A DNA stretch of 64,000 nucleotides, taken from NCBI RefSeq assembly GCF_027945075.1, contig NZ_CP116034.1, forward strand, positions 1,426,001 through 1,490,000, given 5' to 3'. This document shows positions 1 through 64,000 of this stretch, piece by piece. Source of the DNA: Chryseobacterium sp. CY350 (lineage in GTDB: Bacteria > Bacteroidota > Bacteroidia > Flavobacteriales > Weeksellaceae). Under the pieces are notes generated by a model. The model made no database searches. It worked only from the letters and a program-made list of their open reading frames with translations, and had not been told where the DNA came from. The position numbers and the translations under genes were made by a program. Within the stretch, counting starts at the first letter, position 1. Each line of letters starts with the position of its first letter.

Positions 1-2
1 AA

Positions 3-3000
3 ATCTTCGTAGAAGAGTTTAAAAACCTTTATAAATATTACAGAAATACTTTTTTCGCGCGCTTTCATTTTACCGAAAACTATCTGTATATGGTTTTCCA
101 GTTGTCTGAAAGTACGTCTGATATCAAGGCTTTCAAATGGCTGATTAAGGAAGATCTGTTGGTTTATGTAGACTCCAGAAGTGCTTCGGAGGTGACATAT
201 CCGCCGCAGCACGGTTTTGCATGGACAAAAGCAACGAGAGATATGCAGCGTAGTGGAAAATTTCCGCACGTTTCTCTGGCAGATAAAGTTTTTGTGGAAT
301 CGATCGGTGGCGACATTACGATAAAAATCGAAGACAATACCGATACCGGGAAAGGAATTTATTCCGAAGATGTTATTCATAAAGATCAGAATCTCGATGA
401 TGCTGAGATTCACTTCTGCGACCTTGATAATTTAGTTTTATTTAAAATTAAACCTTATCAGGAAACGGAGCGGTATTTTATTTATAATCATAAAGAAAAG
501 GTTGTTTCGAGGGTCGATACTTTAAGACATTCGGCAGTTTTGCTGCCGGAAAATCAAGGTGTTTTGTTCTCGAACGGTTATGCGTTGCAGACGGGCGGTT
601 TAAAGGTGATTTCTCAGGATTCAAATCGACTTCATTATCTGAAGACGATCTCTGAACCGAACGGTGAAAATTTTATGTATGTTTTTTATGATGATAAAAC
701 GAATAATTATCAGCTGATTTCATACAATATCATCACGCAAACCATCGAAACACCGATTCGTTGCAGCGGATATTCAATTTTAAATGATGGAAAACTCATT
801 TATTTACGAGAAAGTGTTGAAACTACGAAACATCATTTAGCTCAGATCTGGCAGACGCCGTACGCAAAGGAACTGTTACACAATACCGAAAAATCAGACA
901 CGCTGATTTACAAAATCGGGAATAAAGATATCGTGCGCGTAATGGCGGAAAGTCAGGAGTTGATCACTTTGCTGAACAAGGAAGATTCCTACAGTGGATT
1001 GTATGATGATATCGTCAAACTTTCGACGACGATTTTAGATGCTTATTATTTCCTCGGTGATGATGAGGTTGAGAATCTAGATCGGCCTTTAAAAGAAATC
1101 AGAAGCATCGCCCACTCGGCGATCAATGAGTTTGAAAAAGTAGTTGAACAGAAAAAAAATACAGCAGAAGCCGTTGAGAAAATCAAAATTGCCTGTGGAA
1201 AAATTCTGGATGATACGAAACGGATTCATTATTCTGAACTGACGGATTACATCGATATACTTTCGCAAATCAGGGCGTTGCGTGGTGAAATTACAGGAGC
1301 AAGAGATCTGAAATATGTGGATTTGAAAATTCTTGATGCTTTAGATCAGTCATTGGCTGCAAGATCAGAAGAGCTTTCCAACGCCTGTGTGAATTTTCTG
1401 TTGCAGGAAAATTCTCTGTCACCTTACGAAACCAGAGCTCAGTCAATTTCTGAAAATATAATCAATCTGCAGAAAGCAATCGACGCCAAAACCATTGAAG
1501 AAGAAATCACCAATTTATCTTCGCAGCTCGAACTTTTGGTGGATATTGTTAATAATTTAAAAATCGAAGATACTTCGCAATCGACGCAGATTATTGAAAA
1601 TATTTCGGTGATTTTTGCAAGATTAAATCAGGAAAGATTAGAACTTTCAAAAAGGAAGAGAGAAATTTCCGGTAAAGAACTGTCTGCTGATTTTCAGGCA
1701 CAAATGACTCTGTTTGATCAGTCGGTGATTAATTTTCTCGAGCTTTCTCAGACTCCCGAAAAATGTGATGAATATCTCACCAAACTTTCTATTCAGCTGG
1801 AAGAAATGGAAAGGAAATTCATTGATTTTGATGAGTTTATCCAGAAAATCGGCGAAAAAAGGGAAGAAGCCTATAATCATTTTCAAAACAAAAGAGTTCA
1901 GTTAACAGAATCCCGTAACAAGAGAACGCAGAATTTGTATGATTCTGCAAAAAGGATTTTACAGTCTGTAAAAACAAAAACCGAATCTTTCGATGCTGAA
2001 AATGAGATCAACGGATATTTTGCGACCGATTTGATGGTTGAGAAAGTACGTGATATTTCCCGACAGCTGATGGAAATGGAAGATTCTGCCAAGGCGGAAG
2101 AAATTCAGACTTTGTTGAAAACCTCGCAGCAGGAAGCAGTCCGAAAACTCAAAGATAAAAAAGAAATTTACGCAGACGGCGACAATGTGATTGCTTTGGG
2201 TGATTATAAATTTGCCGTGAACCGTCAGAAATTAGATCTCACTTTAGTGCTTAGAAATGCTCAGTATTATTACCATTTAACCGGAACCGGATTTTATGAG
2301 CCTCTGAATTTTGATGCTATTGCAGATTATAAAGACGTCTGGAATCAGGAATATATTTCTGAAAATTCAAATGTTAAGCGTTTAGAATATTTAGCATGGA
2401 ATGTTTTTTCGCGGAATAAAAATATCCATACTGAAGAACAAAACCGTAATGCGATTCAGCAGTTTATGACTGAGCATTTTGGTGAAGGTTTGGTGAAAGG
2501 GATTCATGATGAAGATGCGTTGACTATTGTTTCAAAACTTCAGCAGATGCACAATGAACTGGGATTGATGCAGTTTACGCCTTCTGAAAGAGCATTGGCG
2601 CAGCTGTTCTGGTACTATTTGAATCAGGAAAGAAAAGAATATTATCAGAAACAGTTTGAAGCGGCCAATTTAATTTCAAAATCTTTTGTAACAGATAAAG
2701 GCTTTCAATATCTGAAAGACGAACTGTCGAATGAAATTAAATCTTTTGCCAAAACCCATCATCTTTTTGCTGAGGTTAATGATTTCAATGCTGCCATTTA
2801 TTTAAAAAAAGAAAATAAATCAGCATTTATAGTTTCTGAAAAGGCATCTTCTCTTTACGAATCATTCTTGAAAAATTTAAAAGAAAAAGGAAAAGATCTT
2901 GAGTTCACCGATCAGCTGAATGCGTTGAAAAATTATCCTTCAGCCTGCTTTTCAATTGCTGAAAGTGCTTTGAATGCGTTCTTAATCAATTCAGAACTGA

Positions 3001-4481
3001 ATTTTGAGGATGATATTAAAAAAGAAGCCGCCGTGTTTTTTGCAACACAGCAATTTAACGCTGACAATATTCTGCATGTCACTTACGAAGCGGATTTAAA
3101 AGGTTTAAAATCATTGGAAAAAGACCTGGATTATCATTTGAATTATTATGAATTCAATTTCCGTTTATCCAATTTCAGTGAAGTGGTTGTTCCAAAATAC
3201 AGACAGTTGCAGGAGTTGAAAGCAAAATGGGTGAATGATAAAAAGAAAAGTCTGAAAATTGATACGTTCAAATCTCAGGTTCTGAGCTCATTCGTAAGAA
3301 ATAAATTGATCAGCGACGTCTATTTCCCTTTGATCGGAGCGAATTTGGCCAAACAATTAGGAACTGTAGGAAACGACAAACGTACCGACAGAATGGGAAT
3401 GTTGCTTCTTGTTTCGCCGCCAGGTTACGGAAAAACCACTTTGATGGAATATATGGCCGACCGTATGGGATTGGTTTTTATGAAAATAAATGGTCCGTCA
3501 ATCGGGCACGATATCGTCTCTACAGATCCGAATGAAGCAAAAAATGCCGGAGCAAAACAGGAACTGGAAAAATTGAATTTAGCTCTGGAAATGGGTGATA
3601 ATGTGATGTTGTACCTCGATGATATTCAGCATTGTAATCCTGAATTTTTGCAGAAGTTCATTTCTTTAGCTGACGGACAGAGAAAAATTGAAGGAATTTA
3701 CAACGGCGAAAGCAAAACCTATGATTTAAGATCAAAACGTTTCTGTCTCGTTATGGCAGGAAATCCTTATACGGAAAGTGGCGAGAAATTCAAAATCCCG
3801 GATATGTTGGCCAACCGTTCCGATACTTACAATTTAGGTGAAATTTCAGGAAGCAAAACGGAATTGTTTGATTTAAGCTTAATTGAAAACGCTTTGATGT
3901 CCAACGATTATCTCACGAGACTCACCAATCAGGGAATGGAAAATCTGTACAGTTTATACAAAAGCATTCAGACCAATTCTCCAAATGTTGATCTGGCCGG
4001 AAATTTCAGTTCAAATGAAATTTCAGACTTCAGAAAGGTGTTGGGAAATACTTTAAAAGTAAGAGATATTGTTTTAAAAGTCAATAAGCAGTACATCGCT
4101 TCCGCCGCAATGGCTGATGATTACAGAAATGAACCTTCGTTCAAACTTCAGGGTTCTTACCGGAATATGAATAAGCTGATTTCGCAGATTCAACCTATTT
4201 TAAAAGAAGAAGAAGTGACGCAGATTGTTTTAAATCATTACCAAAACGAATCGCAGACACTGACAACCGGAGCAGAATCGAATATGCTGAAATTAAAAGA
4301 GCTGATGAATATGATTTCCGAAGACGAAAAAAATCGGTGGGAAGAAATCAAAAATACTTTTGTCAAAAATAAAATGATAAAAGGTTTGGGAGAGAATGAC
4401 CGAATGACACAAATCGTGGCTTTGCTGGCGCAATTCAGTGAAGGTTTAAGCGGAATTGAAGATGCTTTGAAAAAAGAATGA
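3..4481 (+). CDS. DUF3686-type AAA ATPase ('DNA repair ATPase'), 5' truncated by window
   Basis: This is a very large protein (at least 1493 codons here). The reading frame stays open to the window edge, so the true start lies upstream and the first internal ATG at 90 is not the start. The middle is rich in charged heptad-like stretches (coiled coil). The C-terminal third is an AAA module with Walker A (SPPGYGKTTLMEYMA) encoded near 3412-3456, Walker B (NVMLYLDDIQH) near 3600-3635 and a sensor-1-like MAGNPYTESG near 3760. Residues such as DGQRKIEGIYNG and PDMLANRSDTYNLG are typical of the DUF3686 'ATPase involved in DNA repair' family. The repair role is a family label and has little direct proof. 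It is a single gene followed by a terminator. Confidence 0.85.
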   Translation: MFVEEFKNLYKYYRNTFFARFHFTENYLYMVFQLSESTSDIKAFKWLIKEDLLVYVDSRSASEVTYPPQHGFAWTKATRDMQRSGKFPHVSLADKVFVESIGGDITIKIEDNTDTGKGIYSEDVIHKDQNLDDAEIHFCDLDNLVLFKIKPYQETERYFIYNHKEKVVSRVDTLRHSAVLLPENQGVLFSNGYALQTGGLKVISQDSNRLHYLKTISEPNGENFMYVFYDDKTNNYQLISYNIITQTIETPIRCSGYSILNDGKLIYLRESVETTKHHLAQIWQTPYAKELLHNTEKSDTLIYKIGNKDIVRVMAESQELITLLNKEDSYSGLYDDIVKLSTTILDAYYFLGDDEVENLDRPLKEIRSIAHSAINEFEKVVEQKKNTAEAVEKIKIACGKILDDTKRIHYSELTDYIDILSQIRALRGEITGARDLKYVDLKILDALDQSLAARSEELSNACVNFLLQENSLSPYETRAQSISENIINLQKAIDAKTIEEEITNLSSQLELLVDIVNNLKIEDTSQSTQIIENISVIFARLNQERLELSKRKREISGKELSADFQAQMTLFDQSVINFLELSQTPEKCDEYLTKLSIQLEEMERKFIDFDEFIQKIGEKREEAYNHFQNKRVQLTESRNKRTQNLYDSAKRILQSVKTKTESFDAENEINGYFATDLMVEKVRDISRQLMEMEDSAKAEEIQTLLKTSQQEAVRKLKDKKEIYADGDNVIALGDYKFAVNRQKLDLTLVLRNAQYYYHLTGTGFYEPLNFDAIADYKDVWNQEYISENSNVKRLEYLAWNVFSRNKNIHTEEQNRNAIQQFMTEHFGEGLVKGIHDEDALTIVSKLQQMHNELGLMQFTPSERALAQLFWYYLNQERKEYYQKQFEAANLISKSFVTDKGFQYLKDELSNEIKSFAKTHHLFAEVNDFNAAIYLKKENKSAFIVSEKASSLYESFLKNLKEKGKDLEFTDQLNALKNYPSACFSIAESALNAFLINSELNFEDDIKKEAAVFFATQQFNADNILHVTYEADLKGLKSLEKDLDYHLNYYEFNFRLSNFSEVVVPKYRQLQELKAKWVNDKKKSLKIDTFKSQVLSSFVRNKLISDVYFPLIGANLAKQLGTVGNDKRTDRMGMLLLVSPPGYGKTTLMEYMADRMGLVFMKINGPSIGHDIVSTDPNEAKNAGAKQELEKLNLALEMGDNVMLYLDDIQHCNPEFLQKFISLADGQRKIEGIYNGESKTYDLRSKRFCLVMAGNPYTESGEKFKIPDMLANRSDTYNLGEISGSKTELFDLSLIENALMSNDYLTRLTNQGMENLYSLYKSIQTNSPNVDLAGNFSSNEISDFRKVLGNTLKVRDIVLKVNKQYIASAAMADDYRNEPSFKLQGSYRNMNKLISQIQPILKEEEVTQIVLNHYQNESQTLTTGAESNMLKLKELMNMISEDEKNRWEEIKNTFVKNKMIKGLGENDRMTQIVALLAQFSEGLSGIEDALKKE

Positions 4482-4501
4482 TTCTTACTTTAAAATAATA
4501 G

Positions 4502-4531
4502 AAATGCTGCAGAAATTGCAGCATTTTTTTT
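4502..4531 (+). terminator. Rho-independent terminator after the DUF3686 ATPase
   Basis: A 10-bp perfect stem, AAATGCTGCA / TGCAGCATTT, with a short AT loop is followed by a run of T. It lies 21 nt after the stop codon of the ATPase. Confidence 0.85.
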
Positions 4532-4617
4532 ACTTCGCCATCAAATTATTATCTTCAAGATTAAAGTTTTGCAGGCTTAAAGTTGTGAAATTCCATCACA
4601 TATAAATATCAAACTTT

Positions 4618-6642
4618 TTAATTTTTCACAAAATTACCGTCGCTGCTGATAAACATCTCGTTAGATTCTTCAGCTACAATTTTTAGAAAACGGTCATAAT
4701 GTTTCAGCACATCGCTGATGAGTTCGTTCTTGGTAAAATACTGCACATCATATCCTTCACGAGAATCTCCAAAATATGTTTTTGGAAAATAAGTTAAATT
4801 ACTTTCCAAATTGGGCAGATTGTCGTCGTTGACCATATATTCTGAAACAATTCTTTTTTGACTCATCACACCATAAACAAAATTGTTGACAACATCGTGA
4901 TGAATCTCTAAATTGATATGTGAAGAATCCGGAATATGTTTTATTTCTGCAGTAATTCCGTTCAATGCAAATTCTTCTTTTAATTCAGTAAAAGCAGTGA
5001 ATACCTGCCCTTCTATGAATTCCTCTACAGATTCTTTAGTTTTGTAGGAGACTATTTTTTTCAGACGCTGTTTCCAAAATTCGCCCGACCACGGCACGGT
5101 AGAAACAGATAATCCTTTTTCATAATAGCTGTAATCGATAACGAGGGCTTTCATTAGAGAAACAACGAATAAAATCATGATGATGGCAAACGGAAGAGCA
5201 GTAATGAGCGTCATGGTTTGCAATGCTTCTAGGCCGCCTGCTTTGAGGAGCATCAGAGCTAAAGTTGCCAACAAAACTCCCCAGAATATTGTCTGAATTT
5301 TGGGAGATTTTGTAGAATTTTTAGATGAGATACTATCCATCACCAGCATTCCCGAATCTGCAGAAGTGACAAAAAAGATCATTATGACCAGCAAAACAAT
5401 GAAACTCAAAATTTCAGACAAAGGTAAATAGTCTAAAAAGCGAAACATAAGCGCATCCGGATCAGAAACCAGGGCACTCAACGCTCCGTTTGCAACATTA
5501 AAATCAATCCAAATGGCACTGTTTCCAAAAACTGACATCCAAATAAAATTGAAAAGCGTGGGAATAATTAATACTGCTGCGATAAATTCCCTTATACTTC
5601 TGCCTTTTGAAATTTTTGCAATAAAAAGTCCCACAAACGGCGACCAGGAGATCCACCATGCCCAGTAAAGAATAGTCCAATTGTAAAACCACGGCAGTGT
5701 CTTTTCCTCATAAACGTGTGTATTGAAAGTGAGATCGAAAAAATTATTGATGTAATTACCGAGACCATACGTAAAACTTCCGATAAGATAAACCGTAGGA
5801 CCCAACGTTAAAACAAACAGGAGCAATATGATCACAACGACCACGTTGATATTACTTAAAATTTTAACCCCTTTATTAACCCCGGACGTTGCGGAAATCA
5901 CAGCAAAAGAAACGAGCACCACGACAATTATTACCTGATACATAAAACCTGTCTCCGGTAAAATATTCAGAGTTTCCAGTCCGGAATTTATCTGAACAAC
6001 TCCGAAACCTAATGTTGTGGTAATACCAAAAAATGTACTGCACAAGGCAAAAATATCAATAACATCTCCCCATTTCCCGGTAATTTTATCTTTTAGTAAC
6101 GGATAAAGGCAACTTCTGAGCGACAGAGGAAGACGATAACGATAGGCAAAATAAGCCAGACAGAGGCCGACAAGTCCGTAGATTGCCCACGCATGGATTC
6201 CCCAATGAAAAAATGTATATAGCTGTGCATTTTTTGCCCTGCTTATGATATGACTCTCTGAAAAAGCATCTGTAGAATAGTGTTGCATAGGTTCTGCAAC
6301 GCTGAAATACATCAAACCAATCCCCATTCCGGCAGCAAACAACATTGAGATCCACGAAAAAAAGGAATGTTCTGGTCGGCTGTCATTAGATCCCAATCTT
6401 ATTTTTCCGAATTTGCTAAACATCAGAAAAACAAGAAAAATCACAAAAATTGTAACGCACCATACATAAACCCAATTTAAGTTGACAAAAATAAAATTCT
6501 TCACCTCATTAAGCACAGAATTAATTGTAGAAGGAAACAAAACTGAAAACAAGCACACGCTTATAATGAAAATAAGGCTGGGAATTGTAACTCCTTTATC
6601 GAATGTAAATTTAAATCTTGATACTTGTTTTGGTGCATTCAT
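4618..6642 (-). CDS. betT: BCCT family betaine/choline/carnitine transporter, BetT-like
   Basis: This 674-residue inner-membrane protein matches E. coli BetT (677 residues) in length. It has about 12 membrane segments followed by a roughly 170-residue hydrophilic C-terminal domain, the layout of the high-affinity choline transporter subgroup. BCCT signatures are clear: the glycine-rich GMGIGLMYFSVAEP segment near residue 105 and the tryptophan-rich YWAWWISWSPFVGLFIA segment near residue 330. It probably takes up quaternary-amine osmolytes by ion or proton symport. The exact substrate (choline, betaine or carnitine) cannot be read from sequence. It is transcribed divergently from nhaA across a 273-bp spacer, so two ion/osmotic-homeostasis genes share an upstream region. 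Confidence 0.85.
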   Translation of the reverse strand: MNAPKQVSRFKFTFDKGVTIPSLIFIISVCLFSVLFPSTINSVLNEVKNFIFVNLNWVYVWCVTIFVIFLVFLMFSKFGKIRLGSNDSRPEHSFFSWISMLFAAGMGIGLMYFSVAEPMQHYSTDAFSESHIISRAKNAQLYTFFHWGIHAWAIYGLVGLCLAYFAYRYRLPLSLRSCLYPLLKDKITGKWGDVIDIFALCSTFFGITTTLGFGVVQINSGLETLNILPETGFMYQVIIVVVLVSFAVISATSGVNKGVKILSNINVVVVIILLLFVLTLGPTVYLIGSFTYGLGNYINNFFDLTFNTHVYEEKTLPWFYNWTILYWAWWISWSPFVGLFIAKISKGRSIREFIAAVLIIPTLFNFIWMSVFGNSAIWIDFNVANGALSALVSDPDALMFRFLDYLPLSEILSFIVLLVIMIFFVTSADSGMLVMDSISSKNSTKSPKIQTIFWGVLLATLALMLLKAGGLEALQTMTLITALPFAIIMILFVVSLMKALVIDYSYYEKGLSVSTVPWSGEFWKQRLKKIVSYKTKESVEEFIEGQVFTAFTELKEEFALNGITAEIKHIPDSSHINLEIHHDVVNNFVYGVMSQKRIVSEYMVNDDNLPNLESNLTYFPKTYFGDSREGYDVQYFTKNELISDVLKHYDRFLKIVAEESNEMFISSDGNFVKN

Positions 6643-6888
6643 AATGATCGTTTACTATCAAATATACAGTTTTTAGGCAGAGAAAAGAACAAATATGATT
6701 GCTTTGTGACGTTACCAATAGATTTATTTAAAAATATATTATTAAATTTAAAAGTAAAAATTAAAAATCGACACAATTCTTAAACTACGTCTGGAAAGAT
6801 TTACTTGTTTAAACTGATAATAATGATGTGAATATAAATTATTCTAAAAACAAGGGATTTTTGAGGCAACTAATAGTTTAATGATTCA

Positions 6889-6896
6889 TAAATTTG
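6889..6896 (+). promoter_or_regulatory. Candidate -7 promoter element of nhaA
   Basis: TAAATTTG matches the Bacteroidetes -7 consensus TAnnTTTG and sits 19 nt upstream of the nhaA start. A TTTG about 25 nt further upstream could act as the -33 element, although the spacing is on the long side. Confidence 0.5.
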
Positions 6897-6915
6897 TATT
6901 TTCTATTGATAAACT

Positions 6916-8241
6916 ATGATCTACAATTACAAAAATAAACCCATCGACAAAATAACGCAGCCCGTGCAAAGATTCATACAGCAGGAAAAATCTGGCGGAC
7001 TGCTTTTGGGAATCAGTGTTATACTGGCGTTAATTCTTGCTAATATTCCACTTTCTGAAGGATATCACCATTTATTAGAACAAAAATTTGGCTTTAAGTG
7101 GAATGATCGTGTTTTCTTTGATTTCACAATTCATCACTGGATTAATGATGGTTTAATGTCGATTTTCTTTTTTGTAGTCGGTCTTGAGCTGAAACGGGAA
7201 ATTATTGGAGGTGAACTTTCTAATCCGCGAAAAGCAATTCTGCCAATTATTGCGGCTGTTGGCGGAATGGTAATGCCTGCATTGATTTTCCTGATCCTGA
7301 ATCCTTCCGGAGAAACCCAAAAGGGATGGGGAATTCCTATGGCAACGGACATTGCCTTTGCTTTGGGAGTTCTTTTTCTTCTGGGTAAAAAAATTCCTCT
7401 TCCGCTAAAGGTTTTTTTAACGGCACTGGCAATTGTAGATGATTTGGGAGCAGTTTTGGTTATCGCTTTTTTTTACACTTCGAATATCGAAATGACCTAT
7501 TTATGGACTGGTCTATTAATCTTAGCGATTATGTATTTGGGAAATAAAATGGGTGTAAGATCGATCTTTTTCTACGCATTTCTCGGCATCATCGGTGTCT
7601 GGACATGTTTTGTGATTTCCGGAGTACATGCCACGATTGCCGCCGTTTTAGCTGCGTTTACGATACCAGCAGATGTTAAGATTAAAGAAACTGTTTTTAT
7701 TGCAAAAATAAACTCTTACCTCACCATTTTTAAAAATATTGATCCTGACGAAAATACACCAACGCTTACCAATGATCAGTTGCACATTCTTGAAGAGATC
7801 AACGAAACCACTATTGCGGCTACGCCTCCGTTGCAGAGATTGGAAAATGCAATGCACCCAATTGTCACCTTTGTCATCATTCCCATATTTGCTATAGCCA
7901 ATGCCGGAGTTTCTTTAGATATTGATTTTGACAGTCTTTTTAATACCAATGTGGCGATCGGTGTGGCACTTGGTCTTCTGATTGGTAAGGTTTTGGGAGT
8001 GGTAGGTTTCACATGGATTTCTGTAAAATTAAAACTAGCCTCTTTACCCGCCGGTATGAATAACCGAAATCTATTAGGTTTGGGCTTTTTGGCTTCGATA
8101 GGATTCACTATGTCTCTGTTTATCACCTCGCTGGCATTTAGCCATGAAGAATATCAGACTCAGGCAAAAATTGGTATCTTCGCTGCATCTTTGGTCGGAG
8201 GGATCATAGGATATATGATCCTGAACAAGAAACCAAAGTAA
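6916..8241 (+). CDS. nhaA: Na+/H+ antiporter NhaA
   Basis: This 441-residue polytopic membrane protein has the NhaA hallmarks: FFVVGLELKREIIGGEL near residue 84, GIPMATDIAFALGVL near residue 140, and the ion-binding double aspartate in LAIVDDLGAVL near residue 176, equivalent to D163/D164 of E. coli. It exchanges cytoplasmic Na+ for periplasmic H+ in alkaline or saline conditions. It is longer than E. coli NhaA (388) because of a hydrophilic insert around residues 260-305, a difference common in Bacteroidetes. The DUF389 gene starts 9 nt downstream, so the two are probably co-transcribed. Confidence 0.93.
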   Translation: MIYNYKNKPIDKITQPVQRFIQQEKSGGLLLGISVILALILANIPLSEGYHHLLEQKFGFKWNDRVFFDFTIHHWINDGLMSIFFFVVGLELKREIIGGELSNPRKAILPIIAAVGGMVMPALIFLILNPSGETQKGWGIPMATDIAFALGVLFLLGKKIPLPLKVFLTALAIVDDLGAVLVIAFFYTSNIEMTYLWTGLLILAIMYLGNKMGVRSIFFYAFLGIIGVWTCFVISGVHATIAAVLAAFTIPADVKIKETVFIAKINSYLTIFKNIDPDENTPTLTNDQLHILEEINETTIAATPPLQRLENAMHPIVTFVIIPIFAIANAGVSLDIDFDSLFNTNVAIGVALGLLIGKVLGVVGFTWISVKLKLASLPAGMNNRNLLGLGFLASIGFTMSLFITSLAFSHEEYQTQAKIGIFAASLVGGIIGYMILNKKPK

Positions 8242-8250
8242 CAGAAACTG

Positions 8251-9540
8251 ATGAGAAACATTTTTAATTTCATAAATCTTCACAACGGCGAGGAAAAGAA
8301 AGATAAGGTTCTGGATGATGTGATGGCCAACATATCTTTTAGAGGATCAAACCTCTGGATTTTGGCCTGCGCCATTTTTATCGCATCTATTGGTCTGAAT
8401 GTCAATTCGACAGCAGTAATCATAGGAGCCATGCTTATTTCGCCATTGATGGGACCTATTGTGGGAGCAGGATTTGCTTTGGGAACGTACAATTTTCCAC
8501 TTCTAAAAAAGTCGTTTAAAAATCTATTGATCGCCACCGTGGTCAGTTTATTGGTTTCGGCATTTTACTTTTACATCAGTCCGTTTAAAGATGTACAGTC
8601 GGAACTTTTAGCTAGAACGGCACCCAATATTTATGATGTCCTGATTGCTTTTTTTGGAGGATTGGTAGGTGTTATCGCCATAACAAGAGTCGAAAAAGGA
8701 AATCCGATCCCCGGCGTTGCCATCGCAACTGCGCTTATGCCGCCGTTGTGTACAGCAGGTTTTGGCTTGGCAACTTTTAACTTTTCGTTTTTTTTTGGAG
8801 CCTTTTATTTATATACAATCAATTGTTTTTTTATCTGCATTGCTACGTTTTTGGTCGTAAAATATTTAAATTATCCTTCCTCTATTGTAGACAGCAAATA
8901 CGAAAAAAGAATCAGATACAGTATATCATTTCTCATCATTATTATGATTGTTCCAAGCTCATATCTGGCGTACAATTTATTTAATGAAAAGAAATTTACC
9001 AAGACCGCAGAGTCTTTCCTTCAAAAAGAATTTGAGAAAAAAGGATATACATTAATTTACAAAAAATTAAATTACAGTACAGATCCTAAAACAATTGATG
9101 TTGCATTTTTAAATAAAAAATTTACTCCGGGCGAGATCGAATCTTTCAACAAAATGCTTATAGACAACGGCCTTTCGAATACCACTCTTACCATCAGACA
9201 AAATGATTCTGATCTAAAATCAGAAATTCTAAATGAAATTAATAAAAACAATAACAATATATCTGAAAAAGATGTAGCCATCTCAAATTTACGCTTAGAA
9301 CTGGACAGCTACAAAATCTCCGATTCTACGTTACGAAAAGAGATCCAGATTCTTTATCCGGATATTTCAAGTTTGTCTTACGGGAAAATAGAACAGTATC
9401 CCAGAACAGATAGCATGAAATTGCAATTTGTAGTCATTTATTCCGGCGAAAACATCAATCAGCTACAATTTAAAAACTGGCTGAAGAGTCGATTAAATGA
9501 AGAAAATGTAGAGATTATTAAAAATTCAGAAATTGATTAA
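8251..9540 (+). CDS. DUF389 (TIGR00341-like) membrane protein
   Basis: This 429-residue protein has an N-terminal membrane domain of about six segments with the family motif VNSTAVIIGAMLISPLMGPI (near residue 50) and a second glycine-rich repeat, IPGVAIATALMPPLCTAGF. One more membrane segment near residue 230 leads into a roughly 180-residue soluble C-terminal domain. The molecular function of DUF389 proteins is not established. Placement 9 nt after nhaA suggests a membrane or ion-stress role, but this is inference. Confidence 0.8.
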   Translation: MRNIFNFINLHNGEEKKDKVLDDVMANISFRGSNLWILACAIFIASIGLNVNSTAVIIGAMLISPLMGPIVGAGFALGTYNFPLLKKSFKNLLIATVVSLLVSAFYFYISPFKDVQSELLARTAPNIYDVLIAFFGGLVGVIAITRVEKGNPIPGVAIATALMPPLCTAGFGLATFNFSFFFGAFYLYTINCFFICIATFLVVKYLNYPSSIVDSKYEKRIRYSISFLIIIMIVPSSYLAYNLFNEKKFTKTAESFLQKEFEKKGYTLIYKKLNYSTDPKTIDVAFLNKKFTPGEIESFNKMLIDNGLSNTTLTIRQNDSDLKSEILNEINKNNNNISEKDVAISNLRLELDSYKISDSTLRKEIQILYPDISSLSYGKIEQYPRTDSMKLQFVVIYSGENINQLQFKNWLKSRLNEENVEIIKNSEID

Positions 9541-9541
9541 C

Positions 9542-9576
9542 CCTTCAGGATTGCTAAGAACAAGTGATCCTGAAGG
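9542..9576. terminator. Hairpin between convergent genes
   Basis: A perfect 10-bp stem, CCTTCAGGAT / ATCCTGAAGG, with a 15-nt loop lies directly after the DUF389 stop and before the dapB-like stop on the opposite strand. Neither side has a strong T-run, so it is only a probable bidirectional terminator. Confidence 0.55.
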
Positions 9577-9594
9577 AATATGTTTTCTGAGAGA

Positions 9595-10362
9595 TTATGA
9601 TATTTCTTTTTGAGATTCGCTAAAAAAATAAGGTCTTAGAATATCCTCAAACTTGTAAAAGCCCACCTTTTTATCTTGTAGATTTTCGGCTACAAACAAT
9701 GCTCCGCTCCCGAATGCTTCACGAGAAATTGATTCATGTACCAACCTTACAGTCTGATAAGGAAATCCGAAAATAACCTCATGTTTTCCGACGATTCCAC
9801 CAGCTCTTACCGAATTGATACTCTCGGTTTCGACATCCAGAGCCTCCGCGATTTTAATTGCAGTTCCTGAAACGCCTGTTTTAGCTTTAAAGTGTTCTTC
9901 ACTAATTTCTATATCCACATCCGGAGCAATATTTTTCAAAAGTGAAGAGGCAAAAAGCAGATAATTGACGCCTAACGTGATATTTGGAGACCAAAAAACA
10001 ACAGTTTCATTTGATAATTGCAACAGAAATTCATGTTCATTCTCCTTATAGTGCGAAATTGCTGAAACAATCGTGATTTTTCTTGTCGCAGCTTCTTTTC
10101 CATAATCATAAATACTGTATGACGAAGAAAAGTCGATGATCAGATCTACCGGATTTTCATCGAACAGATCCGCAGCAGATTTTTCTTCCAAAGAAACAAT
10201 TATACCGGGATCTTTGGTTGCTATTCCCAAATAATCTTTTGCTGTAGAGACGGTGGTGGTGGTGCTTTTCAGTACCCACTCAAGAGAATGTTTTTCATTT
10301 TGCAAAATCACATTTGCAACAGCCTTACCAGCTTTCCCAAAACCTATTAAACCTATTTTCAT
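9595..10362 (-). CDS. Dihydrodipicolinate reductase-like protein (DapB family, altered active site)
   Basis: This 255-residue protein has an N-terminal Rossmann fold (MKIGLIGFGKAGKAVANVI) and a DapB-type C-terminal domain with RAGGIVGKHEVIFG near residue 187. DapB reduces the product of DapA with NAD(P)H in lysine and meso-diaminopimelate synthesis. The catalytic signature usually written E-A-H-H-R-H-K-x-D-A-P-S-G-T-A appears here as EEHFKAKTGVSGTA: the first His, the Lys and SGTA remain, but the second His is Phe and the stretch is one residue shorter without Asp-Ala-Pro. It could be a functional divergent DapB or a paralogue acting on another substrate. Hence no gene symbol is given. Confidence 0.7.
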   Translation of the reverse strand: MKIGLIGFGKAGKAVANVILQNEKHSLEWVLKSTTTTVSTAKDYLGIATKDPGIIVSLEEKSAADLFDENPVDLIIDFSSSYSIYDYGKEAATRKITIVSAISHYKENEHEFLLQLSNETVVFWSPNITLGVNYLLFASSLLKNIAPDVDIEISEEHFKAKTGVSGTAIKIAEALDVETESINSVRAGGIVGKHEVIFGFPYQTVRLVHESISREAFGSGALFVAENLQDKKVGFYKFEDILRPYFFSESQKEIS

Positions 10363-10528
10363 ATGTATAATTTTTCAATTTTCCTTACAATGCAATTCAT
10401 TCGAATATTGTGCAACCGTAAGATACAAAAATATTATTTCTTTAAAAATATCGCTGTAAAGCAGGTTTAAAAATGATTATTTTGAATACAGGTGGTAATT
10501 TTAGTTAAATGCAATTTTACGGAGATCA

Positions 10529-11914
10529 TTACTTTCCGATACAAAACTTAGAAAAAATATTTCCCAATACTTCATCATTTGTTACCTCACCAGAAATCTC
10601 GCCAAGGTGTTCCAAAGCGTTTCTCAGTTCATAAGCCAAAAGCTCTGTGGAGATTTGAGTTGTGATTGCTTCCTTCACTTTATTGACGGCATCAAGAGAT
10701 TTACCTAAAGCTTCATAATGACGTTGGTTTGTAATGACAACATTATTTTCCTGTGATTTAAGCTGTTCTACGTATGATGACAATTCGTTTTTAAGATCCT
10801 GAATATTTTGGTTTTCGACTGCTGAAATTTTAATAAAATCAAACTCCTGAGAAATTGCATTCCTGAAAATATCTTCTACTTTATCATAATACGATGGAGA
10901 AACTTCATCAATTTTTGTAGCGCAGATGATGAGCTTAAGATCTTCTCTCATTAGAGATTTGATCATCTCAATATCTTCAGAGAAATCTGGTGTTGCTGCA
11001 TCTACCAGATAAACCAATATATTGGCATTTGCTACTTTTTCTTTGGCTTTTTTTACACCAATCGCTTCAATTTCATCCACAGTGTCACGCAATCCCGCTG
11101 TATCGATTAATCTGAACGCATGTCCTTTTATGTGAAGAATTTCTTCAATTGTATCTCTTGTGGTGCCCGCGATATTGCTTACAATTGCTCGTTCTTCTTT
11201 CAGCAAAGCATTGAGCAAAGTAGATTTTCCGGCATTAGGTTTTCCAATAATCGCAACGGCAGTTCCGTTTTTGATGGCATTACCGTACTGAAAACTTTCA
11301 ATCAGCGAATTGAGTTTAGATTCAATTTTATCAAGCAATTTGTTTAAAGCCGATCGGTCTGCAAATTCAACATCTTCTTCTGCAAAATCTAATTCGAGCT
11401 CAATAAGTGACACAAAATTCAAAAGATCTGTACGGAGAAAAGAGATTTCATTGGTAATTCCTCCTTTTAGCTGTGTTAAAGCTACTTTACGGGAAGATTC
11501 ATTTTCAGAAGCAATAAGATCTGCGATCGATTCTGCCTGGCTAAGGTCTATCCTGCCATTGATAAAAGCTCGCATTGTAAATTCGCCGGCTTTTGCCATT
11601 CTCGCCCCGTTTTTAATTAAAACTTCAAGAATTTTTTTTGCAATATGCGGCGAGCCATGAAAAGATATCTCTACAGAATCTTCTGCCGTAAAAGTTTTTG
11701 GAGCTTTAAAAACTGAGACCATCACTTCATCGATGATTTCTTCATCTTCTTTAATAAATCCGTAATGAACAGTGTGAGAAGCTACTTTTTCTAGATTCTT
11801 ACCGTCAAAGATCTTCGAAGAGACAGAGATTGCATCGTCTCCGGAAATTCTTATGATTCCTATGGCTCCAATTCCGTTAGCAGTTGCCAGTGCGCAGATA
11901 GTGTCGTGATTCAT
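10529..11914 (-). CDS. mnmE: tRNA uridine-5-carboxymethylaminomethyl modification GTPase MnmE
   Basis: This 461-residue protein has the three MnmE parts: an N-terminal formyl-THF-binding domain (DTICALATANGIGAIGIIRI), a helical domain with an inserted G domain (P-loop GKPNAGKSTLLN near residue 226, DTAGLRDT, and CATKID in the NKxD position), and the C-terminal CIGK tail carrying the catalytic Cys. With MnmG it modifies the wobble uridine of several tRNAs. The start MNHDTI is well supported because the conserved N-terminus follows at once. CATKID replaces the usual NKxD; otherwise it looks standard. Confidence 0.95.
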   Translation of the reverse strand: MNHDTICALATANGIGAIGIIRISGDDAISVSSKIFDGKNLEKVASHTVHYGFIKEDEEIIDEVMVSVFKAPKTFTAEDSVEISFHGSPHIAKKILEVLIKNGARMAKAGEFTMRAFINGRIDLSQAESIADLIASENESSRKVALTQLKGGITNEISFLRTDLLNFVSLIELELDFAEEDVEFADRSALNKLLDKIESKLNSLIESFQYGNAIKNGTAVAIIGKPNAGKSTLLNALLKEERAIVSNIAGTTRDTIEEILHIKGHAFRLIDTAGLRDTVDEIEAIGVKKAKEKVANANILVYLVDAATPDFSEDIEMIKSLMREDLKLIICATKIDEVSPSYYDKVEDIFRNAISQEFDFIKISAVENQNIQDLKNELSSYVEQLKSQENNVVITNQRHYEALGKSLDAVNKVKEAITTQISTELLAYELRNALEHLGEISGEVTNDEVLGNIFSKFCIGK

Positions 11915-11973
11915 ACTGCAAAATTACACAAATTTAACAGGTGAAAAAAAGCAATTTTTATTTGATATTTAAA

Positions 11974-12054
11974 CAAAAATCACCTCAACGATGAGATGAT
12001 TTTGACTAATTTTTATTTAAATAAGTATAGGAGTGACTTGGTCATACAAAAGTA
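11974..12054 (-). promoter_or_regulatory. mnmE promoter and 5'-UTR hairpin
   Basis: On the minus strand TACTTTTG (12054-12047) fits the TAnnTTTG -7 element and would start transcription near 12040, giving a roughly 125-nt leader for mnmE. Inside that leader lies an imperfect inverted repeat at 11974-12004 (arms CAAAAATCACCTCA and TGAGATGATTTTG, one mismatched pair, 5-nt loop). The remainder of the 313-bp gap up to the aminopeptidase gene holds only its terminator. Confidence 0.45.
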
Positions 12055-12170
12055 AAATGAAAATTTAATTTATATCACAGTAAAAAACCTGAAATTAAAA
12101 CCGTAAAAACACGGTTGCAAATCTTAAAAAAACACCACAATTTCATAAATACAAATAGTGCACGATAAGT

Positions 12171-12209
12171 AAAAAAAATAAAGCCTCACATCAATTGACA
12201 TGAGGCTTT
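12171..12209 (-). terminator. Terminator of the aminopeptidase gene
   Basis: Read on the minus strand, a 9-bp stem AAAGCCTCA / TGAGGCTTT with a 12-nt loop is followed by ATTTTTTTTA, 19 nt after the stop codon. Confidence 0.85.
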
Positions 12210-12227
12210 GCTTTAATTTTAAATTAA

Positions 12228-13997
12228 TTAAATAGGCTTTACCAGCTCCAGGAACCAGTCGCGTATTTCACCTTCCAAAAACGGAGCAATTTTCTCTTCG
12301 CATTTTCTGTGATAGTCATTAAGCCATTTAATCTCGTCTGTTGATAAAATTTCTTTTACGATCGTATCTTTGAGAAACGGACAGAACGTTAATGTCTCAA
12401 ACTCATAAAAAGTTCCTGAATTTGTGGTTTCAGATTCTTTTACTGCAATTAAATTCTCATGACGAATTCCGTATTCACCCTCTACATAAAACCCAGGTTC
12501 ATTTGAGCAAACCATTCCGGGAAGTAATTCCTGCGGATTCAAATCTTTTCTGATATTTTGCGGACCTTCATGCACGTTCATAAAACTCCCTACTCCATGC
12601 CCGGTTCCGTGATTGTAATCTTTACCATGCATCCACAAAGGTAGTCTCGCAATCGCATCCAGCTGAACACCTTTTGTTCCCTTTGGAAATTTTACCATCG
12701 AAAGACGAATCATTCCCTGTAAAACTAATGTGGAATTTGTTTTAAATTCATCAGAAACATCACCCAAAGCCAAAGTTCTGGTGATATCTGTCGTTCCTTC
12801 AAGATACTGACCACCAGAATCTACAAGAATCGTCGCCTCATTGGTCACGCTCTGGCTTCCTTCTTCTTTTGCGGAATAATGAATGACTGCGCCGTTTGCT
12901 TTAAAACCGATAATACTCCCAAAACTTTCTCCTACAAAATTTTCTCCTTCAGCACGGAAGCTTTTCAGTTTTTGTCCTATAGAATATTCATTCATTTCTT
13001 CTTTTCCGACGTTATGAGTAAGCCAGTAAAGAAATTTCACCATTGCTACGCCGTCTCTCACCATCACTTTTCTGAACCCTTCTAATTCTGTTTCATTTTT
13101 CTGGGCTTTCATAAGATTTCCGGGAACTGAAGACTTTAAAAATTCGTTTCCAATTTTCAAAGCTTCAAAAATTGACTGATTACTATTAGGAGAAACCAAA
13201 ACTTTTTCGTTTTCAAATTCTTTCAGGCAATTGTAAAATTCTTCGTAAGGCATCATTTTTACCCACGCCTCATCTAATTGCTTTCTGGCTTCTACTTCAA
13301 GCTTATCAAGATCTGTGAATAATTTTGCATCGTTCTTTGTGATAACCAGATAAGCTAAAAATACAGGATTGCTTTCGACATCGCTTCCTCTGAGATTTAA
13401 TGTCCATGCCACATCATCAAGACTGGAAATAACATGAATTGTCACTTCCTGCTCCTCCATTTTTTGGCGAATTGCGGCAATTTTATCATTCACAGATTTT
13501 CCTGATCTTTCGACCGGATGAGTGTAGATAGGATTTTTTGAAACCTCTCCTCTTTCTTTCCAAATGTACTTCAGTAAAGGAATATCAGCTAGTGTAATAT
13601 TTTTTGAATTTAATTTTTCGAACAATAACTCCCAATTTGCATGGGATGTTGCGAGCGCGTTTACTGCAACTTTTCCGTTGGCAGGTATTTCAGATATAAT
13701 CCAGTCGATATAATGTGGAGTACCTTCCATGCCGTCTTTAAAAAGGTCAATCCCAGAACCTTCCAGCTCGGTGGGAGCCTGAGTAAAATATCTTCCGTCT
13801 GTCCAAAGTCCAGCTTTATCTTTCGTAACCACCACAAAACCGGCAGAACCTGTAAAACCTGAAAGCCAAGCTCTTTCCTGCCATTCTGTGGGCAGATATT
13901 CGCTCATATGCGGATCGGCAGAATATACGATAAATGCATCAACATTATTTTTTTGCATCTCTTCACGAAGTGCGGATATTTTTTCGTTTGAAGTCAT
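12228..13997 (-). CDS. pepP: Xaa-Pro aminopeptidase, M24B family (aminopeptidase P type)
   Basis: This 589-residue protein has the three-part layout of the large aminopeptidase P group: two creatinase-like N-terminal domains (from MTSNEKISALREEMQ, with SADPHMSEYLP) and a C-terminal pita-bread metallopeptidase. Metal ligands are visible in order: the two Asp in LVDSGGQYLEGTTDITRT (near residue 403), His in HGTGHGVGSF, Glu in SNEPGFYVEGEYGIRHEN and Glu in FETLTFCPF. It removes an N-terminal residue that precedes proline and uses two Mn2+ or similar ions. No signal peptide is seen, so it is cytoplasmic. It is a single gene with its own terminator. Confidence 0.9.
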   Translation of the reverse strand: MTSNEKISALREEMQKNNVDAFIVYSADPHMSEYLPTEWQERAWLSGFTGSAGFVVVTKDKAGLWTDGRYFTQAPTELEGSGIDLFKDGMEGTPHYIDWIISEIPANGKVAVNALATSHANWELLFEKLNSKNITLADIPLLKYIWKERGEVSKNPIYTHPVERSGKSVNDKIAAIRQKMEEQEVTIHVISSLDDVAWTLNLRGSDVESNPVFLAYLVITKNDAKLFTDLDKLEVEARKQLDEAWVKMMPYEEFYNCLKEFENEKVLVSPNSNQSIFEALKIGNEFLKSSVPGNLMKAQKNETELEGFRKVMVRDGVAMVKFLYWLTHNVGKEEMNEYSIGQKLKSFRAEGENFVGESFGSIIGFKANGAVIHYSAKEEGSQSVTNEATILVDSGGQYLEGTTDITRTLALGDVSDEFKTNSTLVLQGMIRLSMVKFPKGTKGVQLDAIARLPLWMHGKDYNHGTGHGVGSFMNVHEGPQNIRKDLNPQELLPGMVCSNEPGFYVEGEYGIRHENLIAVKESETTNSGTFYEFETLTFCPFLKDTIVKEILSTDEIKWLNDYHRKCEEKIAPFLEGEIRDWFLELVKPI

Positions 13998-14300
13998 TTT
14001 TATAATTTTTAAAAACCGAAAGTTACAAAAAAATCAAGTTGGTTTTCCCAGTTTAGCAGAGCTTAAGTTTTTATTAATACTAATTCTAAGACTTTCTATT
14101 TACAATTTATCTACATTTTATTTAAATTCTTCTTAACATTAAAAATAATTAATACAGTTTTAGCCAACATGAATATTGATCAATAAGGAAGTCCTTGTGA
14201 AACTTGTACTTATCTATATAGGAAAATAGACATGTACCACAAAATCATTATTGATATAAATACTACAATGATTTGGAAAGGTTATTGCTATATTCTGAAA
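13998..14300. other. Intergenic region between divergent pepP and DUF6526 genes
   Basis: About 300 bp of AT-rich sequence must hold the divergent promoters. I see no hairpin, repeat or convincing -7 element. An in-frame ATG at 14232 upstream of the chosen DUF6526 start adds 23 residues that look unlike the family N-terminus. Confidence 0.4.
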
Positions 14301-14738
14301 ATGGAAACTCAAAACTACGGTAATTACAGAAAATTTTATCCGCCCCATCACTTTATTTATCTTCCTCTCCTTCTTGTTCTCGAGGGATACGGAATTTATA
14401 AAATATGGAACCATGAAGATCATCAATTAATATGGATACTGTTTTCAGTCATCATCTTTTTGATTCTGTACTTGGCGATCATGCTAAGACAACACTATGC
14501 TTTAGGAAATCAAAATCGTATTGTAAAGTTAGAATTCAGACAAAGATATTTTGAGATTTTTAACAAAAGATCTGATGATGTGTGCGAAAAATTAAGTTTC
14601 AGCCAGATTGCAGCACTCCGATTTGCTTATGATGAAGAATTTAAAGAACTTTTAGAAAGAGCTTTAAAACAAAATATTTCCGGTGATGAGATTAAAAAAT
14701 CCATCAAAAACTGGAGACCTGATAATGACAGAATTTAA
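14301..14738 (+). CDS. DUF6526 family membrane protein
   Basis: This 145-residue protein starts METQNYGNYRKFYPPHHF, the usual beginning of this small Bacteroidetes family, so the ATG at 14301 is preferred over the upstream in-frame ATG at 14232. Two membrane helices follow (about residues 18-37 and 45-65), then a charged cytoplasmic tail with RYFEIFNKR and KNWRPDNDRI. The function is unknown. It heads a probable three-gene run with the tiny lipoprotein and topoisomerase IB. Confidence 0.7.
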   Translation: METQNYGNYRKFYPPHHFIYLPLLLVLEGYGIYKIWNHEDHQLIWILFSVIIFLILYLAIMLRQHYALGNQNRIVKLEFRQRYFEIFNKRSDDVCEKLSFSQIAALRFAYDEEFKELLERALKQNISGDEIKKSIKNWRPDNDRI

Positions 14739-14767
14739 TATATAACAATCACTAAACATACACTATT

Positions 14768-14935
14768 ATGAGAAAATTAACTTTATACAGCATGAGTCTT
14801 CTTAGTATGCTATTACTAACAAGTTGTGAGGCAGTAGAAACAATCTTCAAAGCTGGAATGTGGTGGGGAATCATCGTCGTAGTGGGCATTATTGCTTTTT
14901 TATTGTGGCTTTTTTCAAGGGGTAAGAACTCTTAA
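14768..14935 (+). CDS. Tiny lipoprotein with one membrane helix
   Basis: A 55-residue ORF, starting MRKLTLYSMSLLSML, has a lipobox LLTSC at about residues 17-21. A single hydrophobic helix (WGIIVVVGIIAFLLWLF) follows, and the tail is short and basic. It fits between its neighbours with 29 nt and 12 nt spacing, which supports its being a real gene. Similar very small proteins occur in Bacteroidetes, sometimes misnamed phosphatidate cytidylyltransferase. The function is unknown. Confidence 0.6.
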   Translation: MRKLTLYSMSLLSMLLLTSCEAVETIFKAGMWWGIIVVVGIIAFLLWLFSRGKNS

Positions 14936-14947
14936 CCAAATTATCTT

Positions 14948-16051
14948 ATGGATCAATCAGACTTAGAGATTATTTCTCACCTTAAACCGTCGAAGATTGT
15001 CAAGATTATGAAAGATCCGGTGGCGTCTGCAAAAGCAGTGAATCTTATTTACACTTCGGACGCAGAAACTGCCGGTATTATTCGTAAAAAAAGAGGCAAA
15101 AAATACTCTTATTACAAAGACGGCGAGAAAATTAAAGATAAGGAAGAAATTACCCGTATCAACAGTCTGGTGATTCCTCCGGCGTGGGAAAATGTTTGGA
15201 TATGCGCGCTGGATAATGGCCATCTTCAGGCCACAGGATATGATGCACTAAAAAGAAAACAGTACCGATATCATTCGCTCTGGAGTGCATTAAGAAATCA
15301 CACGAAATTTTACAGGATGCTGAAATTTGGATATGCGTTACCGGATATCAGGCTTCAGCTCGAGAAAGATTTAGCATTGCGAAGCTTTGAAAAGCGGAAA
15401 ATTCTTGCGCTCGTTGTAAGTCTTATGCAACGTACAAATATTCGAATCGGGAACAGTATTTATGAAAAACTCTACGGTTCTTTTGGTTTAACGACCTTGA
15501 AAGGCAAACACGTTAAAGTTCAGGGACAGAAAATCAATTTCTCTTTTAAAGGTAAAAAAGGTGTTATGCATAATGTTGATCTGAAAAGTAAAAGACTTTC
15601 GAAATTGATCACTAAATGCAAAGAAATTCCCGGAAAGGAGCTGTTCCAATATTATGACAGTGAAGGAAACCGTCATGCTATAGATTCTGGAATGGTCAAT
15701 GATTACATCAAAGAAATTAGCGGTGATGACTTTACAGCAAAGGATTTCAGAACGTGGTCCGGAACAGTAAATGCTCTAATTGCCTTTAAAGAAATCGGAT
15801 ACGCTGAAAATAATACTCAGTATAAAAAGAAGGTGAAAGAAGCGTTGGATATTGTAGCTTCACACCTTGGAAATACAAGTACAGTATGCAGAAAATACTA
15901 TGTGCATCCTTTGGTGATCAATTTATATGAGAACAATTCTATCAAAAAATACATTGACGAGCTAGAGGTAATTGAAGAAAATGACGGTAAGGCAGGTCTT
16001 ACACACGAAGAAAAACTGGTTTTGAAGATGCTTGAAAACGAAAAATTGTAG
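14948..16051 (+). CDS. DNA topoisomerase IB (poxvirus/eukaryotic type)
   Basis: This 367-residue enzyme relaxes supercoils through a 3'-phosphotyrosyl intermediate. The N-terminal domain includes YSYYKDGEKI and LVIPPAWENVWIC. The catalytic core shows QRTNIRIGNSIYEKLYGSFG with the first catalytic Arg, the Lys-containing beta hairpin around residues 195-210, KDFRTWSGT with the second Arg, and the nucleophile region STVCRKYYVHP near residue 316 that carries the active Tyr. Bacterial type IB enzymes of this length are scattered and regarded as accessory. It is the third gene of a short run after the DUF6526 and lipoprotein genes. Confidence 0.9.
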   Translation: MDQSDLEIISHLKPSKIVKIMKDPVASAKAVNLIYTSDAETAGIIRKKRGKKYSYYKDGEKIKDKEEITRINSLVIPPAWENVWICALDNGHLQATGYDALKRKQYRYHSLWSALRNHTKFYRMLKFGYALPDIRLQLEKDLALRSFEKRKILALVVSLMQRTNIRIGNSIYEKLYGSFGLTTLKGKHVKVQGQKINFSFKGKKGVMHNVDLKSKRLSKLITKCKEIPGKELFQYYDSEGNRHAIDSGMVNDYIKEISGDDFTAKDFRTWSGTVNALIAFKEIGYAENNTQYKKKVKEALDIVASHLGNTSTVCRKYYVHPLVINLYENNSIKKYIDELEVIEENDGKAGLTHEEKLVLKMLENEKL

Positions 16052-16076
16052 TTAAATTACTTCCAAATTTTTAAGC

Positions 16077-16226
16077 ATGAAAATCAAATGTTTTACAGAT
16101 CAAAATTTAACGCATTTCTGGCTTGATAATTGTAACTTATCGTTGGCAATAAATTTAGAAGATAAAAAAGAATATATTCAGATAAAAAAATATAACATGA
16201 GAGAAATTCTGAATATCTCTCATTAA
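16077..16226 (+). CDS. Possible 49-residue ORF of unknown function
   Basis: The ORF encodes MKIKCFTDQNLTHFWLDNCN and 29 more residues, many charged. It lies 25 nt after the topoisomerase stop on the same strand. There is no recognisable motif or signal peptide. It may be a small gene or chance coding. Confidence 0.2.
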   Translation: MKIKCFTDQNLTHFWLDNCNLSLAINLEDKKEYIQIKKYNMREILNISH

Positions 16227-16933
16227 CATTGCTATATAAATCATTCTTTTATAAATAGTTGTGAAGATTTTATTATTTAAAATTTTGTTCTATATATTTT
16301 CTCTAATCTAGTGTGATTTCCAATAATTGACTATAAATAAAGTGTGCGCTTGCATAATTTTAAACAGTTTTTATAATATTTATCTTTCTCCGATTGAACA
16401 CATAAAAATAGCATTAAAGCTTAAATATCTATTTCGCTATTTATGTCTCTATTTAGAATAAAAATTCAGAATTATTTAGTATTTCTGACTTTTCCTATTC
16501 ATATTAATTCTTCAATATAAGTACAAATTTTTTCCAATAAATCTTTGTTGATGAAATTATATCAACATATTACTATTTACTTTATTGATTATCAAAACTT
16601 CTTTCACTGACACAATAATTATTATCGACCACCAAAGAAATATTTATTTTTTACATAAATCATTACATGTTTTAACATATGTAGTCGGTAAAAATGAATA
16701 CTTTTGTACATCTCTTAGTACTTAGATTTACATCTAGTTGTAACATTTTAGCCTAAGAAAATTTCTTTAAAAACGCAAACACAATGAAAAAAAACAAACT
16801 TAATTTCCGCCTATTTTATTTACTCCGGTAATTACACGATCTAGGATTCTTTATCTAGATAAATAATCATTTTTTAATAATCATTCACATACTCCAACAT
16901 ATAATTAATGTTGAGTGTAATCATTTGTACTCT
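16227..16933 (+). promoter_or_regulatory. Long 5' region of the quinolone-type cluster, with promoter, leader ORF and hairpin
   Basis: About 700 bp of very AT-rich sequence has no substantial ORF. TACTTTTG at 16699-16706 fits the TAnnTTTG -7 element. A 15-codon ORF (MKKNKLNFRLFYLLR) at 16784-16831 follows, then a 6-bp stem ATCTAG / CTAGAT at 16839-16860 and a T-rich stretch at 16871-16877, before the first biosynthetic gene at 16934. This arrangement is compatible with leader-peptide or attenuation control, but the hairpin is weak and the leader peptide lacks Trp. Confidence 0.35.
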
Positions 16934-18514
16934 ATGAACATATCAAGCAATATCATTAAAAATTTATTGTTGCATAATAATAAAAACCAAATCCTTTATG
17001 ATCTTAACAGTATATCTGGAGAAGAAATTGCTAAAGAAATAATAACTTTAGCAACGTTTTTTAGATCCACGACCAAGTTCAGCAATGGAGACAGGGTGAT
17101 ACTAAGTATGAATGATTCACCGGAATTTATTTATTCTTTCATAGCGCTAATATCGATTGGCTGCATTCCCGTTCCCCTTAATCCTTTAATTCAAGAATCG
17201 GAATTAGAATACATTTTGAAAGATTCAAAAGCAACAGGTGTTATTATTGATAATCACCAGTATTTAAGGCTTTATCAGGTCATACATAGCTCATCGTACA
17301 TCATCAATGATTGTGTTTTAGTGAATAATCCGTCAGTAAAAGAGTATGGATCGATCAATTATTTGCAAAAATATCTCTCATCTAAAAAAGCATTTAATAC
17401 TTCTTTAATTTCTGAATTTGTATACGCAGAGAATAATCCTGTCGCCTTTTGGCAATATACATCCGGAACTACAGGAAATCCCAAAGCTGTGCAACACGGG
17501 CACTATACAATGCTAACTAATACGGAACTCTTTGCACAGAAAACATTAGGAATTGGTGAGGACGATGTTATTATATCTGTTCCGAAAATGTTTTTTGGAT
17601 ACGGTTTAGGAAACAGTTTATTTTTTCCTTTACTTTCTGGAGCTACTGTGATCATTGATGAGAAGTGGTTTTCTCTTGATAATCTGAAAAAGAATATCCG
17701 TCTTTATAAGCCTACAGTTATTTTCGGAACTCCGAAAATCTACTCTGATATATTGCATAATTATGAAAGTTTTTCAGAAAACGATTTTAGCAGTGTAAGA
17801 TTGTTTGTGTCGGCTGGCTCTTCCCTTCAGCACTCCATTATTAAAGAGTGGAAATCAAAATTTGATAAAACCATCGTTAATGGAATCGGCTCAACAGAAA
17901 TTGGTCATATTTTCATGTGCAGTAATCAGGTAAAAGAAAATGATGAAAATTCTTCGTTAGGAATTCCTGTCACGGGCTACCAAATAAAAATTTGTGAAAT
18001 AGATAAACCTGATTCGGTGGTAGAAAATCATGAAGAAATAGGTGAATTATGCATATTTCCACCAGAAAAAACGCTCAGTTCTTATTGGCAACAAGAGAAT
18101 ACCAATACAGCAAAATATAAGAACGGATGGTATTTTTCGGGGGATCTTTGCTCAAAAAAAGAAGATGGCACGTATGTTTATCATGGCAGAAAAGACGAAT
18201 TATTCAAAGTAAACGGACGTTGGGTGAATCCTCTTGAGATAGAAAATACTGTTTTACAGAACTTTCATGAGGTACGTGAATGTGCGGTCACTTATTTTAT
18301 TGATGATGACGGTCTAGAAAAGCCGATACTTTATATCGTGCGAAAAACAGATATAAACAAGGATCTTCTTTCAGACGATATTCAGAAAAAGCTTGCAGAA
18401 AATTTTTCTTCTTACAAACTTCCTACAAGAACTCATTTCTTAAACACATTGCCACGTAACAGCAACGGAAAGGTGATTAAGAAGGGATTGGAAAATAATT
18501 TAACTGAAGCTTAA
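16934..18514 (+). CDS. pqsA: Anthranilate-CoA ligase, PqsA-like
   Basis: This 526-residue ANL-superfamily adenylating enzyme starts at the ATG at 16934 (an in-frame TTG three codons upstream is less likely). The ATP-binding loop YTSGTTGNPKAVQHG lies near residue 176. PKMFFGYGLGNSLFFP and NGIGSTEIGHIF correspond closely to remembered segments of Pseudomonas PqsA (PKMFFGYGMGNSLFFP, DGIGATEVGHVF) and belong to the benzoate-CoA ligase subgroup. GWYFSGDL and the hinge region GRKDELFKVNGRWVNP complete the fold. The expected reaction is anthranilate + ATP + CoA to anthraniloyl-CoA. That fits the linked anthranilate synthase genes and the PqsB-E/L homologues. A related aryl acid as substrate cannot be excluded. 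Confidence 0.85.
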   Translation: MNISSNIIKNLLLHNNKNQILYDLNSISGEEIAKEIITLATFFRSTTKFSNGDRVILSMNDSPEFIYSFIALISIGCIPVPLNPLIQESELEYILKDSKATGVIIDNHQYLRLYQVIHSSSYIINDCVLVNNPSVKEYGSINYLQKYLSSKKAFNTSLISEFVYAENNPVAFWQYTSGTTGNPKAVQHGHYTMLTNTELFAQKTLGIGEDDVIISVPKMFFGYGLGNSLFFPLLSGATVIIDEKWFSLDNLKKNIRLYKPTVIFGTPKIYSDILHNYESFSENDFSSVRLFVSAGSSLQHSIIKEWKSKFDKTIVNGIGSTEIGHIFMCSNQVKENDENSSLGIPVTGYQIKICEIDKPDSVVENHEEIGELCIFPPEKTLSSYWQQENTNTAKYKNGWYFSGDLCSKKEDGTYVYHGRKDELFKVNGRWVNPLEIENTVLQNFHEVRECAVTYFIDDDGLEKPILYIVRKTDINKDLLSDDIQKKLAENFSSYKLPTRTHFLNTLPRNSNGKVIKKGLENNLTEA

Positions 18515-18546
18515 AACAATTACTAACATCAATTTAAAAATATAAA

Positions 18547-19413
18547 ATGCAGATTATAGATGCCATAAGTGAAGTTCCGGGTCTTAATATAAAAGGAAAC
18601 CATGGTAAAATGCAGCATGGTTTTGAGTGTCAGATTTTTGAAGCTGATAAAGAAAAATCTTTATCTGAATGGGCTGTAGATGTAAGCAAAAACTTACTAC
18701 TTAAAAACAATATTTCAGCTGATGATTTGGGCGTTATTATCAATGCATCAATATCGCTTTATGATACTACTTCTTTAGGAAACACTTCAGCTCCGGGAAT
18801 AGGTCATGAGGTTCAAAAACATTTATCTGCAAAAAATGCATTCGTTTTCGAAATGTTTCATAATGATTTAGGAAATATGATAAAGATTGCGTCTGATTTT
18901 TTAACACATATGGATCATCAGTATGCTTTAATTATTCAATCAAATAAATTTTCAACATTTCTAAAAGATGATGAAAATGGATTTTGTATTCCTGATGGTG
19001 TAAATGCACTTTTAATAAAATCGAGCAACAAAAAGATTGAGCTTGAGAATATTCATATCTCCCACCCTGAAATGTCAAAAGCAAGTTTAAGCTTCAACGC
19101 AGGAAATAAAAATGCTTTAAAAAATAATCACATTTTCAGTCTAAACTGGAATTATGATCCTTTGTTTAAAGAGGCTTTGAATTCTGAACTGAAAAATATA
19201 TTATCTAAAGACAAACAGGCAACCGTTATTACAGAAAAGTGGTTTTCGGAACATTTATCATCACAAGACACTGAGAATGCTCTAGCTATGAACACTATTC
19301 CATCTTATTTGCAGGAGCACAGCGAAATAAAAAAACAGCCAATCACTCTGATATCTTACAACCCGTTTCTAGCCCATTATTCAATTCTAAAAATAACACA
19401 TGATGAAATATAA
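18547..19413 (+). CDS. pqsB: PqsB-like non-catalytic KAS III subunit
   Basis: The 288-residue protein matches Pseudomonas PqsB (283) in length and in landmarks such as APGIGHEVQKHLSAKNAFVF and the end ITLISYNPF. The position where FabH-type enzymes carry the catalytic Cys reads FEMFHNDLGNM, with no Cys, as expected for the scaffold half of the PqsBC heterodimer. With PqsC it should condense an acyl chain with 2-aminobenzoylacetate (or its N-hydroxy form) to close the quinolone ring. It overlaps the pqsC-like gene by 14 nt, which suggests coupled translation of the two subunits. Confidence 0.8.
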   Translation: MQIIDAISEVPGLNIKGNHGKMQHGFECQIFEADKEKSLSEWAVDVSKNLLLKNNISADDLGVIINASISLYDTTSLGNTSAPGIGHEVQKHLSAKNAFVFEMFHNDLGNMIKIASDFLTHMDHQYALIIQSNKFSTFLKDDENGFCIPDGVNALLIKSSNKKIELENIHISHPEMSKASLSFNAGNKNALKNNHIFSLNWNYDPLFKEALNSELKNILSKDKQATVITEKWFSEHLSSQDTENALAMNTIPSYLQEHSEIKKQPITLISYNPFLAHYSILKITHDEI

Positions 19414-20434
19414 TGCCTCTATAAAAAGCGTCGCTGTAGGATTTCCGGAGAAATACTATACCAATGATATGGCACCTTTTTCCGAGATTCCGAATTTACC
19501 AAAAAACTGGTGGAGAAATTGGGGAATGGAAGGAAGATATATGGTAGACAAAGAAAAAGGCGAAACCTGCTCTCAGCTTGCCAAAAAAGCGTCTTTGGGA
19601 GCGATAGAAAAAGCTGGTCTTGCTGCAAACGATATAGATCTTATTATCGGAACTACGTGTACCATCACTGGATGGTCTGATAAGGAGGAGAATAGAATTT
19701 TCCCTGGTATTTCAGAATATCTGAAAACAGAGCTGCAATGTAATAATTCGACGATGTGTATTGAGGTAAATCAGGCCTGCATATCATTTCTTGTCGCTAT
19801 GCAAATGGCTTCAGATTACATAAAATCTGGAATGTATAAAAATATCCTGATCTGCTCGGCAGAGACCTTCACACAGATTGCAGACTTCGCTTTACCTTCT
19901 TCTACACTTTTCGGAGACGGCGCGGCATCGGTAGTTGTAGGAAGATCAGAGCAAGACGGACAATTGGTATCGTCTCATTATAAAAGCATCCCCACCTACA
20001 ACGATATTGCAACATTACAGTGGAAAACAACTGTAGGCAAGCCAGGGATAGAATTTACCCGTCCTTATTTTTCATTAGGAGAAGATGCGCCCACCCAAAT
20101 GCAGACATTCGTACCTCAAAATGTTCCTGAAGTTACTTTTAAAGCTTTAGAAAAAGCGGATACCACCGTTGAAGACATACATCATTTTGTATTTCACCAG
20201 CCATCAAAAATGCTGATCAGAATGTGGGCAATGGGCATTGGGATAAAAAAAGAAAAGTACACAACTACCGTAGAGAAATATAGTTGTCTGAGCTCTGCTT
20301 CTATCCCTGTAACGCTATATTTTGCATTAAAAGATGAAAAAATAAAACCTAATAATAAAATTGTACTTGCCGGAGCAGGAATCGGATGGGGCTTCGGAGC
20401 ACAGGTATGGAAAACAGAAAATATTAACTATTAA
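19400..20434 (+). CDS. pqsC: PqsC-like catalytic KAS III subunit
   Basis: This 344-residue thiolase-fold enzyme has its nucleophile Cys at residue 127 (VNQACISF) and catalytic His at 266 (FVFHQPSKM), close to C129 and H269 of Pseudomonas PqsC. The third FabH residue, Asn in a GN motif, is missing: the region reads EKYSCLSSASIP. PqsC also lacks a GN there, so this is a family trait. Other shared landmarks are NWWRNWGM near the N-terminus and AGAGIGWGFGAQVWK at the C-terminus. It should take the acyl chain on Cys and join it to 2-aminobenzoylacetate. The ATGATG start leaves one codon of uncertainty. Confidence 0.87.
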   Translation: MMKYNASIKSVAVGFPEKYYTNDMAPFSEIPNLPKNWWRNWGMEGRYMVDKEKGETCSQLAKKASLGAIEKAGLAANDIDLIIGTTCTITGWSDKEENRIFPGISEYLKTELQCNNSTMCIEVNQACISFLVAMQMASDYIKSGMYKNILICSAETFTQIADFALPSSTLFGDGAASVVVGRSEQDGQLVSSHYKSIPTYNDIATLQWKTTVGKPGIEFTRPYFSLGEDAPTQMQTFVPQNVPEVTFKALEKADTTVEDIHHFVFHQPSKMLIRMWAMGIGIKKEKYTTTVEKYSCLSSASIPVTLYFALKDEKIKPNNKIVLAGAGIGWGFGAQVWKTENINY

Positions 20435-20446
20435 AAATTTTATATA

Positions 20447-20692
20447 ATGGAAAATCAAGAATTATTCAACAAAGTGTATGCTATTTTAGCGGATATCGCA
20501 GAATGCGATGTTAATATCATTAAACCTGATACAGATTTATTAAATGAGATAGGTGTTACCTCTCTTATGGGACTGGAAGTTTTGGTTGAACTTGAAAGAG
20601 AATTTGACCTTAGTCTAGATGAGGGAATTCTTATTAAAATGAAAACTCCAAAAGATATTGTAGACGTTCTGGAAGAAGAATTAGCAGTTTAA
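20447..20692 (+). CDS. Acyl carrier protein dedicated to the cluster
   Basis: This 81-residue acidic four-helix carrier has its phosphopantetheine Ser in GVTSLMGLEVL near residue 39, so the usual D-S-L is T-S-L. It follows the pqsC-like gene by 12 nt and precedes a strong hairpin. It probably carries the growing side chain for the ketosynthase pair, ketoreductase and dehydratase encoded downstream, and hands it to the PqsBC-like condensing enzyme. It is distinct from the housekeeping fatty-acid ACP, whose motif is normally DSL. Confidence 0.85.
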   Translation: MENQELFNKVYAILADIAECDVNIIKPDTDLLNEIGVTSLMGLEVLVELEREFDLSLDEGILIKMKTPKDIVDVLEEELAV

Positions 20693-20699
20693 GAGTTAC

Positions 20700-20748
20700 A
20701 AGCCGAGTTTTTGGGTTCTTACAGATATGTATGAGCCCAAGGCTTTTT
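20700..20748 (+). terminator. Internal terminator or attenuator of the cluster
   Basis: AAGCC (20700-20704) plus TTGGGTTC (20711-20718) pair with GAGCCCAA (20733-20740) plus GGCTT (20741-20745), leaving one 6-nt bulge, and a T-run follows. It lies 8 nt after the ACP stop, so it would separate the pqsABC-acp block from the rest or set a lower expression level for it. Confidence 0.7.
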
Positions 20749-20844
20749 AATAGATTTTGACTTCACCAATATTTATCTGAAAATGATTGGTTCATAACAG
20801 ACACTCATAAGAAACTCCTTTATCAAAGCAAAGGAAAAATTTTT

Positions 20845-22365
20845 TTGAAAAATCAACAAAATAATCTCGTAATGATTGAAAATTTAGAAGTCGATGAATT
20901 GGTAATTGGAGCCGGACTGTGCGGCCTAATGTACGGGATTTCGGCAGCCACCGAAGGAAGTTCGGTTGCCATCAGCGAAGCTCATCACAAAGTAGGCGGC
21001 TATGCTACCAATTTTTACCGGAACAAAAGAAAATTTGTTTTTGACTGCAGTCAGCATAAAGTAAGCGGACTTAAAGAAAATGTAGGAAACCTTTGGAATT
21101 CCCTGAAAAGACTGGGATTACAATCATTGCTGGATGAGTTTGAACTGCATGAAGAAATAGGAACCGTAGTTTATAAAAACCAATTTATAAAACTACCTTC
21201 TGAGCCTGAAGATATTAAAGCGACTCTCATCGCTCATTTCCCTGATGAAATAGTGGGAATTGAAAAACTTTTTTTTGATATAGAATCTCACGGATATCAG
21301 CACTATATGTTTTTTAGAAAGCTGATGAACGAATATACGATTAACAGAAATATTCTGCGCGAAAGCCGCAGCCTCGCAAAAATTACTGCGAGAGATTATT
21401 TTAACACCATTTTTAAAGGACAGGATATTATTGAGGTTCTGAGCCCAATTGCTATATATTCTGGATCGATATCTAATGAAGTGAATGCATTTTATTTTCT
21501 TCACTGTCTATATGCAATGTTCTACGGCGGTCCTGCATTTATGAAAGGAACGGGACAACGCATTTCAGATTTATTATTGAAAGAATTTGTTGATCGTGGC
21601 GGGATTCTTCTGAAGAAAAATGAGGTGCTGGAAATGGAAGACGTAGGCAATCACATGATGGTAACTACCAGAAAAAATATCATAAAAACAAAAAGAGTCA
21701 TAGCAACCTGCCCTCCGGAAGATGTGGTAAGAATGTTGCAAAAGGATGAAAAAGCACAGGAATTCAAAGAAGTTCTTAACAACTTTACAGTCGGATGGGG
21801 ACACTTCTGTGTATTTGCCGTGCTTTCAGTTGCACCAGAGGAATTAGGAATCATTTCACCAGAATATCTTTTAGTTTCAGACACGGGCGATGACTTTACA
21901 GAAGAAGACTTTGAGAATGACACCTACTATGATCTTTTTACTCTGAGTGTAAGTAACTATCATCGTGTAGATCCTGAAGGAGGTTATATTCTTCAATTTA
22001 TTGTTTTAGATCATGGTGACCGATGGTTCCATTTATCCGAAACAGAATACAACGAAAGAAAAGAAAAAATTCAGGAAAAATTAATTAAGAGAGTCCTTAA
22101 AACATTTCCTCAGATAGAAGACAAATTAATATATACAGAATCTTCAACCCCGAAAACCAATTATAAATTTACTTTGGCAACCAAAGGTTCGGCTTTCGCA
22201 TATAAGATGCTTCCGAAAACCAATCTGGGACTATTAAGCAATTTTTCTAATGACAAAGTGAAACTGGTGAGCACGTGGTCCGGAGGTCCCGGTTACGAAA
22301 CAGCAATGTGTTTCGGATATACACAGGGGAAATTATTAAACATGAAAAACACACTGAATACATGA
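20845..22365 (+). CDS. FAD-dependent desaturase/saturase/isomerase of the CrtI-CrtISO-retinol saturase superfamily
   Basis: This protein of about 506 residues starts with a dinucleotide-binding fold (ELVIGAGLCGLMYGISAATEG) followed by EAHHKVGGYATNF, typical of phytoene desaturase and prolycopene isomerase relatives. The C-terminal WSGGPGYETAMCFGYTQGK closes the FAD site. Such enzymes oxidise, reduce or isomerise conjugated double bonds. Here it may act on a polyene side chain made by the linked ketosynthase system, possibly in place of a missing enoyl reductase; this is inference. The TTG at 20845 has AAAGGA upstream; the ATG at 20872 (nine codons later) is the alternative. Its stop overlaps the next start as ATGA. 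Confidence 0.75.
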   Translation: MKNQQNNLVMIENLEVDELVIGAGLCGLMYGISAATEGSSVAISEAHHKVGGYATNFYRNKRKFVFDCSQHKVSGLKENVGNLWNSLKRLGLQSLLDEFELHEEIGTVVYKNQFIKLPSEPEDIKATLIAHFPDEIVGIEKLFFDIESHGYQHYMFFRKLMNEYTINRNILRESRSLAKITARDYFNTIFKGQDIIEVLSPIAIYSGSISNEVNAFYFLHCLYAMFYGGPAFMKGTGQRISDLLLKEFVDRGGILLKKNEVLEMEDVGNHMMVTTRKNIIKTKRVIATCPPEDVVRMLQKDEKAQEFKEVLNNFTVGWGHFCVFAVLSVAPEELGIISPEYLLVSDTGDDFTEEDFENDTYYDLFTLSVSNYHRVDPEGGYILQFIVLDHGDRWFHLSETEYNERKEKIQEKLIKRVLKTFPQIEDKLIYTESSTPKTNYKFTLATKGSAFAYKMLPKTNLGLLSNFSNDKVKLVSTWSGGPGYETAMCFGYTQGKLLNMKNTLNT

Positions 22366-23387
22366 GCAATCTAAAAAAAACATTAAGCCCAAAATTTACA
22401 AGTTTACTAGAAAAACTGAATAAAGCTTCCGAAAAAAAACAAATGAGCCTTCTTCTTGATCATCCTTGGGACGAACCTTTAGAAAATGCATGGCTTAAAA
22501 AAAGAGAGAATATTGCGATCTACGGAACGCCTTATTACGATCTTGCCTCAGAAGAAGAAAGAAGACTTTTATCTGTTTATGAAACAGGGTCATGGTGGTA
22601 CACCTTCATCGTATTCGAAAACCTTGTGTCAGAATATTATATGAAAATTGTGAATCATGGTTCTCTTAAAAGATTTCCTGAAGTCGTAAAATATATCCAT
22701 CATTTTTGTAAGGAAGAGATAGTACATGCAATGGTCTTCAAAAAGGCAATGGCGCATTTTCAGATTACACCGTTTCCTAGCCCATTAAATCTTCAGGAAA
22801 TATACAGCCACAATGCATCAATGTCTGAATTTCCGCTTAAGGCAATTTATCTAACAATTCTTATCGAATGGCTGGCGGAGAATAATGCAATGGAAGATTG
22901 CAATAGCAAAGAAATCTCGCCATTGTCTAGAGCTGTAGCCGTAGAGCATCATAAAGAAGAAGCAAGACATATTGAATGGGGGAAAAACATGATCCGTGAA
23001 TTTCTGGATGCAGTTCCTGAATTTTTGAAAGAAGCACAGGAAAGTACTGCTCCGATGCTAAGAAGCATGCTCGATATGTCGGTTTGCAGTATCGTGGTTT
23101 ATTCTCGGGTTGGCTTTCAGAATCCTGCTTTTAGAGATTATAAAAAACTAATACCTGCAGTATTGGAAAGTGAAAACCGTCAACAGATCAACGCCAGAAT
23201 TATGGCTCCTTTGATGAGATATTTTATCGAAATGGGAATCTGCGATCCTTATAATGATGAAAATATGCAAATATGGAGAGACAACAGATTTGGAAAAGAT
23301 GTTGAAGATGCCGTGGAGTATTTCAGAAAAAAATCTGCCGGAGCAGAAGATATTGATAATGTAATGAATAAAAATTACGACGAATGA
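22362..23387 (+). CDS. AurF-like diiron oxygenase
   Basis: This 341-residue helical protein starts at the ATG at 22362, which overlaps the previous TGA by four bases; a longer in-frame extension upstream is only overlap. It carries two carboxylate-bridged diiron motifs: KEEIVHAM (EExxH, near residues 118-122) and VEHHKEEARHIEWG (residues 194-207), plus an intervening EWLAENNAMED helix. This pattern fits the p-aminobenzoate N-oxygenase AurF family, which oxidises aryl amines; other members hydroxylate carbon. In an anthranilate-derived pathway it could oxidise the amine or the side chain. A PqsL-like N-hydroxylase is also present, so a second, different oxidation seems likely. Confidence 0.78.
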   Translation: MSNLKKTLSPKFTSLLEKLNKASEKKQMSLLLDHPWDEPLENAWLKKRENIAIYGTPYYDLASEEERRLLSVYETGSWWYTFIVFENLVSEYYMKIVNHGSLKRFPEVVKYIHHFCKEEIVHAMVFKKAMAHFQITPFPSPLNLQEIYSHNASMSEFPLKAIYLTILIEWLAENNAMEDCNSKEISPLSRAVAVEHHKEEARHIEWGKNMIREFLDAVPEFLKEAQESTAPMLRSMLDMSVCSIVVYSRVGFQNPAFRDYKKLIPAVLESENRQQINARIMAPLMRYFIEMGICDPYNDENMQIWRDNRFGKDVEDAVEYFRKKSAGAEDIDNVMNKNYDE

Positions 23388-24376
23388 GAACCGTCATATC
23401 AGGATTTGGTCATGCCCTACCCTTTAAAACCGTAGATAACAAAACTATTGTGGAATTGATGAATACAACGGAAGAATTCATCGAAACCCGTACCGGCGTA
23501 CTTACCAGAAAACATATTTCTGAAAATGAAAGTACAAGCGTCTTGATGGTAGAAGCCTGCAAAAAAGCAATTGAGAGAGCAAATCTTTTACCTGAAGACA
23601 TTGATATGCTGATTGTAAACACTTTAAGCCCGGATTATCATGATCCTTCGCAGGCGTGTCTTATTCAGCCGTTACTTTCATTGAAAAATACAATTCCTGT
23701 ATTTGATATCCGAGCGCAATGTAGTGGACTTCTCTACGGAATGGACATCGCAAGACAATTTATAGCAACAGGAACGCATCAGAATATATTAGTGTGTTGT
23801 GGAGAGGCTTTATCAAAAAGAATGGACTATTCTGATGAAGGGAGAAATTTATCGATATTGCTTGGCGACGGAGCCGGAGCAGTGGTTTTAAGCAGTTCCA
23901 AAAATGAAGATAAAGGAATTCTTGATGTCAGCATCCATGCAGATGGAAGCTATTTTAAATTACTATGGACAGAAAGTCCGGGAACATCTGGCAAAACATT
24001 CAATGGAGACGATAGTAAGTGCTCATATTTCAGGATGAATGGTAAGGAAATGTTCAACCACGCTGTGGAGAAATTCACAGAAGTTGCTGTTCAGATATTA
24101 AAAAAGAACAATCTTACCCTCGAAGATATTGATGTTATTATTCCTCACCAACCCAATATGAGAATTTTGGATGCCGTAATGAGCAATCTTGAAATTCCAA
24201 AAGAAAAAATGCAGATTAATGTACACAAATACGGAAATATTGCATCCGGTTCATTACCTGTAACATTAAGCGAATATATGTCGGATACTCCTGAAGAAGA
24301 GAGAGCCGGAAAACTGGGATTGATTATAGGATACGGTTCCGGAGCAACATGGGGAAGTATTTTATATAAATTTTAG
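23384..24376 (+). CDS. pqsD: Anthraniloyl-CoA anthraniloyltransferase, PqsD-like
   Basis: This 330-residue KAS III enzyme has the full triad: C113 (DIRAQCSGLLYG), H255 (IPHQPNMRILDAV) and N285 (KYGNIASGSLP), against C112, H257 and N287 in Pseudomonas PqsD (337 residues). Blocks such as LLPEDIDMLIVNTLSPD and GRNLSILLGDGAGAVV are nearly identical to PqsD as I remember it. The expected reaction is anthraniloyl-CoA plus malonyl-CoA giving 2-aminobenzoylacetyl-CoA. It overlaps the diiron oxygenase gene by ATGA, so it is translationally coupled. This is one of the clearest matches in the cluster. Confidence 0.92.
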   Translation: MRTVISGFGHALPFKTVDNKTIVELMNTTEEFIETRTGVLTRKHISENESTSVLMVEACKKAIERANLLPEDIDMLIVNTLSPDYHDPSQACLIQPLLSLKNTIPVFDIRAQCSGLLYGMDIARQFIATGTHQNILVCCGEALSKRMDYSDEGRNLSILLGDGAGAVVLSSSKNEDKGILDVSIHADGSYFKLLWTESPGTSGKTFNGDDSKCSYFRMNGKEMFNHAVEKFTEVAVQILKKNNLTLEDIDVIIPHQPNMRILDAVMSNLEIPKEKMQINVHKYGNIASGSLPVTLSEYMSDTPEEERAGKLGLIIGYGSGATWGSILYKF

Positions 24377-24390
24377 ATTACATAATAACC

Positions 24391-25266
24391 ATGTGGATCA
24401 ATAAAACAGGACAGGTAGATGATACTTTAACCATCTTGGGAACAACTTCTAACCCGGTTTATCTCTTAAAAGGTGATAACGAATATTCATTGGTAGAAGG
24501 CGGATTGACCCGGGATGCTGAAACTTTGCTGAGTCAATTAAAGGAACATATTCCTGATCTTTCGTTAGTAAAGCATTGGTTTATTACACATTCTCACTAT
24601 GATCATTGCGGCGCCGTTGAGTTCTTGTATCCTTATCTGAGAGATACAAAAATTTACGCCTCAGAAAATGCAGTTAAAAACTTTAGTAATGAAAAGTACG
24701 TAAAAAAAATACGGCAACTTAATTCCTCGATCTCAGACAAAGAAATTGTTCAGGAAGGCAGTTTATCAGATATCCGATTTGAGATTGTAGATGACAAACA
24801 AATCTTAAAAAATAATTCGGGAACGTGGAAAATTATGTACACTCCAGGACACAGCAACTGTTCTATGAGTATCATCAATGAAGAAAAAGATATAATCTTC
24901 GTATCTGATGCCTTAGGTGAGATCATCAATACTAAAAATTGGTTTCCGTTGGCTTTTGATAATGTAGTGCAATTTATTGACAGCATTAACAAAATTGGGA
25001 GCCTGCAAATAAAAACCATTGCTTTAGGACATAATGGTATTCTCACAGGATCGGAAGCTTTATCGGCATCAGTCGAAAGTTTGCGAGGATGCAGCGAGGT
25101 TATTGAATTTATAGCAACCCGTAAAGATTACTTATCATTAGATGAGTTGGTAGATGAGCTTTACAAAAAATATGATGTGGTAGATCATTCTTTCATTCCT
25201 GAAAATGTGTACAGAAAAAGTATAGAAATATTAATCTCACTTTTAAAAACAGAATCATTTGTATGA
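24391..25266 (+). CDS. pqsE: PqsE-like metallo-beta-lactamase-fold thioesterase
   Basis: This 291-residue protein has the di-metal motif THSHYDHCG, with H67, H69, D71 and H72, and further ligands in TPGHSNCS, SDALGE and LGHNG. Its opening (GQVDDTLTILG) and LVEGGLTRDAE match Pseudomonas PqsE (301 residues), which hydrolyses 2-aminobenzoylacetyl-CoA to the free acid used by PqsBC. PqsE also has a regulatory role through RhlR in Pseudomonas; no RhlR homologue is in this window, so only the enzymatic role is proposed. It sits between the pqsD-like and pqsL-like genes and overlaps the latter by ATGA. Confidence 0.88.
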   Translation: MWINKTGQVDDTLTILGTTSNPVYLLKGDNEYSLVEGGLTRDAETLLSQLKEHIPDLSLVKHWFITHSHYDHCGAVEFLYPYLRDTKIYASENAVKNFSNEKYVKKIRQLNSSISDKEIVQEGSLSDIRFEIVDDKQILKNNSGTWKIMYTPGHSNCSMSIINEEKDIIFVSDALGEIINTKNWFPLAFDNVVQFIDSINKIGSLQIKTIALGHNGILTGSEALSASVESLRGCSEVIEFIATRKDYLSLDELVDELYKKYDVVDHSFIPENVYRKSIEILISLLKTESFV

Positions 25267-26417
25267 ATCAAAATCCGAAATATAAAGAATATGATGTATG
25301 TATCGTAGGAGCGGGAATCGCCGGTATTTTCCTGGCGTGGCTGCTTGGCTCAAAAGGTAAAAAAGTATTGATTTTAGAAAAAAATGCTAAAATCAATATG
25401 AACGGTGCAGATATTTTAAAACCTTCCGGAATCAATGTTCTGGAAAAACATGGTCTGCTGCAGGAGCTTATGAATAAAGAATGCAGAGTGAGAGACGAAC
25501 TTCGTGTTTTTCATAATGGTATTCAGGTCGATCATATCAATTATAAGGCAGAAAACGAAAGAGGATATTTTATGGTTTGCCCATATAATGTTTTGCTGGA
25601 AACGATCTATGATAAAATTCAGGCGATCGAAAACGTAGAACTATTGGTGAACCAATCTGTATCAAAAATAAAAGAAGTAGAAAGCGGAGTTTTTGTCACT
25701 TTAAATTCAGGTGAAGAGATATTTTGCAATATTCTTATCGGAGCAGACGGAACAAAGTCTATCGTTAGAGAATATGCCGATATAGAAGCCCATTTTGATT
25801 ATTACGATCATGTAATGTATTTCAACAAATATCCTGTCACAGCAAGCGTTGAAGAGCTCAACAGATTGTATGTTGATGAAAAAGGAGGACTTGCTTACTT
25901 TTACCCCATTAATAACAGAGAATCCCGATGTGTTCTGGGTTTTAGTATGGAAGAAGGTAAAAGTTTGAGAGAATCAGGAAACAGAGACGTTTTAATCAAC
26001 CGACTAAAAGAATTTGTTACCGAAAGTGATGATATGGTGGATCAGATTACCTCAATGGACGATTTTCTTACATTTCCATTATGTAAAATGCATACTGAAA
26101 AATATTTTAATGGAAGAATACTTCTTTTAGGAAACGCAGCACACTCTATTCATCCAATAACCGGACAGGGAATGAACTTAGCCATTGAGGATGTTGGTGA
26201 ACTGATCATCTGGCTCTCAAAATATTTTGAAGCTGAAATTTCACTGGAAGAAGCATTATCCGGTTATCAAAAACAGAGGTTAGAGCTCAATAATAAAGTT
26301 CTCAATTACGGTCACCGCTTGGCAAATAGTTTTGGAAGTGCAGAAAATTTCATGAATAGTCTAAATTCCAAGATACAGACCAGCAGCCGGGATCTTTCTA
26401 TACTTAATAAGATTTAA
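25263..26417 (+). CDS. pqsL: PqsL-like FAD monooxygenase (2-aminobenzoylacetate N-hydroxylase)
   Basis: This 384-residue group A flavoprotein monooxygenase has the GAGIAGIFLAWLLGSKG dinucleotide fold, GADGTKSIVRE (DG motif) and LLGNAAHSIHPITGQGMN (GD motif with Asn for Asp). It resembles Pseudomonas PqsL more than PqsH: NGADILKPSGINVLE, RLYVDEKGGLAYFYPI and the late NYGHRLA all have close PqsL counterparts. PqsL hydroxylates the amine of 2-aminobenzoylacetate, and PqsBC then gives quinoline N-oxides instead of quinolones. The cluster is therefore expected to make a 2-substituted 4-hydroxyquinoline N-oxide. No clear PqsH homologue is seen. Confidence 0.85.
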   Translation: MNQNPKYKEYDVCIVGAGIAGIFLAWLLGSKGKKVLILEKNAKINMNGADILKPSGINVLEKHGLLQELMNKECRVRDELRVFHNGIQVDHINYKAENERGYFMVCPYNVLLETIYDKIQAIENVELLVNQSVSKIKEVESGVFVTLNSGEEIFCNILIGADGTKSIVREYADIEAHFDYYDHVMYFNKYPVTASVEELNRLYVDEKGGLAYFYPINNRESRCVLGFSMEEGKSLRESGNRDVLINRLKEFVTESDDMVDQITSMDDFLTFPLCKMHTEKYFNGRILLLGNAAHSIHPITGQGMNLAIEDVGELIIWLSKYFEAEISLEEALSGYQKQRLELNNKVLNYGHRLANSFGSAENFMNSLNSKIQTSSRDLSILNKI

Positions 26418-26424
26418 AATAATT

Positions 26425-27180
26425 ATGCAAATAGATTTAACAGACAAACATTTTTTAGTAACCGGCGGCGGAAGAGGAATAGGTAAAGCTATTGTTTTGC
26501 AATTGCTTACATCAGGCGCATCCGTATCATTTACCTATAATCACGGTAAAGAAACGGCAGATGCTTTTTTGCAGGAACTTTCGATAAAATTTCCTGGAAA
26601 AGTTGCTCTTTATAAGGCGGATATAAAAGATGAAGAACAATCAAAATCGTTAATTGCTGAAATTGAAAAATCTCAGCTTGGTTCATTGTACGGTTTGGTT
26701 AACAATGCCGGAATAACTATGGATGCTCCATTCTTCAGTATGACCACAGATATGTGGAAAGACGTATTGGATACCAACCTAAGCGGAACGTATTACCTCA
26801 CAAAAGCAGTTGTAAAATCGTTGATCAGGAAGAAAAATTCAAAAATTATTAATATTTCATCTGTTTCAGGAGTAAGAGGTGCTATGGGACAAGCCAATTA
26901 CGGAGCTACAAAAGCTGCTGTTATTTCTTTAACTAAAACTCTTGCGCTGGAATTTGCAAAATTTAATTTGCAAGTAAATGCAGTTGCACCCGGATTTATT
27001 GATACCGAAATGGTCGACAAAATGAATGAACAGGATAAGAAGAAGATTGATCAAATGATCCCTATGAAAAGAATGGGAAAAACGGAAGAAGTTGCCAATC
27101 TGGTCACATTTTTATGTTCAGAAAAAAGTAATTATATCACCGGACAGACCTTTATCATCGATGGAGGACTAACGTTATAA
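26425..27180 (+). CDS. fabG: 3-oxoacyl-ACP reductase (FabG-type SDR)
   Basis: A 251-residue short-chain dehydrogenase. The NADP site TGGGRGIGKAI starts near residue 13, NNAG follows near residue 91, Ser is in NISSVSG, and the YGATK catalytic Tyr-Lys pair lies near residue 152. The C-terminal ITGQTFIIDGGL is typical of FabG. It should reduce the 3-keto group after each condensation by the adjacent ketosynthase. It is probably a dedicated ketoreductase of the cluster and not the housekeeping FabG, because it is flanked by a condensing-enzyme pair and a dehydratase in one operon. Confidence 0.88.
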   Translation: MQIDLTDKHFLVTGGGRGIGKAIVLQLLTSGASVSFTYNHGKETADAFLQELSIKFPGKVALYKADIKDEEQSKSLIAEIEKSQLGSLYGLVNNAGITMDAPFFSMTTDMWKDVLDTNLSGTYYLTKAVVKSLIRKKNSKIINISSVSGVRGAMGQANYGATKAAVISLTKTLALEFAKFNLQVNAVAPGFIDTEMVDKMNEQDKKKIDQMIPMKRMGKTEEVANLVTFLCSEKSNYITGQTFIIDGGLTL

Positions 27181-27193
27181 AAACATAATAAAT

Positions 27194-28438
27194 ATGAAAA
27201 GAATCGTCATTACAGGAATGGGCGTTGTAAGCCCGTTAGCTTGTGAAAAAGAAATCTTTTGGGAAAAAATCCTGAATGGAGAATCTGGTGTAGGAGACCT
27301 TACAAAGTTAGATTCATCCAATTATAAAGGTGCAACCCGCGCTGCCGAAGTAGATCTTGAGAAAGATTATAACAATCCGGAATTACTGAAGCATTTTAAA
27401 CCTTACGGAAAAGCTGTGACTTATGCTGCTGCTGCTGTAGATATGGGACTGAAAGATGCCGGTTTTGGTAAAAGATTTACAGAGAAAAACAATTATGGAA
27501 TCATCTTAGGCACTACAAATGGCAATCAGGACATTGTAGAACGCATCGTAGATAAGTGGAGTCTGGAAATGGAACATGAGGATTTAACTACTAAAGCAGC
27601 TAAAACCCTTACCTATTTCAGACCCATAGAACTGAGTGCAAGTATTGCAAAATTTTATAATCTTGGCGGAACAAATATGGTGATACCAACTGCCTGTGCA
27701 GCAGGTAATTACGCGATTGGTACTGCGTATTCTATGATCCGTGAAGGTAGATCTTCGATCATTATTGCCGGAGGAGCAGATCCTTTCACAAGATCATGTT
27801 ATACTGTTTTTTACAGATTGGGAGCAATGTCCAAAGACAACTGCAAACCATTTGATCAGAACAGAAACGGAATGGTTGTAGGAGAAGGAGCGGCAGTTTT
27901 AGTTCTTGAAGAGCTGGAACACGCACTGGCGAGAGGCGCAAAAATATACGGCGAAATTAAAGGATACGGTTTGGCTTGTGACGCTTATGATCCTACAGCA
28001 CCGGAACCTTCCGGATCTGGAGCTACCCTTTCGATGAACAATGCATTAAAATCTAGTAATGTTGATAAAAACAGCATTACATATGTTAGTGCGCACGGAA
28101 CAGGAACTAAGGCAAATGATGCGCATGAGATCAATGCGATGAGCAATGTATTCGGTGAAGATATCAAAACAATGTATGTAAATGGAATTAAATCTATGTT
28201 AGGACATTGTATGGGAGCTGCAAGTGCATTGGAAGCTGTTACAGCAACTCTTTCTTTACATTATCAAAAAGTTCCTAAAAACCGTAATACCGTAAAGATT
28301 GATGAGGCTTTCAAAACCCATTTCCTTATCCAGCCTTCTTCTGAGATTGAAAATAAAGTAGATCATGTCCTTAGTAATTCGTTCGCTTTTGGCGGAAATA
28401 TATGTAGCGTAATATTCAGTAAATATGACAGCAAATAA
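27194..28438 (+). CDS. Ketosynthase (KAS II / type II PKS KS-alpha)
   Basis: This 414-residue condensing enzyme is catalytically complete. C168 is in PTACAAGNYAIG, one His is in SAHGTGTKANDAHE, and the second is in KSMLGHCMGAASALE. It adds C2 units from malonyl-ACP. It overlaps the next condensing-enzyme gene by 14 nt, and that partner lacks the active Cys, so the two look like a KS-alpha / chain-length-factor pair as in type II polyketide and aryl-polyene systems. Side-chain synthesis for the quinolone is the simplest role. Confidence 0.87.
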   Translation: MKRIVITGMGVVSPLACEKEIFWEKILNGESGVGDLTKLDSSNYKGATRAAEVDLEKDYNNPELLKHFKPYGKAVTYAAAAVDMGLKDAGFGKRFTEKNNYGIILGTTNGNQDIVERIVDKWSLEMEHEDLTTKAAKTLTYFRPIELSASIAKFYNLGGTNMVIPTACAAGNYAIGTAYSMIREGRSSIIIAGGADPFTRSCYTVFYRLGAMSKDNCKPFDQNRNGMVVGEGAAVLVLEELEHALARGAKIYGEIKGYGLACDAYDPTAPEPSGSGATLSMNNALKSSNVDKNSITYVSAHGTGTKANDAHEINAMSNVFGEDIKTMYVNGIKSMLGHCMGAASALEAVTATLSLHYQKVPKNRNTVKIDEAFKTHFLIQPSSEIENKVDHVLSNSFAFGGNICSVIFSKYDSK

Positions 28439-29468
28439 TACTTCAAATAAAGATATAGTAATTTCCGCTATCGGTTTTAACAGCCCGTACGGAACAGAAA
28501 TAGATAATTATTTCTGCCAAAATGAATCAGAAAATAAAAATTTAATTATAGAAGATCATGATCCGCAGAAGTTTTTAAAACCAAAAGGACAGCGATTTCT
28601 TAATAAAGCAACATTAGTCTACGGAAATGTAGCCTTTCATGCTATCAACAATAGAGATTTAAAATCAAAAATTGATGAAACTCCTGAGAGAATTGGTCTT
28701 TATGACGGAACAGAACTTTCTAATCTGGAAGACTGCTTTATATTTGATTTAACAGCAAAAAATCAAGGTCCGGATCGTGTGAGCCCAATGAAAGCTCCAA
28801 GCACTATTGCTAATGCAGCAGCAAGCCAGATGGCTATTCAGGCGGGAATAAAAGGCCCTAACTTCAGCGTCTGTGCAGGTATGGCGGGTAGTCTTCAGGC
28901 TTTGGATATCGCTACTCTCCACCTAAAGCAAGGAATTACAGATTACGGCGTGATTGCTTCTACCGAGATCAGAAATTATTATCAGGAATCTATTCGCAGA
29001 GGGAATGAAAGTCATCATAGAAACATATCTCCGGAACTGGGAATTGCTATGGTATTGGAACGTAGAGAAACGCTGATACTGGAAGGAAAAAAACCTTTAG
29101 CTACAATAAAAAAGATACATTCTGAAACTCACACTGAAGATTTACCGATAGAAGCATTTTTATTCCAAAATATTTCAAATATGGCGGATCAATATAGTTT
29201 CGATACTGTAATTTTTTCCGGAGGAACCTCTACTATCAATGAAAAAGTATTCGAAGAAGTGCTGAAAAAGAATGGTTTAAATATGTCTGTTATTTATCCG
29301 GAAACTTTATTCGGTGACAATGATAATGCAGGAGGAATGCTGGGAATTGCTTACGGTATTGCAATATTTGAAGGGAAAAACGTATACAAAACTGATAAAG
29401 AAAACATACTTGTACTTTCCTCAGATAAGACGGGAACAGTGATTTTAACCGTAATTGAAAAAGCATAA
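28425..29468 (+). CDS. KS-beta / chain-length-factor-like protein without active-site Cys
   Basis: This 347-residue thiolase-fold protein is shorter than its neighbour. Counting from GPNFSVCAGMAGSLQ, the catalytic Cys position holds Met153; a Cys occurs three residues earlier (C150), off the nucleophile position. The usual HGTGT block is not recognisable. A non-catalytic partner in an overlapping gene directly after the active ketosynthase is the pattern of chain-length factors, which form heterodimers with KS-alpha and set chain length. The real chain length cannot be predicted from sequence here. Confidence 0.75.
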   Translation: MTANNTSNKDIVISAIGFNSPYGTEIDNYFCQNESENKNLIIEDHDPQKFLKPKGQRFLNKATLVYGNVAFHAINNRDLKSKIDETPERIGLYDGTELSNLEDCFIFDLTAKNQGPDRVSPMKAPSTIANAAASQMAIQAGIKGPNFSVCAGMAGSLQALDIATLHLKQGITDYGVIASTEIRNYYQESIRRGNESHHRNISPELGIAMVLERRETLILEGKKPLATIKKIHSETHTEDLPIEAFLFQNISNMADQYSFDTVIFSGGTSTINEKVFEEVLKKNGLNMSVIYPETLFGDNDNAGGMLGIAYGIAIFEGKNVYKTDKENILVLSSDKTGTVILTVIEKA

Positions 29469-29471
29469 TAA

Positions 29472-29954
29472 ATGGAAACAATATTAGAAGCATATCAGAT
29501 CACTCAAATTTTAAAGTATCGTCATCCCTTTCTTCTCGTTGATAAGGTAACGGGATATATTCCTGGTAAAGAGCTGACAGCGGTAAAAGCAGTTTCTATG
29601 GGAGAACCTTATTTTGCAGGTCATTTTCCGGATTTCCCGATCATGCCGGGAGTACTTATTACTGAAGCATTAGCACAGGCATCGTCTCTGATGTTGGCTT
29701 TAGACGATCTTGGATGGGAAGCTGGAAAGCCAATTCCGTCAGCCGATAGACCAGTGATAGGTGTTTTGGGAAGCACACAGATCAGTTTCCTGAAATCTGT
29801 ATTGCCGGGAAGCATGTTACATCTTGAGGTAAGCATAGACTGGCGAAAAGGTTCTGCGTGTTCCATTAATGTAAAAGCATCAGTAGAAGGTTCTGTTTGT
29901 GCCAAAGGAAAAGTAACAGTGATGTCTATTGATAAAAGTAAACTTTTCGGTTAA
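29472..29954 (+). CDS. fabZ: 3-hydroxyacyl-ACP dehydratase, FabZ-type
   Basis: A 160-residue hot-dog-fold protein. It carries the FabZ signature GHFPDFPIMPGVLITEALAQ starting near residue 53, which supplies the catalytic His and Glu, and an early ILKYRHPFLLVDKV block. It removes water from 3-hydroxyacyl-ACP to give trans-2-enoyl-ACP. It starts 3 nt after the chain-length-factor stop and abuts the thioesterase start. No enoyl reductase gene of a recognised family is present nearby, so double bonds may be kept. Confidence 0.9.
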   Translation: METILEAYQITQILKYRHPFLLVDKVTGYIPGKELTAVKAVSMGEPYFAGHFPDFPIMPGVLITEALAQASSLMLALDDLGWEAGKPIPSADRPVIGVLGSTQISFLKSVLPGSMLHLEVSIDWRKGSACSINVKASVEGSVCAKGKVTVMSIDKSKLFG

Positions 29955-30683
29955 ATGAAGCATAAAACACTATTGTTCTGTATTCCTTATGCAGGTGGGT
30001 CGTCCACTTCAATGTCTAATGTAGCCAATGTTTTGAACTCAGAAGACTTGGAAGTGCATTATGTAGAATTACCGGGAAGAGGAATGAGAAGTGAAGAACC
30101 CTTCCACTCAACATTAGAGGAAACGATAGAAGATATATCGGCGAAGATCAAGAGCACATTACAAAGTACAGATCAACCTTTTATATTGTGGGGACACAGT
30201 ATGGGATCGGTTTTATCATTACTTGTATCGTTTAAAATTCAGGAGGATTATAATTGTAGAGGATTAATCGTGTCAGGTATGCGCGCTCCTCTATTTAAAT
30301 CAACAAAGCAACCGTTATCCCGAGAAAAACGAAACGCATTGCTTGTTGACATTCTCCCCACAAAATATGAAAGAAGCAAGAACGCTCCACTTTTTCAGAG
30401 GGTGCAACAGAAACGGATAGAAATTATGGAAAAAGATGTTGCTCTGTTAGAAGAGAATCCTATTGCAGACTGGTCTTCGATCATCATTAAAAGTCCTTTG
30501 GCAGTAATCATAGCAGAAGACGACGAACTTTATGACAACAAAGATTGTTATCTGCGATGGAATCATCATACATCCAGTGCGACAAGTTATTTTCCGGTCA
30601 AAGGCGGTCATTTCTTTATGTTTCAGTATCCTTCGCAGACATCTGCTTTGATCAAAACAATAATAAATGATTTAAAATATTAA
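29955..30683 (+). CDS. Type II thioesterase (alpha/beta hydrolase)
   Basis: This 242-residue protein has the type II thioesterase features of PKS and NRPS clusters. FCIPYAGGSSTSM is near the start, ELPGRGMRSEEP follows, the nucleophile Ser is in LWGHSMGSVLS near residue 81, the Asp is in AEDDELYDN and the His is in KGGHFFMFQ. It most likely edits the carrier protein by removing stalled acyl groups, or releases the chain. Its ATG directly follows the dehydratase stop codon. Confidence 0.87.
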   Translation: MKHKTLLFCIPYAGGSSTSMSNVANVLNSEDLEVHYVELPGRGMRSEEPFHSTLEETIEDISAKIKSTLQSTDQPFILWGHSMGSVLSLLVSFKIQEDYNCRGLIVSGMRAPLFKSTKQPLSREKRNALLVDILPTKYERSKNAPLFQRVQQKRIEIMEKDVALLEENPIADWSSIIIKSPLAVIIAEDDELYDNKDCYLRWNHHTSSATSYFPVKGGHFFMFQYPSQTSALIKTIINDLKY

Positions 30684-30698
30684 ATCCATAAAAAAAAC

Positions 30699-32099
30699 AT
30701 GATTTCTTCATTACATATAGATTCTGAATACTCAGAGAACTTCGACATAAAAAATTTTTATGTCCATTTGAGAGAAAAAAGCAATAGCTCGATTTGGTTT
30801 GAAGTTTCCGAAGCGGTAAACAGTGAAAATCACAGGCTCATCTTTATTGCGGCAGAACCTATCGCTTCTTTACAGTCAAATAATGTTAATGAACTTCAAT
30901 GTACATCAGGAAATGATGTGGTAACATATAACGTAAGCGGAGAAGTTTTTTGGACTAAAGTTGGTGAATGGCAGAAAAAACATAATCCTGATCATTCTCA
31001 TCCCTATAACGGATTGCTGGGTTTTAGCAGCTATGGTTCTATACAGCTTGTTGAAAATATATTTTTGAAAAAATATGACGAGGAAAGTCATCTCGGCCAA
31101 TTACCTCTTTTTAAGTTTTCCCTTTATCGGTATATCTATGTTTTTAATGTCACGCTTTCTAAGGTTGTTTGCATCAATAACTTTTATGAGGGTGAAAACC
31201 GAGAAATTGGCGATATGAAGAAATGGCTTGAAAACAGTCAAGTCAGTGATTTAAAAGAATTTTCAATTTCCGAAAATGAAGAAATCGACTGCACGGAAGA
31301 AGAATTTTTAGAGAAAGTTGACAGGGCAAAACATCATTGTCAGGTAGGTGACGTTTTTCAGTTGGTTGTTTCCAGACGATTTTCCAGGAATTATGTTGGA
31401 GATCCCTGGACATTTTTCATCAAATTAAAAAACAACAGTGCGCAATACTATTTCTTTTTGGATGAGGAAAATTATAAAATCGCAGGAGCGTCACCAGAAA
31501 CCCATTTCAGATCTAGCAACGGTGTAGGAGTCGTAAAGCCTATTGCAGGAACGTACCGAAAAACGATGAATAAAAATGAAGATGCATTACTCGAAGAAAA
31601 GCTTTTAGCGGATCCTAAAGAAAATGCAGAACACAATATGCTTATTGACCTGGCAAGAAATGATCTGAGTAAATATGCAGATAATGTATACATCAGCAAA
31701 CTGAAAACCATTGAGCATTACAATAATGTCATTCATATTGTGAGTGAGGTTCAGGGGAAAATGAATACAGACTGCAATCCTATTCGATTAATTAAGGAAT
31801 TTTTGCCTGCAGGAACTTTAAGTGGCGCCCCAAAATACAGAGCTATTCAGCTTATTGATGAAATAGAAAGCAGCTACCGCTCGTATTATGGTGGATTACT
31901 CGGATGGATCGGTTTTAATAATGATATTAATACCTGTATTCTTATAAGAAGCGCGCTGTTCGAGAACGGAATGATGATTTATCGTGCAGGAGCCGGAGTC
32001 GTTATATCTTCTGAACCTCAAAAGGAACTGGAAGAAGTAATCAATAAAATCACACTGATACTAAACACTTTAAAGGAATTTCCATCCTATAAATTATGA
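30699..32099 (+). CDS. trpE: Anthranilate synthase component I (TrpE/PhnA type)
   Basis: This 466-residue chorismate-utilising enzyme shows KPIAGTYRKT, with Ala where aminodeoxychorismate synthases (PabB) usually carry Lys. It also has PAGTLSGAPKYRAIQLIDE and YYGGLLGWIGF, all typical of anthranilate synthases. With the glutaminase encoded next it makes anthranilate from chorismate and glutamine. No other tryptophan genes are nearby, so this copy is expected to supply anthranilate to the PqsA-like ligase, as PhnAB does in Pseudomonas. Feedback control by Trp cannot be judged with certainty. Its stop overlaps the next start by ATGA. Confidence 0.88.
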   Translation: MISSLHIDSEYSENFDIKNFYVHLREKSNSSIWFEVSEAVNSENHRLIFIAAEPIASLQSNNVNELQCTSGNDVVTYNVSGEVFWTKVGEWQKKHNPDHSHPYNGLLGFSSYGSIQLVENIFLKKYDEESHLGQLPLFKFSLYRYIYVFNVTLSKVVCINNFYEGENREIGDMKKWLENSQVSDLKEFSISENEEIDCTEEEFLEKVDRAKHHCQVGDVFQLVVSRRFSRNYVGDPWTFFIKLKNNSAQYYFFLDEENYKIAGASPETHFRSSNGVGVVKPIAGTYRKTMNKNEDALLEEKLLADPKENAEHNMLIDLARNDLSKYADNVYISKLKTIEHYNNVIHIVSEVQGKMNTDCNPIRLIKEFLPAGTLSGAPKYRAIQLIDEIESSYRSYYGGLLGWIGFNNDINTCILIRSALFENGMMIYRAGAGVVISSEPQKELEEVINKITLILNTLKEFPSYKL

Positions 32100-32665
32100 A
32101 AAAAATATTACTTGTAGATAATTATGACTCATTTACTTACAACCTCAAACAACTTGTTTCTGAATGTTGTGACTATAAAATTGATGTCTTTAGAAATGAT
32201 ACATTTCAGATGGAATTAGTTGAAGAGTATGATGCTGTGATCCTTTCTCCGGGTCCCGGTATTCCGCAAGATGCAGGACAATGCATTCCATTGATTGAGA
32301 ATTTCAAAGATAAAAAAAAAATATTGGGAATTTGTTTGGGACATCAGGCAATTGGGGTGGCTTTCGGTGCCAACCTTATTAATACGTCTCATGTATATCA
32401 TGGTGTAAGTTCTATAATAGCACTGAATAACAATGAAAAGATATACACAGAACTCCCTGAAAACATACAAGTTGCAAGATACCACAGTTGGGTGGTAGAA
32501 AATAACAATTTACCTGATGATCTTGTCATAACATCTAGTGATGATAAAAATACCATCATGTCTATCCGTCATGATAAATATGATATTACTGGGTTGCAAT
32601 ATCACCCTGAAAGCTTTCTTACTCCGGCGGGAAAAAAGATCATACAAAACTGGATTAATTCTTAA
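32096..32665 (+). CDS. trpG: Anthranilate synthase component II, glutamine amidotransferase (TrpG/PhnB type)
   Basis: A 189-residue class I amidotransferase. The oxyanion region is LSPGPGIPQDAG, the nucleophile Cys is in GICLGHQAIGVAFG near residue 79, and the His-Glu pair is in LQYHPESFLTPAG near residue 172. It delivers ammonia from glutamine to component I. TrpG and PabA are hard to tell apart; the TrpE-like partner decides for anthranilate. Four-base overlap with component I implies coupled translation and an equimolar complex. Confidence 0.88.
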   Translation: MKKILLVDNYDSFTYNLKQLVSECCDYKIDVFRNDTFQMELVEEYDAVILSPGPGIPQDAGQCIPLIENFKDKKKILGICLGHQAIGVAFGANLINTSHVYHGVSSIIALNNNEKIYTELPENIQVARYHSWVVENNNLPDDLVITSSDDKNTIMSIRHDKYDITGLQYHPESFLTPAGKKIIQNWINS

Positions 32666-32672
32666 AAGTAAA

Positions 32673-33071
32673 ATGAACGTTCCGGGATATTTTTTAATCA
32701 CTATTTTTCTTTCTATTGCTCTCCTGCATATTTATTGGGCAATAGGAGGATCATGGGGAAAAAATCTGGCAATACCTACTACAGAAAAAGGAATTGCTCT
32801 TTTTCAACCAAGTGCTTTATCATGCGCTTTAATAGGCGCTTTATTTATCCTTTTTTCACTTTCTATTGCATTTCGCGGTAGATTCTCATCATTCATATTT
32901 TGGGTCATGGTCTTCATCTTTTTTTTGAGAGCCATTGGCGATTTCAGATATGTCGGGTTCTTCAAGAAAATAAAGAAGACTCCATTTGCTGAAAGAGATA
33001 CTCATTTCTACAGTCCATTATGCTTATTAATAAGCCTTTTAATACTATTACAACTAAAATTATTTAAATAA
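32673..33071 (+). CDS. DUF3995 membrane protein
   Basis: This 132-residue protein has four predicted membrane helices and the DUF3995 pattern LHIYWAIGGSWG near residue 18 and FFLRAIGDFRYVG near residue 86. The ATG at 32673, 7 nt after the amidotransferase stop, is preferred to an in-frame upstream ATG at 32538 that lies within the previous gene. The function is unknown. Its position at the end of the biosynthetic operon suggests a membrane role such as export or self-protection, which is speculation. Confidence 0.7.
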   Translation: MNVPGYFLITIFLSIALLHIYWAIGGSWGKNLAIPTTEKGIALFQPSALSCALIGALFILFSLSIAFRGRFSSFIFWVMVFIFFLRAIGDFRYVGFFKKIKKTPFAERDTHFYSPLCLLISLLILLQLKLFK

Positions 33072-33077
33072 TTACGC

Positions 33078-34304
33078 ATGAAAAACAAAAAATTATTTTT
33101 TCTACCCTTAATATTTTTGGGTATGGTATCTTGTCAGAATGACGATATCTATGAGCCAATAAGTGAGGCAGACGTTAATGTTTCGGCATTATCCAGTGCA
33201 AGGATCTCAAGCACGATGATGGCTGCTTTCGGAGATAATATTGATCTTGATAACCTTCAAAATTATTCAAACCAGGCTATACCAAGCTATGCGAATAAGG
33301 ATAATACGCCATTTTTAAATCCCATTACGAATGCAGGAGCTACATTGGGGAGAGTTTTGTTCTACGATAAGAAACTTTCTTCAAATGACGCCATCTCATG
33401 CTCCAGTTGTCACAAACAAGAGTTAGCATTTGGGGATAACGATTTAGCAAGTCAGGGTGTTAACGGACAAACCGGAAGACATTCAACAAGATTAGTAAAC
33501 GCAAGATATTCTCTTGAAACCCGATTCTTTTGGGACAAAAGAGCATCTTCATTGGAGACTCAGACCACAATGCCTGTGAAAGACCATATCGAAATGGGCT
33601 TTAGCGGTACAAATGGTGACCAGTCGATAAGCGATCTGATTATAAAACTTCAAGCTGTGCCTTATTATCAAGAACTATTTACTAAAGCCTATGGCAGTTC
33701 TGCTATCACTGAAAAAAAATTGCAGAACGCTTTAGCTCAATTTGTGAGAAGTATTGTTTCTTTTGATTCTAAATATGACCAAGGTAGAGCTGCTACATTT
33801 TCAGATTTTACGCCCTTCCCTAATTATACTGCAGAAGAAAATTTAGGCAAAAAACTTTTTATGGACATACCGATTTTAAGCTTACTTGTTACAGGTGATC
33901 GTCTAGCTGGCGGACTTGGATGTGCAGGTTGTCATGGCGCACCAGAATTTAGCATGTTACCTATCTCCGGTAACAACGGGATTATTAATAAGATCGATGG
34001 TAGCGGGCTTGATCTGAATGTGACCAGATCTCCGTCATTAAGAGATCTTGTAAACAGCGCCGGCGTACCAAACGGACCAATGATGCATTCTGGTCTTATT
34101 ACTACTTTGGAAGGCGTGGTAGATCACTACAACAATGTTCCTAAAAATATCCAAAATACTAATCTGGATATTCGTTTAGCCTTAGGCAATAGTTTGAGAG
34201 TTACAGATAAAGAAAAGAAAGCACTTGTTGCATTCCTTAAAACACTATCTGGAAATAATATTTACACAGATAGCAAATGGTCAAATCCTTTTGTTACTCA
34301 ATAA
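33078..34304 (+). CDS. Di-haem cytochrome c peroxidase / MauG-family lipoprotein
   Basis: This 408-residue exported lipoprotein (MKNKKLFFLPLIFLGMVSC, lipobox GMVSC) has two CxxCH haem sites: SCSSCHKQELAFGD near residue 112 and LGCAGCHGAPEF near residue 283. Other family landmarks are LGRVLFYDKKLS, FFWDKRASSLE and the terminal LVAFLKTL. Such proteins reduce hydrogen peroxide or carry out MauG-like oxidations in the periplasm. It starts 6 nt after the DUF3995 gene and is followed by the terminator, so it belongs to the same transcript. A role in tailoring or in protecting the respiratory chain from quinoline N-oxides is possible but not shown. Confidence 0.85.
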   Translation: MKNKKLFFLPLIFLGMVSCQNDDIYEPISEADVNVSALSSARISSTMMAAFGDNIDLDNLQNYSNQAIPSYANKDNTPFLNPITNAGATLGRVLFYDKKLSSNDAISCSSCHKQELAFGDNDLASQGVNGQTGRHSTRLVNARYSLETRFFWDKRASSLETQTTMPVKDHIEMGFSGTNGDQSISDLIIKLQAVPYYQELFTKAYGSSAITEKKLQNALAQFVRSIVSFDSKYDQGRAATFSDFTPFPNYTAEENLGKKLFMDIPILSLLVTGDRLAGGLGCAGCHGAPEFSMLPISGNNGIINKIDGSGLDLNVTRSPSLRDLVNSAGVPNGPMMHSGLITTLEGVVDHYNNVPKNIQNTNLDIRLALGNSLRVTDKEKKALVAFLKTLSGNNIYTDSKWSNPFVTQ

Positions 34305-34326
34305 TCCAAATTTTTATTGTTAATGT

Positions 34327-34363
34327 AAAAACGAGTATTCCTAAGTGATTACTCGTTTTTTTT
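34327..34363. terminator. Terminator of the biosynthetic operon
   Basis: An 11-bp perfect stem AAAAACGAGTA / TACTCGTTTTT is followed by more T on the plus strand, 23 nt after the peroxidase stop. The A-run on the left arm lets it also serve the convergent regulator gene. Confidence 0.85.
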
Positions 34364-34442
34364 ATAAAAAATTCAATATTTGTTTGCTGAAACTAATGGA
34401 TGACTACAAATAGAAAGTAAGCAAACCTTAAAATAAGAATAA

Positions 34443-35975
34443 TCATTTTAAAGGTTTATTATGAACAAAATCTTTATCTAAACTATTAATAAAATAGGAT
34501 GGGTTTACGCCTGTTTCCTTTTTAAATGTAGCAGCAAAGACTTCTCTGGAAGAAAATCCGCATTCTTCTGCAAGATAACTTATTTTGTATTCACGGTAAA
34601 TCGGGTTTTCAATAAGTTTATTTTTTATGTACTCAATGCGCAGATTGTTGATGTAATTATTGTAATTTTTATCTTTATATTGTTTTATGGTTTCAGAAAG
34701 ATATCTTGTATTGGTATTAAGATCTTTAGCAAGAGAAGTAAGACTGAGATCTTTTTTTAAAAACTTCTGCGATTTTTCAAATTTATTGAGTTTTAGCAAT
34801 AATGATTTTGATGTATGATCAGGAATAGTAATATTTTTCTTAACCAGATTTCCAGTCGGAGAATCATCAGTATCCTCTTCATCTTTCGGTACTTCGTCGA
34901 CCTCTGAAATATCTACACTTTCTGTTGCTGTAATGTTTTTTTTATCTCTGTTTTTAAAAACAAAAATAAGCACTATAATAGCTAAAATGATGACAATAAT
35001 CAGCAGAGTTTTAGAAATCAAACTTTGATTGGCTTGCTCTTCATTATTTTGATTTTTTTTAGAGTATAGATTTGCATTATTGCTTTCTGAACTTACAAGG
35101 CTATCATTCAACTTGATATAAAGATTGGTATATTTTTTTGAAGATTCCACCTTTTTCAATGCCGAATATGCTTTAAACGACACTTCATAAATATCTCGTC
35201 GGATATATGGCAAATCAATCAGCTTTTCTTTTTTCTCTGCCTCCTCAGCAAATTGTGCAGCTTTAATATATTGTTCCTGTTCATAGTAGATCCATGCTAG
35301 TTCATTCAATACACTAACTTCAAGATCACCTTTTAAACTTTTTTGATTCTGACAGATTGAAAGTGCCTGTTTTAAATATACTAAAGCATTCTCGACACGT
35401 CCTGAAGCCACGTTCATCATTCCTAAATTCAGATAAGTAATGGCAAGCAAAGCGTATTTTTTTTCTACAAACGATTTATTATCCTGTATTTTCAGTGCAT
35501 TTTCCAAAGATTGATTATGGTAACACATCACAAGATCTACAGAAGCATTGATTTGGGAATAATACGTTGCAAATTCGCGGGATATAAGAGCTTTGGAGTA
35601 ATATCTATCGTTATCAGAACTAATTTTTTCTGCAACATTGCTGGCTTTATTAAGGGTTTCGAGTCCTTCTTTATTTAAATTTAGCTCAATATAAGCTGCA
35701 GCTTTAAGTCTATAGGAACTTGCTAATGCTGTATCATTTTTTTCTTTAATAGCACGATTCTCTATGTTTTCACTTATCTGTATTACTTTTTTGTAATTTT
35801 TATTCTTAGAAACGCGATAAATATCTTTAGACAGCTCTACTAATTCTCCTGAATTATTGGCCGAGCTTTTTTGAATGATCTGTATTTCATCATTTACTTG
35901 TGATTTCCTTGATGATTTTATGTCAGTGAATATAAACATAAAACCAAAAAGGATCAGTGTGCTTTTTTTAATCAT
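34443..35975 (-). CDS. TPR-containing membrane regulator with AraC-type HTH
   Basis: This 510-residue protein begins with a signal-like hydrophobic segment, then TPR-like helical repeats (about residues 40-290, such as ALVYLKQALSICQNQ). A single membrane helix (LLIIVIILAIIVLIFVF) lies near residue 325, an acidic linker follows, and the C-terminal AraC HTH covers residues 405-500 (LTSLAKDLNTNTRYLSETIK and YLAEECGFSSREVFAATFKK). This layout is common for Bacteroidetes regulators with an extracytoplasmic TPR sensor. It is convergent with the biosynthetic operon and might regulate it, but nothing in the sequence proves this. Confidence 0.83.
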   Translation of the reverse strand: MIKKSTLILFGFMFIFTDIKSSRKSQVNDEIQIIQKSSANNSGELVELSKDIYRVSKNKNYKKVIQISENIENRAIKEKNDTALASSYRLKAAAYIELNLNKEGLETLNKASNVAEKISSDNDRYYSKALISREFATYYSQINASVDLVMCYHNQSLENALKIQDNKSFVEKKYALLAITYLNLGMMNVASGRVENALVYLKQALSICQNQKSLKGDLEVSVLNELAWIYYEQEQYIKAAQFAEEAEKKEKLIDLPYIRRDIYEVSFKAYSALKKVESSKKYTNLYIKLNDSLVSSESNNANLYSKKNQNNEEQANQSLISKTLLIIVIILAIIVLIFVFKNRDKKNITATESVDISEVDEVPKDEEDTDDSPTGNLVKKNITIPDHTSKSLLLKLNKFEKSQKFLKKDLSLTSLAKDLNTNTRYLSETIKQYKDKNYNNYINNLRIEYIKNKLIENPIYREYKISYLAEECGFSSREVFAATFKKETGVNPSYFINSLDKDFVHNKPLK

Positions 35976-36467
35976 TTATCATCATTTGTGTAAACAAAAT
36001 AAACAATAAAAATGATAAATGCAAAATAGCACTCACATTTCTTGGTTTTATAATTATTCCTTAATTACAAAAAATCAAAATAATCAAAATATGAACACTA
36101 AAAATCTATACATAATTAAATATAGATTAAAACTTATTAATTTTTTTTAACTAAAACAACTATTATTTACATATCAATTCTTTGAATCACCACTGTGTTT
36201 CACATTCATATCTTCTCACTTGATTAATATATTCAAAAATCCTTATAACAAGATTTGTAAAGAAGATTTTTGAGTCCTCAATATGCGACCTTTGCAAAAA
36301 AAAAATATATTTGTCAATAAAAGAAAATTTTAGAAAAAAAGATCTGTAAGCATTTAATGATCACAATGAATATTATATTGTATCACAACTTTACGACATA
36401 CAGAACTTATATTTGATATTCTGCTTATTTTACGTAATAAAGTTTAACTTTTACACAAATTAAACAA
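35976..36467. other. Intergenic region between divergent regulator genes
   Basis: About 490 bp of very AT-rich sequence contains no ORF. ACCTTTGC near 36290 resembles a -7 element with one mismatch and may serve the Crp/Fnr gene. I see no convincing hairpin or repeat. Confidence 0.4.
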
Positions 36468-37037
36468 ATGTATTCTATCCTCGAAAAGTTTATAAAAAGT
36501 AGAGCTAACATTGATGATGAAAAACTTCAGGAAATTTGCTCTTATTTTAAGTTGATAACGACGAAGAGAAACGAAATACTTCTGGATTACGATCAGATTT
36601 GTGGGCAATATTATTTTATTAATAAGGGCTGTATCCGGTTATTCACCATTGATGAAAATGGTAACGAGAATATAAGATATTTTGCGTTTAAAGGAAATTT
36701 TGCGACAGCTTTACCAAGTTTTATAGACCAAAAGCCTGCAGAAGAGTTTTTGCAAACAATCGAAAAATCTGAGCTATTGTACATTTCACGTACAGATTTT
36801 TATTATTTAACGAGTACAATACCTCAATTTGCGAAAATATACACCGAAATTTTGGAACTCGGTTTTATATCGGCACAGAAAAGGATTTATGGTTTCCAAG
36901 GATTTGATGCTTTAGCTAAAGTAAAATGGATCATTAAACATCAACCGCACTTATTGCTAAATGTATCAAATAAAATGGTAGCAGCATATCTTGGGATTTC
37001 TCCTTCTACCCTAAGCAGACTAAAATTGAAATTGTAA
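36468..37037 (+). CDS. Crp/Fnr family transcriptional regulator
   Basis: This 189-residue protein has an N-terminal cyclic-nucleotide-binding fold (YYFINKGCIRLFTIDENGNE, with FKGNFATALPSF) and a short C-terminal HTH (MVAAYLGISPSTLSRLKLKL) that ends right after the recognition helix. This compact form is frequent in Flavobacteriia. The cAMP-binding Arg-Ser pair is not evident, so the ligand is unknown. It is followed by a terminator overlapping its stop codon, so it is monocistronic. It may control the HbpS-like/HIU hydrolase pair next to it. Confidence 0.85.
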   Translation: MYSILEKFIKSRANIDDEKLQEICSYFKLITTKRNEILLDYDQICGQYYFINKGCIRLFTIDENGNENIRYFAFKGNFATALPSFIDQKPAEEFLQTIEKSELLYISRTDFYYLTSTIPQFAKIYTEILELGFISAQKRIYGFQGFDALAKVKWIIKHQPHLLLNVSNKMVAAYLGISPSTLSRLKLKL

Positions 37038-37070
37038 AACGTTGCCTCAGGACAACGTTTTACAATTTTT
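37031..37070 (+). terminator. Strong terminator overlapping the Crp/Fnr stop codon
   Basis: A 14-bp perfect stem (ATTGTAAAACGTTG, 37031-37044, with its complement at 37053-37066), an 8-nt loop and a T-run. The left arm contains the last codons and the stop. Confidence 0.92.
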
Positions 37071-37077
37071 CAGTACT

Positions 37078-37085
37078 TAGCTTTG
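37078..37085 (+). promoter_or_regulatory. Candidate -7 element for the HbpS-like/HIU hydrolase operon
   Basis: TAGCTTTG fits TAnnTTTG and lies 16 nt before the start codon at 37102. It is just after the preceding terminator, so a new transcript is expected here. Confidence 0.55.
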
Positions 37086-37101
37086 TACAAACAAATATAG
37101 A

Positions 37102-37626
37102 ATGAGAAGTATATGTATTTTATTATTAATAACATCAACAAAATTATTTGGACAGTCTGTTACTGAAACAAAAAGAGCGCAAATAGTAGCCAGTAATTAT
37201 GTAAAGCCTATCGAAAGCTTAACGTTAGAAGGTGCATTTGAGCTAACAAAACGCATAACGAAAAGTGCGTCCTCATTAAACAAAAAAGTTTCCATTGCAA
37301 TATTAGACTCTTCAGGAAATATACTTTTGATTGCTCGCGGAGACGGAGTCGGCCCACACAATACAGAAGCTGCCCGAAGAAAAGCCTACACAGCTTTATC
37401 AACCAAAACATCTACTTTACTGCTCTTGAGAAATGCAGATGCAAGTATTGACTCAAAAAACCTAAATACACTTCCCGAATTGCTTTTATTAAGTGGCGGA
37501 GTACCCATATGGTACCACGGAAATATTATTGGTAGCGTAGGCGTTGCTGGTGGTGGAAGTCCGGAGAATGATGACCTGATCGCTAGAGCGGCATTTATCG
37601 AAGAAATAGGAATAATAACAAAATAG
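37102..37626 (+). CDS. Exported HbpS/GlcG-like (DUF336) haem-binding family protein
   Basis: This 174-residue protein has a signal peptide (ICILLLITSTKLFGQ). The HbpS/GlcG domain follows, with VSIAILDSSGNILLIARGDG, the helix PHNTEAARRKAYTA near residue 93, and glycine-rich GSVGVAGGGSPENDDLIA near residue 149. Family members bind haem or small molecules, and several accompany catabolic genes. It is 19 nt upstream of a secreted HIU hydrolase, suggesting a shared periplasmic purine or oxidative-stress task. Confidence 0.78.
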   Translation: MRSICILLLITSTKLFGQSVTETKRAQIVASNYVKPIESLTLEGAFELTKRITKSASSLNKKVSIAILDSSGNILLIARGDGVGPHNTEAARRKAYTALSTKTSTLLLLRNADASIDSKNLNTLPELLLLSGGVPIWYHGNIIGSVGVAGGGSPENDDLIARAAFIEEIGIITK

Positions 37627-37645
37627 ATAATTTAAATATCAAAAA

Positions 37646-38053
37646 ATGAATAAAATAGTTTTCGCGTTGCTTTTATCAATAGCATCCACCCTAGCATTTG
37701 CTCAAAAAAAAGAGTATCAACTTTCAAGTCATATACTGGATGTTTCCAAAGGAGCACCAGCTACCGGAGTTGGTATCAAATTAGAAAAATATAATGAAAA
37801 TAAAAAAGTCTGGGATTTTGTGGATCAAAAAAACACCGATATCAACGGCAGAATAACAGATTTCCTTCCTGCAGAAAGATCGAACATCGGGATCTTTAAA
37901 TTGACTTATTTTACCAAAGAATATTTTAAAAAAGCAAATACAGAAAGTTTCTACCCTTTTATTGAGGTTGTTTTCCAAATAAAAGACGGAAATCATTATC
38001 ACGTTCCTATTACGCTTTCTGCCTACGGTTATTCTACATACAGAGGTAATTAA
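37646..38053 (+). CDS. uraH: 5-hydroxyisourate hydrolase, exported
   Basis: This 135-residue transthyretin-like protein has a signal peptide (FALLLSIASTLAFAQ). The family motifs are both present: LSSHILDVSKGAPATGV near residue 26 and the C-terminal YGYSTYRGN, a variant of the YRGS signature. It hydrolyses 5-hydroxyisourate formed from urate. Periplasmic forms exist in several Gram-negative bacteria. No urate oxidase is nearby. Confidence 0.87.
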   Translation: MNKIVFALLLSIASTLAFAQKKEYQLSSHILDVSKGAPATGVGIKLEKYNENKKVWDFVDQKNTDINGRITDFLPAERSNIGIFKLTYFTKEYFKKANTESFYPFIEVVFQIKDGNHYHVPITLSAYGYSTYRGN

Positions 38054-38125
38054 AAATAGAAAGCGGTTCCAACTACTTCTTATCTCCAGACTGCTGAATA
38101 TTATCTTGAATGAATTATTTAAATT

Positions 38126-38162
38126 AAAAAACCCTTAAAACGTTTGTTTTAAGGGTTTTTTT
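38126..38162 (+). terminator. Terminator after the HIU hydrolase gene
   Basis: A 15-bp AT-capped stem (AAAAAACCCTTAAAA with its complement), a 6-nt loop and a T-run, about 75 nt after the stop. Confidence 0.88.
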
Positions 38163-38182
38163 CTGAAATTTGAATAAACTTC

Positions 38183-38274
38183 TGCGATCCGGACGGGACT
38201 TTGAGCAATTCCACCAACCCTCTATCACAAAGGTTTTCAGTAACTTAAGGTCTTTTAGGTCTCGAATTCGTCCC
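38183..38274. other. tRNA-3'-end-like scrap at a probable integration scar
   Basis: TGCGATCCGGACGGGACT (38183-38200), read on the minus strand, resembles the acceptor and T-arm end of a tRNA (AGTCCCGTCCGGATCGCA). The rest of a tRNA is not recognisable. A second fragment at 38258-38274 (GGTCTCGAATTCGTCCC) again looks T-arm-like. Such partial tRNA ends often mark attachment sites. It lies beside a truncated recombinase, where the accessory island begins. Confidence 0.35.
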
Positions 38275-38429
38275 TTAAAATTTATGTAATTTTATTACGT
38301 TTTGTAGATAGAGTAAATTTATAAAATTTATCAATAATAAGCTTAAAAATTTTATAAATTTTAGCGAAATTAATATTCTATGATTCTACTCTATCACAAA
38401 ATATATTTGAAATTTTAAAAATCATCACT

Positions 38430-38789
38430 TTTAAGTTTAAGGAAAACTGTCTTGTAGATGGTGTAGATACTTCTACTATTAATGGTCGACTATTTCTTAA
38501 TATAATGGCCTCTTTGGCTGAATATGAACGAGAGTTGATTAGAGAGCGAACCAATGCTGGATTGCAATCTGCAAGGGCAAGGGGGAGATTAGGCGGAAGA
38601 CCAAAAGGTTATACTGCGGAAACAATATCCAAACTGTTATTACTACGTTCTTTATATAAAGATGTTAGTAAACGTCCTGAAGATATTTATAAACCATTAG
38701 GTCTGACCAGGGCAACATTTTATAGATATGCCAAAATTCTTGAGAATCATTCTGATGAAGAAATAAAGAAAATGGGAATTAAAAAATAA
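38430..38789 (+). pseudogene. 5'-truncated serine recombinase (resolvase/invertase family)
   Basis: The frame matches the C-terminal half of Tn3-resolvase/Pin-type recombinases: VDGVDTSTINGRLFLNIMAS, then YERELIRERTNAGLQ, ARARGRLGGRPKGYT and a terminal HTH (LGLTRATFYRYAKIL). The N-terminal catalytic part with the nucleophile Ser is absent, and the sequence upstream of 38430 is unrelated AT-rich DNA. Similarity starts well before the first ATG at 38505. It is therefore a remnant, probably inactive for strand exchange though its DNA-binding end could still be made. Confidence 0.8.
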
Positions 38790-38804
38790 AAGATTAAAGA
38801 TAAA

Positions 38805-38981
38805 ATGCAGCTATTCATTATCACAGGTGGCTCGGGTGTTAGTAAGACAACATTAATTAATTTTTTAAAAAGTAAAGGATTTGCAATTGTTCTTGACTCC
38901 GCTCGAACTATTATCAAAGATCAAGTTAATATAAATGGTGAAGGTCTCCCATGGAAAAATAAACATTTATATAAATACTAG
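38805..38981 (+). pseudogene. 3'-truncated AAA/P-loop ATPase fragment
   Basis: The 58-residue ORF MQLFIITGGSGVSKTTLINF has a P-loop like GGPGSGKTTL with Ser-Lys-Thr, followed by GFAIVLDSARTIIKDQ and GEGLPWKNKHLYK. This order (P-loop, E/D-x-A-R, 'LPW') is that of the N-terminus of AAA_28-type ATPases of about 180 residues, so the rest has been lost. It lies 15 nt after the recombinase remnant. It is probably debris of an inserted element. Confidence 0.6.
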
Positions 38982-39087
38982 ATTTTAAGTATTTTAGCAA
39001 ATAATTGGTATTACGTATTTTGCATATTGTTTGGATTTGCGAAATACGTGAATACGAATGACATTTCACCTAAAATTGCGGATGTAA

Positions 39088-39726
39088 ATGAAGATATTAA
39101 GCACAATTATCTTAGTTTTAATTTCTACTATATGTTTTTCTCAAGATTTGGCACTTGAAAAAAATTCAAACTGGAAAAAATATAAGAAAGTTATAGAAAC
39201 GAATTTTGAAAATAATTCAAAAACAGAATTTTTTTTAGAAGATGGAAAAATAAAAAATATTAAAATTTTCACTAATAATTTACTGATAAAAACAATATTT
39301 TTTAATGAAAACGAGATGAATGCTAAAGATTCAACAAAGAATATCTACAATGATGGAGAATTTAATTATTTCTACAATGAAAAAAAACAGTTAACTGAAA
39401 AAAGAAGTTTTGAAACGCTGTTTTTGACACAATATTTCTATGATAAAAATGGACTTTTAAAAAAGACAATTGGAACAGATGTTAAAAATAGATATAGACA
39501 TATTATTGAATACAGTTACGACAAATGTTCAAATATAACAGAGGAAAAAGAAGAAGAAATAGGAGAGTCAATTAGAGGATATTTGTTTAAACCTTCTGTT
39601 TTAAATTATGAGTATAAATATAATAATAAAGATTGTATTTGGACTAAGAAACATTTAACAATATATGGAAAGAAAAAACTAGTAAAAAAAAGATTTCTAA
39701 AAAAAAATATTCGACAAAAGTGGTAA
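39088..39726 (+). CDS. Exported protein of unknown function with YD-like repeats
   Basis: This 212-residue protein has a clear signal peptide (ILSTIILVLISTICFSQ). The mature part is Lys- and Asn-rich with antiparallel-sheet-like stretches such as YFYDKNGLLKKTIGTD and NYFYNEKKQLTEKRSF, reminiscent of the MORN/YD-type repeats of secreted Bacteroidetes proteins. I do not recognise the family. The ending KKKLVKKRFLKKNIRQKW is strongly basic. It lies between the recombinase debris and the first cassette motif. Confidence 0.6.
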   Translation: MKILSTIILVLISTICFSQDLALEKNSNWKKYKKVIETNFENNSKTEFFLEDGKIKNIKIFTNNLLIKTIFFNENEMNAKDSTKNIYNDGEFNYFYNEKKQLTEKRSFETLFLTQYFYDKNGLLKKTIGTDVKNRYRHIIEYSYDKCSNITEEKEEEIGESIRGYLFKPSVLNYEYKYNNKDCIWTKKHLTIYGKKKLVKKRFLKKNIRQKW

Positions 39727-39978
39727 CTGTTGTATAACAAGAAATTTAAAAAAAAGTATAAAAATCACGGATTAAGTGCTAGTCTCAAAAAACGATAGCT
39801 TATAAATAGGGTTTAATCCAAAATGAGAAAAAATTTAAACATTGATCGATAATCATTTTGTTAATTATTTTGCGTTTTCTGATTATTAGTTCTCTTTTAA
39901 ATTCCGCAAAAACGACAACTACTTTGATTCCTAAACCCAAATCATAGATGAAAAACAATTAATTAATAGATTAAGATA

Positions 39979-40473
39979 ATGAAATTGAACAAAAATATTA
40001 GAATAAAAACAGATCGATTGTTATTGAAACCAATAGAAGTATTGTATATTGACGATATCAATGAATATTTCGATTCAGAACTTACAAAGTATATGCCTCT
40101 TAATCCGACAGGAGATAGAGATGACATTATTTCTTTCATACAAGAATCAAAAAAAGGATTGGAAAAAAATACTGACCTAGTAATGGTTGCCTTAGATTCA
40201 AATAATCAGTTTGTAGGTTGTTGCGGAATCCATAATATATCCTCAGAATCTGTAGAACTTGGCCTCTGGATCAAAAAAAGCATGCAGGGTGTTGGGTTGG
40301 GCAAAGAAATTATAATAAACCTTATTAACTTTTTAGAAAATAGTTTTACTTTCAAATATATACTCTATCCAGTTGATGAAGAAAATATAGCTAGTAAAAA
40401 AATACCAGAAAAATTAGGTTTTGTTCCTTATAAAAAAATATCAAAAAAACAAAAGTACTTCATCATTTCTTAA
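39979..40473 (+). CDS. GNAT family N-acetyltransferase (RimJ/RimL-like)
   Basis: This 164-residue protein follows the GNAT fold: beta-1 IRIKTDRLLLKPIEV at the N-terminus, VMVALDSNNQFVGCCGIHNI in the middle, the acetyl-CoA pyrophosphate loop in KKSMQGVGLGKEI (Q/R-x-x-G-x-G/A) near residue 103, and DEENIASKKIPEKLGF near residue 133, typical of the RimJ/RimL subgroup. The substrate is unknown. It is a one-gene unit between the first and second copies of the cassette motif. Confidence 0.85.
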   Translation: MKLNKNIRIKTDRLLLKPIEVLYIDDINEYFDSELTKYMPLNPTGDRDDIISFIQESKKGLEKNTDLVMVALDSNNQFVGCCGIHNISSESVELGLWIKKSMQGVGLGKEIIINLINFLENSFTFKYILYPVDEENIASKKIPEKLGFVPYKKISKKQKYFIIS

Positions 40474-40521
40474 TATAGTAGAATATAGAAAATATTATCC
40501 AGTTTAATTTCGTCTAATACA

Positions 40522-40569
40522 TGAAGTGCTGCTATGTGTGCTAAAAATAATCAACATTGCAGCGCTTCA
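40522..40569. repeat. Imperfect inverted repeat between the GNAT and barrel genes
   Basis: TGAAGTGCTGC (40522-40532) pairs with GCAGCGCTTCA (40559-40569), 11 bp with one G-T pair and a 26-nt AT-rich loop. It has no T-run, so it is a poor terminator. It lies 24 nt upstream of the second cassette motif. Confidence 0.55.
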
Positions 40570-40736
40570 GATTTTAATAATAAATAGTACGAATCTCAAA
40601 AAAGGATTATTTTTATTTTTCAATTAATAATGAATTAATTTCTTAGTTTTATAGCATTAAAATTGATGCTGGAAAATACAAAACTGTGACTTCCCAGAAA
40701 TCAAAATTATTAAATTTAAGATAAACAAACATAACT

Positions 40737-41288
40737 ATGAGAAGACAAATCTATTTAGCAGCTCTTTTTGCTATACCTTTTTTTGGGAATGCACAAAAAG
40801 TAAATGTTGAAAAAAATATTGCAGGTGCACAAGTCGGTTTATTCGGATTGGATTTATATAACGAAACAAAAATTATACACAAAACTACTTTAAGAGTCGA
40901 AGCAAGTCTCTTTCCTGCAATTTGGGGCGGAGATTTATATGCAAAAACTGGTTTTGCGTTTTATCCATCTATAACGCTACAGCCAAAATATTATTACAAC
41001 ATTTCTAAACGTGCTGAAGAGGGGAATAATACAAATAATAATTCAGCAAATTATGTAGGACTACAAATTCGCTATACACCAGATTGGTTCGTTATTTCAA
41101 ATACAAATAATCTGTATCTGACCAATCAGTTAAATATTATTCCTACCTATGGATTAAGAAGGAATTTTGCAGGGAATTTTAATTATGAATTCAAAGCTGG
41201 TGTGGGATATGGTGCAGCGTTTAAAAATGGCAATACAGTTTCAGAAGCCGTAGTTGATCTCAGCTTCAAAGTTGGATATGATTTTTAA
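40737..41288 (+). CDS. Probable small outer-membrane beta-barrel protein
   Basis: This 183-residue protein has a signal peptide (IYLAALFAIPFFGNAQ). The mature chain alternates polar and hydrophobic residues in strand-like segments (VGLQIRYTPDWFVIS, EFKAGVGYGAAFK) and ends in a terminal Phe (FKVGYDF), as many outer-membrane barrels do. It has no recognised family motif. It forms a one-gene unit between the second and third cassette motifs. A structural or resistance role is open. Confidence 0.65.
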   Translation: MRRQIYLAALFAIPFFGNAQKVNVEKNIAGAQVGLFGLDLYNETKIIHKTTLRVEASLFPAIWGGDLYAKTGFAFYPSITLQPKYYYNISKRAEEGNNTNNNSANYVGLQIRYTPDWFVISNTNNLYLTNQLNIIPTYGLRRNFAGNFNYEFKAGVGYGAAFKNGNTVSEAVVDLSFKVGYDF

Positions 41289-41678
41289 TTTTCTTTTGAT
41301 TTGGAACTTCAGTAATTAATTCGAAAGAACAATTAATATTTTTAGCCAATAGATTCGATCCGGTTTAAAGAATTGGTGGCAATGTGGCGCATTTTATACG
41401 ATATATAGTAAGATAGCTTATCTCACTAGTTTTGAAATATATAAATGTGGTTATATAATAAACTGAGATTATACTTCATCATTCATGCATTACAATTTTT
41501 TAAGATCTAAAAAAATAAGAAATGATTATTACTAGTAATTTCAGAACAGAAAAAATATTCCTCTAAAAGAATTTCTTATTGAATTTCAGACTGGTGAATA
41601 AGTATATTGTTACAGCATAAATATAATATATATCGAAAATTTAGACAAAATTTAAAATTAGTCTCACAAAACGATAAT
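41289..41678. other. Non-coding stretch before the 101-residue gene
   Basis: About 390 bp of AT-rich DNA contains no ORF that I trust. An in-frame ATG upstream of 41679 (at 41607) would extend the next gene by 24 residues, but the third cassette motif lies inside that extension. Confidence 0.4.
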
Positions 41679-41984
41679 ATGACAGAAAATTATATTCAAT
41701 TTGCAAGCGGTTATAAAAAAAACAATATTGAAGAAGAGGATATAGTAAAAGCTATATCAGACATTCAATTGATGGATGACGAACATGGAGCATTCTGGGT
41801 TTCAGTTATTACCAATGATGATAATGTTATTGAAGTAAATAAAGATTTATCGCTTTATGTAATTTTCGATGGACAACAAACCAACTATCAGGCTAAAGAT
41901 TGGAACGAAGTCACAGAACTTTACAAGTTATTATTAAATGAAAAATTTGATGAAATAGCCGAAAGAGTTAATAGAAATAAGTAA
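41679..41984 (+). CDS. Small acidic cytosolic protein of unknown function
   Basis: A 101-residue protein (MTENYIQFASGYKKNNIEEE) is rich in Asp and Glu, with no signal peptide or membrane helix. FWVSVITNDDNVIEVNKDLS and LYVIFDGQQTNYQAKDW suggest a small alpha/beta fold. Its size and charge resemble immunity proteins of polymorphic toxins, but that is only an analogy. The start at 41679 is chosen because it follows the third cassette motif by 3 nt. The stop is directly followed by the fourth motif, so this gene exactly fills one unit. Confidence 0.6.
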   Translation: MTENYIQFASGYKKNNIEEEDIVKAISDIQLMDDEHGAFWVSVITNDDNVIEVNKDLSLYVIFDGQQTNYQAKDWNEVTELYKLLLNEKFDEIAERVNRNK

Positions 41985-42033
41985 TCTCAAAAAACGATTA
42001 TTAAAATTAATCATTTTAATATAGAATCATACA

Positions 42034-42726
42034 ATGAATGATAATGATACTAAGCGTCTTTCAAGGCTTGCAGCAATTATTACGCAGCTTCAGACAACAA
42101 GACTTTTAACAGCCACAAATCTTGCTGAGAGGTTTGGCGTAAGCATAAGAACAATATACCGTGATATCAGAGCTTTGGAGCAGGCTGGAGTTCCTGTATT
42201 GACGGAAGAGGGCAAAGGTTATTATATGATGGAAGGCTATAGAATTCCTCCACTAATGTTCACAGAAAACCAAGCGAATGCACTTATTCTTGCTGAACAA
42301 TTAGTGTTAAAAAACAAAGATCAATCTTTTGTCAAAGACTATTGTGATGCAATCGACAAAATCAAAGCAATCTTGAGAGAGTCTGGGAAAGATAAAGTTA
42401 ATCTATTAGGGGAGCGAACGCGATTTGATCAAAATGTCAACAGAGAGCGAAATAGCAGTAATATTTCTGAATTACAGTATGCATTAACTAATTTTTTGTT
42501 AATCAGTATTGACTATATGAACAAAGAGAATTTAGCATCAAATCGTATAGTAGAGCCATTTGCCTTAATCAATACCACCGAAAACTGGCTCCTGATTGCA
42601 TGGTGTCGCTTAAGAAAAGAATTTAGATATTTTAGGTTAGACAGAATATCAAAAACTCTAGTTATGACAGAGAAATTTGAGCCACACAGGATGACTTTGC
42701 AGGAATATTTTGATAAATTTTATTAG
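42034..42726 (+). CDS. YafY-type transcriptional regulator (HTH + WYL domain)
   Basis: This 230-residue protein has an N-terminal HTH_11 (LTATNLAERFGVSIRTIYRD) near residue 28 and an EEGKGYYMMEGYRIPP wing. A WYL-type ligand-binding domain follows, with the block TENWLLIAWCRLRKEFRYFRLDRI (opening TENWLLIAWC) near residue 188. Such regulators often control one neighbouring gene. Here the RidA gene is 72 nt downstream, with an inverted repeat and a -7 element between them, so control of ridA is likely. Confidence 0.88.
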   Translation: MNDNDTKRLSRLAAIITQLQTTRLLTATNLAERFGVSIRTIYRDIRALEQAGVPVLTEEGKGYYMMEGYRIPPLMFTENQANALILAEQLVLKNKDQSFVKDYCDAIDKIKAILRESGKDKVNLLGERTRFDQNVNRERNSSNISELQYALTNFLLISIDYMNKENLASNRIVEPFALINTTENWLLIAWCRLRKEFRYFRLDRISKTLVMTEKFEPHRMTLQEYFDKFY

Positions 42727-42739
42727 CTTTTTTCACCTC

Positions 42740-42774
42740 TGACATAGGGCTGTCACAGCTGCATTTTACCTTTG
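42740..42774 (+). promoter_or_regulatory. Probable operator and promoter of ridA
   Basis: TGACA-TAGGGC-TGTCA (42740-42755) is an inverted repeat and TACCTTTG (42767-42774) fits the TAnnTTTG -7 element. The repeat covers the -33 area, which suits binding of the YafY-type regulator encoded just upstream. Confidence 0.6.
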
Positions 42775-42798
42775 TTGCTCATAAATAAAAATAATAAA

Positions 42799-43191
42799 AT
42801 GCAAAAAACATCATTTGACCCGTGGGCTTGGGGTAAAAACACAAATTCAGTACAAGCGGTAGAAGTTAAGCAATCAGAAGGAACTTTATATTGTTCGGGA
42901 CAAGTAGCAATCAATTTGGATGGTATTCCTAGTTCTGAAGATATGAGAAGTCAGTTAGTACAGACAATTGCTAATTTGGAGCAACTTATCAGTGAATCAG
43001 GTTATGAGTGTAAGAATATTGTTAGATTAAATGTTTTTACAACTAACACTAATGATTTTTTTAATACCTGTATGGACATTTATGTACCGTTTTTGATGAA
43101 GCACGGTATACAGCAGGCAACGACATTACTTGAAGTAAAAGGTCTTTTTGCAACCTTGACCGTGGAGCTTGAAGCAACCGTCGTTAAGTAA
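42799..43191 (+). CDS. RidA family (YjgF/YER057c/UK114) protein
   Basis: A 130-residue protein with FDPWAWGKNTNSVQAVEV and LYCSGQVAINLDG near the start, a central NLEQLISESGYECKNIVRLN and a terminal ATLTVELEATVV, the usual RidA outline. RidA proteins hydrolyse reactive enamine/imine intermediates. The conserved catalytic Arg of RidA proper (near the C-terminus, R-x-x-V-E/xA) is not seen here, so deaminase activity is uncertain and another subfamily function is possible. The ATG at 42799 is preferred over one at 42772 that overlaps the promoter. Confidence 0.8.
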   Translation: MQKTSFDPWAWGKNTNSVQAVEVKQSEGTLYCSGQVAINLDGIPSSEDMRSQLVQTIANLEQLISESGYECKNIVRLNVFTTNTNDFFNTCMDIYVPFLMKHGIQQATTLLEVKGLFATLTVELEATVVK

Positions 43192-43229
43192 TTAACTTGA
43201 GTTCGTTTTAGGTGTAGCTTAGAAACAGC

Positions 43230-43270
43230 AAACCGTCATCTACCTTATTAAGGTTGGATGACGGTTTTTT
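43230..43270 (+). terminator. Terminator after the RidA gene
   Basis: An 11-bp stem AAACCGTCATC / GATGACGGTTT with a 16-nt loop and a T-run. Confidence 0.88.
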
Positions 43271-43343
43271 TATTTTAAAAAATATGCTTGAGATTTCATA
43301 ATCTTGCTTTTCTTGAAAAAATCTTAAAAAACGATTATATTAA

Positions 43344-43928
43344 ATGTTAAAAACAATTCCCTTTTTTCTATTTGGATTTTCATTAGTTTTCTCACAAACA
43401 CCTATTGAAAAATGCAAATTACCAAAGTCGCATTACGAAAAAATTTACTCAGTAACGGTTGATGATGTGAGGTGTTTAGCTGAAAATTCACCCCAACCCA
43501 ATACGTTGTTTTTCACCTTTGCAAGTTGGTGTAAGCCTTGCATCTATCATATACCTACTTTTTTCGTCATACAGAAATTTTATAATGTTGATCTTTATGT
43601 TTTGTTGATTGATCAGGAAAACAATGATTTTACAAAGCGATCAAGAGACATGGTTTTAGAGGCCTATCCTGATGCAAAAATTCTTGTTATTAAAGACATA
43701 GAAAGTAGACAGAAATCAAAAAAGTATAAAGATTTTCTTAAAAAAATTACTCCTGCACAATTTGAAAATATTGACGATATGTCAAAATTTATCCTCTTAA
43801 ACCGAAAAGGAGAAGTACAAATGGTAACAAATTGGAAAGACTCTAAAGATGATCCTGATTGGAAAGATGATAAACCGATGGTGAGAAGAATTGTTTTGCC
43901 ATTATTAGAAAAAAGAAATGCAAACTGA
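43344..43928 (+). CDS. Exported thioredoxin-like protein (TlpA type)
   Basis: A 194-residue protein with a signal peptide (IPFFLFGFSLVFSQ). The thioredoxin fold follows, with its redox site TFASWCKPCIYHIP (WCxxC) near residue 63. The C-terminal part ends GEVQMVTNWKDSKDDPDWKD, which is highly charged. It is expected to act on disulfides in the periplasm. It fills the unit between the fifth and sixth cassette motifs, with its ATG 8 nt after the fifth motif. Confidence 0.82.
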   Translation: MLKTIPFFLFGFSLVFSQTPIEKCKLPKSHYEKIYSVTVDDVRCLAENSPQPNTLFFTFASWCKPCIYHIPTFFVIQKFYNVDLYVLLIDQENNDFTKRSRDMVLEAYPDAKILVIKDIESRQKSKKYKDFLKKITPAQFENIDDMSKFILLNRKGEVQMVTNWKDSKDDPDWKDDKPMVRRIVLPLLEKRNAN

Positions 43929-43958
43929 ATAATAATAAAGTCAATAATAAAAATTTTT

Positions 43959-43995
43959 CATAAAAACTTCACAGATTACTATGAAGTTTTTTATG
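43959..43995 (+). terminator. Terminator after the thioredoxin-like gene
   Basis: A 10-bp stem AAAAACTTCA / TGAAGTTTTT with flanking pairs and a T-rich end, 33 nt after the stop. Confidence 0.75.
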
Positions 43996-44772
43996 CGGAA
44001 AATCAAAGCAAACTGTAGAAAATTCTAGTCCTTACCTTTGGCAATAGCCAAACCGTTATAAATTGGTAACTTATCTCAAAAAACGATAATTTGTATAATT
44101 AATGTAGCAACCGAAAATCTTTTCGATACCTGCAATGAAGTTAGACTTAAAGTATTGCTTAGACGATGCCTAACGTTCGATGCATATCTGTTATGGTTAT
44201 TAAACGAAGATTGATATTAGAAATTATAATTTTCAGATATTCTTTCACACTAAGATTCTCGTTCTGTTCCGATAAATTCAGAATAACAATCATCTTACTT
44301 GAAACGATATTTTTTGTAAATGTTATTTCATCAATCATATTGCTTGATGCGTTAAAGTCCTCGGCAATTAAAAATTCAAGGTACTTAATCACTACCATTT
44401 TAAATTTATGTGATTGATGAATAATTTATTCTAATTTTTTCAACATTTATTGAATTACTAATCATATGTCAGTTACAATATATAATAAAGTTATTTTTAT
44501 AAATTTTTACTGTATAATGTCCCAAAACAAATCAAAGCTAAATTAACTTCTCAAAAGAAAATTCATCTAAAGCCATAGGTCAGTGAACTTCTGGAAGATG
44601 ATTTTTTTTTACATTTGTTAAAAACCAGTTGACAAATTAAAACGTATATAAAAATACGTACTGTTTTATATTGAGATCAATAACTATTAAATACTTATTG
44701 ATCAACAAATGATGTTATATGGTTTTCATTAGAAAACTTAAATTGTTTCATGATAAATAAATCTTTGCAGCA
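43996..44772. other. Non-coding or degenerate stretch upstream of a crp gene
   Basis: About 780 bp. The sixth cassette motif is at 44074-44087. Two overlapping ORFs of about 80 codons lie on opposite strands near 44159-44417. The minus-strand one (44159-44398, MVVIKYLEFLIAEDFNASSN) has the more protein-like composition, but neither has a known motif. This may be a decayed gene. Confidence 0.35.
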
Positions 44773-45327
44773 ATGAACATTAAGATTACTACTGAATGGG
44801 AAAAATACAGTCATTTATTTGAAAGATTAGAAATTCCCGCTTATACAAAATTATTATCAGAAGGGCAGTTTTCTGAGCAAGCATTTATAATTATAAAAGG
44901 TGCCTTGAGAAGTTATACAAATGATGATGCACCAGATATCACCTATCAATTTTTTTTTGAAGATGAATTCTTTTTTTCTGTGGAAAGTTTTCTTAATGGC
45001 AGACCGAGCTTATTAAGTGTAGAAACTATTGAACCCTCTACTGTCTATTCAATCTCTAAAAATAATTTTCACCAAATTATTACATCTTCCGATATACTAC
45101 AGAAGCAAATTGATGAATTCACTGTGCAGACGATGATCCATTTTCATGATATAGCCACATACAGAATTGAACATGATCCTGAAAAGAAATATTTGAAATT
45201 ACAAAAAGACAATCCCCGAATTTTATTAAGAGTTCCTCAATATTACATCGCTTCTTTTTTAGGTATATCTGTAAAGGAATTAAATCAAGTTCAGAATAAA
45301 TATGATTCTGAAAAAAAACTGAACTAA
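44773..45327 (+). CDS. Crp/Fnr family transcriptional regulator
   Basis: This 184-residue protein has a cyclic-nucleotide-binding fold (KLLSEGQFSEQAFIIIKGAL near residue 23, then EDEFFFSVESFLNGRPS) and a short HTH at the C-terminus (QYYIASFLGISVKELNQVQN). The effector-binding residues of CRP are not evident. It lies in the untidy interval after the sixth cassette motif. A second Crp/Fnr gene is convergent with it about 390 bp away. Confidence 0.83.
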   Translation: MNIKITTEWEKYSHLFERLEIPAYTKLLSEGQFSEQAFIIIKGALRSYTNDDAPDITYQFFFEDEFFFSVESFLNGRPSLLSVETIEPSTVYSISKNNFHQIITSSDILQKQIDEFTVQTMIHFHDIATYRIEHDPEKKYLKLQKDNPRILLRVPQYYIASFLGISVKELNQVQNKYDSEKKLN

Positions 45328-45385
45328 AAGCATTAATATAAATGTAAAAAAGAGATCTATAAATCACCACTAAGCATGTGAAAAC

Positions 45386-45419
<34 letters not shown>

Positions 45420-45715
45420 GATTATTGAAATCTTTTCCAAAATATCTTAAGGTCTCCATGCCTTATCTATTATTAGAACAGTGACTGTTTATATTTAATT
45501 TAAATACATATTTGAAAAAGAATAAGGACTTAAATTTTGCTACTGTAATTCCATTAATTGTTTTTACAGCCAGTAACTGTAAGTTTTAGTTAAGTTTTGT
45601 ACTAAAATCAAGCTAAAAATAATTGCAACTATGCAGTGTAATTATTTTAATACTTGTGATCGCATCAATCTCTAAAAATTGATATCATTATATAATTTAC
45701 CATAAAAAAGGTTAA

Positions 45716-46312
45716 TTAGTACATTATTTTACGGTTTTTAATGAGAAGCATCTTATCATGCTCCATTCTTTTAATTGTTCTGATGGTGGTTTCAAGACAC
45801 AGACCGGTAAGTGATGCCAATTGCTGTCTTGTGAGTGGAACTTCGAATGTATAACGTTCTTGATTTTCCTTTTCTTTTTTCATCATTTCTATGACCTCTT
45901 TTAATCTTTCTGCTGCGTTATGAATCGAAATTTTTTGTATTAAAATATACTTTTTGTAAAGTCTCTCCGAAAGAGATTTACAGACTTCCATGTAAATGTC
46001 TGGGTGTAAAGCCAAATAAGAAAGCAGAGTTGTCTTGCAAATCTTGATGATGGTACATGAAGTCAAAGCAATAGCATTCATAGGATATGGTTTTTCTGTA
46101 AAAAGCATTGCTTCGCCAAATGCATCTTCACACGTCACGATATTTTGAATGAATTCTTTACCGTCCCTATTGTAATTGTTCAATTTCACATCGCCTGTCA
46201 CTACCTGATAGTAGAACTGCGGGCTGCCGCTTTCACGGAAAATATAATCTCCGGGCTTATAATCTTCTTCTGTCGCTCCCATGGAGTGCAGAAGTTCTTC
46301 TGTAATAGACAT
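45716..46312 (-). CDS. Crp/Fnr family transcriptional regulator with full HTH
   Basis: This 198-residue protein has an N-terminal sensor fold (YKPGDYIFRESGSPQFYYQV near residue 18, then FGEAMLFTEKPYPMNAIAL) and a complete winged HTH (PLTRQQLASLTGLCLETTIR) near residue 160, followed by MEHDKMLLIKNRKIMY. No Cys cluster for an Fe-S site is seen. It lies on the minus strand, the only gene of the cassette region in that direction. Its targets are unknown. Confidence 0.88.
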   Translation of the reverse strand: MSITEELLHSMGATEEDYKPGDYIFRESGSPQFYYQVVTGDVKLNNYNRDGKEFIQNIVTCEDAFGEAMLFTEKPYPMNAIALTSCTIIKICKTTLLSYLALHPDIYMEVCKSLSERLYKKYILIQKISIHNAAERLKEVIEMMKKEKENQERYTFEVPLTRQQLASLTGLCLETTIRTIKRMEHDKMLLIKNRKIMY

Positions 46313-46774
46313 AATATAATTTTTTATGGTTGGTGTAGCTGGAATTGCTGTATAAATCTACAGATAGGTGTCATCACATTAATACGCAGTTCGCAGTGTG
46401 CTGTACGTTGCCAAATGCTGATGGTAACACTCTAAAGAGAAAATATAAAGCGAGTCATAAAGATCAGGTGTATTGTCTCTTTCATTATTATGTACGAGAC
46501 GACTTCATTTATAAGATTGCCATTGCTCCTTTATTTGATTGGAGACAAGATGTTAAATCGTTAACAATAAGTATTTTATATAGTCGCAATAATTAGACCA
46601 ATGCTATGTTTCGAATCATAATATTATTAAATGAAAATTGGAAAATACTTAAATTGATTTTGTAAATTAGCGAAAAACCATACTCCTGCTGTAAACTTAA
46701 ATACTTACTGCACTATTTAAATCGACAGTATGTTAAATTAGCAGCAAGTACAAAAGTCTCAAAAAAAGGATAGA
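46313..46774. other. Gap with a possible 83-codon ORF and a cassette motif
   Basis: A plus-strand ORF at 46345-46596 ends DFIYKIAIAPLFDWRQDV and a few more residues, with plausible composition, but it has no motif and its start overlaps the promoter region of the minus-strand Crp/Fnr gene. It may be the tail of a lost gene. The seventh cassette motif is at 46757-46771. Confidence 0.3.
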
Positions 46775-47260
46775 ATGAAGTTAAAAGCAAAAGTGACCAT
46801 CCGACAATATTTAAAAATATTATTTAGCTTAACATATTCAAAGCCAATAATGATATTTCTTATCTGTTTTGCGTTATTACTCGTGCTATGGATTGCGCTT
46901 TACCACTTAAATATTTTAAATCTTCCAGAACCTATAATTTATCAATATATCACTTTACTTTTAATTGCTGTAATTCATCCAACCGTGATATTTACTACAA
47001 TTCTAAGAAACTATTACTCGAGCAATCATTTAAGGGAAACGCTGGATATGGATTTAGCCGAAGATAAGATAAAAATCAGAGGTGAATCTTTCTATATGGA
47101 AATTCTCTGGACGAAAATCTATAAAGTTGTTGAAAAGAAAAATTGGTTTCTAATCTATCAAAACAATTTATCTGCGATTTTGATTCCTAAAAAAGAGCTA
47201 TCGCTAGAGCAAATAAAGCAAATTCAAAAAATTTTAGAATCAGTAAAAACTATTAAATGA
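46775..47260 (+). CDS. YcxB-like membrane protein
   Basis: This 161-residue protein has two membrane helices (about residues 25-47 and 60-82), then a cytoplasmic domain with DLAEDKIKIRGESFYMEILW and TKIYKVVEKKNWFLIYQNN, the usual outline of the YcxB-like C-terminal domain, which is PH-like. The function is unknown. Its ATG is 3 nt after the seventh cassette motif. Confidence 0.75.
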   Translation: MKLKAKVTIRQYLKILFSLTYSKPIMIFLICFALLLVLWIALYHLNILNLPEPIIYQYITLLLIAVIHPTVIFTTILRNYYSSNHLRETLDMDLAEDKIKIRGESFYMEILWTKIYKVVEKKNWFLIYQNNLSAILIPKKELSLEQIKQIQKILESVKTIK

Positions 47261-47381
47261 TGAGACGAAATACAATCTGCGCACTTGAGCCGATAAAAAT
47301 AGTATTAGTTTATGATTGCTTGTAAACAGTTGTCAAAATTTTTTCTAAGATTCTCTCGTAATAATAACCAACCCTTTAAAA

Positions 47382-47942
47382 ATGTGTATATTGAAAATAG
47401 AGCATTTACTCATATTATTTTTACTTACTATTACTTCTTGTAATGGGCAAAATAATCAAGACTGTTTAAATTCTTTAGATAAAAAGTTATCACCAAAGAT
47501 AGATCAGGAGAATAAGATTGGAGAAATAATTAGCATGAGAGATAGCATTAATTGTTTTGAGTGGGATACTCTAATTGTCCATTCTACAATAGGGAATAAA
47601 AAAAATATAGAAAAGGATTTGGGAATAACAATTCCATTTGAATACAGTTTCAGTTCTGGTGATGAAAGGGCAGCAATGTTACTGTTTTTAAAGGACAATA
47701 AAGTAGTCAACTATATTTTGCAAAAGCCAACTGTAGATCGAAAAACTTACGACCAAGCAAATTCCATCAAAGTTTATTATTTTATCTACCTAGTAAATAA
47801 TTACGGTAATGATGTTTATGCCAAAATCCCTAAAGAGCTTGCTGTTTTTGAGACGTATCCAGTAATTTATCATGATGAAGAAGAGGAAACAAAATGGGCG
47901 CTAAAGTATGGACTTGGTATTAAAATCAAGGAACAGAAATAA
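47382..47942 (+). CDS. Lipoprotein of unknown function
   Basis: This 186-residue protein begins with a lipoprotein signal (LLILFLLTITSCNGQ, lipobox TITSC). The mature part has SSGDERAAMLLFLKDNKVVN and DQANSIKVYYFIYLVNN and a charged end. I do not recognise the family. It is the last cargo gene before the tra operon and is followed by a very strong terminator. Confidence 0.65.
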   Translation: MCILKIEHLLILFLLTITSCNGQNNQDCLNSLDKKLSPKIDQENKIGEIISMRDSINCFEWDTLIVHSTIGNKKNIEKDLGITIPFEYSFSSGDERAAMLLFLKDNKVVNYILQKPTVDRKTYDQANSIKVYYFIYLVNNYGNDVYAKIPKELAVFETYPVIYHDEEEETKWALKYGLGIKIKEQK

Positions 47943-47983
47943 ATTTACAATATTTCACGTTTTATCTGTTTAGCTAATCAAAT

Positions 47984-48025
47984 ATAATAGGCTTAGATTT
48001 TAAAATCTAAGCCTATTATTTTTAT
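47984..48025. terminator. Strong palindromic terminator after the lipoprotein gene
   Basis: A 17-bp perfect stem with a 2-nt loop (arms at 47984-48000 and 48003-48019; core AATAGGCTTAGATTT), then a T-run. It could work in both directions. The remaining gap to 48275 contains only the tra operon terminator. Confidence 0.9.
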
Positions 48026-48237
48026 TTTTGAAGAAATAGTTTACAAACGTATCTAAAATATTCAAAAACAAGTTTCGCAGTTTGTCCTCGGTTCAATACG
48101 ATTAATTTGCTTGTGCTGAAATATTAAGACTGATGTATGGATTATAGTAATCATTATCCAAAGATCTTATATTCTTTCAATGATATTACATGTGCAGTAT
48201 TTTTAATAGCTCTTGCTTGAAGATGTAAAAAGTAGCA

Positions 48238-48266
48238 TAAAAAACGGCTTATTCTTAGATAAGCCG
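48238..48266 (-). terminator. Terminator of the tra operon
   Basis: On the minus strand, CGGCTTAT-CTAAGA-ATAAGCCG is followed by a T-run, 10 nt after the traQ stop. Confidence 0.85.
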
Positions 48267-48275
48267 CGTGATGAA

Positions 48276-48728
48276 TTAATCTTTGCTATTGAATTGAAAT
48301 TCAATTTCTTTCTCATTTCCAAAGCTATCCGAAATCCAAATTTTAAAACTTTGCGACACTGTTGATGTTGACGTGTAATATAGGCGAAACTCTTTAGCCT
48401 GTAATGCATAAGAATCATTTTGGGAGTAAGGAATATCATTATAGTATTTTAAAATTCCTGTTCCGTCAAACTGAAAATATCTAATATAATACTGAGTTCC
48501 CTTAAAATTTCCACCTGATAGAATCTTTAGTCTGATTTCTACCGTTTCACCATTAGAAATATTTTTTGATACTGGCATAACAGAGACTTCAAATGGGAAG
48601 TTCTGCTTGATTTCAAGTTCTTCATCAGTGCACGATGATAATATTGTTTCTGTTAAAAGAAGAATCGGGATGACATACAAAATCTGTAAAATTCGTTTCA
48701 CTTTATTAATATAATTTTTCATATTCAT
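48276..48728 (-). CDS. traQ: Conjugal transfer protein TraQ (DUF3872)
   Basis: This 150-residue lipoprotein-like protein has a hydrophobic start and LSSC lipobox (ETILSSCTDEE), then an immunoglobulin-like domain with QNFPFEVSVMPVSKNI and QYYIRYFQFDGTG. This matches TraQ of Bacteroidetes conjugative transposons in size and order. MNMKNY gives two close start choices (48728 or 48722). It is the last gene of the operon, 4 nt after traO. Confidence 0.8.
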   Translation of the reverse strand: MNMKNYINKVKRILQILYVIPILLLTETILSSCTDEELEIKQNFPFEVSVMPVSKNISNGETVEIRLKILSGGNFKGTQYYIRYFQFDGTGILKYYNDIPYSQNDSYALQAKEFRLYYTSTSTVSQSFKIWISDSFGNEKEIEFQFNSKD

Positions 48729-48732
48729 TGTT

Positions 48733-49287
48733 TTATAAATTAACTCTTAGCCCGATTCCTGTTGATGCCCTCAAGGGATCCCGAGAAGTATTCCAAAGCA
48801 ATTTCGTTCTGGAAGAAGCTATCACTGAAAAACGATCTGAAAGATAATATTCAACACTTAATCTTCCCTCTGCTCCATACACAAATGAAGATTCATTAAT
48901 GAGTAATGATCCATCATTAAGAAGGCGCTCTCCCCTATTTAAACTTTCATAGCCTGCAACAGCAGATAATGTTACATTAAACATTAAACTTTTCTTATTA
49001 TTTGCAATCATATTAAAGATATAACCTGCCTCGGCAAAGTAAGTTTCAATGGCGATATCATTAGTTCTGTAGGGGACTGTTTCTTTGGAATATTCTAATA
49101 CATAGAGCATATAATTTCCTTTTTTGGAATGAACGACAAGACCGGCATTGAGAAAAAAGTTATCTGAATTTTCAGAAAGTAGCTTTCCACTACTGATTTC
49201 AATACCCTTTTGTTTTGGAAGCATTCTTTGTGCGCTTATGGTATTACCTATTAAAAGTAGTACCATGATCATTATAAACCTTTTCAT
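48733..49287 (-). CDS. traO: Conjugal transfer protein TraO
   Basis: This 184-residue exported protein (signal MIMVLLLIGNTISAQ) has barrel-like strands and ends STGIGLRVNL, the common ending of TraO. The motif QRMLPKQKGIEISSGKL just after the signal peptide is family-typical. It is thought to be an outer-membrane part of the mating apparatus. traP, which follows traO in CTnDOT, is absent; traQ comes directly. Confidence 0.85.
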   Translation of the reverse strand: MKRFIMIMVLLLIGNTISAQRMLPKQKGIEISSGKLLSENSDNFFLNAGLVVHSKKGNYMLYVLEYSKETVPYRTNDIAIETYFAEAGYIFNMIANNKKSLMFNVTLSAVAGYESLNRGERLLNDGSLLINESSFVYGAEGRLSVEYYLSDRFSVIASSRTKLLWNTSRDPLRASTGIGLRVNL

Positions 49288-49288
49288 C

Positions 49289-50188
49289 CTAGTTTAGTTT
49301 TAAATGCATGTCCTTCACAAACGTTGCATGGATCAAGTCAGCATTTTCTACCTGAATTTTCTGATGTCTTCCACCCTCTTTTTCAAAAACTTCAATTTCC
49401 AATACCTGATCTTCCAGTAAAGTGAATTGATCCAGAAGAAAAACCACCTTTTCATCGGATTGATGATTAATTGTTTTGGTAATCATATATTCACGAATTG
49501 GAGTCAGCACTTTATCCTGTACAATTGTCCGCTTTAGATTTTTCTTATCGACGATCTTGAAACTGACAAAATCGATATTGTATGGAAGATTGCTTTTATT
49601 TCTGAATTTAAGTACAAAATAAAATTTTCCATCATGTACATTTAAGGATTCCAACAGAAAATGCATTCCGAAACTTTTATTTCCGATATGCTTGATCGTT
49701 CTTTTGGGATTTCCGTACAATGTTTTCATCAACAGCTCTGTTAATGAAGCTGATTCTCCTTTAAGATCTTCCAATAAAACTTCTGTAGAATGTTCTTTTT
49801 CATGCTGTCTTTGCAGTTTAAGAAGATCATAATTTAAAGTCTCAGGATACGAACTGTAAAATACATCAAAGCTGTAAAATTTACCGTCCTGCGTAATAAC
49901 TGAGAAATTGGTCTCTTCTTCAAAATCTTTTACTCCTGCTTTAATCCGTAGAACATTTCCTACATCCTCTGCTTTGTTGGCAATAAGATTTTCGCTTCCC
50001 AAATCAACATAGCGGATCGGTGATGGGAATAACAAATGGGTTGTTTTATTGTAGGTGACTTCCATTTTATACGGCTCTAATCTGGCTTCACTCAAAGAAG
50101 CAAATTGAGGCATTTCCTGAGATAAGATTGGACTTATTGAAAACGCTATAAGGATAAAGGTCACCCATTGTTTAATTATATTATTCAT
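49289..50188 (-). CDS. traN: Conjugative transposon protein TraN (DUF4138)
   Basis: A 299-residue protein with a signal peptide ending SPILSQE. The next segment is EVTYNKTTHLLFPSPIRYVD, then a DUF4138 domain including KSFGMHFLLESLNVHDGKFY. TraN is the VirB9-like outer-membrane complex component of this secretion type. It is 1 nt from traO and 20 nt from traM in the operon. Confidence 0.88.
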   Translation of the reverse strand: MNNIIKQWVTFILIAFSISPILSQEMPQFASLSEARLEPYKMEVTYNKTTHLLFPSPIRYVDLGSENLIANKAEDVGNVLRIKAGVKDFEEETNFSVITQDGKFYSFDVFYSSYPETLNYDLLKLQRQHEKEHSTEVLLEDLKGESASLTELLMKTLYGNPKRTIKHIGNKSFGMHFLLESLNVHDGKFYFVLKFRNKSNLPYNIDFVSFKIVDKKNLKRTIVQDKVLTPIREYMITKTINHQSDEKVVFLLDQFTLLEDQVLEIEVFEKEGGRHQKIQVENADLIHATFVKDMHLKLN

Positions 50189-50208
50189 TGTTTTTATTTG
50201 TTGTTATA

Positions 50209-51525
50209 TTATTTTTTTGAGACCAGAAAAACATGATGTCCTGCTTTTACAGTAACTTTAGGAAGCCTGATCTTTTTCTGGAAATATCCTGATACACCCT
50301 GAACAATTCCTTTTGTCAAGTCTGCCGCAATCTGCTGTCCTGCTGATTGGGTCATCATAATATTGGTTCCCGAATTTTGTCCCATATTCGCTAAAATATC
50401 AGTGGCTGCATTTTGTTCCGGAGAATAAGGAATATTGAGTCCTAATTGACCGTCGTTATCATGCACATTGATTTCAACCTGCTGAATATTGCCGTTGTAT
50501 TCAATAGTTGAAATTTTCAACAATAACCTTCCCCCCTGAAATTTTGCAGTTGCTTTGAGTATAGTGCCTGCCGGTATGTAAGTCTTTGCTAAAAGCATCG
50601 GCTGTGAGAGCCTTAAGATGACCATACTTTCGGCGGTAATGGTTTTTGTTTCATGGATCACCGCCCCTATGCTGTTTGGATTGGGAAGATTATTTTTTTC
50701 CTTACTGCTTTGCAGGTCATTAAAACTGTTTTGATGAAAGCTTGCTAGAAAAGCACTGTCACTGACTTCACGATACAGACTGGATACGATGCTTTTTCTT
50801 GCTGGTAAGGCAGTAGTCACTTGAAGTTTTTTATCTTCATCCTGCTTTTCAAAAACTTTTTTTTCTTCTGAATTCTCTGAGCTTGCATTCGTCGGAAGAT
50901 ACTTGGCAGCCATCTGATAGGACTTTTCCATCAGTTCAAGCTGATCATTAATGCTTGTTCCAGCAGGTGCTGTATCTTTTTGCGATGATTCATTTTTCAG
51001 TCTGTTAATCTCCCTCTTCAGTTGACTAACTTCCTGGTCATCTCTGCTGTAAAAAGATCCCAATGTCTGCTGTGCATTTCGGTAGCTGTTGACTGCATTT
51101 TGGTCACCTGACTGCATTGTACCAGCAGTTCCTAAAGATTGCCCGGTTAAACTTTTAGAACCTCCGTTTTGTACATTCATCGGGTCTTTCCAGTAATCTG
51201 ACAGCGTCGTAAGAGCATTTTTCTTCTCTTCATTTTTCTGCTCCAGCAATTGCTGTTCGTAGGCTTTCTGCTTATCCGACTGTAATTTGTCTTCTGCTGC
51301 CTGGGGAATTGCCGAATTAAAACCCACATCTTCAAGAATGGTTTTTTCTTTTGGTTTAAAAATAAGATATAGGCATCCTGCACAGACGACTGCCATGAGA
51401 AAATAAATCAATGGTTTCTTCAGTTTTTCAAGCTGTTCTTTTCTGCTTTCATGAAGTTCATTGTTCGATGACAATCCGGAACTTCCTTCAGTAACCCTCA
51501 CTTGGGTTGTATTCTGATCTTTCAT
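50209..51525 (-). CDS. traM: Conjugative transposon protein TraM
   Basis: This 438-residue protein has one membrane helix near residue 40 (LIYFLMAVVCAGCLYLIF), a long flexible Gln/Lys-rich region (to about residue 280), and a conserved C-terminal domain with VKAGHHVFLVSKK and SAGQQIAADLTKGIVQG. It is the VirB10-like bridge across the periplasm. Its start overlaps the traL stop by four bases. Confidence 0.88.
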   Translation of the reverse strand: MKDQNTTQVRVTEGSSGLSSNNELHESRKEQLEKLKKPLIYFLMAVVCAGCLYLIFKPKEKTILEDVGFNSAIPQAAEDKLQSDKQKAYEQQLLEQKNEEKKNALTTLSDYWKDPMNVQNGGSKSLTGQSLGTAGTMQSGDQNAVNSYRNAQQTLGSFYSRDDQEVSQLKREINRLKNESSQKDTAPAGTSINDQLELMEKSYQMAAKYLPTNASSENSEEKKVFEKQDEDKKLQVTTALPARKSIVSSLYREVSDSAFLASFHQNSFNDLQSSKEKNNLPNPNSIGAVIHETKTITAESMVILRLSQPMLLAKTYIPAGTILKATAKFQGGRLLLKISTIEYNGNIQQVEINVHDNDGQLGLNIPYSPEQNAATDILANMGQNSGTNIMMTQSAGQQIAADLTKGIVQGVSGYFQKKIRLPKVTVKAGHHVFLVSKK

Positions 51526-51764
51526 TTTGTTGCTTTTTGATTGATGTTGACTCCTGCCGGAATGTTGCTGATGTGACCACCGATTGGAATTGGTTCATTG
51601 TGAGCCGCACTCCACCAGATCTGTACAAATGCAGCAATAGTGAGCAAGGTGTACACTGCAAAAAAGATTTCGGTCAGTATTCGTTGACGTGCTTCTGGCA
51701 AGGCTTTCCACTTCTGCTCTGCATTCAGAACCTGTTGATCGATGGTTTGTCTAAACTTTTTCAT
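51522..51764 (-). CDS. traL: Conjugal transfer protein TraL (DUF3989)
   Basis: This 80-residue protein has a single membrane helix (IFFAVYTLLTIAAFVQIWW) after an amphipathic start and a short periplasmic tail GGHISNIPAGVNINQ. Position between traK and traM and the LPEARQRILTEIFF motif identify it. Its molecular role is unknown. Confidence 0.8.
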   Translation of the reverse strand: MKKFRQTIDQQVLNAEQKWKALPEARQRILTEIFFAVYTLLTIAAFVQIWWSAAHNEPIPIGGHISNIPAGVNINQKATK

Positions 51765-51775
51765 AGGTGCTGATT

Positions 51776-52399
51776 TTAACGGTCAACTGTTTCAACATCT
51801 TTGTTCTCGACTACGTTGAATTTTTCAATGGTAAATCCCTGAGGATTGCTGTCTGATCTGACTGAGTTTACTAAGGAACAGTTCGTGATCAAACTTCTTA
51901 TGGTCAGATTACTGGATCTGATAATAAATTGACGGGCAAAAGTTTGTACTTGATATGGATAGTTATTGAAGTTGGCAACAACACTGTCGACTTCAATTCT
52001 CTGCTGAATATTTCCTGAGATTATTCTGTTGTAATATCCTTTTTCAGAAAGGTCTTTGTAGTAATTGAAGGCAGACTGATCAGCCAGATTGAATGCTCTT
52101 TTGACATTGCTCTCAATCGCATTTTTATCAGGAGCAATCGTGAAGAAAAGCTCATGAAAACGCCTCACATGTTCTCTTGCCTCTACAGGACGGTTGATCG
52201 ACATGTCCTGAGAAAGCGCCACCATCAAAGATTTTCCGTTGTCCAAAACGTAAATCTTCTGTCGCTGGTCTTCTGCAAATTGATAAGATTTGAAGATGAC
52301 CAGTCCCACTATCCCAAAGCATAACAAGGCAAAAACAAAGGTGAATAACCGGATCTGCTTGAAACTGTTTTCTATATTTCTTAAAGTTTTAAATTCCAT
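51776..52399 (-). CDS. traK: Conjugative transposon protein TraK
   Basis: A 207-residue protein with an N-terminal membrane helix (LFTFVFALLCFGIVGLVIF). The NTF2-like domain contains RPVEAREHVRRFHELFFTIA, and the end is TIEKFNVVENKDVETVDR. It is the VirB8-like assembly factor. It is 11 nt from traL and 12 nt from traJ. Confidence 0.9.
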   Translation of the reverse strand: MEFKTLRNIENSFKQIRLFTFVFALLCFGIVGLVIFKSYQFAEDQRQKIYVLDNGKSLMVALSQDMSINRPVEAREHVRRFHELFFTIAPDKNAIESNVKRAFNLADQSAFNYYKDLSEKGYYNRIISGNIQQRIEVDSVVANFNNYPYQVQTFARQFIIRSSNLTIRSLITNCSLVNSVRSDSNPQGFTIEKFNVVENKDVETVDR

Positions 52400-52411
52400 T
52401 GTTGTACGATT

Positions 52412-53404
52412 TTATTTTAATAATCTTCCTGAAATATTTCCTGTCGCTGACCCTGCAGCCGCTCCGGCAATGTTTCCTGATTTCTGCGCAGTCTGATTAA
52501 CGTTTCTCGTGAAGTTTCCGGCTCCTCCTGCCTGTATGATCCAGCCTGTTACCGTAGGAATGGTAAAATATCCGATGATGCCGATGATCATATAGATAAT
52601 GTACACGGTGTTGGAGGTATCGGGAATGAAGTTGGGGTCAGCCAGCATCTCAATATCTTTTTCGATGATCAAGGACTGAATCTTGGCAAGGATTGCACTG
52701 AACATGTCGGCAACCGGAAGCCATAAATACACACTGATGTATCGGGTAAGCCATTGGGTGAGAGTACTCTGAAATCCATCCCATACCGATATGGCAAATG
52801 CGATGGGACCAAGTATTGATAGAACAATAAGGAAAAATGTTCTTATGACATCAATCACCAGTGTAGCGGACTGAAACAAGATCTCGAGAAATTCCCGGAA
52901 ACCGTCTCTGATGTCTTTTTTGATGGAGAACATTTCTCTTTCGATGTACATTCCGGACATGGTGACCAGATCTGAAGGTGACCAGCCGAGTGCTTCCAGT
53001 TTTTTGTCAAATTCTTCATCGGAGATCAGATAGGCCATTTCAGGATTTCGAAGCATGGCCTCTCTTTCCAATAAGTCTTTCTTTTGCTGGAGTTCGTTGA
53101 GATCCAACACCTGATCTTCCAACATGGAATGGCTTCCCTGAACGATGGGACTTAATACGCCGTTAATGCTTCCGAGCACAAGCGTTGAAAAAAACATGAT
53201 GCAGATTCCAATCGCAAAGGGTCTTAACATCGGAAACAGATCAATAGGTTCTGCACGGCTTAATGCCTGCCATACTTTGATGGCAACATAAAACAGGGCT
53301 CCTAATCCTGCAACCCCTTTTGCAACAGCAGCCATGTCTGCACATAACGGCATCATCTCATCGTAAACAGAGCGAAGTAATTCGTGTAAGTTATCGGGTT
53401 CCAT
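52412..53404 (-). CDS. traJ: Conjugative transposon protein TraJ
   Basis: This 330-residue polytopic membrane protein has about six helices, with MAAVAKGVAGLGALFYVA near residue 23, FDLFPMLRPFAIGICIMFF-type content (IDLFPMLRPFAIGICIMFF) near residue 54, and WLTRYISVYLWLPVADMFSA near residue 217. It is VirB6-like, a channel component. It is directly followed by traK and preceded by traI with a 1-nt gap. Confidence 0.9.
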   Translation of the reverse strand: MEPDNLHELLRSVYDEMMPLCADMAAVAKGVAGLGALFYVAIKVWQALSRAEPIDLFPMLRPFAIGICIMFFSTLVLGSINGVLSPIVQGSHSMLEDQVLDLNELQQKKDLLEREAMLRNPEMAYLISDEEFDKKLEALGWSPSDLVTMSGMYIEREMFSIKKDIRDGFREFLEILFQSATLVIDVIRTFFLIVLSILGPIAFAISVWDGFQSTLTQWLTRYISVYLWLPVADMFSAILAKIQSLIIEKDIEMLADPNFIPDTSNTVYIIYMIIGIIGYFTIPTVTGWIIQAGGAGNFTRNVNQTAQKSGNIAGAAAGSATGNISGRLLK

Positions 53405-53405
53405 C

Positions 53406-54038
53406 TTACCAGTATTTTTGATTGGCAGTTCCGTACAAATTCAATACTCTCTGGGTATTGTTCTGTTTTTTAGCTCGTAAATAGCTGACAGAAATATTCT
53501 TGTTCGTATAATAGCGAACCAGATTGTGATAGTCTTTTACGTCTTTGTAAACACGGTCAATAATGTCCATTCTTTCTTTGTCATTCAGGGAAAGGCTGCT
53601 CGTATTGACAATCTGTTTAAGATCCTTCAGCAGCTCGGTGCTCTCATTCAGGAGTTGAGAGTAGCCATTGGCAATAGCGGTCAGTTCCTGAGCATTGAAA
53701 TTGGGATCGTTCAGCATCTTTCCGAAATTATTGACATACATTTCCGAAACATCGCCAACCATCAGTACGGTCTGCTGAACTTTTCTTGCATCTTTGACCA
53801 GATTATTGACGGCTTTCAGTTTATCATAATATTCCTTTCCCTGTTCATAGACTTTTTTGACTTCATTGAAGTTTTTAACGACATTGGAAACGGTGTTGGA
53901 AGTTTGTACAATCTCATTGGCGGAGTTCAGAATTCCTGAAGCGAGATTGGCAGGATCGGTCACTACGAATTGTGCTTTTAATGAGGTTGTTGTAGCAAGA
54001 ACTGCTACCATTAGGGTTTTAATGATTAAATTTTTCAT
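53406..54038 (-). CDS. traI: Conjugal transfer protein TraI (DUF4141)
   Basis: A 210-residue exported protein (signal peptide ending SLKAQ) that begins FVVTDPANLASGILNSANEI and has a long helical middle, as VirB5-type pilus-associated proteins do. The family name DUF4141 fits length and opening. It sits between traG and traJ. Confidence 0.87.
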   Translation of the reverse strand: MKNLIIKTLMVAVLATTTSLKAQFVVTDPANLASGILNSANEIVQTSNTVSNVVKNFNEVKKVYEQGKEYYDKLKAVNNLVKDARKVQQTVLMVGDVSEMYVNNFGKMLNDPNFNAQELTAIANGYSQLLNESTELLKDLKQIVNTSSLSLNDKERMDIIDRVYKDVKDYHNLVRYYTNKNISVSYLRAKKQNNTQRVLNLYGTANQKYW

Positions 54039-54060
54039 TGCTTTTAATTTAATTGATTGA

Positions 54061-56568
54061 TTAATTTTCTTTGTTCGATTTGATTCTCTTTAAGGAGATC
54101 CTCTTGATGGCGTGTTCAACATTGCCATCCAGTTCCGAAGCCAGATTCATGACTTCCAATTTCTCAGTTTCCTCAGTGGTGTATGCGAGATATTCTTCGG
54201 TGGATACTTCAGTAGCATAGACTGCGGAATGGGTTCCGCCTAATCCGATCCAGACTTCTTTATAAAGTCTATTCGGATCATTGTTCATATTAATTGAAAG
54301 TACCTGGGCTTTTTCCTTATCAGTGAGTCCGAGCATCGCCTGAATATCATCGAACTTGTTCATATACTTTCGTTGATCAAGTAAGATCTTGCAGTCGGAA
54401 TTGTTAATAATGCTTTCCTTAACAATCGGTGACTGAATGATGTCATCGACTTCCTGCGTGACGACAATGGCTTCCCCATAGAACTTTCTCACCGTCTTGA
54501 AAAGATATTTGATGTATTCTGCCATCCCTTCTTTAGCAATCGCTTTCCACGCTTCCTCAATCAAAATTAATTTTCTGATGCCTTTGAGTCTACGCATTTT
54601 GTTGATGAAGACTTCCATAATAATGATGGTCACAATCGGAAATAGAATTTTATGGTCTTTGATCGCATCGATCTCAAACACAATAAACCTTTTGGATAAT
54701 AGATCCAGCTGCTTGTGTGAGTTGAGCAGATAATCGTATTCTCCGCCTTTGTAATAAGGTTCTAAAACATTTAGAAAGTTCGCAATGTCAAAATCCTTTT
54801 CTCTGACTTTCTTTTTTTCAAGGATAGATCGATAATCATCCTTTACAAATTCGTAAAAGCCGTTAAATGAAGGATATTCATTGTTATTTTTAATCTTTTC
54901 GATATATCCGCTGACGGCATTGGATAAGGCAACCTCCTCTGACCTTGTGGGCGGTTCGTCATCTCTTTTCCAAAGAGTAAGAATCAACGTTTTGATGCTT
55001 TCTCTTTTCTCAATATCAAAGATTCCGTCATCGGTATAGAATGGATTGAACGCAATCGGATTGTCTTCAGTATAAGTAAAGTACACCCCGTCCTCCCCTT
55101 TGGTCTTTCCTTTAATGAGTTCACATAATCCCTGATAGGAGTTTCCGGTGTCTACTAATAAAACGTGGGCTCCCTGCTCATAATACTGTCTGACCATATG
55201 GTTGGTGAAAAAAGATTTACCGCTTCCAGAAGGTCCGAGAATAAACTTGTTACGGTTGGTGATAATGCCCTGCTTCATCGGCAGATCAGATATATCCAGA
55301 TGAATAGGTTTGCCGGTCAAGCGGTCAGCCATCTTGATCCCGAATGGTGAGGGTGAATTTTGATAGTTGGTCTCTTCGGTAAAGAAGCACAGCGCGGGCT
55401 CAGTGAAGGAGTAAAAACTTTCTTCGCTTGGAAAATCTCCTGCGTTTCCAGGTATTCCGGACCAATACAATGTGGCAACATCTGTTGTATTATGACGTGG
55501 TTTGCATTCCATCAGTGCCAGAGCACTTCCAGTATCATTTTTCAGCTGTTTGAGTTCAGCTAGCTGATCTGACCAAGACATCACATTGAAATGGGCTCGG
55601 ATGGATTGAAGTCCAAATGAATGCGCTTCATTGAGGTATTTTTCAATCCATTCCTTGTTGATCTGATTCGCCCGGCTGTATCGAGCCAATGAGTGCATGT
55701 TCCTTGCAGACTTTTCAAATTTGCTGAGATTATCTTCACTGTTGTCAATAAAAAGATATTGGTTGTAAATATGATTGCAGTTGAGCAAAAGTCCAACCGG
55801 AGAGGCAAATGACAAAAGACAGTCGCTGCGGTCTGTGCTCAGTTTTTCATAGCGGCTGTGAGAAGATACCGTTCCGGGAAGATCATCAGTATCAGATAGT
55901 GTGTGCATGCTGATCCGATTATTGCCGATTCTCATTTCTTCTGCGCCTAAGTTGATGTCCTGAAGAGATGGATTGAGTTCTCTGGATAAAGTAAGGTACT
56001 GTTCCAATAGTCCTGACTGATCTTTGGTTCCGGTGATTTCATCTTCCGTCATTCTTTCCAGTCTCACATAACCGCTGTCATTCATAATTCTTTCGAACTG
56101 ATCGACTGCTTCCATAAATCTGCTGATCAATTCTTTATCCCTGATTTCTTTGGGAATGAGTTTTCCTTTGCATAAAGAGGAGAAATTGCTCTGCATTCTC
56201 ATTCGTTCTTTACTGGTTTTGGTGATGAAGAGATAGCAGTAATGATTTAGAAAAGGTCTTTCATTGAAATGCCTTTCAAATGATTTGGACAGAAAACTCT
56301 GATCCTCTTGTGATAAGTCAGGAGTATAATTTTCTTTGATAAACCAATCCTGCTTATGAACGATGCTGTAATCAGGTAATGTTTTGATGGCCTTGAACCA
56401 CGCGGAATGAATGGCTTCATATTCTGCTGAAGCAACGGTAAAGAGCTCGGGTAAGTTGACTCTGAAACAAACCGTAACATCAGCATCTTTTGAAATAATA
56501 CAGTTTTCTTCTACTGCAAGCAAAGGAAATCTACTTTCCAGGGTTGCTGCTTTCGATGTATTTCTCAT
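54061..56568 (-). CDS. traG: Conjugation system ATPase TraG (VirB4-like)
   Basis: This 835-residue ATPase carries an N-terminal VirB4-like domain and, near residue 445, Walker A (ILGPSGSGKSFFTNHMV). Walker B follows as KLILIEEAWKAIAKEGMAEY near residue 660. It energises assembly of the secretion apparatus. Landmarks YWSGIPGNAGDFPSEESFYS and IVVTQEVDDII are typical of the Bacteroidetes TraG family. It overlaps the traF stop by four bases. This protein is distinct from the VirD4-like coupling protein at 63086. Confidence 0.95.
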   Translation of the reverse strand: MRNTSKAATLESRFPLLAVEENCIISKDADVTVCFRVNLPELFTVASAEYEAIHSAWFKAIKTLPDYSIVHKQDWFIKENYTPDLSQEDQSFLSKSFERHFNERPFLNHYCYLFITKTSKERMRMQSNFSSLCKGKLIPKEIRDKELISRFMEAVDQFERIMNDSGYVRLERMTEDEITGTKDQSGLLEQYLTLSRELNPSLQDINLGAEEMRIGNNRISMHTLSDTDDLPGTVSSHSRYEKLSTDRSDCLLSFASPVGLLLNCNHIYNQYLFIDNSEDNLSKFEKSARNMHSLARYSRANQINKEWIEKYLNEAHSFGLQSIRAHFNVMSWSDQLAELKQLKNDTGSALALMECKPRHNTTDVATLYWSGIPGNAGDFPSEESFYSFTEPALCFFTEETNYQNSPSPFGIKMADRLTGKPIHLDISDLPMKQGIITNRNKFILGPSGSGKSFFTNHMVRQYYEQGAHVLLVDTGNSYQGLCELIKGKTKGEDGVYFTYTEDNPIAFNPFYTDDGIFDIEKRESIKTLILTLWKRDDEPPTRSEEVALSNAVSGYIEKIKNNNEYPSFNGFYEFVKDDYRSILEKKKVREKDFDIANFLNVLEPYYKGGEYDYLLNSHKQLDLLSKRFIVFEIDAIKDHKILFPIVTIIIMEVFINKMRRLKGIRKLILIEEAWKAIAKEGMAEYIKYLFKTVRKFYGEAIVVTQEVDDIIQSPIVKESIINNSDCKILLDQRKYMNKFDDIQAMLGLTDKEKAQVLSINMNNDPNRLYKEVWIGLGGTHSAVYATEVSTEEYLAYTTEETEKLEVMNLASELDGNVEHAIKRISLKRIKSNKEN

Positions 56569-56897
56569 GCTTCAGCTTTTTTAGAATTGATCTTAATGTA
56601 TCTGAAAATGCACTTTCGGCTGATGATGTATTTAGGATGCTTTTTCTTAGCACCCAATTTCATCAATCCGTGTTCCCCGTATTTTCTGTTTAATGAGAAG
56701 GTCTGCCAGATCAATACACTGCTGGTCAGTCCTCCAATAGATAAACAGATGTAGGTATTGACTCCGGCCATGTACATAATCATGACCAGAATTAAAAGCC
56801 CGAGCAATCCTCCTGCAAAGATGAAGAGGTACTGCGCTTTCAGTCCCTTGAACTCGACCGTCCTTCCGATTCCTTTGTTAATATGATACGTATTCAT
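56565..56897 (-). CDS. traF: Conjugative transposon protein TraF (DUF4133)
   Basis: This 110-residue protein has two membrane helices (about residues 25-45 and 48-66) and a basic tail (LMKLGAKKKHPKYIISRK). The N-terminus YHINKGIGRTVEFKGLKAQY is a good DUF4133 match. It is the VirB3-like partner of TraG. Confidence 0.88.
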   Translation of the reverse strand: MNTYHINKGIGRTVEFKGLKAQYLFIFAGGLLGLLILVMIMYMAGVNTYICLSIGGLTSSVLIWQTFSLNRKYGEHGLMKLGAKKKHPKYIISRKCIFRYIKINSKKAEA

Positions 56898-56908
56898 AAC
56901 ATTGGTTT

Positions 56909-57214
56909 TTAAAGGAAAAATGAACGCAGAATGGTAGCGGCAACAATTAGGAAAATACAGGCACCGAACCAGCTGGCTGCGGTCTTGCTGGTGTCAGGGT
57001 CACCACTGCTGAATTTGTTGTAGACCTTTACGCCCCCTATCAATCCGACGACGGCTCCGATGGCATAGATGAGTTGGGTGGCTGGTTCGAAATAAGAGGT
57101 GACCATCTGGGTGGCTTCATTGATTCCGGCAGTACCGTTGCCTTGGGGAAATACTGAGGTAAAACTTCCTACAAGCAAATAAACTGTCAATAATTTGATT
57201 TTAAGTTTTTGCAT
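56909..57214 (-). CDS. traE: Conjugal transfer protein TraE (DUF4134)
   Basis: This 101-residue VirB2-like protein has a signal peptide (TVYLLVGSFTSVFPQ), then two hydrophobic segments (LIYAIGAVVGLIGGVKVYNK and SWFGACIFLIVAATILRSFF). It is the likely pilin subunit and the first gene of the traE-Q operon, with a candidate promoter 50 nt upstream. Confidence 0.9.
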   Translation of the reverse strand: MQKLKIKLLTVYLLVGSFTSVFPQGNGTAGINEATQMVTSYFEPATQLIYAIGAVVGLIGGVKVYNKFSSGDPDTSKTAASWFGACIFLIVAATILRSFFL

Positions 57215-57264
57215 AATTGATACATTTTGAGTTATAGAAAACTGCTCTTTGCGGCTTTCGGAAA

Positions 57265-57272
57265 CAAATGTA
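57265..57272 (-). promoter_or_regulatory. Candidate -7 element of the traE-Q operon
   Basis: Read on the minus strand, TACATTTG fits TAnnTTTG and lies about 50 nt before the traE start, downstream of the terminator that ends the traA-C-D transcript. Confidence 0.5.
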
Positions 57273-57386
57273 TCGGGAGCATTAAAGTATTATCTAAAAA
57301 TGGAATGATCTGATAGCCATTGGCTTTCGGTTGCTTTCACTTACTCTAAAATTCAAAATTTCAGCTGATAAGATTCAATTGAAAAT

Positions 57387-57414
57387 ATAAAAAAAACCCA
57401 GCAAAAGCTGGGTT
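57387..57414 (-). terminator. Terminator between traD and traE
   Basis: On the minus strand AACCCAGC-TTTT-GCTGGGTT is followed by a T-run. It separates the traA-C-D transcript from traE-Q. The 316-bp gap 57215-57530 otherwise contains only the traE promoter. Confidence 0.9.
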
Positions 57415-57530
57415 GAAAACTAATAACCATAAAAACTCAATAAGTTGAGAATGGTACGAAGGTAAGATATAGAGAAAGCATCAAATACATAAAAAAACAA
57501 CCAGAATTATCTTTATGTTAAAATGATCAC

Positions 57531-58163
57531 CTAAATGAATTGGTTGATATCAAATTCCGTTGGATCATCTGTATGATGATAGGTAAAATTTGCTTTATCG
57601 CTTTCAGAGAAGCTTGCTTCCAGAAGTTCAGCAATTTTTTTAGAGGCTCCTTCAACAGAGTCCTTCAATAGATTATATAGTTCCGTACCATGTATTTTCT
57701 GCACTAGCGTTACAGCTACTTTTTTTTCTGCTGAAGGTAATATATCACATCTCAATAATCTTCCTGCATCGTGCATTTCTTCAAAAGTAACGCCTTGTGC
57801 CAAATTAGTATGATTATCCATGATCCCTCGCCTTATCCACTCCTCTTCTTCCGCCTCCAAGTCAACCGGATCAGCAAAAACCTCATCTAATTCTTCTTTC
57901 TGCATTTGAATAGGGCTCGTTCTTTCTTGATGACTTACATCTTCAGTATGAGATGATGTTATCTCACTGATGACATCTCTTTCGAAGAATTCCTTGTTAT
58001 CTGAACGAACGATTAATCCTTTTGCCGCGCCCATAATTGATCGAAGTTTCTCCTTTTTAACTTCGCTTGTTTGATCTACAGGTGGTCTTTTTTTATTCGC
58101 TGCTTGATCTTGCATAAGCAGGAAAATAATGATCAGCAGACATATGATAATTACTGTTTCCAT
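57531..58163 (-). CDS. traD: TraD-like conjugal transfer protein
   Basis: This 210-residue protein has one N-terminal membrane helix (VIIICLLIIIFLLM) and an acidic cytoplasmic part with EEEEWIRRGIMDNHTNLAQG and GVTFEEMHDAGRLLRCD. The region DLEAEEEEWI and the ending TDDPTEFDINQFI are usual for TraD of this group. Its role is not known. It is 1 nt from the DUF3408 gene. Confidence 0.75.
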   Translation of the reverse strand: METVIIICLLIIIFLLMQDQAANKKRPPVDQTSEVKKEKLRSIMGAAKGLIVRSDNKEFFERDVISEITSSHTEDVSHQERTSPIQMQKEELDEVFADPVDLEAEEEEWIRRGIMDNHTNLAQGVTFEEMHDAGRLLRCDILPSAEKKVAVTLVQKIHGTELYNLLKDSVEGASKKIAELLEASFSESDKANFTYHHTDDPTEFDINQFI

Positions 58164-58164
58164 G

Positions 58165-58596
58165 TTAAAAAAGGGGTTTAAACTTGTTGTTGAAATCTTC
58201 AGTTATTGCTTTTTCGAACAGATCAAAATGATGTTGAAGGATATTATCCAGATATGCATATAAAGGAATGTTGTCGTTCCCGATTACCTGGACAATGCGC
58301 GTCAGTCTTTCATGATACTCCTGCCTGATATAAATACTTTTATCTCCCCGCTTGGCCATAGAGTGAGTACCTAGAAAATGTTCGCCATACTTTTGAACCG
58401 ATGCATTTTTTGATTTATTTTTTTCTTTTAATGCGGATTTTTTATCCGGTTTTGGTGCTTGTACTTCCTCATCAGTTTTGGTATCTTCGAAATTTCCGGG
58501 AACTTGTAACCCTTCTTTCTTTACGCCGTCGACCATCAGATTCATCATCATCTGTTCATCGATATCTTGCCCTAATTTTTTAGTATTCTTTTCCAT
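58165..58596 (-). CDS. DUF3408 conjugal transfer protein (TraB/TraC-like)
   Basis: This 143-residue protein has a charged, disordered N-terminal half and a C-terminal DUF3408 domain with DKSIYIRQEYHERLTRIVQV and LYAYLDNILQHHFDLFE, a ribbon-helix-helix-like fold. In CTnDOT-type elements a gene of this family follows the ParA-like traA. It may act with TraA on element DNA. The name TraB or TraC differs between annotations. Confidence 0.78.
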   Translation of the reverse strand: MEKNTKKLGQDIDEQMMMNLMVDGVKKEGLQVPGNFEDTKTDEEVQAPKPDKKSALKEKNKSKNASVQKYGEHFLGTHSMAKRGDKSIYIRQEYHERLTRIVQVIGNDNIPLYAYLDNILQHHFDLFEKAITEDFNNKFKPLF

Positions 58597-58599
58597 TTT

Positions 58600-59367
58600 C
58601 TACAATTGAATGATTTTTAAAAATTCTACAACAAAGGCATCTAATTGGCAGACCCTCATCAAGCGTTCATCAGGTGGCAGCAAAGTAGAACGAAAAGCAT
58701 TCTTACTGTCCAATTCACTTTCTTTTCGAAACCGTGTACTGTTTTTAACACGGCTTTGCATCAGGCTCAGTCCCAGTTGCTGGATAAGCAGTTCGTAGAT
58801 GGAATACACCGGTGTGCTTTCCCTGCCATCCACCTGATTCCAGAATAGATTGACTGTTTCGATCGAAGTCTCTCCTTTTTTCATAACCACATCTTGCAGC
58901 AATTGTGTAAAGATCAGGGTGCTCTCCATCACCAATCGATCCGCTGTAATGGGTGTGAAAATATGATGCATGCCTGCCAGTGCATTCAGTATACCCGAAC
59001 TGTTGACCGTTCCGGGAAGATCAAAAAAAATAACATCTGGAGTTACTGGTGCAGAACGGATAAATTCATTGGCAGAATCTAAAACCATGTCTGCCTTCTG
59101 CTGAATGATTGGGTAGGCTTTTTTGTTGATTAACGTAAACTGCCTATAGGCCTGTTTTTTTAAATTCTCATTTTCCATGACCATGGTCAAGTCACGAGAT
59201 TTCATTTTTGATAAACTGTATTGAGGAAAATCCGCATCAAATACAGCAACATTATAACCCATGCGGTAATGAAGCGTACTTGCTAATAAAGTCGTAAATG
59301 TACTTTTTCCTACACCTCCTTTTTGAGATGAAAATGCAATGAACAGAGTTTTCTTTTTTGTATCCAT
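58600..59367 (-). CDS. traA: ParA-type ATPase (TraA)
   Basis: A 255-residue P-loop ATPase of the ParA/MinD group. The deviant Walker A FSSQKGGVGKSTFTTLLAS is near residue 13, FDADFPQYS near residue 43 and FFDLPGTVNSSG near residue 114. It is the first gene of the traA-C-D transcript and could position or partition the element. It is divergent from mobA across the probable oriT. Confidence 0.88.
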   Translation of the reverse strand: MDTKKKTLFIAFSSQKGGVGKSTFTTLLASTLHYRMGYNVAVFDADFPQYSLSKMKSRDLTMVMENENLKKQAYRQFTLINKKAYPIIQQKADMVLDSANEFIRSAPVTPDVIFFDLPGTVNSSGILNALAGMHHIFTPITADRLVMESTLIFTQLLQDVVMKKGETSIETVNLFWNQVDGRESTPVYSIYELLIQQLGLSLMQSRVKNSTRFRKESELDSKNAFRSTLLPPDERLMRVCQLDAFVVEFLKIIQL

Positions 59368-60149
59368 ATTTAAAAATTTTTGTATCTATACGAAGGACGG
59401 ACTGCTATCGATCAGCCAGAACATCAGTCATCCGCTCGATGCCGGCTTCAGGGTTGATCAATAGCATGCTCGCTGTGAACCTCCATCTTTTGCAGGCTTG
59501 ATATTAAGGTGAGCCGCTTGATGGAAACGCTGAGGTCATCGATCAGATCATGCTTTCAAGAAGATGATCAGAAATGGGATCTTGCGCTCATGCATACGCT
59601 GGAGACTGTTATAACTACTTCCCTCCCTTTAATTTGCCTTCTGACTTTCTGTCATGCTCAAAGACCTGAATTCGTGCAATCTTGCTTTCCTGCATTCCTG
59701 CACTCTGCAACAATGATCATCACTAAAGCAGACAATCGATCAAATCGTTATTCAGTATGGTGAATCTGCCTGCCAACATTCTGCTACAAAGCAAAACACT
59801 TATTGCGTACTATCACTTACTATAGAAGTTCATGTCATCAAAAAGAACAGTTTGTCTCTATCGATAGCAACCATACCGTTCTTTAGAAGCGTTTACTTTG
59901 CTTAACGACTTTAGATTATTGAAAGCACTTAAATTTTATGAGGACCTTTATGAATAGAAAATTGCTGATCACAGGTGTTGAGGTGTAATCAACATCATAA
60001 CTAAATGAAAAAGGGTGTTCATCAGAACACGGCAAGTTGTGTTTTGAGTGCCTCATAACTGTTTTTAGTGCCTCAAAACAACTTGCCCTGCCAGGAGCTG
60101 GAAAACATTCTCCGAAGTCGAAGTTTTAACAATTTATAAGACGTACGTT
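59368..60149. other. Non-coding region between traA and mobA, with probable oriT
   Basis: The 780 bp hold no convincing gene. At 60015-60030 lies a hairpin GTGTTC-ATCA-GAACAC. Directly after it GGCAAGTTGTGTTTTGAG (60031-60048) pairs with CTCAAAACAACTTGCC (60072-60087) apart from a 2-nt bulge, and the loop contains a near-repeat of TTTTGAGTGCCTCA. Such hairpins just upstream of relaxase genes are typical of oriT. The exact nick site cannot be named. Confidence 0.65.
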
Positions 60150-60587
60150 ATGGATGATCATCATAAAAATTACAAGAATAAAGGTGGCAGAAAGCCTAAG
60201 TCAAAGCCAAGTATCCACCGTCATGTTTTTAGACTTAACGATGAAGAAAATGATCAGTTGATGATGCTTTTTGAAGAATCTGGTCTTTCGAACAAGGCAA
60301 AATTCATTGTTTCTGTTTTGTTTTCTAAAGAGATTAAAACCGTGAAAATTGATAAGGGAGCGATGGATTTTTATATGAGATTGACTTCTTTTTATAGTCA
60401 GTTTCGGGCGATCGGCGTCAATTATAATCAGGTGGTCAAGTTATTACACACTACTTTTTCTGATCGGAAAGCTGCAGCATTTTTGTATAAATTAGAAAAA
60501 CAAACGATAGAATTGGCTGTATTGTGCAAAAAAATCATGGAATTAACTGAAGAATTTAACAAAGTTTATATGAAAAAAGAAGAATGA
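60150..60587 (+). CDS. mobA: Mobilization accessory protein MobA (relaxosome component)
   Basis: This 145-residue basic protein starts with KNKGGRKPKSKPSIHRHVFR and continues with LNDEENDQLMMLFEESGLSN, a ribbon-helix-helix-like DNA-binding region. The C-terminal helical part has FRAIGVNYNQVVKLLHTTFS, the MobC/BmgB-like signature. It probably binds oriT and helps the relaxase. The relaxase starts 1 nt after its stop codon. Confidence 0.85.
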   Translation: MDDHHKNYKNKGGRKPKSKPSIHRHVFRLNDEENDQLMMLFEESGLSNKAKFIVSVLFSKEIKTVKIDKGAMDFYMRLTSFYSQFRAIGVNYNQVVKLLHTTFSDRKAAAFLYKLEKQTIELAVLCKKIMELTEEFNKVYMKKEE

Positions 60588-60588
60588 A

Positions 60589-61881
60589 ATGATTGCAAAA
60601 ATTGGAAGAAGCAGCAATCTTTATGGAGCCTTAGCCTATAATTATACAAAGGTTGAAAAAGGAAATGGAACGATACTGCATACAAATAAGATCATTGAAA
60701 GTGCTGATGGACTGTATACTGTTTCAAAATTAGCCCAATCGTTTGAAACGTATTTATCGGTGAATAGGAATACTGAAAAGCACACGTTGCATATTTCTCT
60801 CAATCCTAACCCAAAGGATTCTGTCACTGATGAAATCTTGATCCAAATGGCTGAAGAATACATGCAGAAAATGGGATACGGGAAACAACCATTTATATTA
60901 TTTAAACACACCGATATTGAACGCAGTCATATTCACATTGTTTCGGTAGCAGTCGATGAAAATGGAAGAAAGATTTCAGATCGCTTCGAGAAAAAAAGAT
61001 CAATGGAAATCTGCAGAGATCTTGAAAAAAAATATGGACTTTTGCCTGCCACCGAAAATGCTCAAAATAAAGTTGAAATGATTTTTAAACCAGTCGATTA
61101 CGAAGCTGGAGATTGTAAGAATCAAATCGCTTCTATCATCCGGCATCTTCCGAAATACTACCGTTTTCGTACATTAGGTGAGTATAATGCACTGCTTTCC
61201 TTATTCAATTTGACCACTGAAAAAGTGGAGGGAGAATGGGAAGGAAAACTTCAAAAGGGTCTCCTATATTGTATCTTGGATAAGGATGGTCATAAAGTAG
61301 GACATCCTTATAAGGCTTCTTTATTTGGTAAAAACTCAGGTCTTCCTGCACTGGAAAAACATCTTCTCAAATGCCGTGAAAACATGAACGATGAAAATTT
61401 AAAATCTCATCTAAAAGAAGTGATTGCTAACACTCTGGAATTAATTGGTACTGAAAATGATTTTAAAAACAGCTTGATCAGACAAGGTATTAATACTGTG
61501 ATTCGTAAAAATAACAGTGGTATGATGTATGGAATAACATTCATTGACCATACCTCAAAAACGGTGTGGAATGGTTCAAGTTTGGGCAAGGAATTTTCCT
61601 CAAATGCTTTGCGTGATCGGTGGATGTATCAAAATGTACAGGAGAAGAAATCATTGATGAAAAAAGAAAATAAAAGCGCTGAGCGAAAAAATTCTTTAGC
61701 ACCATCTTTAGAAAAGCCACATCTGCTTTTCGATTTTTTAGACAATCAGCAAAAAAGCATTCAATCGGAAGACGGAATTTTTGAATCAATCGGTGGTTTA
61801 CTTTCATTTCAGAGTGAAGCTAATCATAAAGAACAGGAATTTGCTTATCGAATGAGAAAAAAACGAAAAAGAGGACGCTGA
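60589..61881 (+). CDS. mobB: Relaxase MobB (MobP-type relaxase/mobilization nuclease)
   Basis: This 430-residue protein starts MIAKIGRSSNLYGALAYNYT. The catalytic domain has the HTLHISLNPNPKDSVTDE motif near residue 63 and the metal-binding His set in FKHTDIERSHIHIVSVAVDE near residue 104 (H-x-D/E...H-x-H). The C-terminal end is basic (RMRKKRKRGR). It nicks oriT and pilots the strand to the recipient. It is expected to work with the coupling protein at 63086. Confidence 0.92.
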   Translation: MIAKIGRSSNLYGALAYNYTKVEKGNGTILHTNKIIESADGLYTVSKLAQSFETYLSVNRNTEKHTLHISLNPNPKDSVTDEILIQMAEEYMQKMGYGKQPFILFKHTDIERSHIHIVSVAVDENGRKISDRFEKKRSMEICRDLEKKYGLLPATENAQNKVEMIFKPVDYEAGDCKNQIASIIRHLPKYYRFRTLGEYNALLSLFNLTTEKVEGEWEGKLQKGLLYCILDKDGHKVGHPYKASLFGKNSGLPALEKHLLKCRENMNDENLKSHLKEVIANTLELIGTENDFKNSLIRQGINTVIRKNNSGMMYGITFIDHTSKTVWNGSSLGKEFSSNALRDRWMYQNVQEKKSLMKKENKSAERKNSLAPSLEKPHLLFDFLDNQQKSIQSEDGIFESIGGLLSFQSEANHKEQEFAYRMRKKRKRGR

Positions 61882-61901
61882 ATTATGATATAAACTTTTT
61901 C

Positions 61902-62909
61902 CTAATTTTCCTTTTCTAATATAGCCTGCACTTTCTTTTGAAGCTCTTTTTTGTCAGGTAAATATAATTGATATTTTGAAACAAAAATCTTGTTGGAAAT
62001 TCCTCCGGTAGCATATTCGACCAATACTTCATCTTTCTCTGCGGAAAGGATAATTCCTATGGGTTCATTATCATCTTCTATATTTTCTTCAGCCTTAAAA
62101 TAGTTCAGATAGAGGTTCATTTGCCCGATATCATTGTGCTCAACCTGTTTTATTTTTAGGTCGATTAAAACAAAACATTTTAATATACGGTGGTAGAAAA
62201 CCAGATCAATGTAAAAGTGTCTATTCCGAAGTGATATTTTATATTGTCTACCCACAAAAGCAAAACCTTTTCCTAACTCAAGAAGAAACAATTGAAGGTT
62301 GTCAATGATTTTTTGTTCTAATGCCTTTTCTGTTACCTGATGGCTCTGGGGAAGTTTAAGAAAATCTAATACATAAGGGTCTTTAATCACTTCTGACGAA
62401 TCGGTGATAACATGACCTCGTTCAGCTAATTGCAAAACGCCTTTTTTATCTTTACTCAGTGCCAATCGTTCAAATAACGCTGAATTAATTTGTCGGTCAA
62501 GTTCTCTATACCCCCAGTTTTCCAGTACGCTCTGCTTTTCATAAAACTTTCTTGCGTTATCATCTGTGACCCCTAATAGAGTAACTATATGAGTCCAGCT
62601 TAATTTGGCAGGCACTGCCTGCCATTTTTGATAGGATAAATAAAATCTACGCATATCAAGGATGTTCCGCCTGCCAAATCCTTTACCGAAACGATGTTTC
62701 AGATCCTTGGCAAGCCTCGCTAACAAGCCACTTCCATACTCTGCACGCTCTTGACCAAGTTGCTCAAATTCTACAATGTGCCTGCCAATTTCCCAATTTG
62801 CTTAGACAAGCTCACTATTGACAGCTTTTACAGCATTTTGCCTTGCGATTTCAATAGATGAACCAATATTATCGAGAAGTTCATTGTAAGTGGCCTGTGT
62901 TGGTATCAT
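61902..62909 (-). pseudogene. YhcG-type (DUF1016/PDDEXK) nuclease gene broken by one stop codon
   Basis: The downstream ORF (61902-62726) encodes the family's C-terminal nuclease half: FVGRQYKISLRNRHFYIDLV with the D-x-V catalytic region and FVLIDLKIKQVEHNDIGQMN with the D/E-x-K. Continuing in the same frame to an ATG at 62909 gives the family N-terminus (YNELLDNIGSSIEIARQNAV, then ANWEIGRHIVEFEQLGQERA), interrupted by a single TAA at 62802-62804. Restored length would be about 335 codons, near the usual 340-375. The gene separates the relaxase from the coupling protein, so it was probably inserted as cargo. Confidence 0.82.
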
Positions 62910-63085
62910 TATTCTTTCTTAAGCAAACAAATTTAATCAATATTCCGAAAAACAGGATGTAAAATCGACACCAAATATTCTTCAGAGCTATTAACAAATG
63001 CCGCCAAATCATGACAGTAAGGACACCATTAAGGATTGCAATGTTGACGTAATTTATATTCGCTCCCAATAATTATAAAGTACTT

Positions 63086-64000
63086 ATGGGAGAAGATGAT
63101 GCGAAAGCACTCGCTAAAATAATGGGGTTCATAAGAGCAATCAGTATTCTGTTAGTATTGATGCATCTGTATTGGTTTTGTCATGGCTTTTTTTTAGAAC
63201 GTGGCTGGACTTTAGATCTTATTAATAAAATATTGTACAATTTTGATCGTACGGCTGGTCTATTTTCAAATCTTTTATATTCCAAAATATTTGCCTTGGT
63301 ACTTCTGGCATTAAGCTGCCTGGGAACTAAAGGAGTCAAAAACGAAAAGATCAAATGGTCCAAAATTTACCGTGCGGCAGGAAATGGATTTGTCTTATTT
63401 TTTTTAAATTTTCATTTATTGACTATCGGATCACCGATTGGTCATTTTCTTTACATTCTGTCAATGGGTTTAGGCTATGTTTCCTTAATGGTTGCAGGAG
63501 TCTGGATGAACCGTATCCTCCGTAGTAATTTAATGGACGATGTTTTTAACAATGAAAACGAAAGCTTTATGCAGGAAACAAAGCTCATGGAAAATGAGTT
63601 TTCGGTGAATCTGCCGACAAAGTTCTATTATAAAGGAAAATGGAATGACGGATATATCAATGTTGTGAATCCTTTTCGAGCGACCATTGTTTTAGGAACA
63701 CCCGGATCCGGTAAATCGTACGCGATTGTCAACAATTATATCAAACAGCATATCGAAAAAGGATTTTCCATGTACATCTATGATTTTAAGTTTGATGACC
63801 TTTCAATGATTGCATATAATCATTTACTAAAGCATACTGCCCAATACGAAGTTCAACCCAAGTTTTATGTCATCAATTTTGATGATCCAAGGAAAAGCCA
63901 TCGCTGTAATCCTTTAAATCCTGCTTTTATGACGGACATCTCAGATGCATATGAAGCAGCCTATACCATTATGCTGAATCTGAACAGGAGCTGGATTCAA
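63086..64000 (+). CDS. mobC: VirD4-like coupling protein (MobC/TraG family), 3' truncated by window
   Basis: The ORF has no stop before the right edge, 305 codons visible. The N-terminus has the membrane helix and YWFCY-type motif (LMHLYWFCHGFFLERGW, with His for the last Tyr). More helices follow to about residue 145, and Walker A (VLGTPGSGKSYAIVNNY) is near residue 203. FYVINFDDPRKSHRCNPLNP is typical of the family. It links the relaxosome to the secretion channel. The start at 63086 fits the family N-terminus. Confidence 0.9.
   Translation, partial: MGEDDAKALAKIMGFIRAISILLVLMHLYWFCHGFFLERGWTLDLINKILYNFDRTAGLFSNLLYSKIFALVLLALSCLGTKGVKNEKIKWSKIYRAAGNGFVLFFLNFHLLTIGSPIGHFLYILSMGLGYVSLMVAGVWMNRILRSNLMDDVFNNENESFMQETKLMENEFSVNLPTKFYYKGKWNDGYINVVNPFRATIVLGTPGSGKSYAIVNNYIKQHIEKGFSMYIYDFKFDDLSMIAYNHLLKHTAQYEVQPKFYVINFDDPRKSHRCNPLNPAFMTDISDAYEAAYTIMLNLNRSWIQ

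Follow-up and report, generated by a model that had tools for sequence, protein, structure and literature searches.

A Pqs-type quinoline gene set interleaved with a predicted reducing type II polyketide synthase in Chryseobacterium sp. CY350

Sixteen genes, all on the + strand, form a run from 16934 to 32665 in the window (the whole 64,000-nt stretch analysed) of Chryseobacterium sp. CY350, and the open reading frames were checked at these coordinates. With checked ATG starts at 20872 (CrtD-like) and 22362 (AurF-like), 14 of the 15 intergenic gaps measured -14 to +32 bp; the sole wider gap, of 179 bp, separated the ACP gene from the CrtD-like gene. The genes of the run, and the two that follow it, are as follows.

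16934..18514, + strand: PqsA-like anthranilate/benzoate--CoA ligase (candidate); Pfam AMP-binding, 215 bits
18547..19413, + strand: PqsB-like non-catalytic partner; PDB PqsB match, predicted fold
19400..20434, + strand: PqsC-like condensing enzyme, C127/H266; PDB PqsC, PqsC clade
20447..20692, + strand: acyl carrier protein (ACP); PP-binding, E 1e-12
20872..22365, + strand: CrtD/CrtISO/phytoene-desaturase-like FAD oxidoreductase; NCBIfam CrtD, 86 bits (cut-off 550)
22362..23387, + strand: AurF-family (PF11583) diiron oxygenase; Pfam, 86.5 bits (cut-off 29.6)
23384..24376, + strand: PqsD-like, C113/H255/N285; PDB PqsD, PqsD clade
24391..25266, + strand: PqsE-like metallo-hydrolase (2-ABA-CoA thioesterase type); PDB PqsE, HxHxDH
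25263..26417, + strand: PqsL-like FAD monooxygenase; PDB 2x3n, 254 bits
26425..27180, + strand: FabG-like ketoreductase; NCBIfam 3-oxoacyl-ACP reductase, 274 bits
27194..28438, + strand: KS-alpha (FabF-like), C168/H301/H338; family profile matches, residue alignment
28425..29468, + strand: KS-beta (chain-length-factor-like), catalytic Cys and both His lost; profile matches, alignment
29472..29954, + strand: FabZ-like dehydratase; family profile matches
29955..30683, + strand: type II thioesterase, GHSMG; Pfam PF00975, alignment
30699..32099, + strand: TrpE-like anthranilate synthase I, second copy in the genome; profile matches, tree
32096..32665, + strand: TrpG-like amidotransferase; family profile matches
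32673..33071, + strand: DUF3995 small protein; Pfam, 98.7 bits
33078..34304, + strand: MauG-like di-haem peroxidase; Pfam, 148.6 bits

The G+C content of the cluster was 36.2%, compared with 35.0% for the window, and no sign of recent import was seen in its base composition. No RNA element between positions 14000 and 36500 was matched in Rfam at gathering scores, and promoter and terminator scans gave counts no higher than in shuffled sequence. A promoter pattern taken to be of the Bacteroidota type was not matched anywhere between 15901 and 33200 on the + strand.

Based on their best matches among solved structures, together with the fold of B and the phylogeny of C and D, five proteins (B, C, D, E and L) were supported as Pqs-type. 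In the PDB searches, C matched PqsC with 211 bits (114 for the next other molecule), D matched PqsD with 358 (227), E matched PqsE with 131 (39), and L matched 2x3n ('probable FAD-dependent monooxygenase'), which we take to be PqsL, with 254 (88). For B, which had no Pfam match, the top PDB match was PqsB (39 bits, E 6e-9; runner-up E 0.013), and the top seven fold matches of its AlphaFold model (pLDDT 71) were chains of PqsB length from PqsBC entries; B and C are predicted to form a PqsBC-type complex. In C, D and E alike, the catalytic residues were kept in all 13 aligned rows, and the positions named in the original prediction (C127/H266 in C, C113/H255/N285 in D and the HSHYDH motif at residues 67-72 of E) agreed with the P. 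aeruginosa and Burkholderia references and, for D and C, with the PDB. In the phylogeny that it had proposed as a check, the PqsC-type (15 rows) and PqsD-type (10 rows) proteins each formed a single clade (100/100) with the CY350 protein inside. Six other KSIII proteins of the same genome fell outside, and the reading of C and D as chance FabH look-alikes was ruled out because the two lie in separate, fully supported Pqs clades.

The assignment of A was less clear: benzoate-CoA ligase (234 bits) scored above anthranilate-CoA ligase (219 bits) and a 407-residue PqsA piece (197 bits) in the PDB, and A showed 34% identity to P. aeruginosa PqsA, which leaves it a candidate PqsA-like anthranilate/benzoate--CoA ligase. 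The best solved-structure matches were thus the expected Pqs-type ones for B, C, D, E and L, and benzoate-CoA ligases for A. The six Pqs homologues are all present on the + strand, as originally claimed, although not as one block, since the ACP, CrtD-like and AurF-like genes stand between A-B-C and D-E-L; the gene order given with the original claim shows this interruption as dots and lists the ACP alone. A dedicated anthranilate synthase pair (30699-32665) does close the set, its TrpE being the second copy in the genome. In the TrpE tree, which contains the Cellvibrio cluster copy in duplicate, the Bacteroidota cluster TrpE had an origin separate from PhnA.

The remaining genes of the run appear to build and tailor a chain. 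The ACP serine of the TSL/DSL motif and the KS-alpha triad were invariant in 17 of 17 rows; in KS-beta, the cysteine and the second histidine were absent from all 17 rows and the first histidine from 16, Photobacterium being the one row that retains it. The top Pfam family of the FabG-like protein was an SDR model whose name reads enoyl-ACP reductase, and no separate enoyl reductase gene was found in Pfam and NCBIfam scans of the cluster ORFs. A KS-alpha with its triad, a KS-beta without it, a ketoreductase, a dehydratase and a dedicated ACP are the components of a reducing type II polyketide synthase (PKS), for which a polyene product is predicted; sets of this composition have been described to make polyene chains (PMC6510318, PMC8358021). 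A duplicate of the housekeeping KS set was ruled out, given that KS-alpha shares 35% identity with its closest KS elsewhere in this genome.

The two oxidative enzymes between the Pqs blocks were assigned with more caution. The CrtD-like protein scored far under the NCBIfam CrtD cut-off. The AurF-like protein matched PF11583 and carries seven predicted metal ligands (E90, E123, H126, E173, H200, E204 and H207, in the numbering of ORF 22350-23384), which were invariant in 36 of 36 aligned sequences and presumably correspond to the metal-ligand positions of AurF. The nearest folds to its model were CmlI and AurF, arylamine N-oxygenases by the titles of their structure entries, with R2 proteins tied in Z and identities of 11-15% in the fold alignments. 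Foldseek gave no match with E 0.001 or better, and VIA-align, in whose list the absence of a family is uninformative, did not separate CmlI from R2 proteins.

The gene order A-B-C-ACP-CrtD-AurF-D-E-FabG-KS-alpha-KS-beta-FabZ was identical in 11 of 11 hybrid loci, which were selected for holding both halves and belong to two phyla (eight Chryseobacterium loci, Flavobacterium hercynium, Cellvibrio and Photobacterium). Its recurrence in other genera indicates that the arrangement is more than chance. The scan for D relatives used short exact patterns and covered near relatives; gene order at the AurF loci was read with G107, G122 and G124 left out and G005 covered over 3.9 kb. Six further Chryseobacterium loci hold the chain half alone, with CrtD and AurF and with no Pqs or TrpE/TrpG genes over the ~20 kb read, and the two locus types coexist in genomes G127 and G143. 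In P. aeruginosa and Burkholderia, conversely, the Pqs half occurs with no chain half. Since CrtD and AurF are kept in all six stand-alone loci, both enzymes are predicted to belong with the chain, their reactions being putative. In the stretches read, the DUF3995 gene travels with the Pqs half (9/11 hybrid, 0/6 stand-alone loci) and the MauG-like gene with the chain half (7/11 hybrid, 6/6 stand-alone).

PqsL is accessory, being present in eight of the 11 hybrid loci; no orthologue was found in the genomes of F. hercynium and Cellvibrio, which were examined for it. The idea that PqsL was replaced by another FAD monooxygenase was weakened by G127, which has both, the second being 69% identical to that of F. 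hercynium. A predicted PqsL orthologue, the mark of the HQNO branch, is present at the CY350 locus, and its absence from three hybrid loci indicates that the N-oxide is no general feature of hybrids. The originally proposed PqsABCDE+PqsL-type N-oxide pathway is partly supported, holding for the Pqs-type genes; it overlooked the chain-building and tailoring half. With that half core and PqsL accessory, the label of an HQNO-type pathway covers too little, the novelty lying in the side chain.

Judged from gene content, the Pqs homologues and the interleaved type II PKS probably yield a 4-hydroxyquinoline, likely an N-oxide, with an unsaturated side chain that is cluster-built rather than drawn from primary fatty-acid synthesis. 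TrpE/TrpG would supply anthranilate, A would convert it to anthraniloyl-CoA, D would condense this with malonyl-CoA to 2-aminobenzoylacetyl-CoA, E would release 2-aminobenzoylacetate and L would hydroxylate the amine. Meanwhile, a chain would be elongated by KS-alpha/KS-beta, FabG, FabZ and ACP with no enoyl reductase of its own; this chain may be oxidised or isomerised by the CrtD-like and diiron enzymes, and the thioesterase would remove stalled chains from the ACP. B/C would then condense the ACP-borne chain with (hydroxyamino)benzoylacetate before ring closure. Co-conservation is what suggests the cluster's own acyl-ACP as the B/C substrate; the halves could also feed two products.

In that last case, a plain HQNO-type pathway would use primary octanoyl or decanoyl thioesters, with the KS/FabG/FabZ/ACP set making a separate polyene as a neighbouring pathway. 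P. aeruginosa and Burkholderia carry a Pqs half and no chain half, and the six chain-only loci, together with the coexistence of both types in G127 and G143, indicate that the chain half has a function of its own. Unrelated pathways would, however, be expected to drift apart, whereas these halves interlock at two points of a tight run whose order is kept from Bacteroidota to Gammaproteobacteria; twelve genes in one order in all hybrids of two phyla are the expectation if the halves make one product, and we consider two neighbouring pathways very unlikely. It is doubtful that the core N-oxygenation of 2-aminobenzoylacetate or the quinoline is carried out by the diiron protein, with PqsL as no more than a lineage-specific extra. 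AurF and CmlI do catalyse arylamine N-oxygenation, and the diiron gene occurs in 11/11 hybrid loci, including the two without a PqsL orthologue in the genome; against this, the gene persists in the stand-alone loci that have neither TrpE/TrpG nor Pqs genes, has CrtD and ACP as neighbours in both locus types, and its product is distant from AurF and CmlI. The polyene might be cyclised to an aryl side chain by CrtD-like cis isomerisation, electrocyclisation and desaturation. Cinnamoyl-type pathways combine KS-alpha-KS-beta, KR and DH with an isomerase and a desaturation step (PMC6510318), and a CrtD/CrtISO-like enzyme is core to the hybrid cluster, but neither a residue nor a phylogenetic test backs a link of this protein to cyclisation, and such a product is unlikely.

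The relationship to the PQS operon was also considered. P. aeruginosa PqsC, PqsD and PqsE grouped with the Cellvibrio and Photobacterium hybrids, and PhnA grouped with Cellvibrio TrpE. Next to the hybrid clusters of Cellvibrio and Photobacterium lies a PqsR/MvfR-type LysR regulator (43.5% and 33.8% to MvfR, respectively); none was found in the neighbouring ORFs scanned around the CY350 cluster. The hybrid order minus the chain genes and L equals pqsABCDE-phnAB, so that the PQS operon may have arisen by stripping of a hybrid, a testable origin for it. We regard the chances as evenly balanced that P. aeruginosa, in pqsABCDE-phnAB and PqsR, retains what is left of an older composite cluster whose own polyketide chain builder supplied PqsBC. 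The whole cluster would survive in Chryseobacterium, Flavobacterium, Cellvibrio and Photobacterium, making quinolines with cluster-built oxidised polyene side chains, the quinolone half in P. aeruginosa and Burkholderia, and the chain half in the six Chryseobacterium loci.

The reverse course, in which the simple pqs operons represent the ancestral state, the chain genes are later insertions and the P. aeruginosa operon never had them, appears possible though somewhat unlikely. Taken alone, the D tree is compatible with a common clade of the two simple-type PqsD proteins (p-AU 0.15), a position of P. aeruginosa inside or beside Cellvibrio plus Photobacterium was not distinguished (p-AU 0.48), and in the joined tree the Burkholderia branch is long. 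Conversely, with simple and hybrid groups named after the trees were known, one clade of simple types was rejected by the C tree (p-AU 0.0005; gene context was read for three of the six C rows called simple) and the joined A-E tree (0.00015), and the D tree rejected the hybrids as one clade (p-AU 0.003). Moreover, both insertion places are common to hybrids of two phyla, and separate insertion would require that both events happened twice, unless the genes were transferred piecewise.

These trees used 8 of 59 C homologues and 8 of 63 E homologues, and C. jejuense, C. lathyri and G143 were excluded from the C/D, TrpE and joined A-E trees. In the 17-row trees, CrtD put the stand-alone group next to the CY350-type hybrids (placed in this tree only), KS-alpha put it next to the pair of G127 and F. 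hercynium, and AurF left it outside the hybrids of Bacteroidota. With more rows (C. jejuense and C. lathyri excluded; for AurF, 35 of 47 homologues were aligned and 16 entered the tree), it fell inside the Bacteroidota hybrids for AurF (97/93) and stayed inside them, weakly, for KS-alpha (81/77), where long branches meet.

Among known systems, P. aeruginosa pqsABCDE-phnAB with pqsL (type A) shares the relative order A-B-C-D-E-TrpE-TrpG, an L homologue and the catalytic residues; in CY350, L lies inside the operon and eight extra genes (ACP, CrtD-like, AurF-like, FabG, KS-alpha, KS-beta, FabZ and TE) are interleaved. The A-E core also recurs in Burkholderia hmqABCDEFG (type C) and Chitinivorax ABCDELFG (type D), the latter likewise with PqsL within the cluster (PMC12012761). 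HmqF tailors side-chain unsaturation (PMC12012761), a precedent for a cluster-encoded role in the side chain; CY350 has a type II PKS set instead of a recognised HmqF/HmqG-type gene. In the available portion of PMC12012761, none of the four alkylquinolone cluster types is described with such a set. Aryl polyene and cinnamoyl-peptide PKSs share KS-alpha-KS-beta, KR, DH, ACP and an isomerase/desaturase-like partner (PMC6510318, PMC8358021), to which CY350 adds a quinoline-forming set and a diiron enzyme of the AurF family. The aurachin pathway (Stigmatella and others) also gives an anthranilate-derived quinoline, as predicted here, and requires two malonyl units together with an isoprenyl chain (PMC12012761); no prenyltransferase was matched by Pfam in the 16 genes, B having no Pfam match at all.

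Alkylquinolones are model signals and respiratory poisons. Their gene clusters were surveyed in four proteobacterial genera (PMC12012761), and single compounds are also known from Alteromonas and, as an N-oxide, Arthrobacter (PMC7731028). The original listing of gammaproteobacteria and Burkholderia as the known groups was slightly outdated, Chitinivorax having been added in 2025 (PMC12012761). Its statement that no Bacteroidetes version is described agreed with the open-licence literature, where neither such a version nor a hybrid Pqs/type II PKS cluster or its chemotype was found among the matches listed. The Pqs genes are now extended to Bacteroidota with new side-chain chemistry predicted, and the CY350 cluster likely makes a quinoline antibiotic or signal with a side chain that would be self-built. 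On plates, a Burkholderia strain needed an intact hmqD to clear two Chryseobacterium isolates, and for one of the two this was also seen in coculture (PMC11513363), which raises the question of self-protection; DUF3995, found only with the Pqs half in the stretches read, may be a candidate self-protection protein.

The cluster consists of 16 genes on the plus strand, from position 16934 to 32665 of the window (1426001-1490000 of a genome forming one 4.09-Mb contig). Its genes overlap or lie at most 32 bp apart throughout, save for a 179-bp gap between the ACP gene and the CrtD-like gene. The features are as follows (A to E and L denote the PqsA- to PqsE-like and PqsL-like proteins):

16934-32665, plus strand: A, B, C, ACP, CrtD-like, AurF-like, D, E, L, FabG, KS-alpha, KS-beta, FabZ, TE, TrpE, TrpG, in this order (ORF and family searches)
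32673-33071: DUF3995 gene, directly after TrpG (family search)
after the DUF3995 gene: MauG-like di-haem peroxidase gene (family search)

The originally predicted order (A-B-C-ACP ... D-E-L ... TrpEG) held as stated, and its gaps are filled by the CrtD-like and AurF-like genes and by FabG, KS-alpha, KS-beta, FabZ and TE. Together with ACP, these fillers form a chain half; loci in which it is interleaved with the Pqs half are termed hybrid, and those carrying the chain half only, stand-alone.

B, C, D, E, L and A were each compared with all solved structures. D scored 358 bits to PqsD (next other molecule, 227), C 211 bits to PqsC (next, 114), E 131 bits to PqsE (next, 39), L 254 bits to 2x3n, which we take to be PqsL (next, 88), and B 39 bits to PqsB (E 6e-9; next match, E 0.013). 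The expectation that the closest characterised relatives are Pqs-type was thus borne out for these five, while A was divided, with benzoate-CoA ligase highest (234 bits), followed by anthranilate-CoA ligase (219) and a 407-residue PqsA piece (197). For the PqsB-like model (mean pLDDT 71), the first seven fold matches were PqsB-length chains (275-283 residues) of PqsBC entries. In a ketosynthase-III tree of 38 rows, PqsC (15 rows, including C) and PqsD (10 rows, including D) each formed one group at 100/100, and six other ketosynthase-III proteins of the window genome fell outside both. The active-site residues proposed for C, D and E agreed in 13/13 rows for each protein, and the cluster TrpE, predicted to be dedicated, is a separate copy, 38% identical to the other full-length TrpE of the genome. 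A protein 32% identical to L over 94% of its length was also observed in the actinomycete Nonomuraea gerenzanensis (NZ_LT559118.1:5195726-5196805).

Short D patterns, run over 84,980 genomes (one per species), gave 11 loci, six of them hybrid (C. panacisoli, C. jejuense, C. pennae, C. lathyri, Flavobacterium hercynium and Cellvibrio sp. OA-2007); the remaining five had a ketosynthase-III protein without the Pqs set. Four of the five nearest loci that bear a name belong to Chryseobacterium. AurF was present in 12 of 173 genomes of the genus (two copies in 2 of these 12), in 4 of 395 sampled from the order, all Chryseobacterium, and in 1 of 395 sampled from the phylum, the window's own; the Cellvibrio AurF was found in 1 of 390 genomes sampled from its order, namely Cellvibrio itself. 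Nine AurF loci were retrieved (3 hybrid, 6 stand-alone), and an additional hybrid lies on a Photobacterium replicon. E occurred in 2 of 59 relatives, counting the window genome, and single-protein matches marked partial relatives in Hymenobacter (C, 44%), Chitinophaga (E, 36%) and Pendulispora (E, 31%).

Eleven hybrid loci were compared: the window, the four named Chryseobacterium species, three further Chryseobacterium genomes (G143, G127 and G159), F. hercynium, Photobacterium (37 kb read) and Cellvibrio (as for F. hercynium, read to ~3 kb past the cluster). The order A-B-C-ACP-CrtD-AurF-D-E-FabG-KSa-KSb-FabZ was held in all 11. Within the stretches read, TrpE/TrpG and TE were each found in nine loci, the peroxidase in seven and PqsL in eight, which are the eight Chryseobacterium loci. 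DUF3995 was present in 9/11 hybrid and 0/6 stand-alone loci and so goes with the Pqs half; its protein is a candidate self-protection factor. No PqsL relative closer than 26% was found in the F. hercynium or Cellvibrio genomes. Non-PqsL FAD monooxygenases, with mutual identities of 24-69%, adjoin four hybrid clusters:

L015:16233-17504 (hybrid-cluster locus): FAD monooxygenase, closest NCBIfam model PRK06753
L060:28293-29474 (Photobacterium hybrid): FAD monooxygenase, closest NCBIfam model PRK06753
L016:1423-2577 (Cellvibrio hybrid): FAD monooxygenase
L075:7894-8877 (hybrid-cluster locus): FAD monooxygenase

The Photobacterium and F. hercynium enzymes, of a family other than PqsL, are 34% alike; G127 carries, alongside its PqsL, a second FAD monooxygenase 69% identical to that of F. 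hercynium, and the Cellvibrio enzyme is more distant (24-27%). As a guess, all four are perhaps ring hydroxylases.

Within the chain half, the KS-alpha Cys-His-His was intact in 17/17 rows. In KS-beta, the Cys was absent in 17/17 rows (Gln in its place in Cellvibrio), the second His in 17/17 and the first in 16/17, Photobacterium having His there, which makes KS-beta a chain-length-factor-like partner. Family searches found no separate enoyl reductase gene among the cluster genes; the top Pfam model of the FabG-like protein is named enoyl-ACP reductase, and its top NCBIfam model 3-oxoacyl-ACP reductase. KS-alpha/KS-beta with FabG, FabZ and ACP and no separate enoyl reductase is the make-up described, in the parts of the papers cited here, for polyene-building type II PKSs (PMC6510318, PMC8358021), and the window chain half matches it. 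The diiron protein retains seven invariant metal-ligand-type residues in 36/36 aligned sequences; CmlI and AurF were nearest to its model (pLDDT 91), with R2 proteins equal in Z, and the fold search gave no match at E ≤0.001. The six stand-alone loci (L051, L052 and L055-L058) contain ACP-CrtD-AurF-FabG-KSa-KSb-FabZ-TE-peroxidase, and none of A-E, L, TrpE, TrpG or DUF3995 was found in the ~20 kb read at each. Since they keep CrtD and AurF without Pqs or TrpEG genes, we infer that both enzymes serve the chain rather than the aniline nitrogen. G127 and G143 carry both a stand-alone and a hybrid locus.

Judged from homology, residues and conservation, the cluster most likely specifies a 2-substituted 4-hydroxyquinoline N-oxide. 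Anthranilate from TrpEG would be converted by A, D and E to 2-aminobenzoylacetate, the amine of which L would hydroxylate; the type II PKS set would build an unsaturated chain on ACP, to be tailored by the CrtD-like and diiron enzymes, and B/C would join the chain to the benzoylacetate part. The Pqs steps are placed here in the order described for P. aeruginosa (PMC12012761). In the sections of that 2025 survey cited here, alkylquinolone clusters come from four genera with four architectures, all in Proteobacteria, and, unlike the window cluster, none is reported to include a type II PKS set; in Burkholderia and Chitinivorax, side-chain unsaturation is tailored by HmqF, and the Pseudoalteromonas-type cluster has two genes of unknown function (PMC12012761). 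Neither Pqs-type genes in Bacteroidota nor a combination of Pqs with type II PKS was found in the open-licence literature by title or abstract start, among the matches listed, in line with the original prediction, which knew of no described Bacteroidetes version.

In the trees, P. aeruginosa PqsC (100/100), PqsD (99/92) and PqsE (100/97) grouped with Cellvibrio and Photobacterium, and PhnA with the Cellvibrio cluster TrpE (100/100). Identities of P. aeruginosa C and D were 57% and 62% to Cellvibrio versus 41% and 54% to Burkholderia. With groups named after the trees were seen, forcing simple-type proteins into one clade was rejected for C (p-AU 0.0005; gene context of its six simple rows read except for two metagenome rows and Trinickia) and for joined A-E (0.00015); for D alone it was not rejected (0.15), and forcing D hybrids into one clade was rejected (0.003). 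P. aeruginosa inside versus just beside the Cellvibrio/Photobacterium pair gave p-AU 0.48. Once chain genes and L are removed, the hybrid order is A-B-C-D-E-TrpE-TrpG, shared with pqsABCDE-phnAB of P. aeruginosa. Stand-alone loci nested within Bacteroidota hybrids in the AurF tree (97/93), in the CrtD tree when its root is placed on the gammaproteobacterial pair (97/100) and, weakly, in the KS-alpha tree (81/77). Trees, p-AU tests and gene order thus favour a history in which the P. aeruginosa line lost the chain half and, through this nesting, one in which the stand-alone loci lost the Pqs half. The Bacteroidota cluster TrpE grouped with Bacteroidota housekeeping TrpE (95/96), so the TrpE/TrpG pair there was recruited separately. 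LysR proteins adjoining the Cellvibrio (L016:394-1383) and Photobacterium (L060:13429-14379) clusters shared 43.5% identity with MvfR over 310 residues and 33.8% over 296, respectively, and such MvfR/PqsR-like regulators make PQS-like signalling possible in both.

Conjugative transposon genes of the CTnDOT type (DUF4138, TraM, TraJ, TraG and relaxase) were observed at window 48733-61881, approximately 16 kb past the cluster on its downstream side. The intervening region (34443-48000) is AT-rich (29.6% G+C versus 35.0% for the window), and a 198-aa ORF at 45716-46312 gave a weak TIR-type match.
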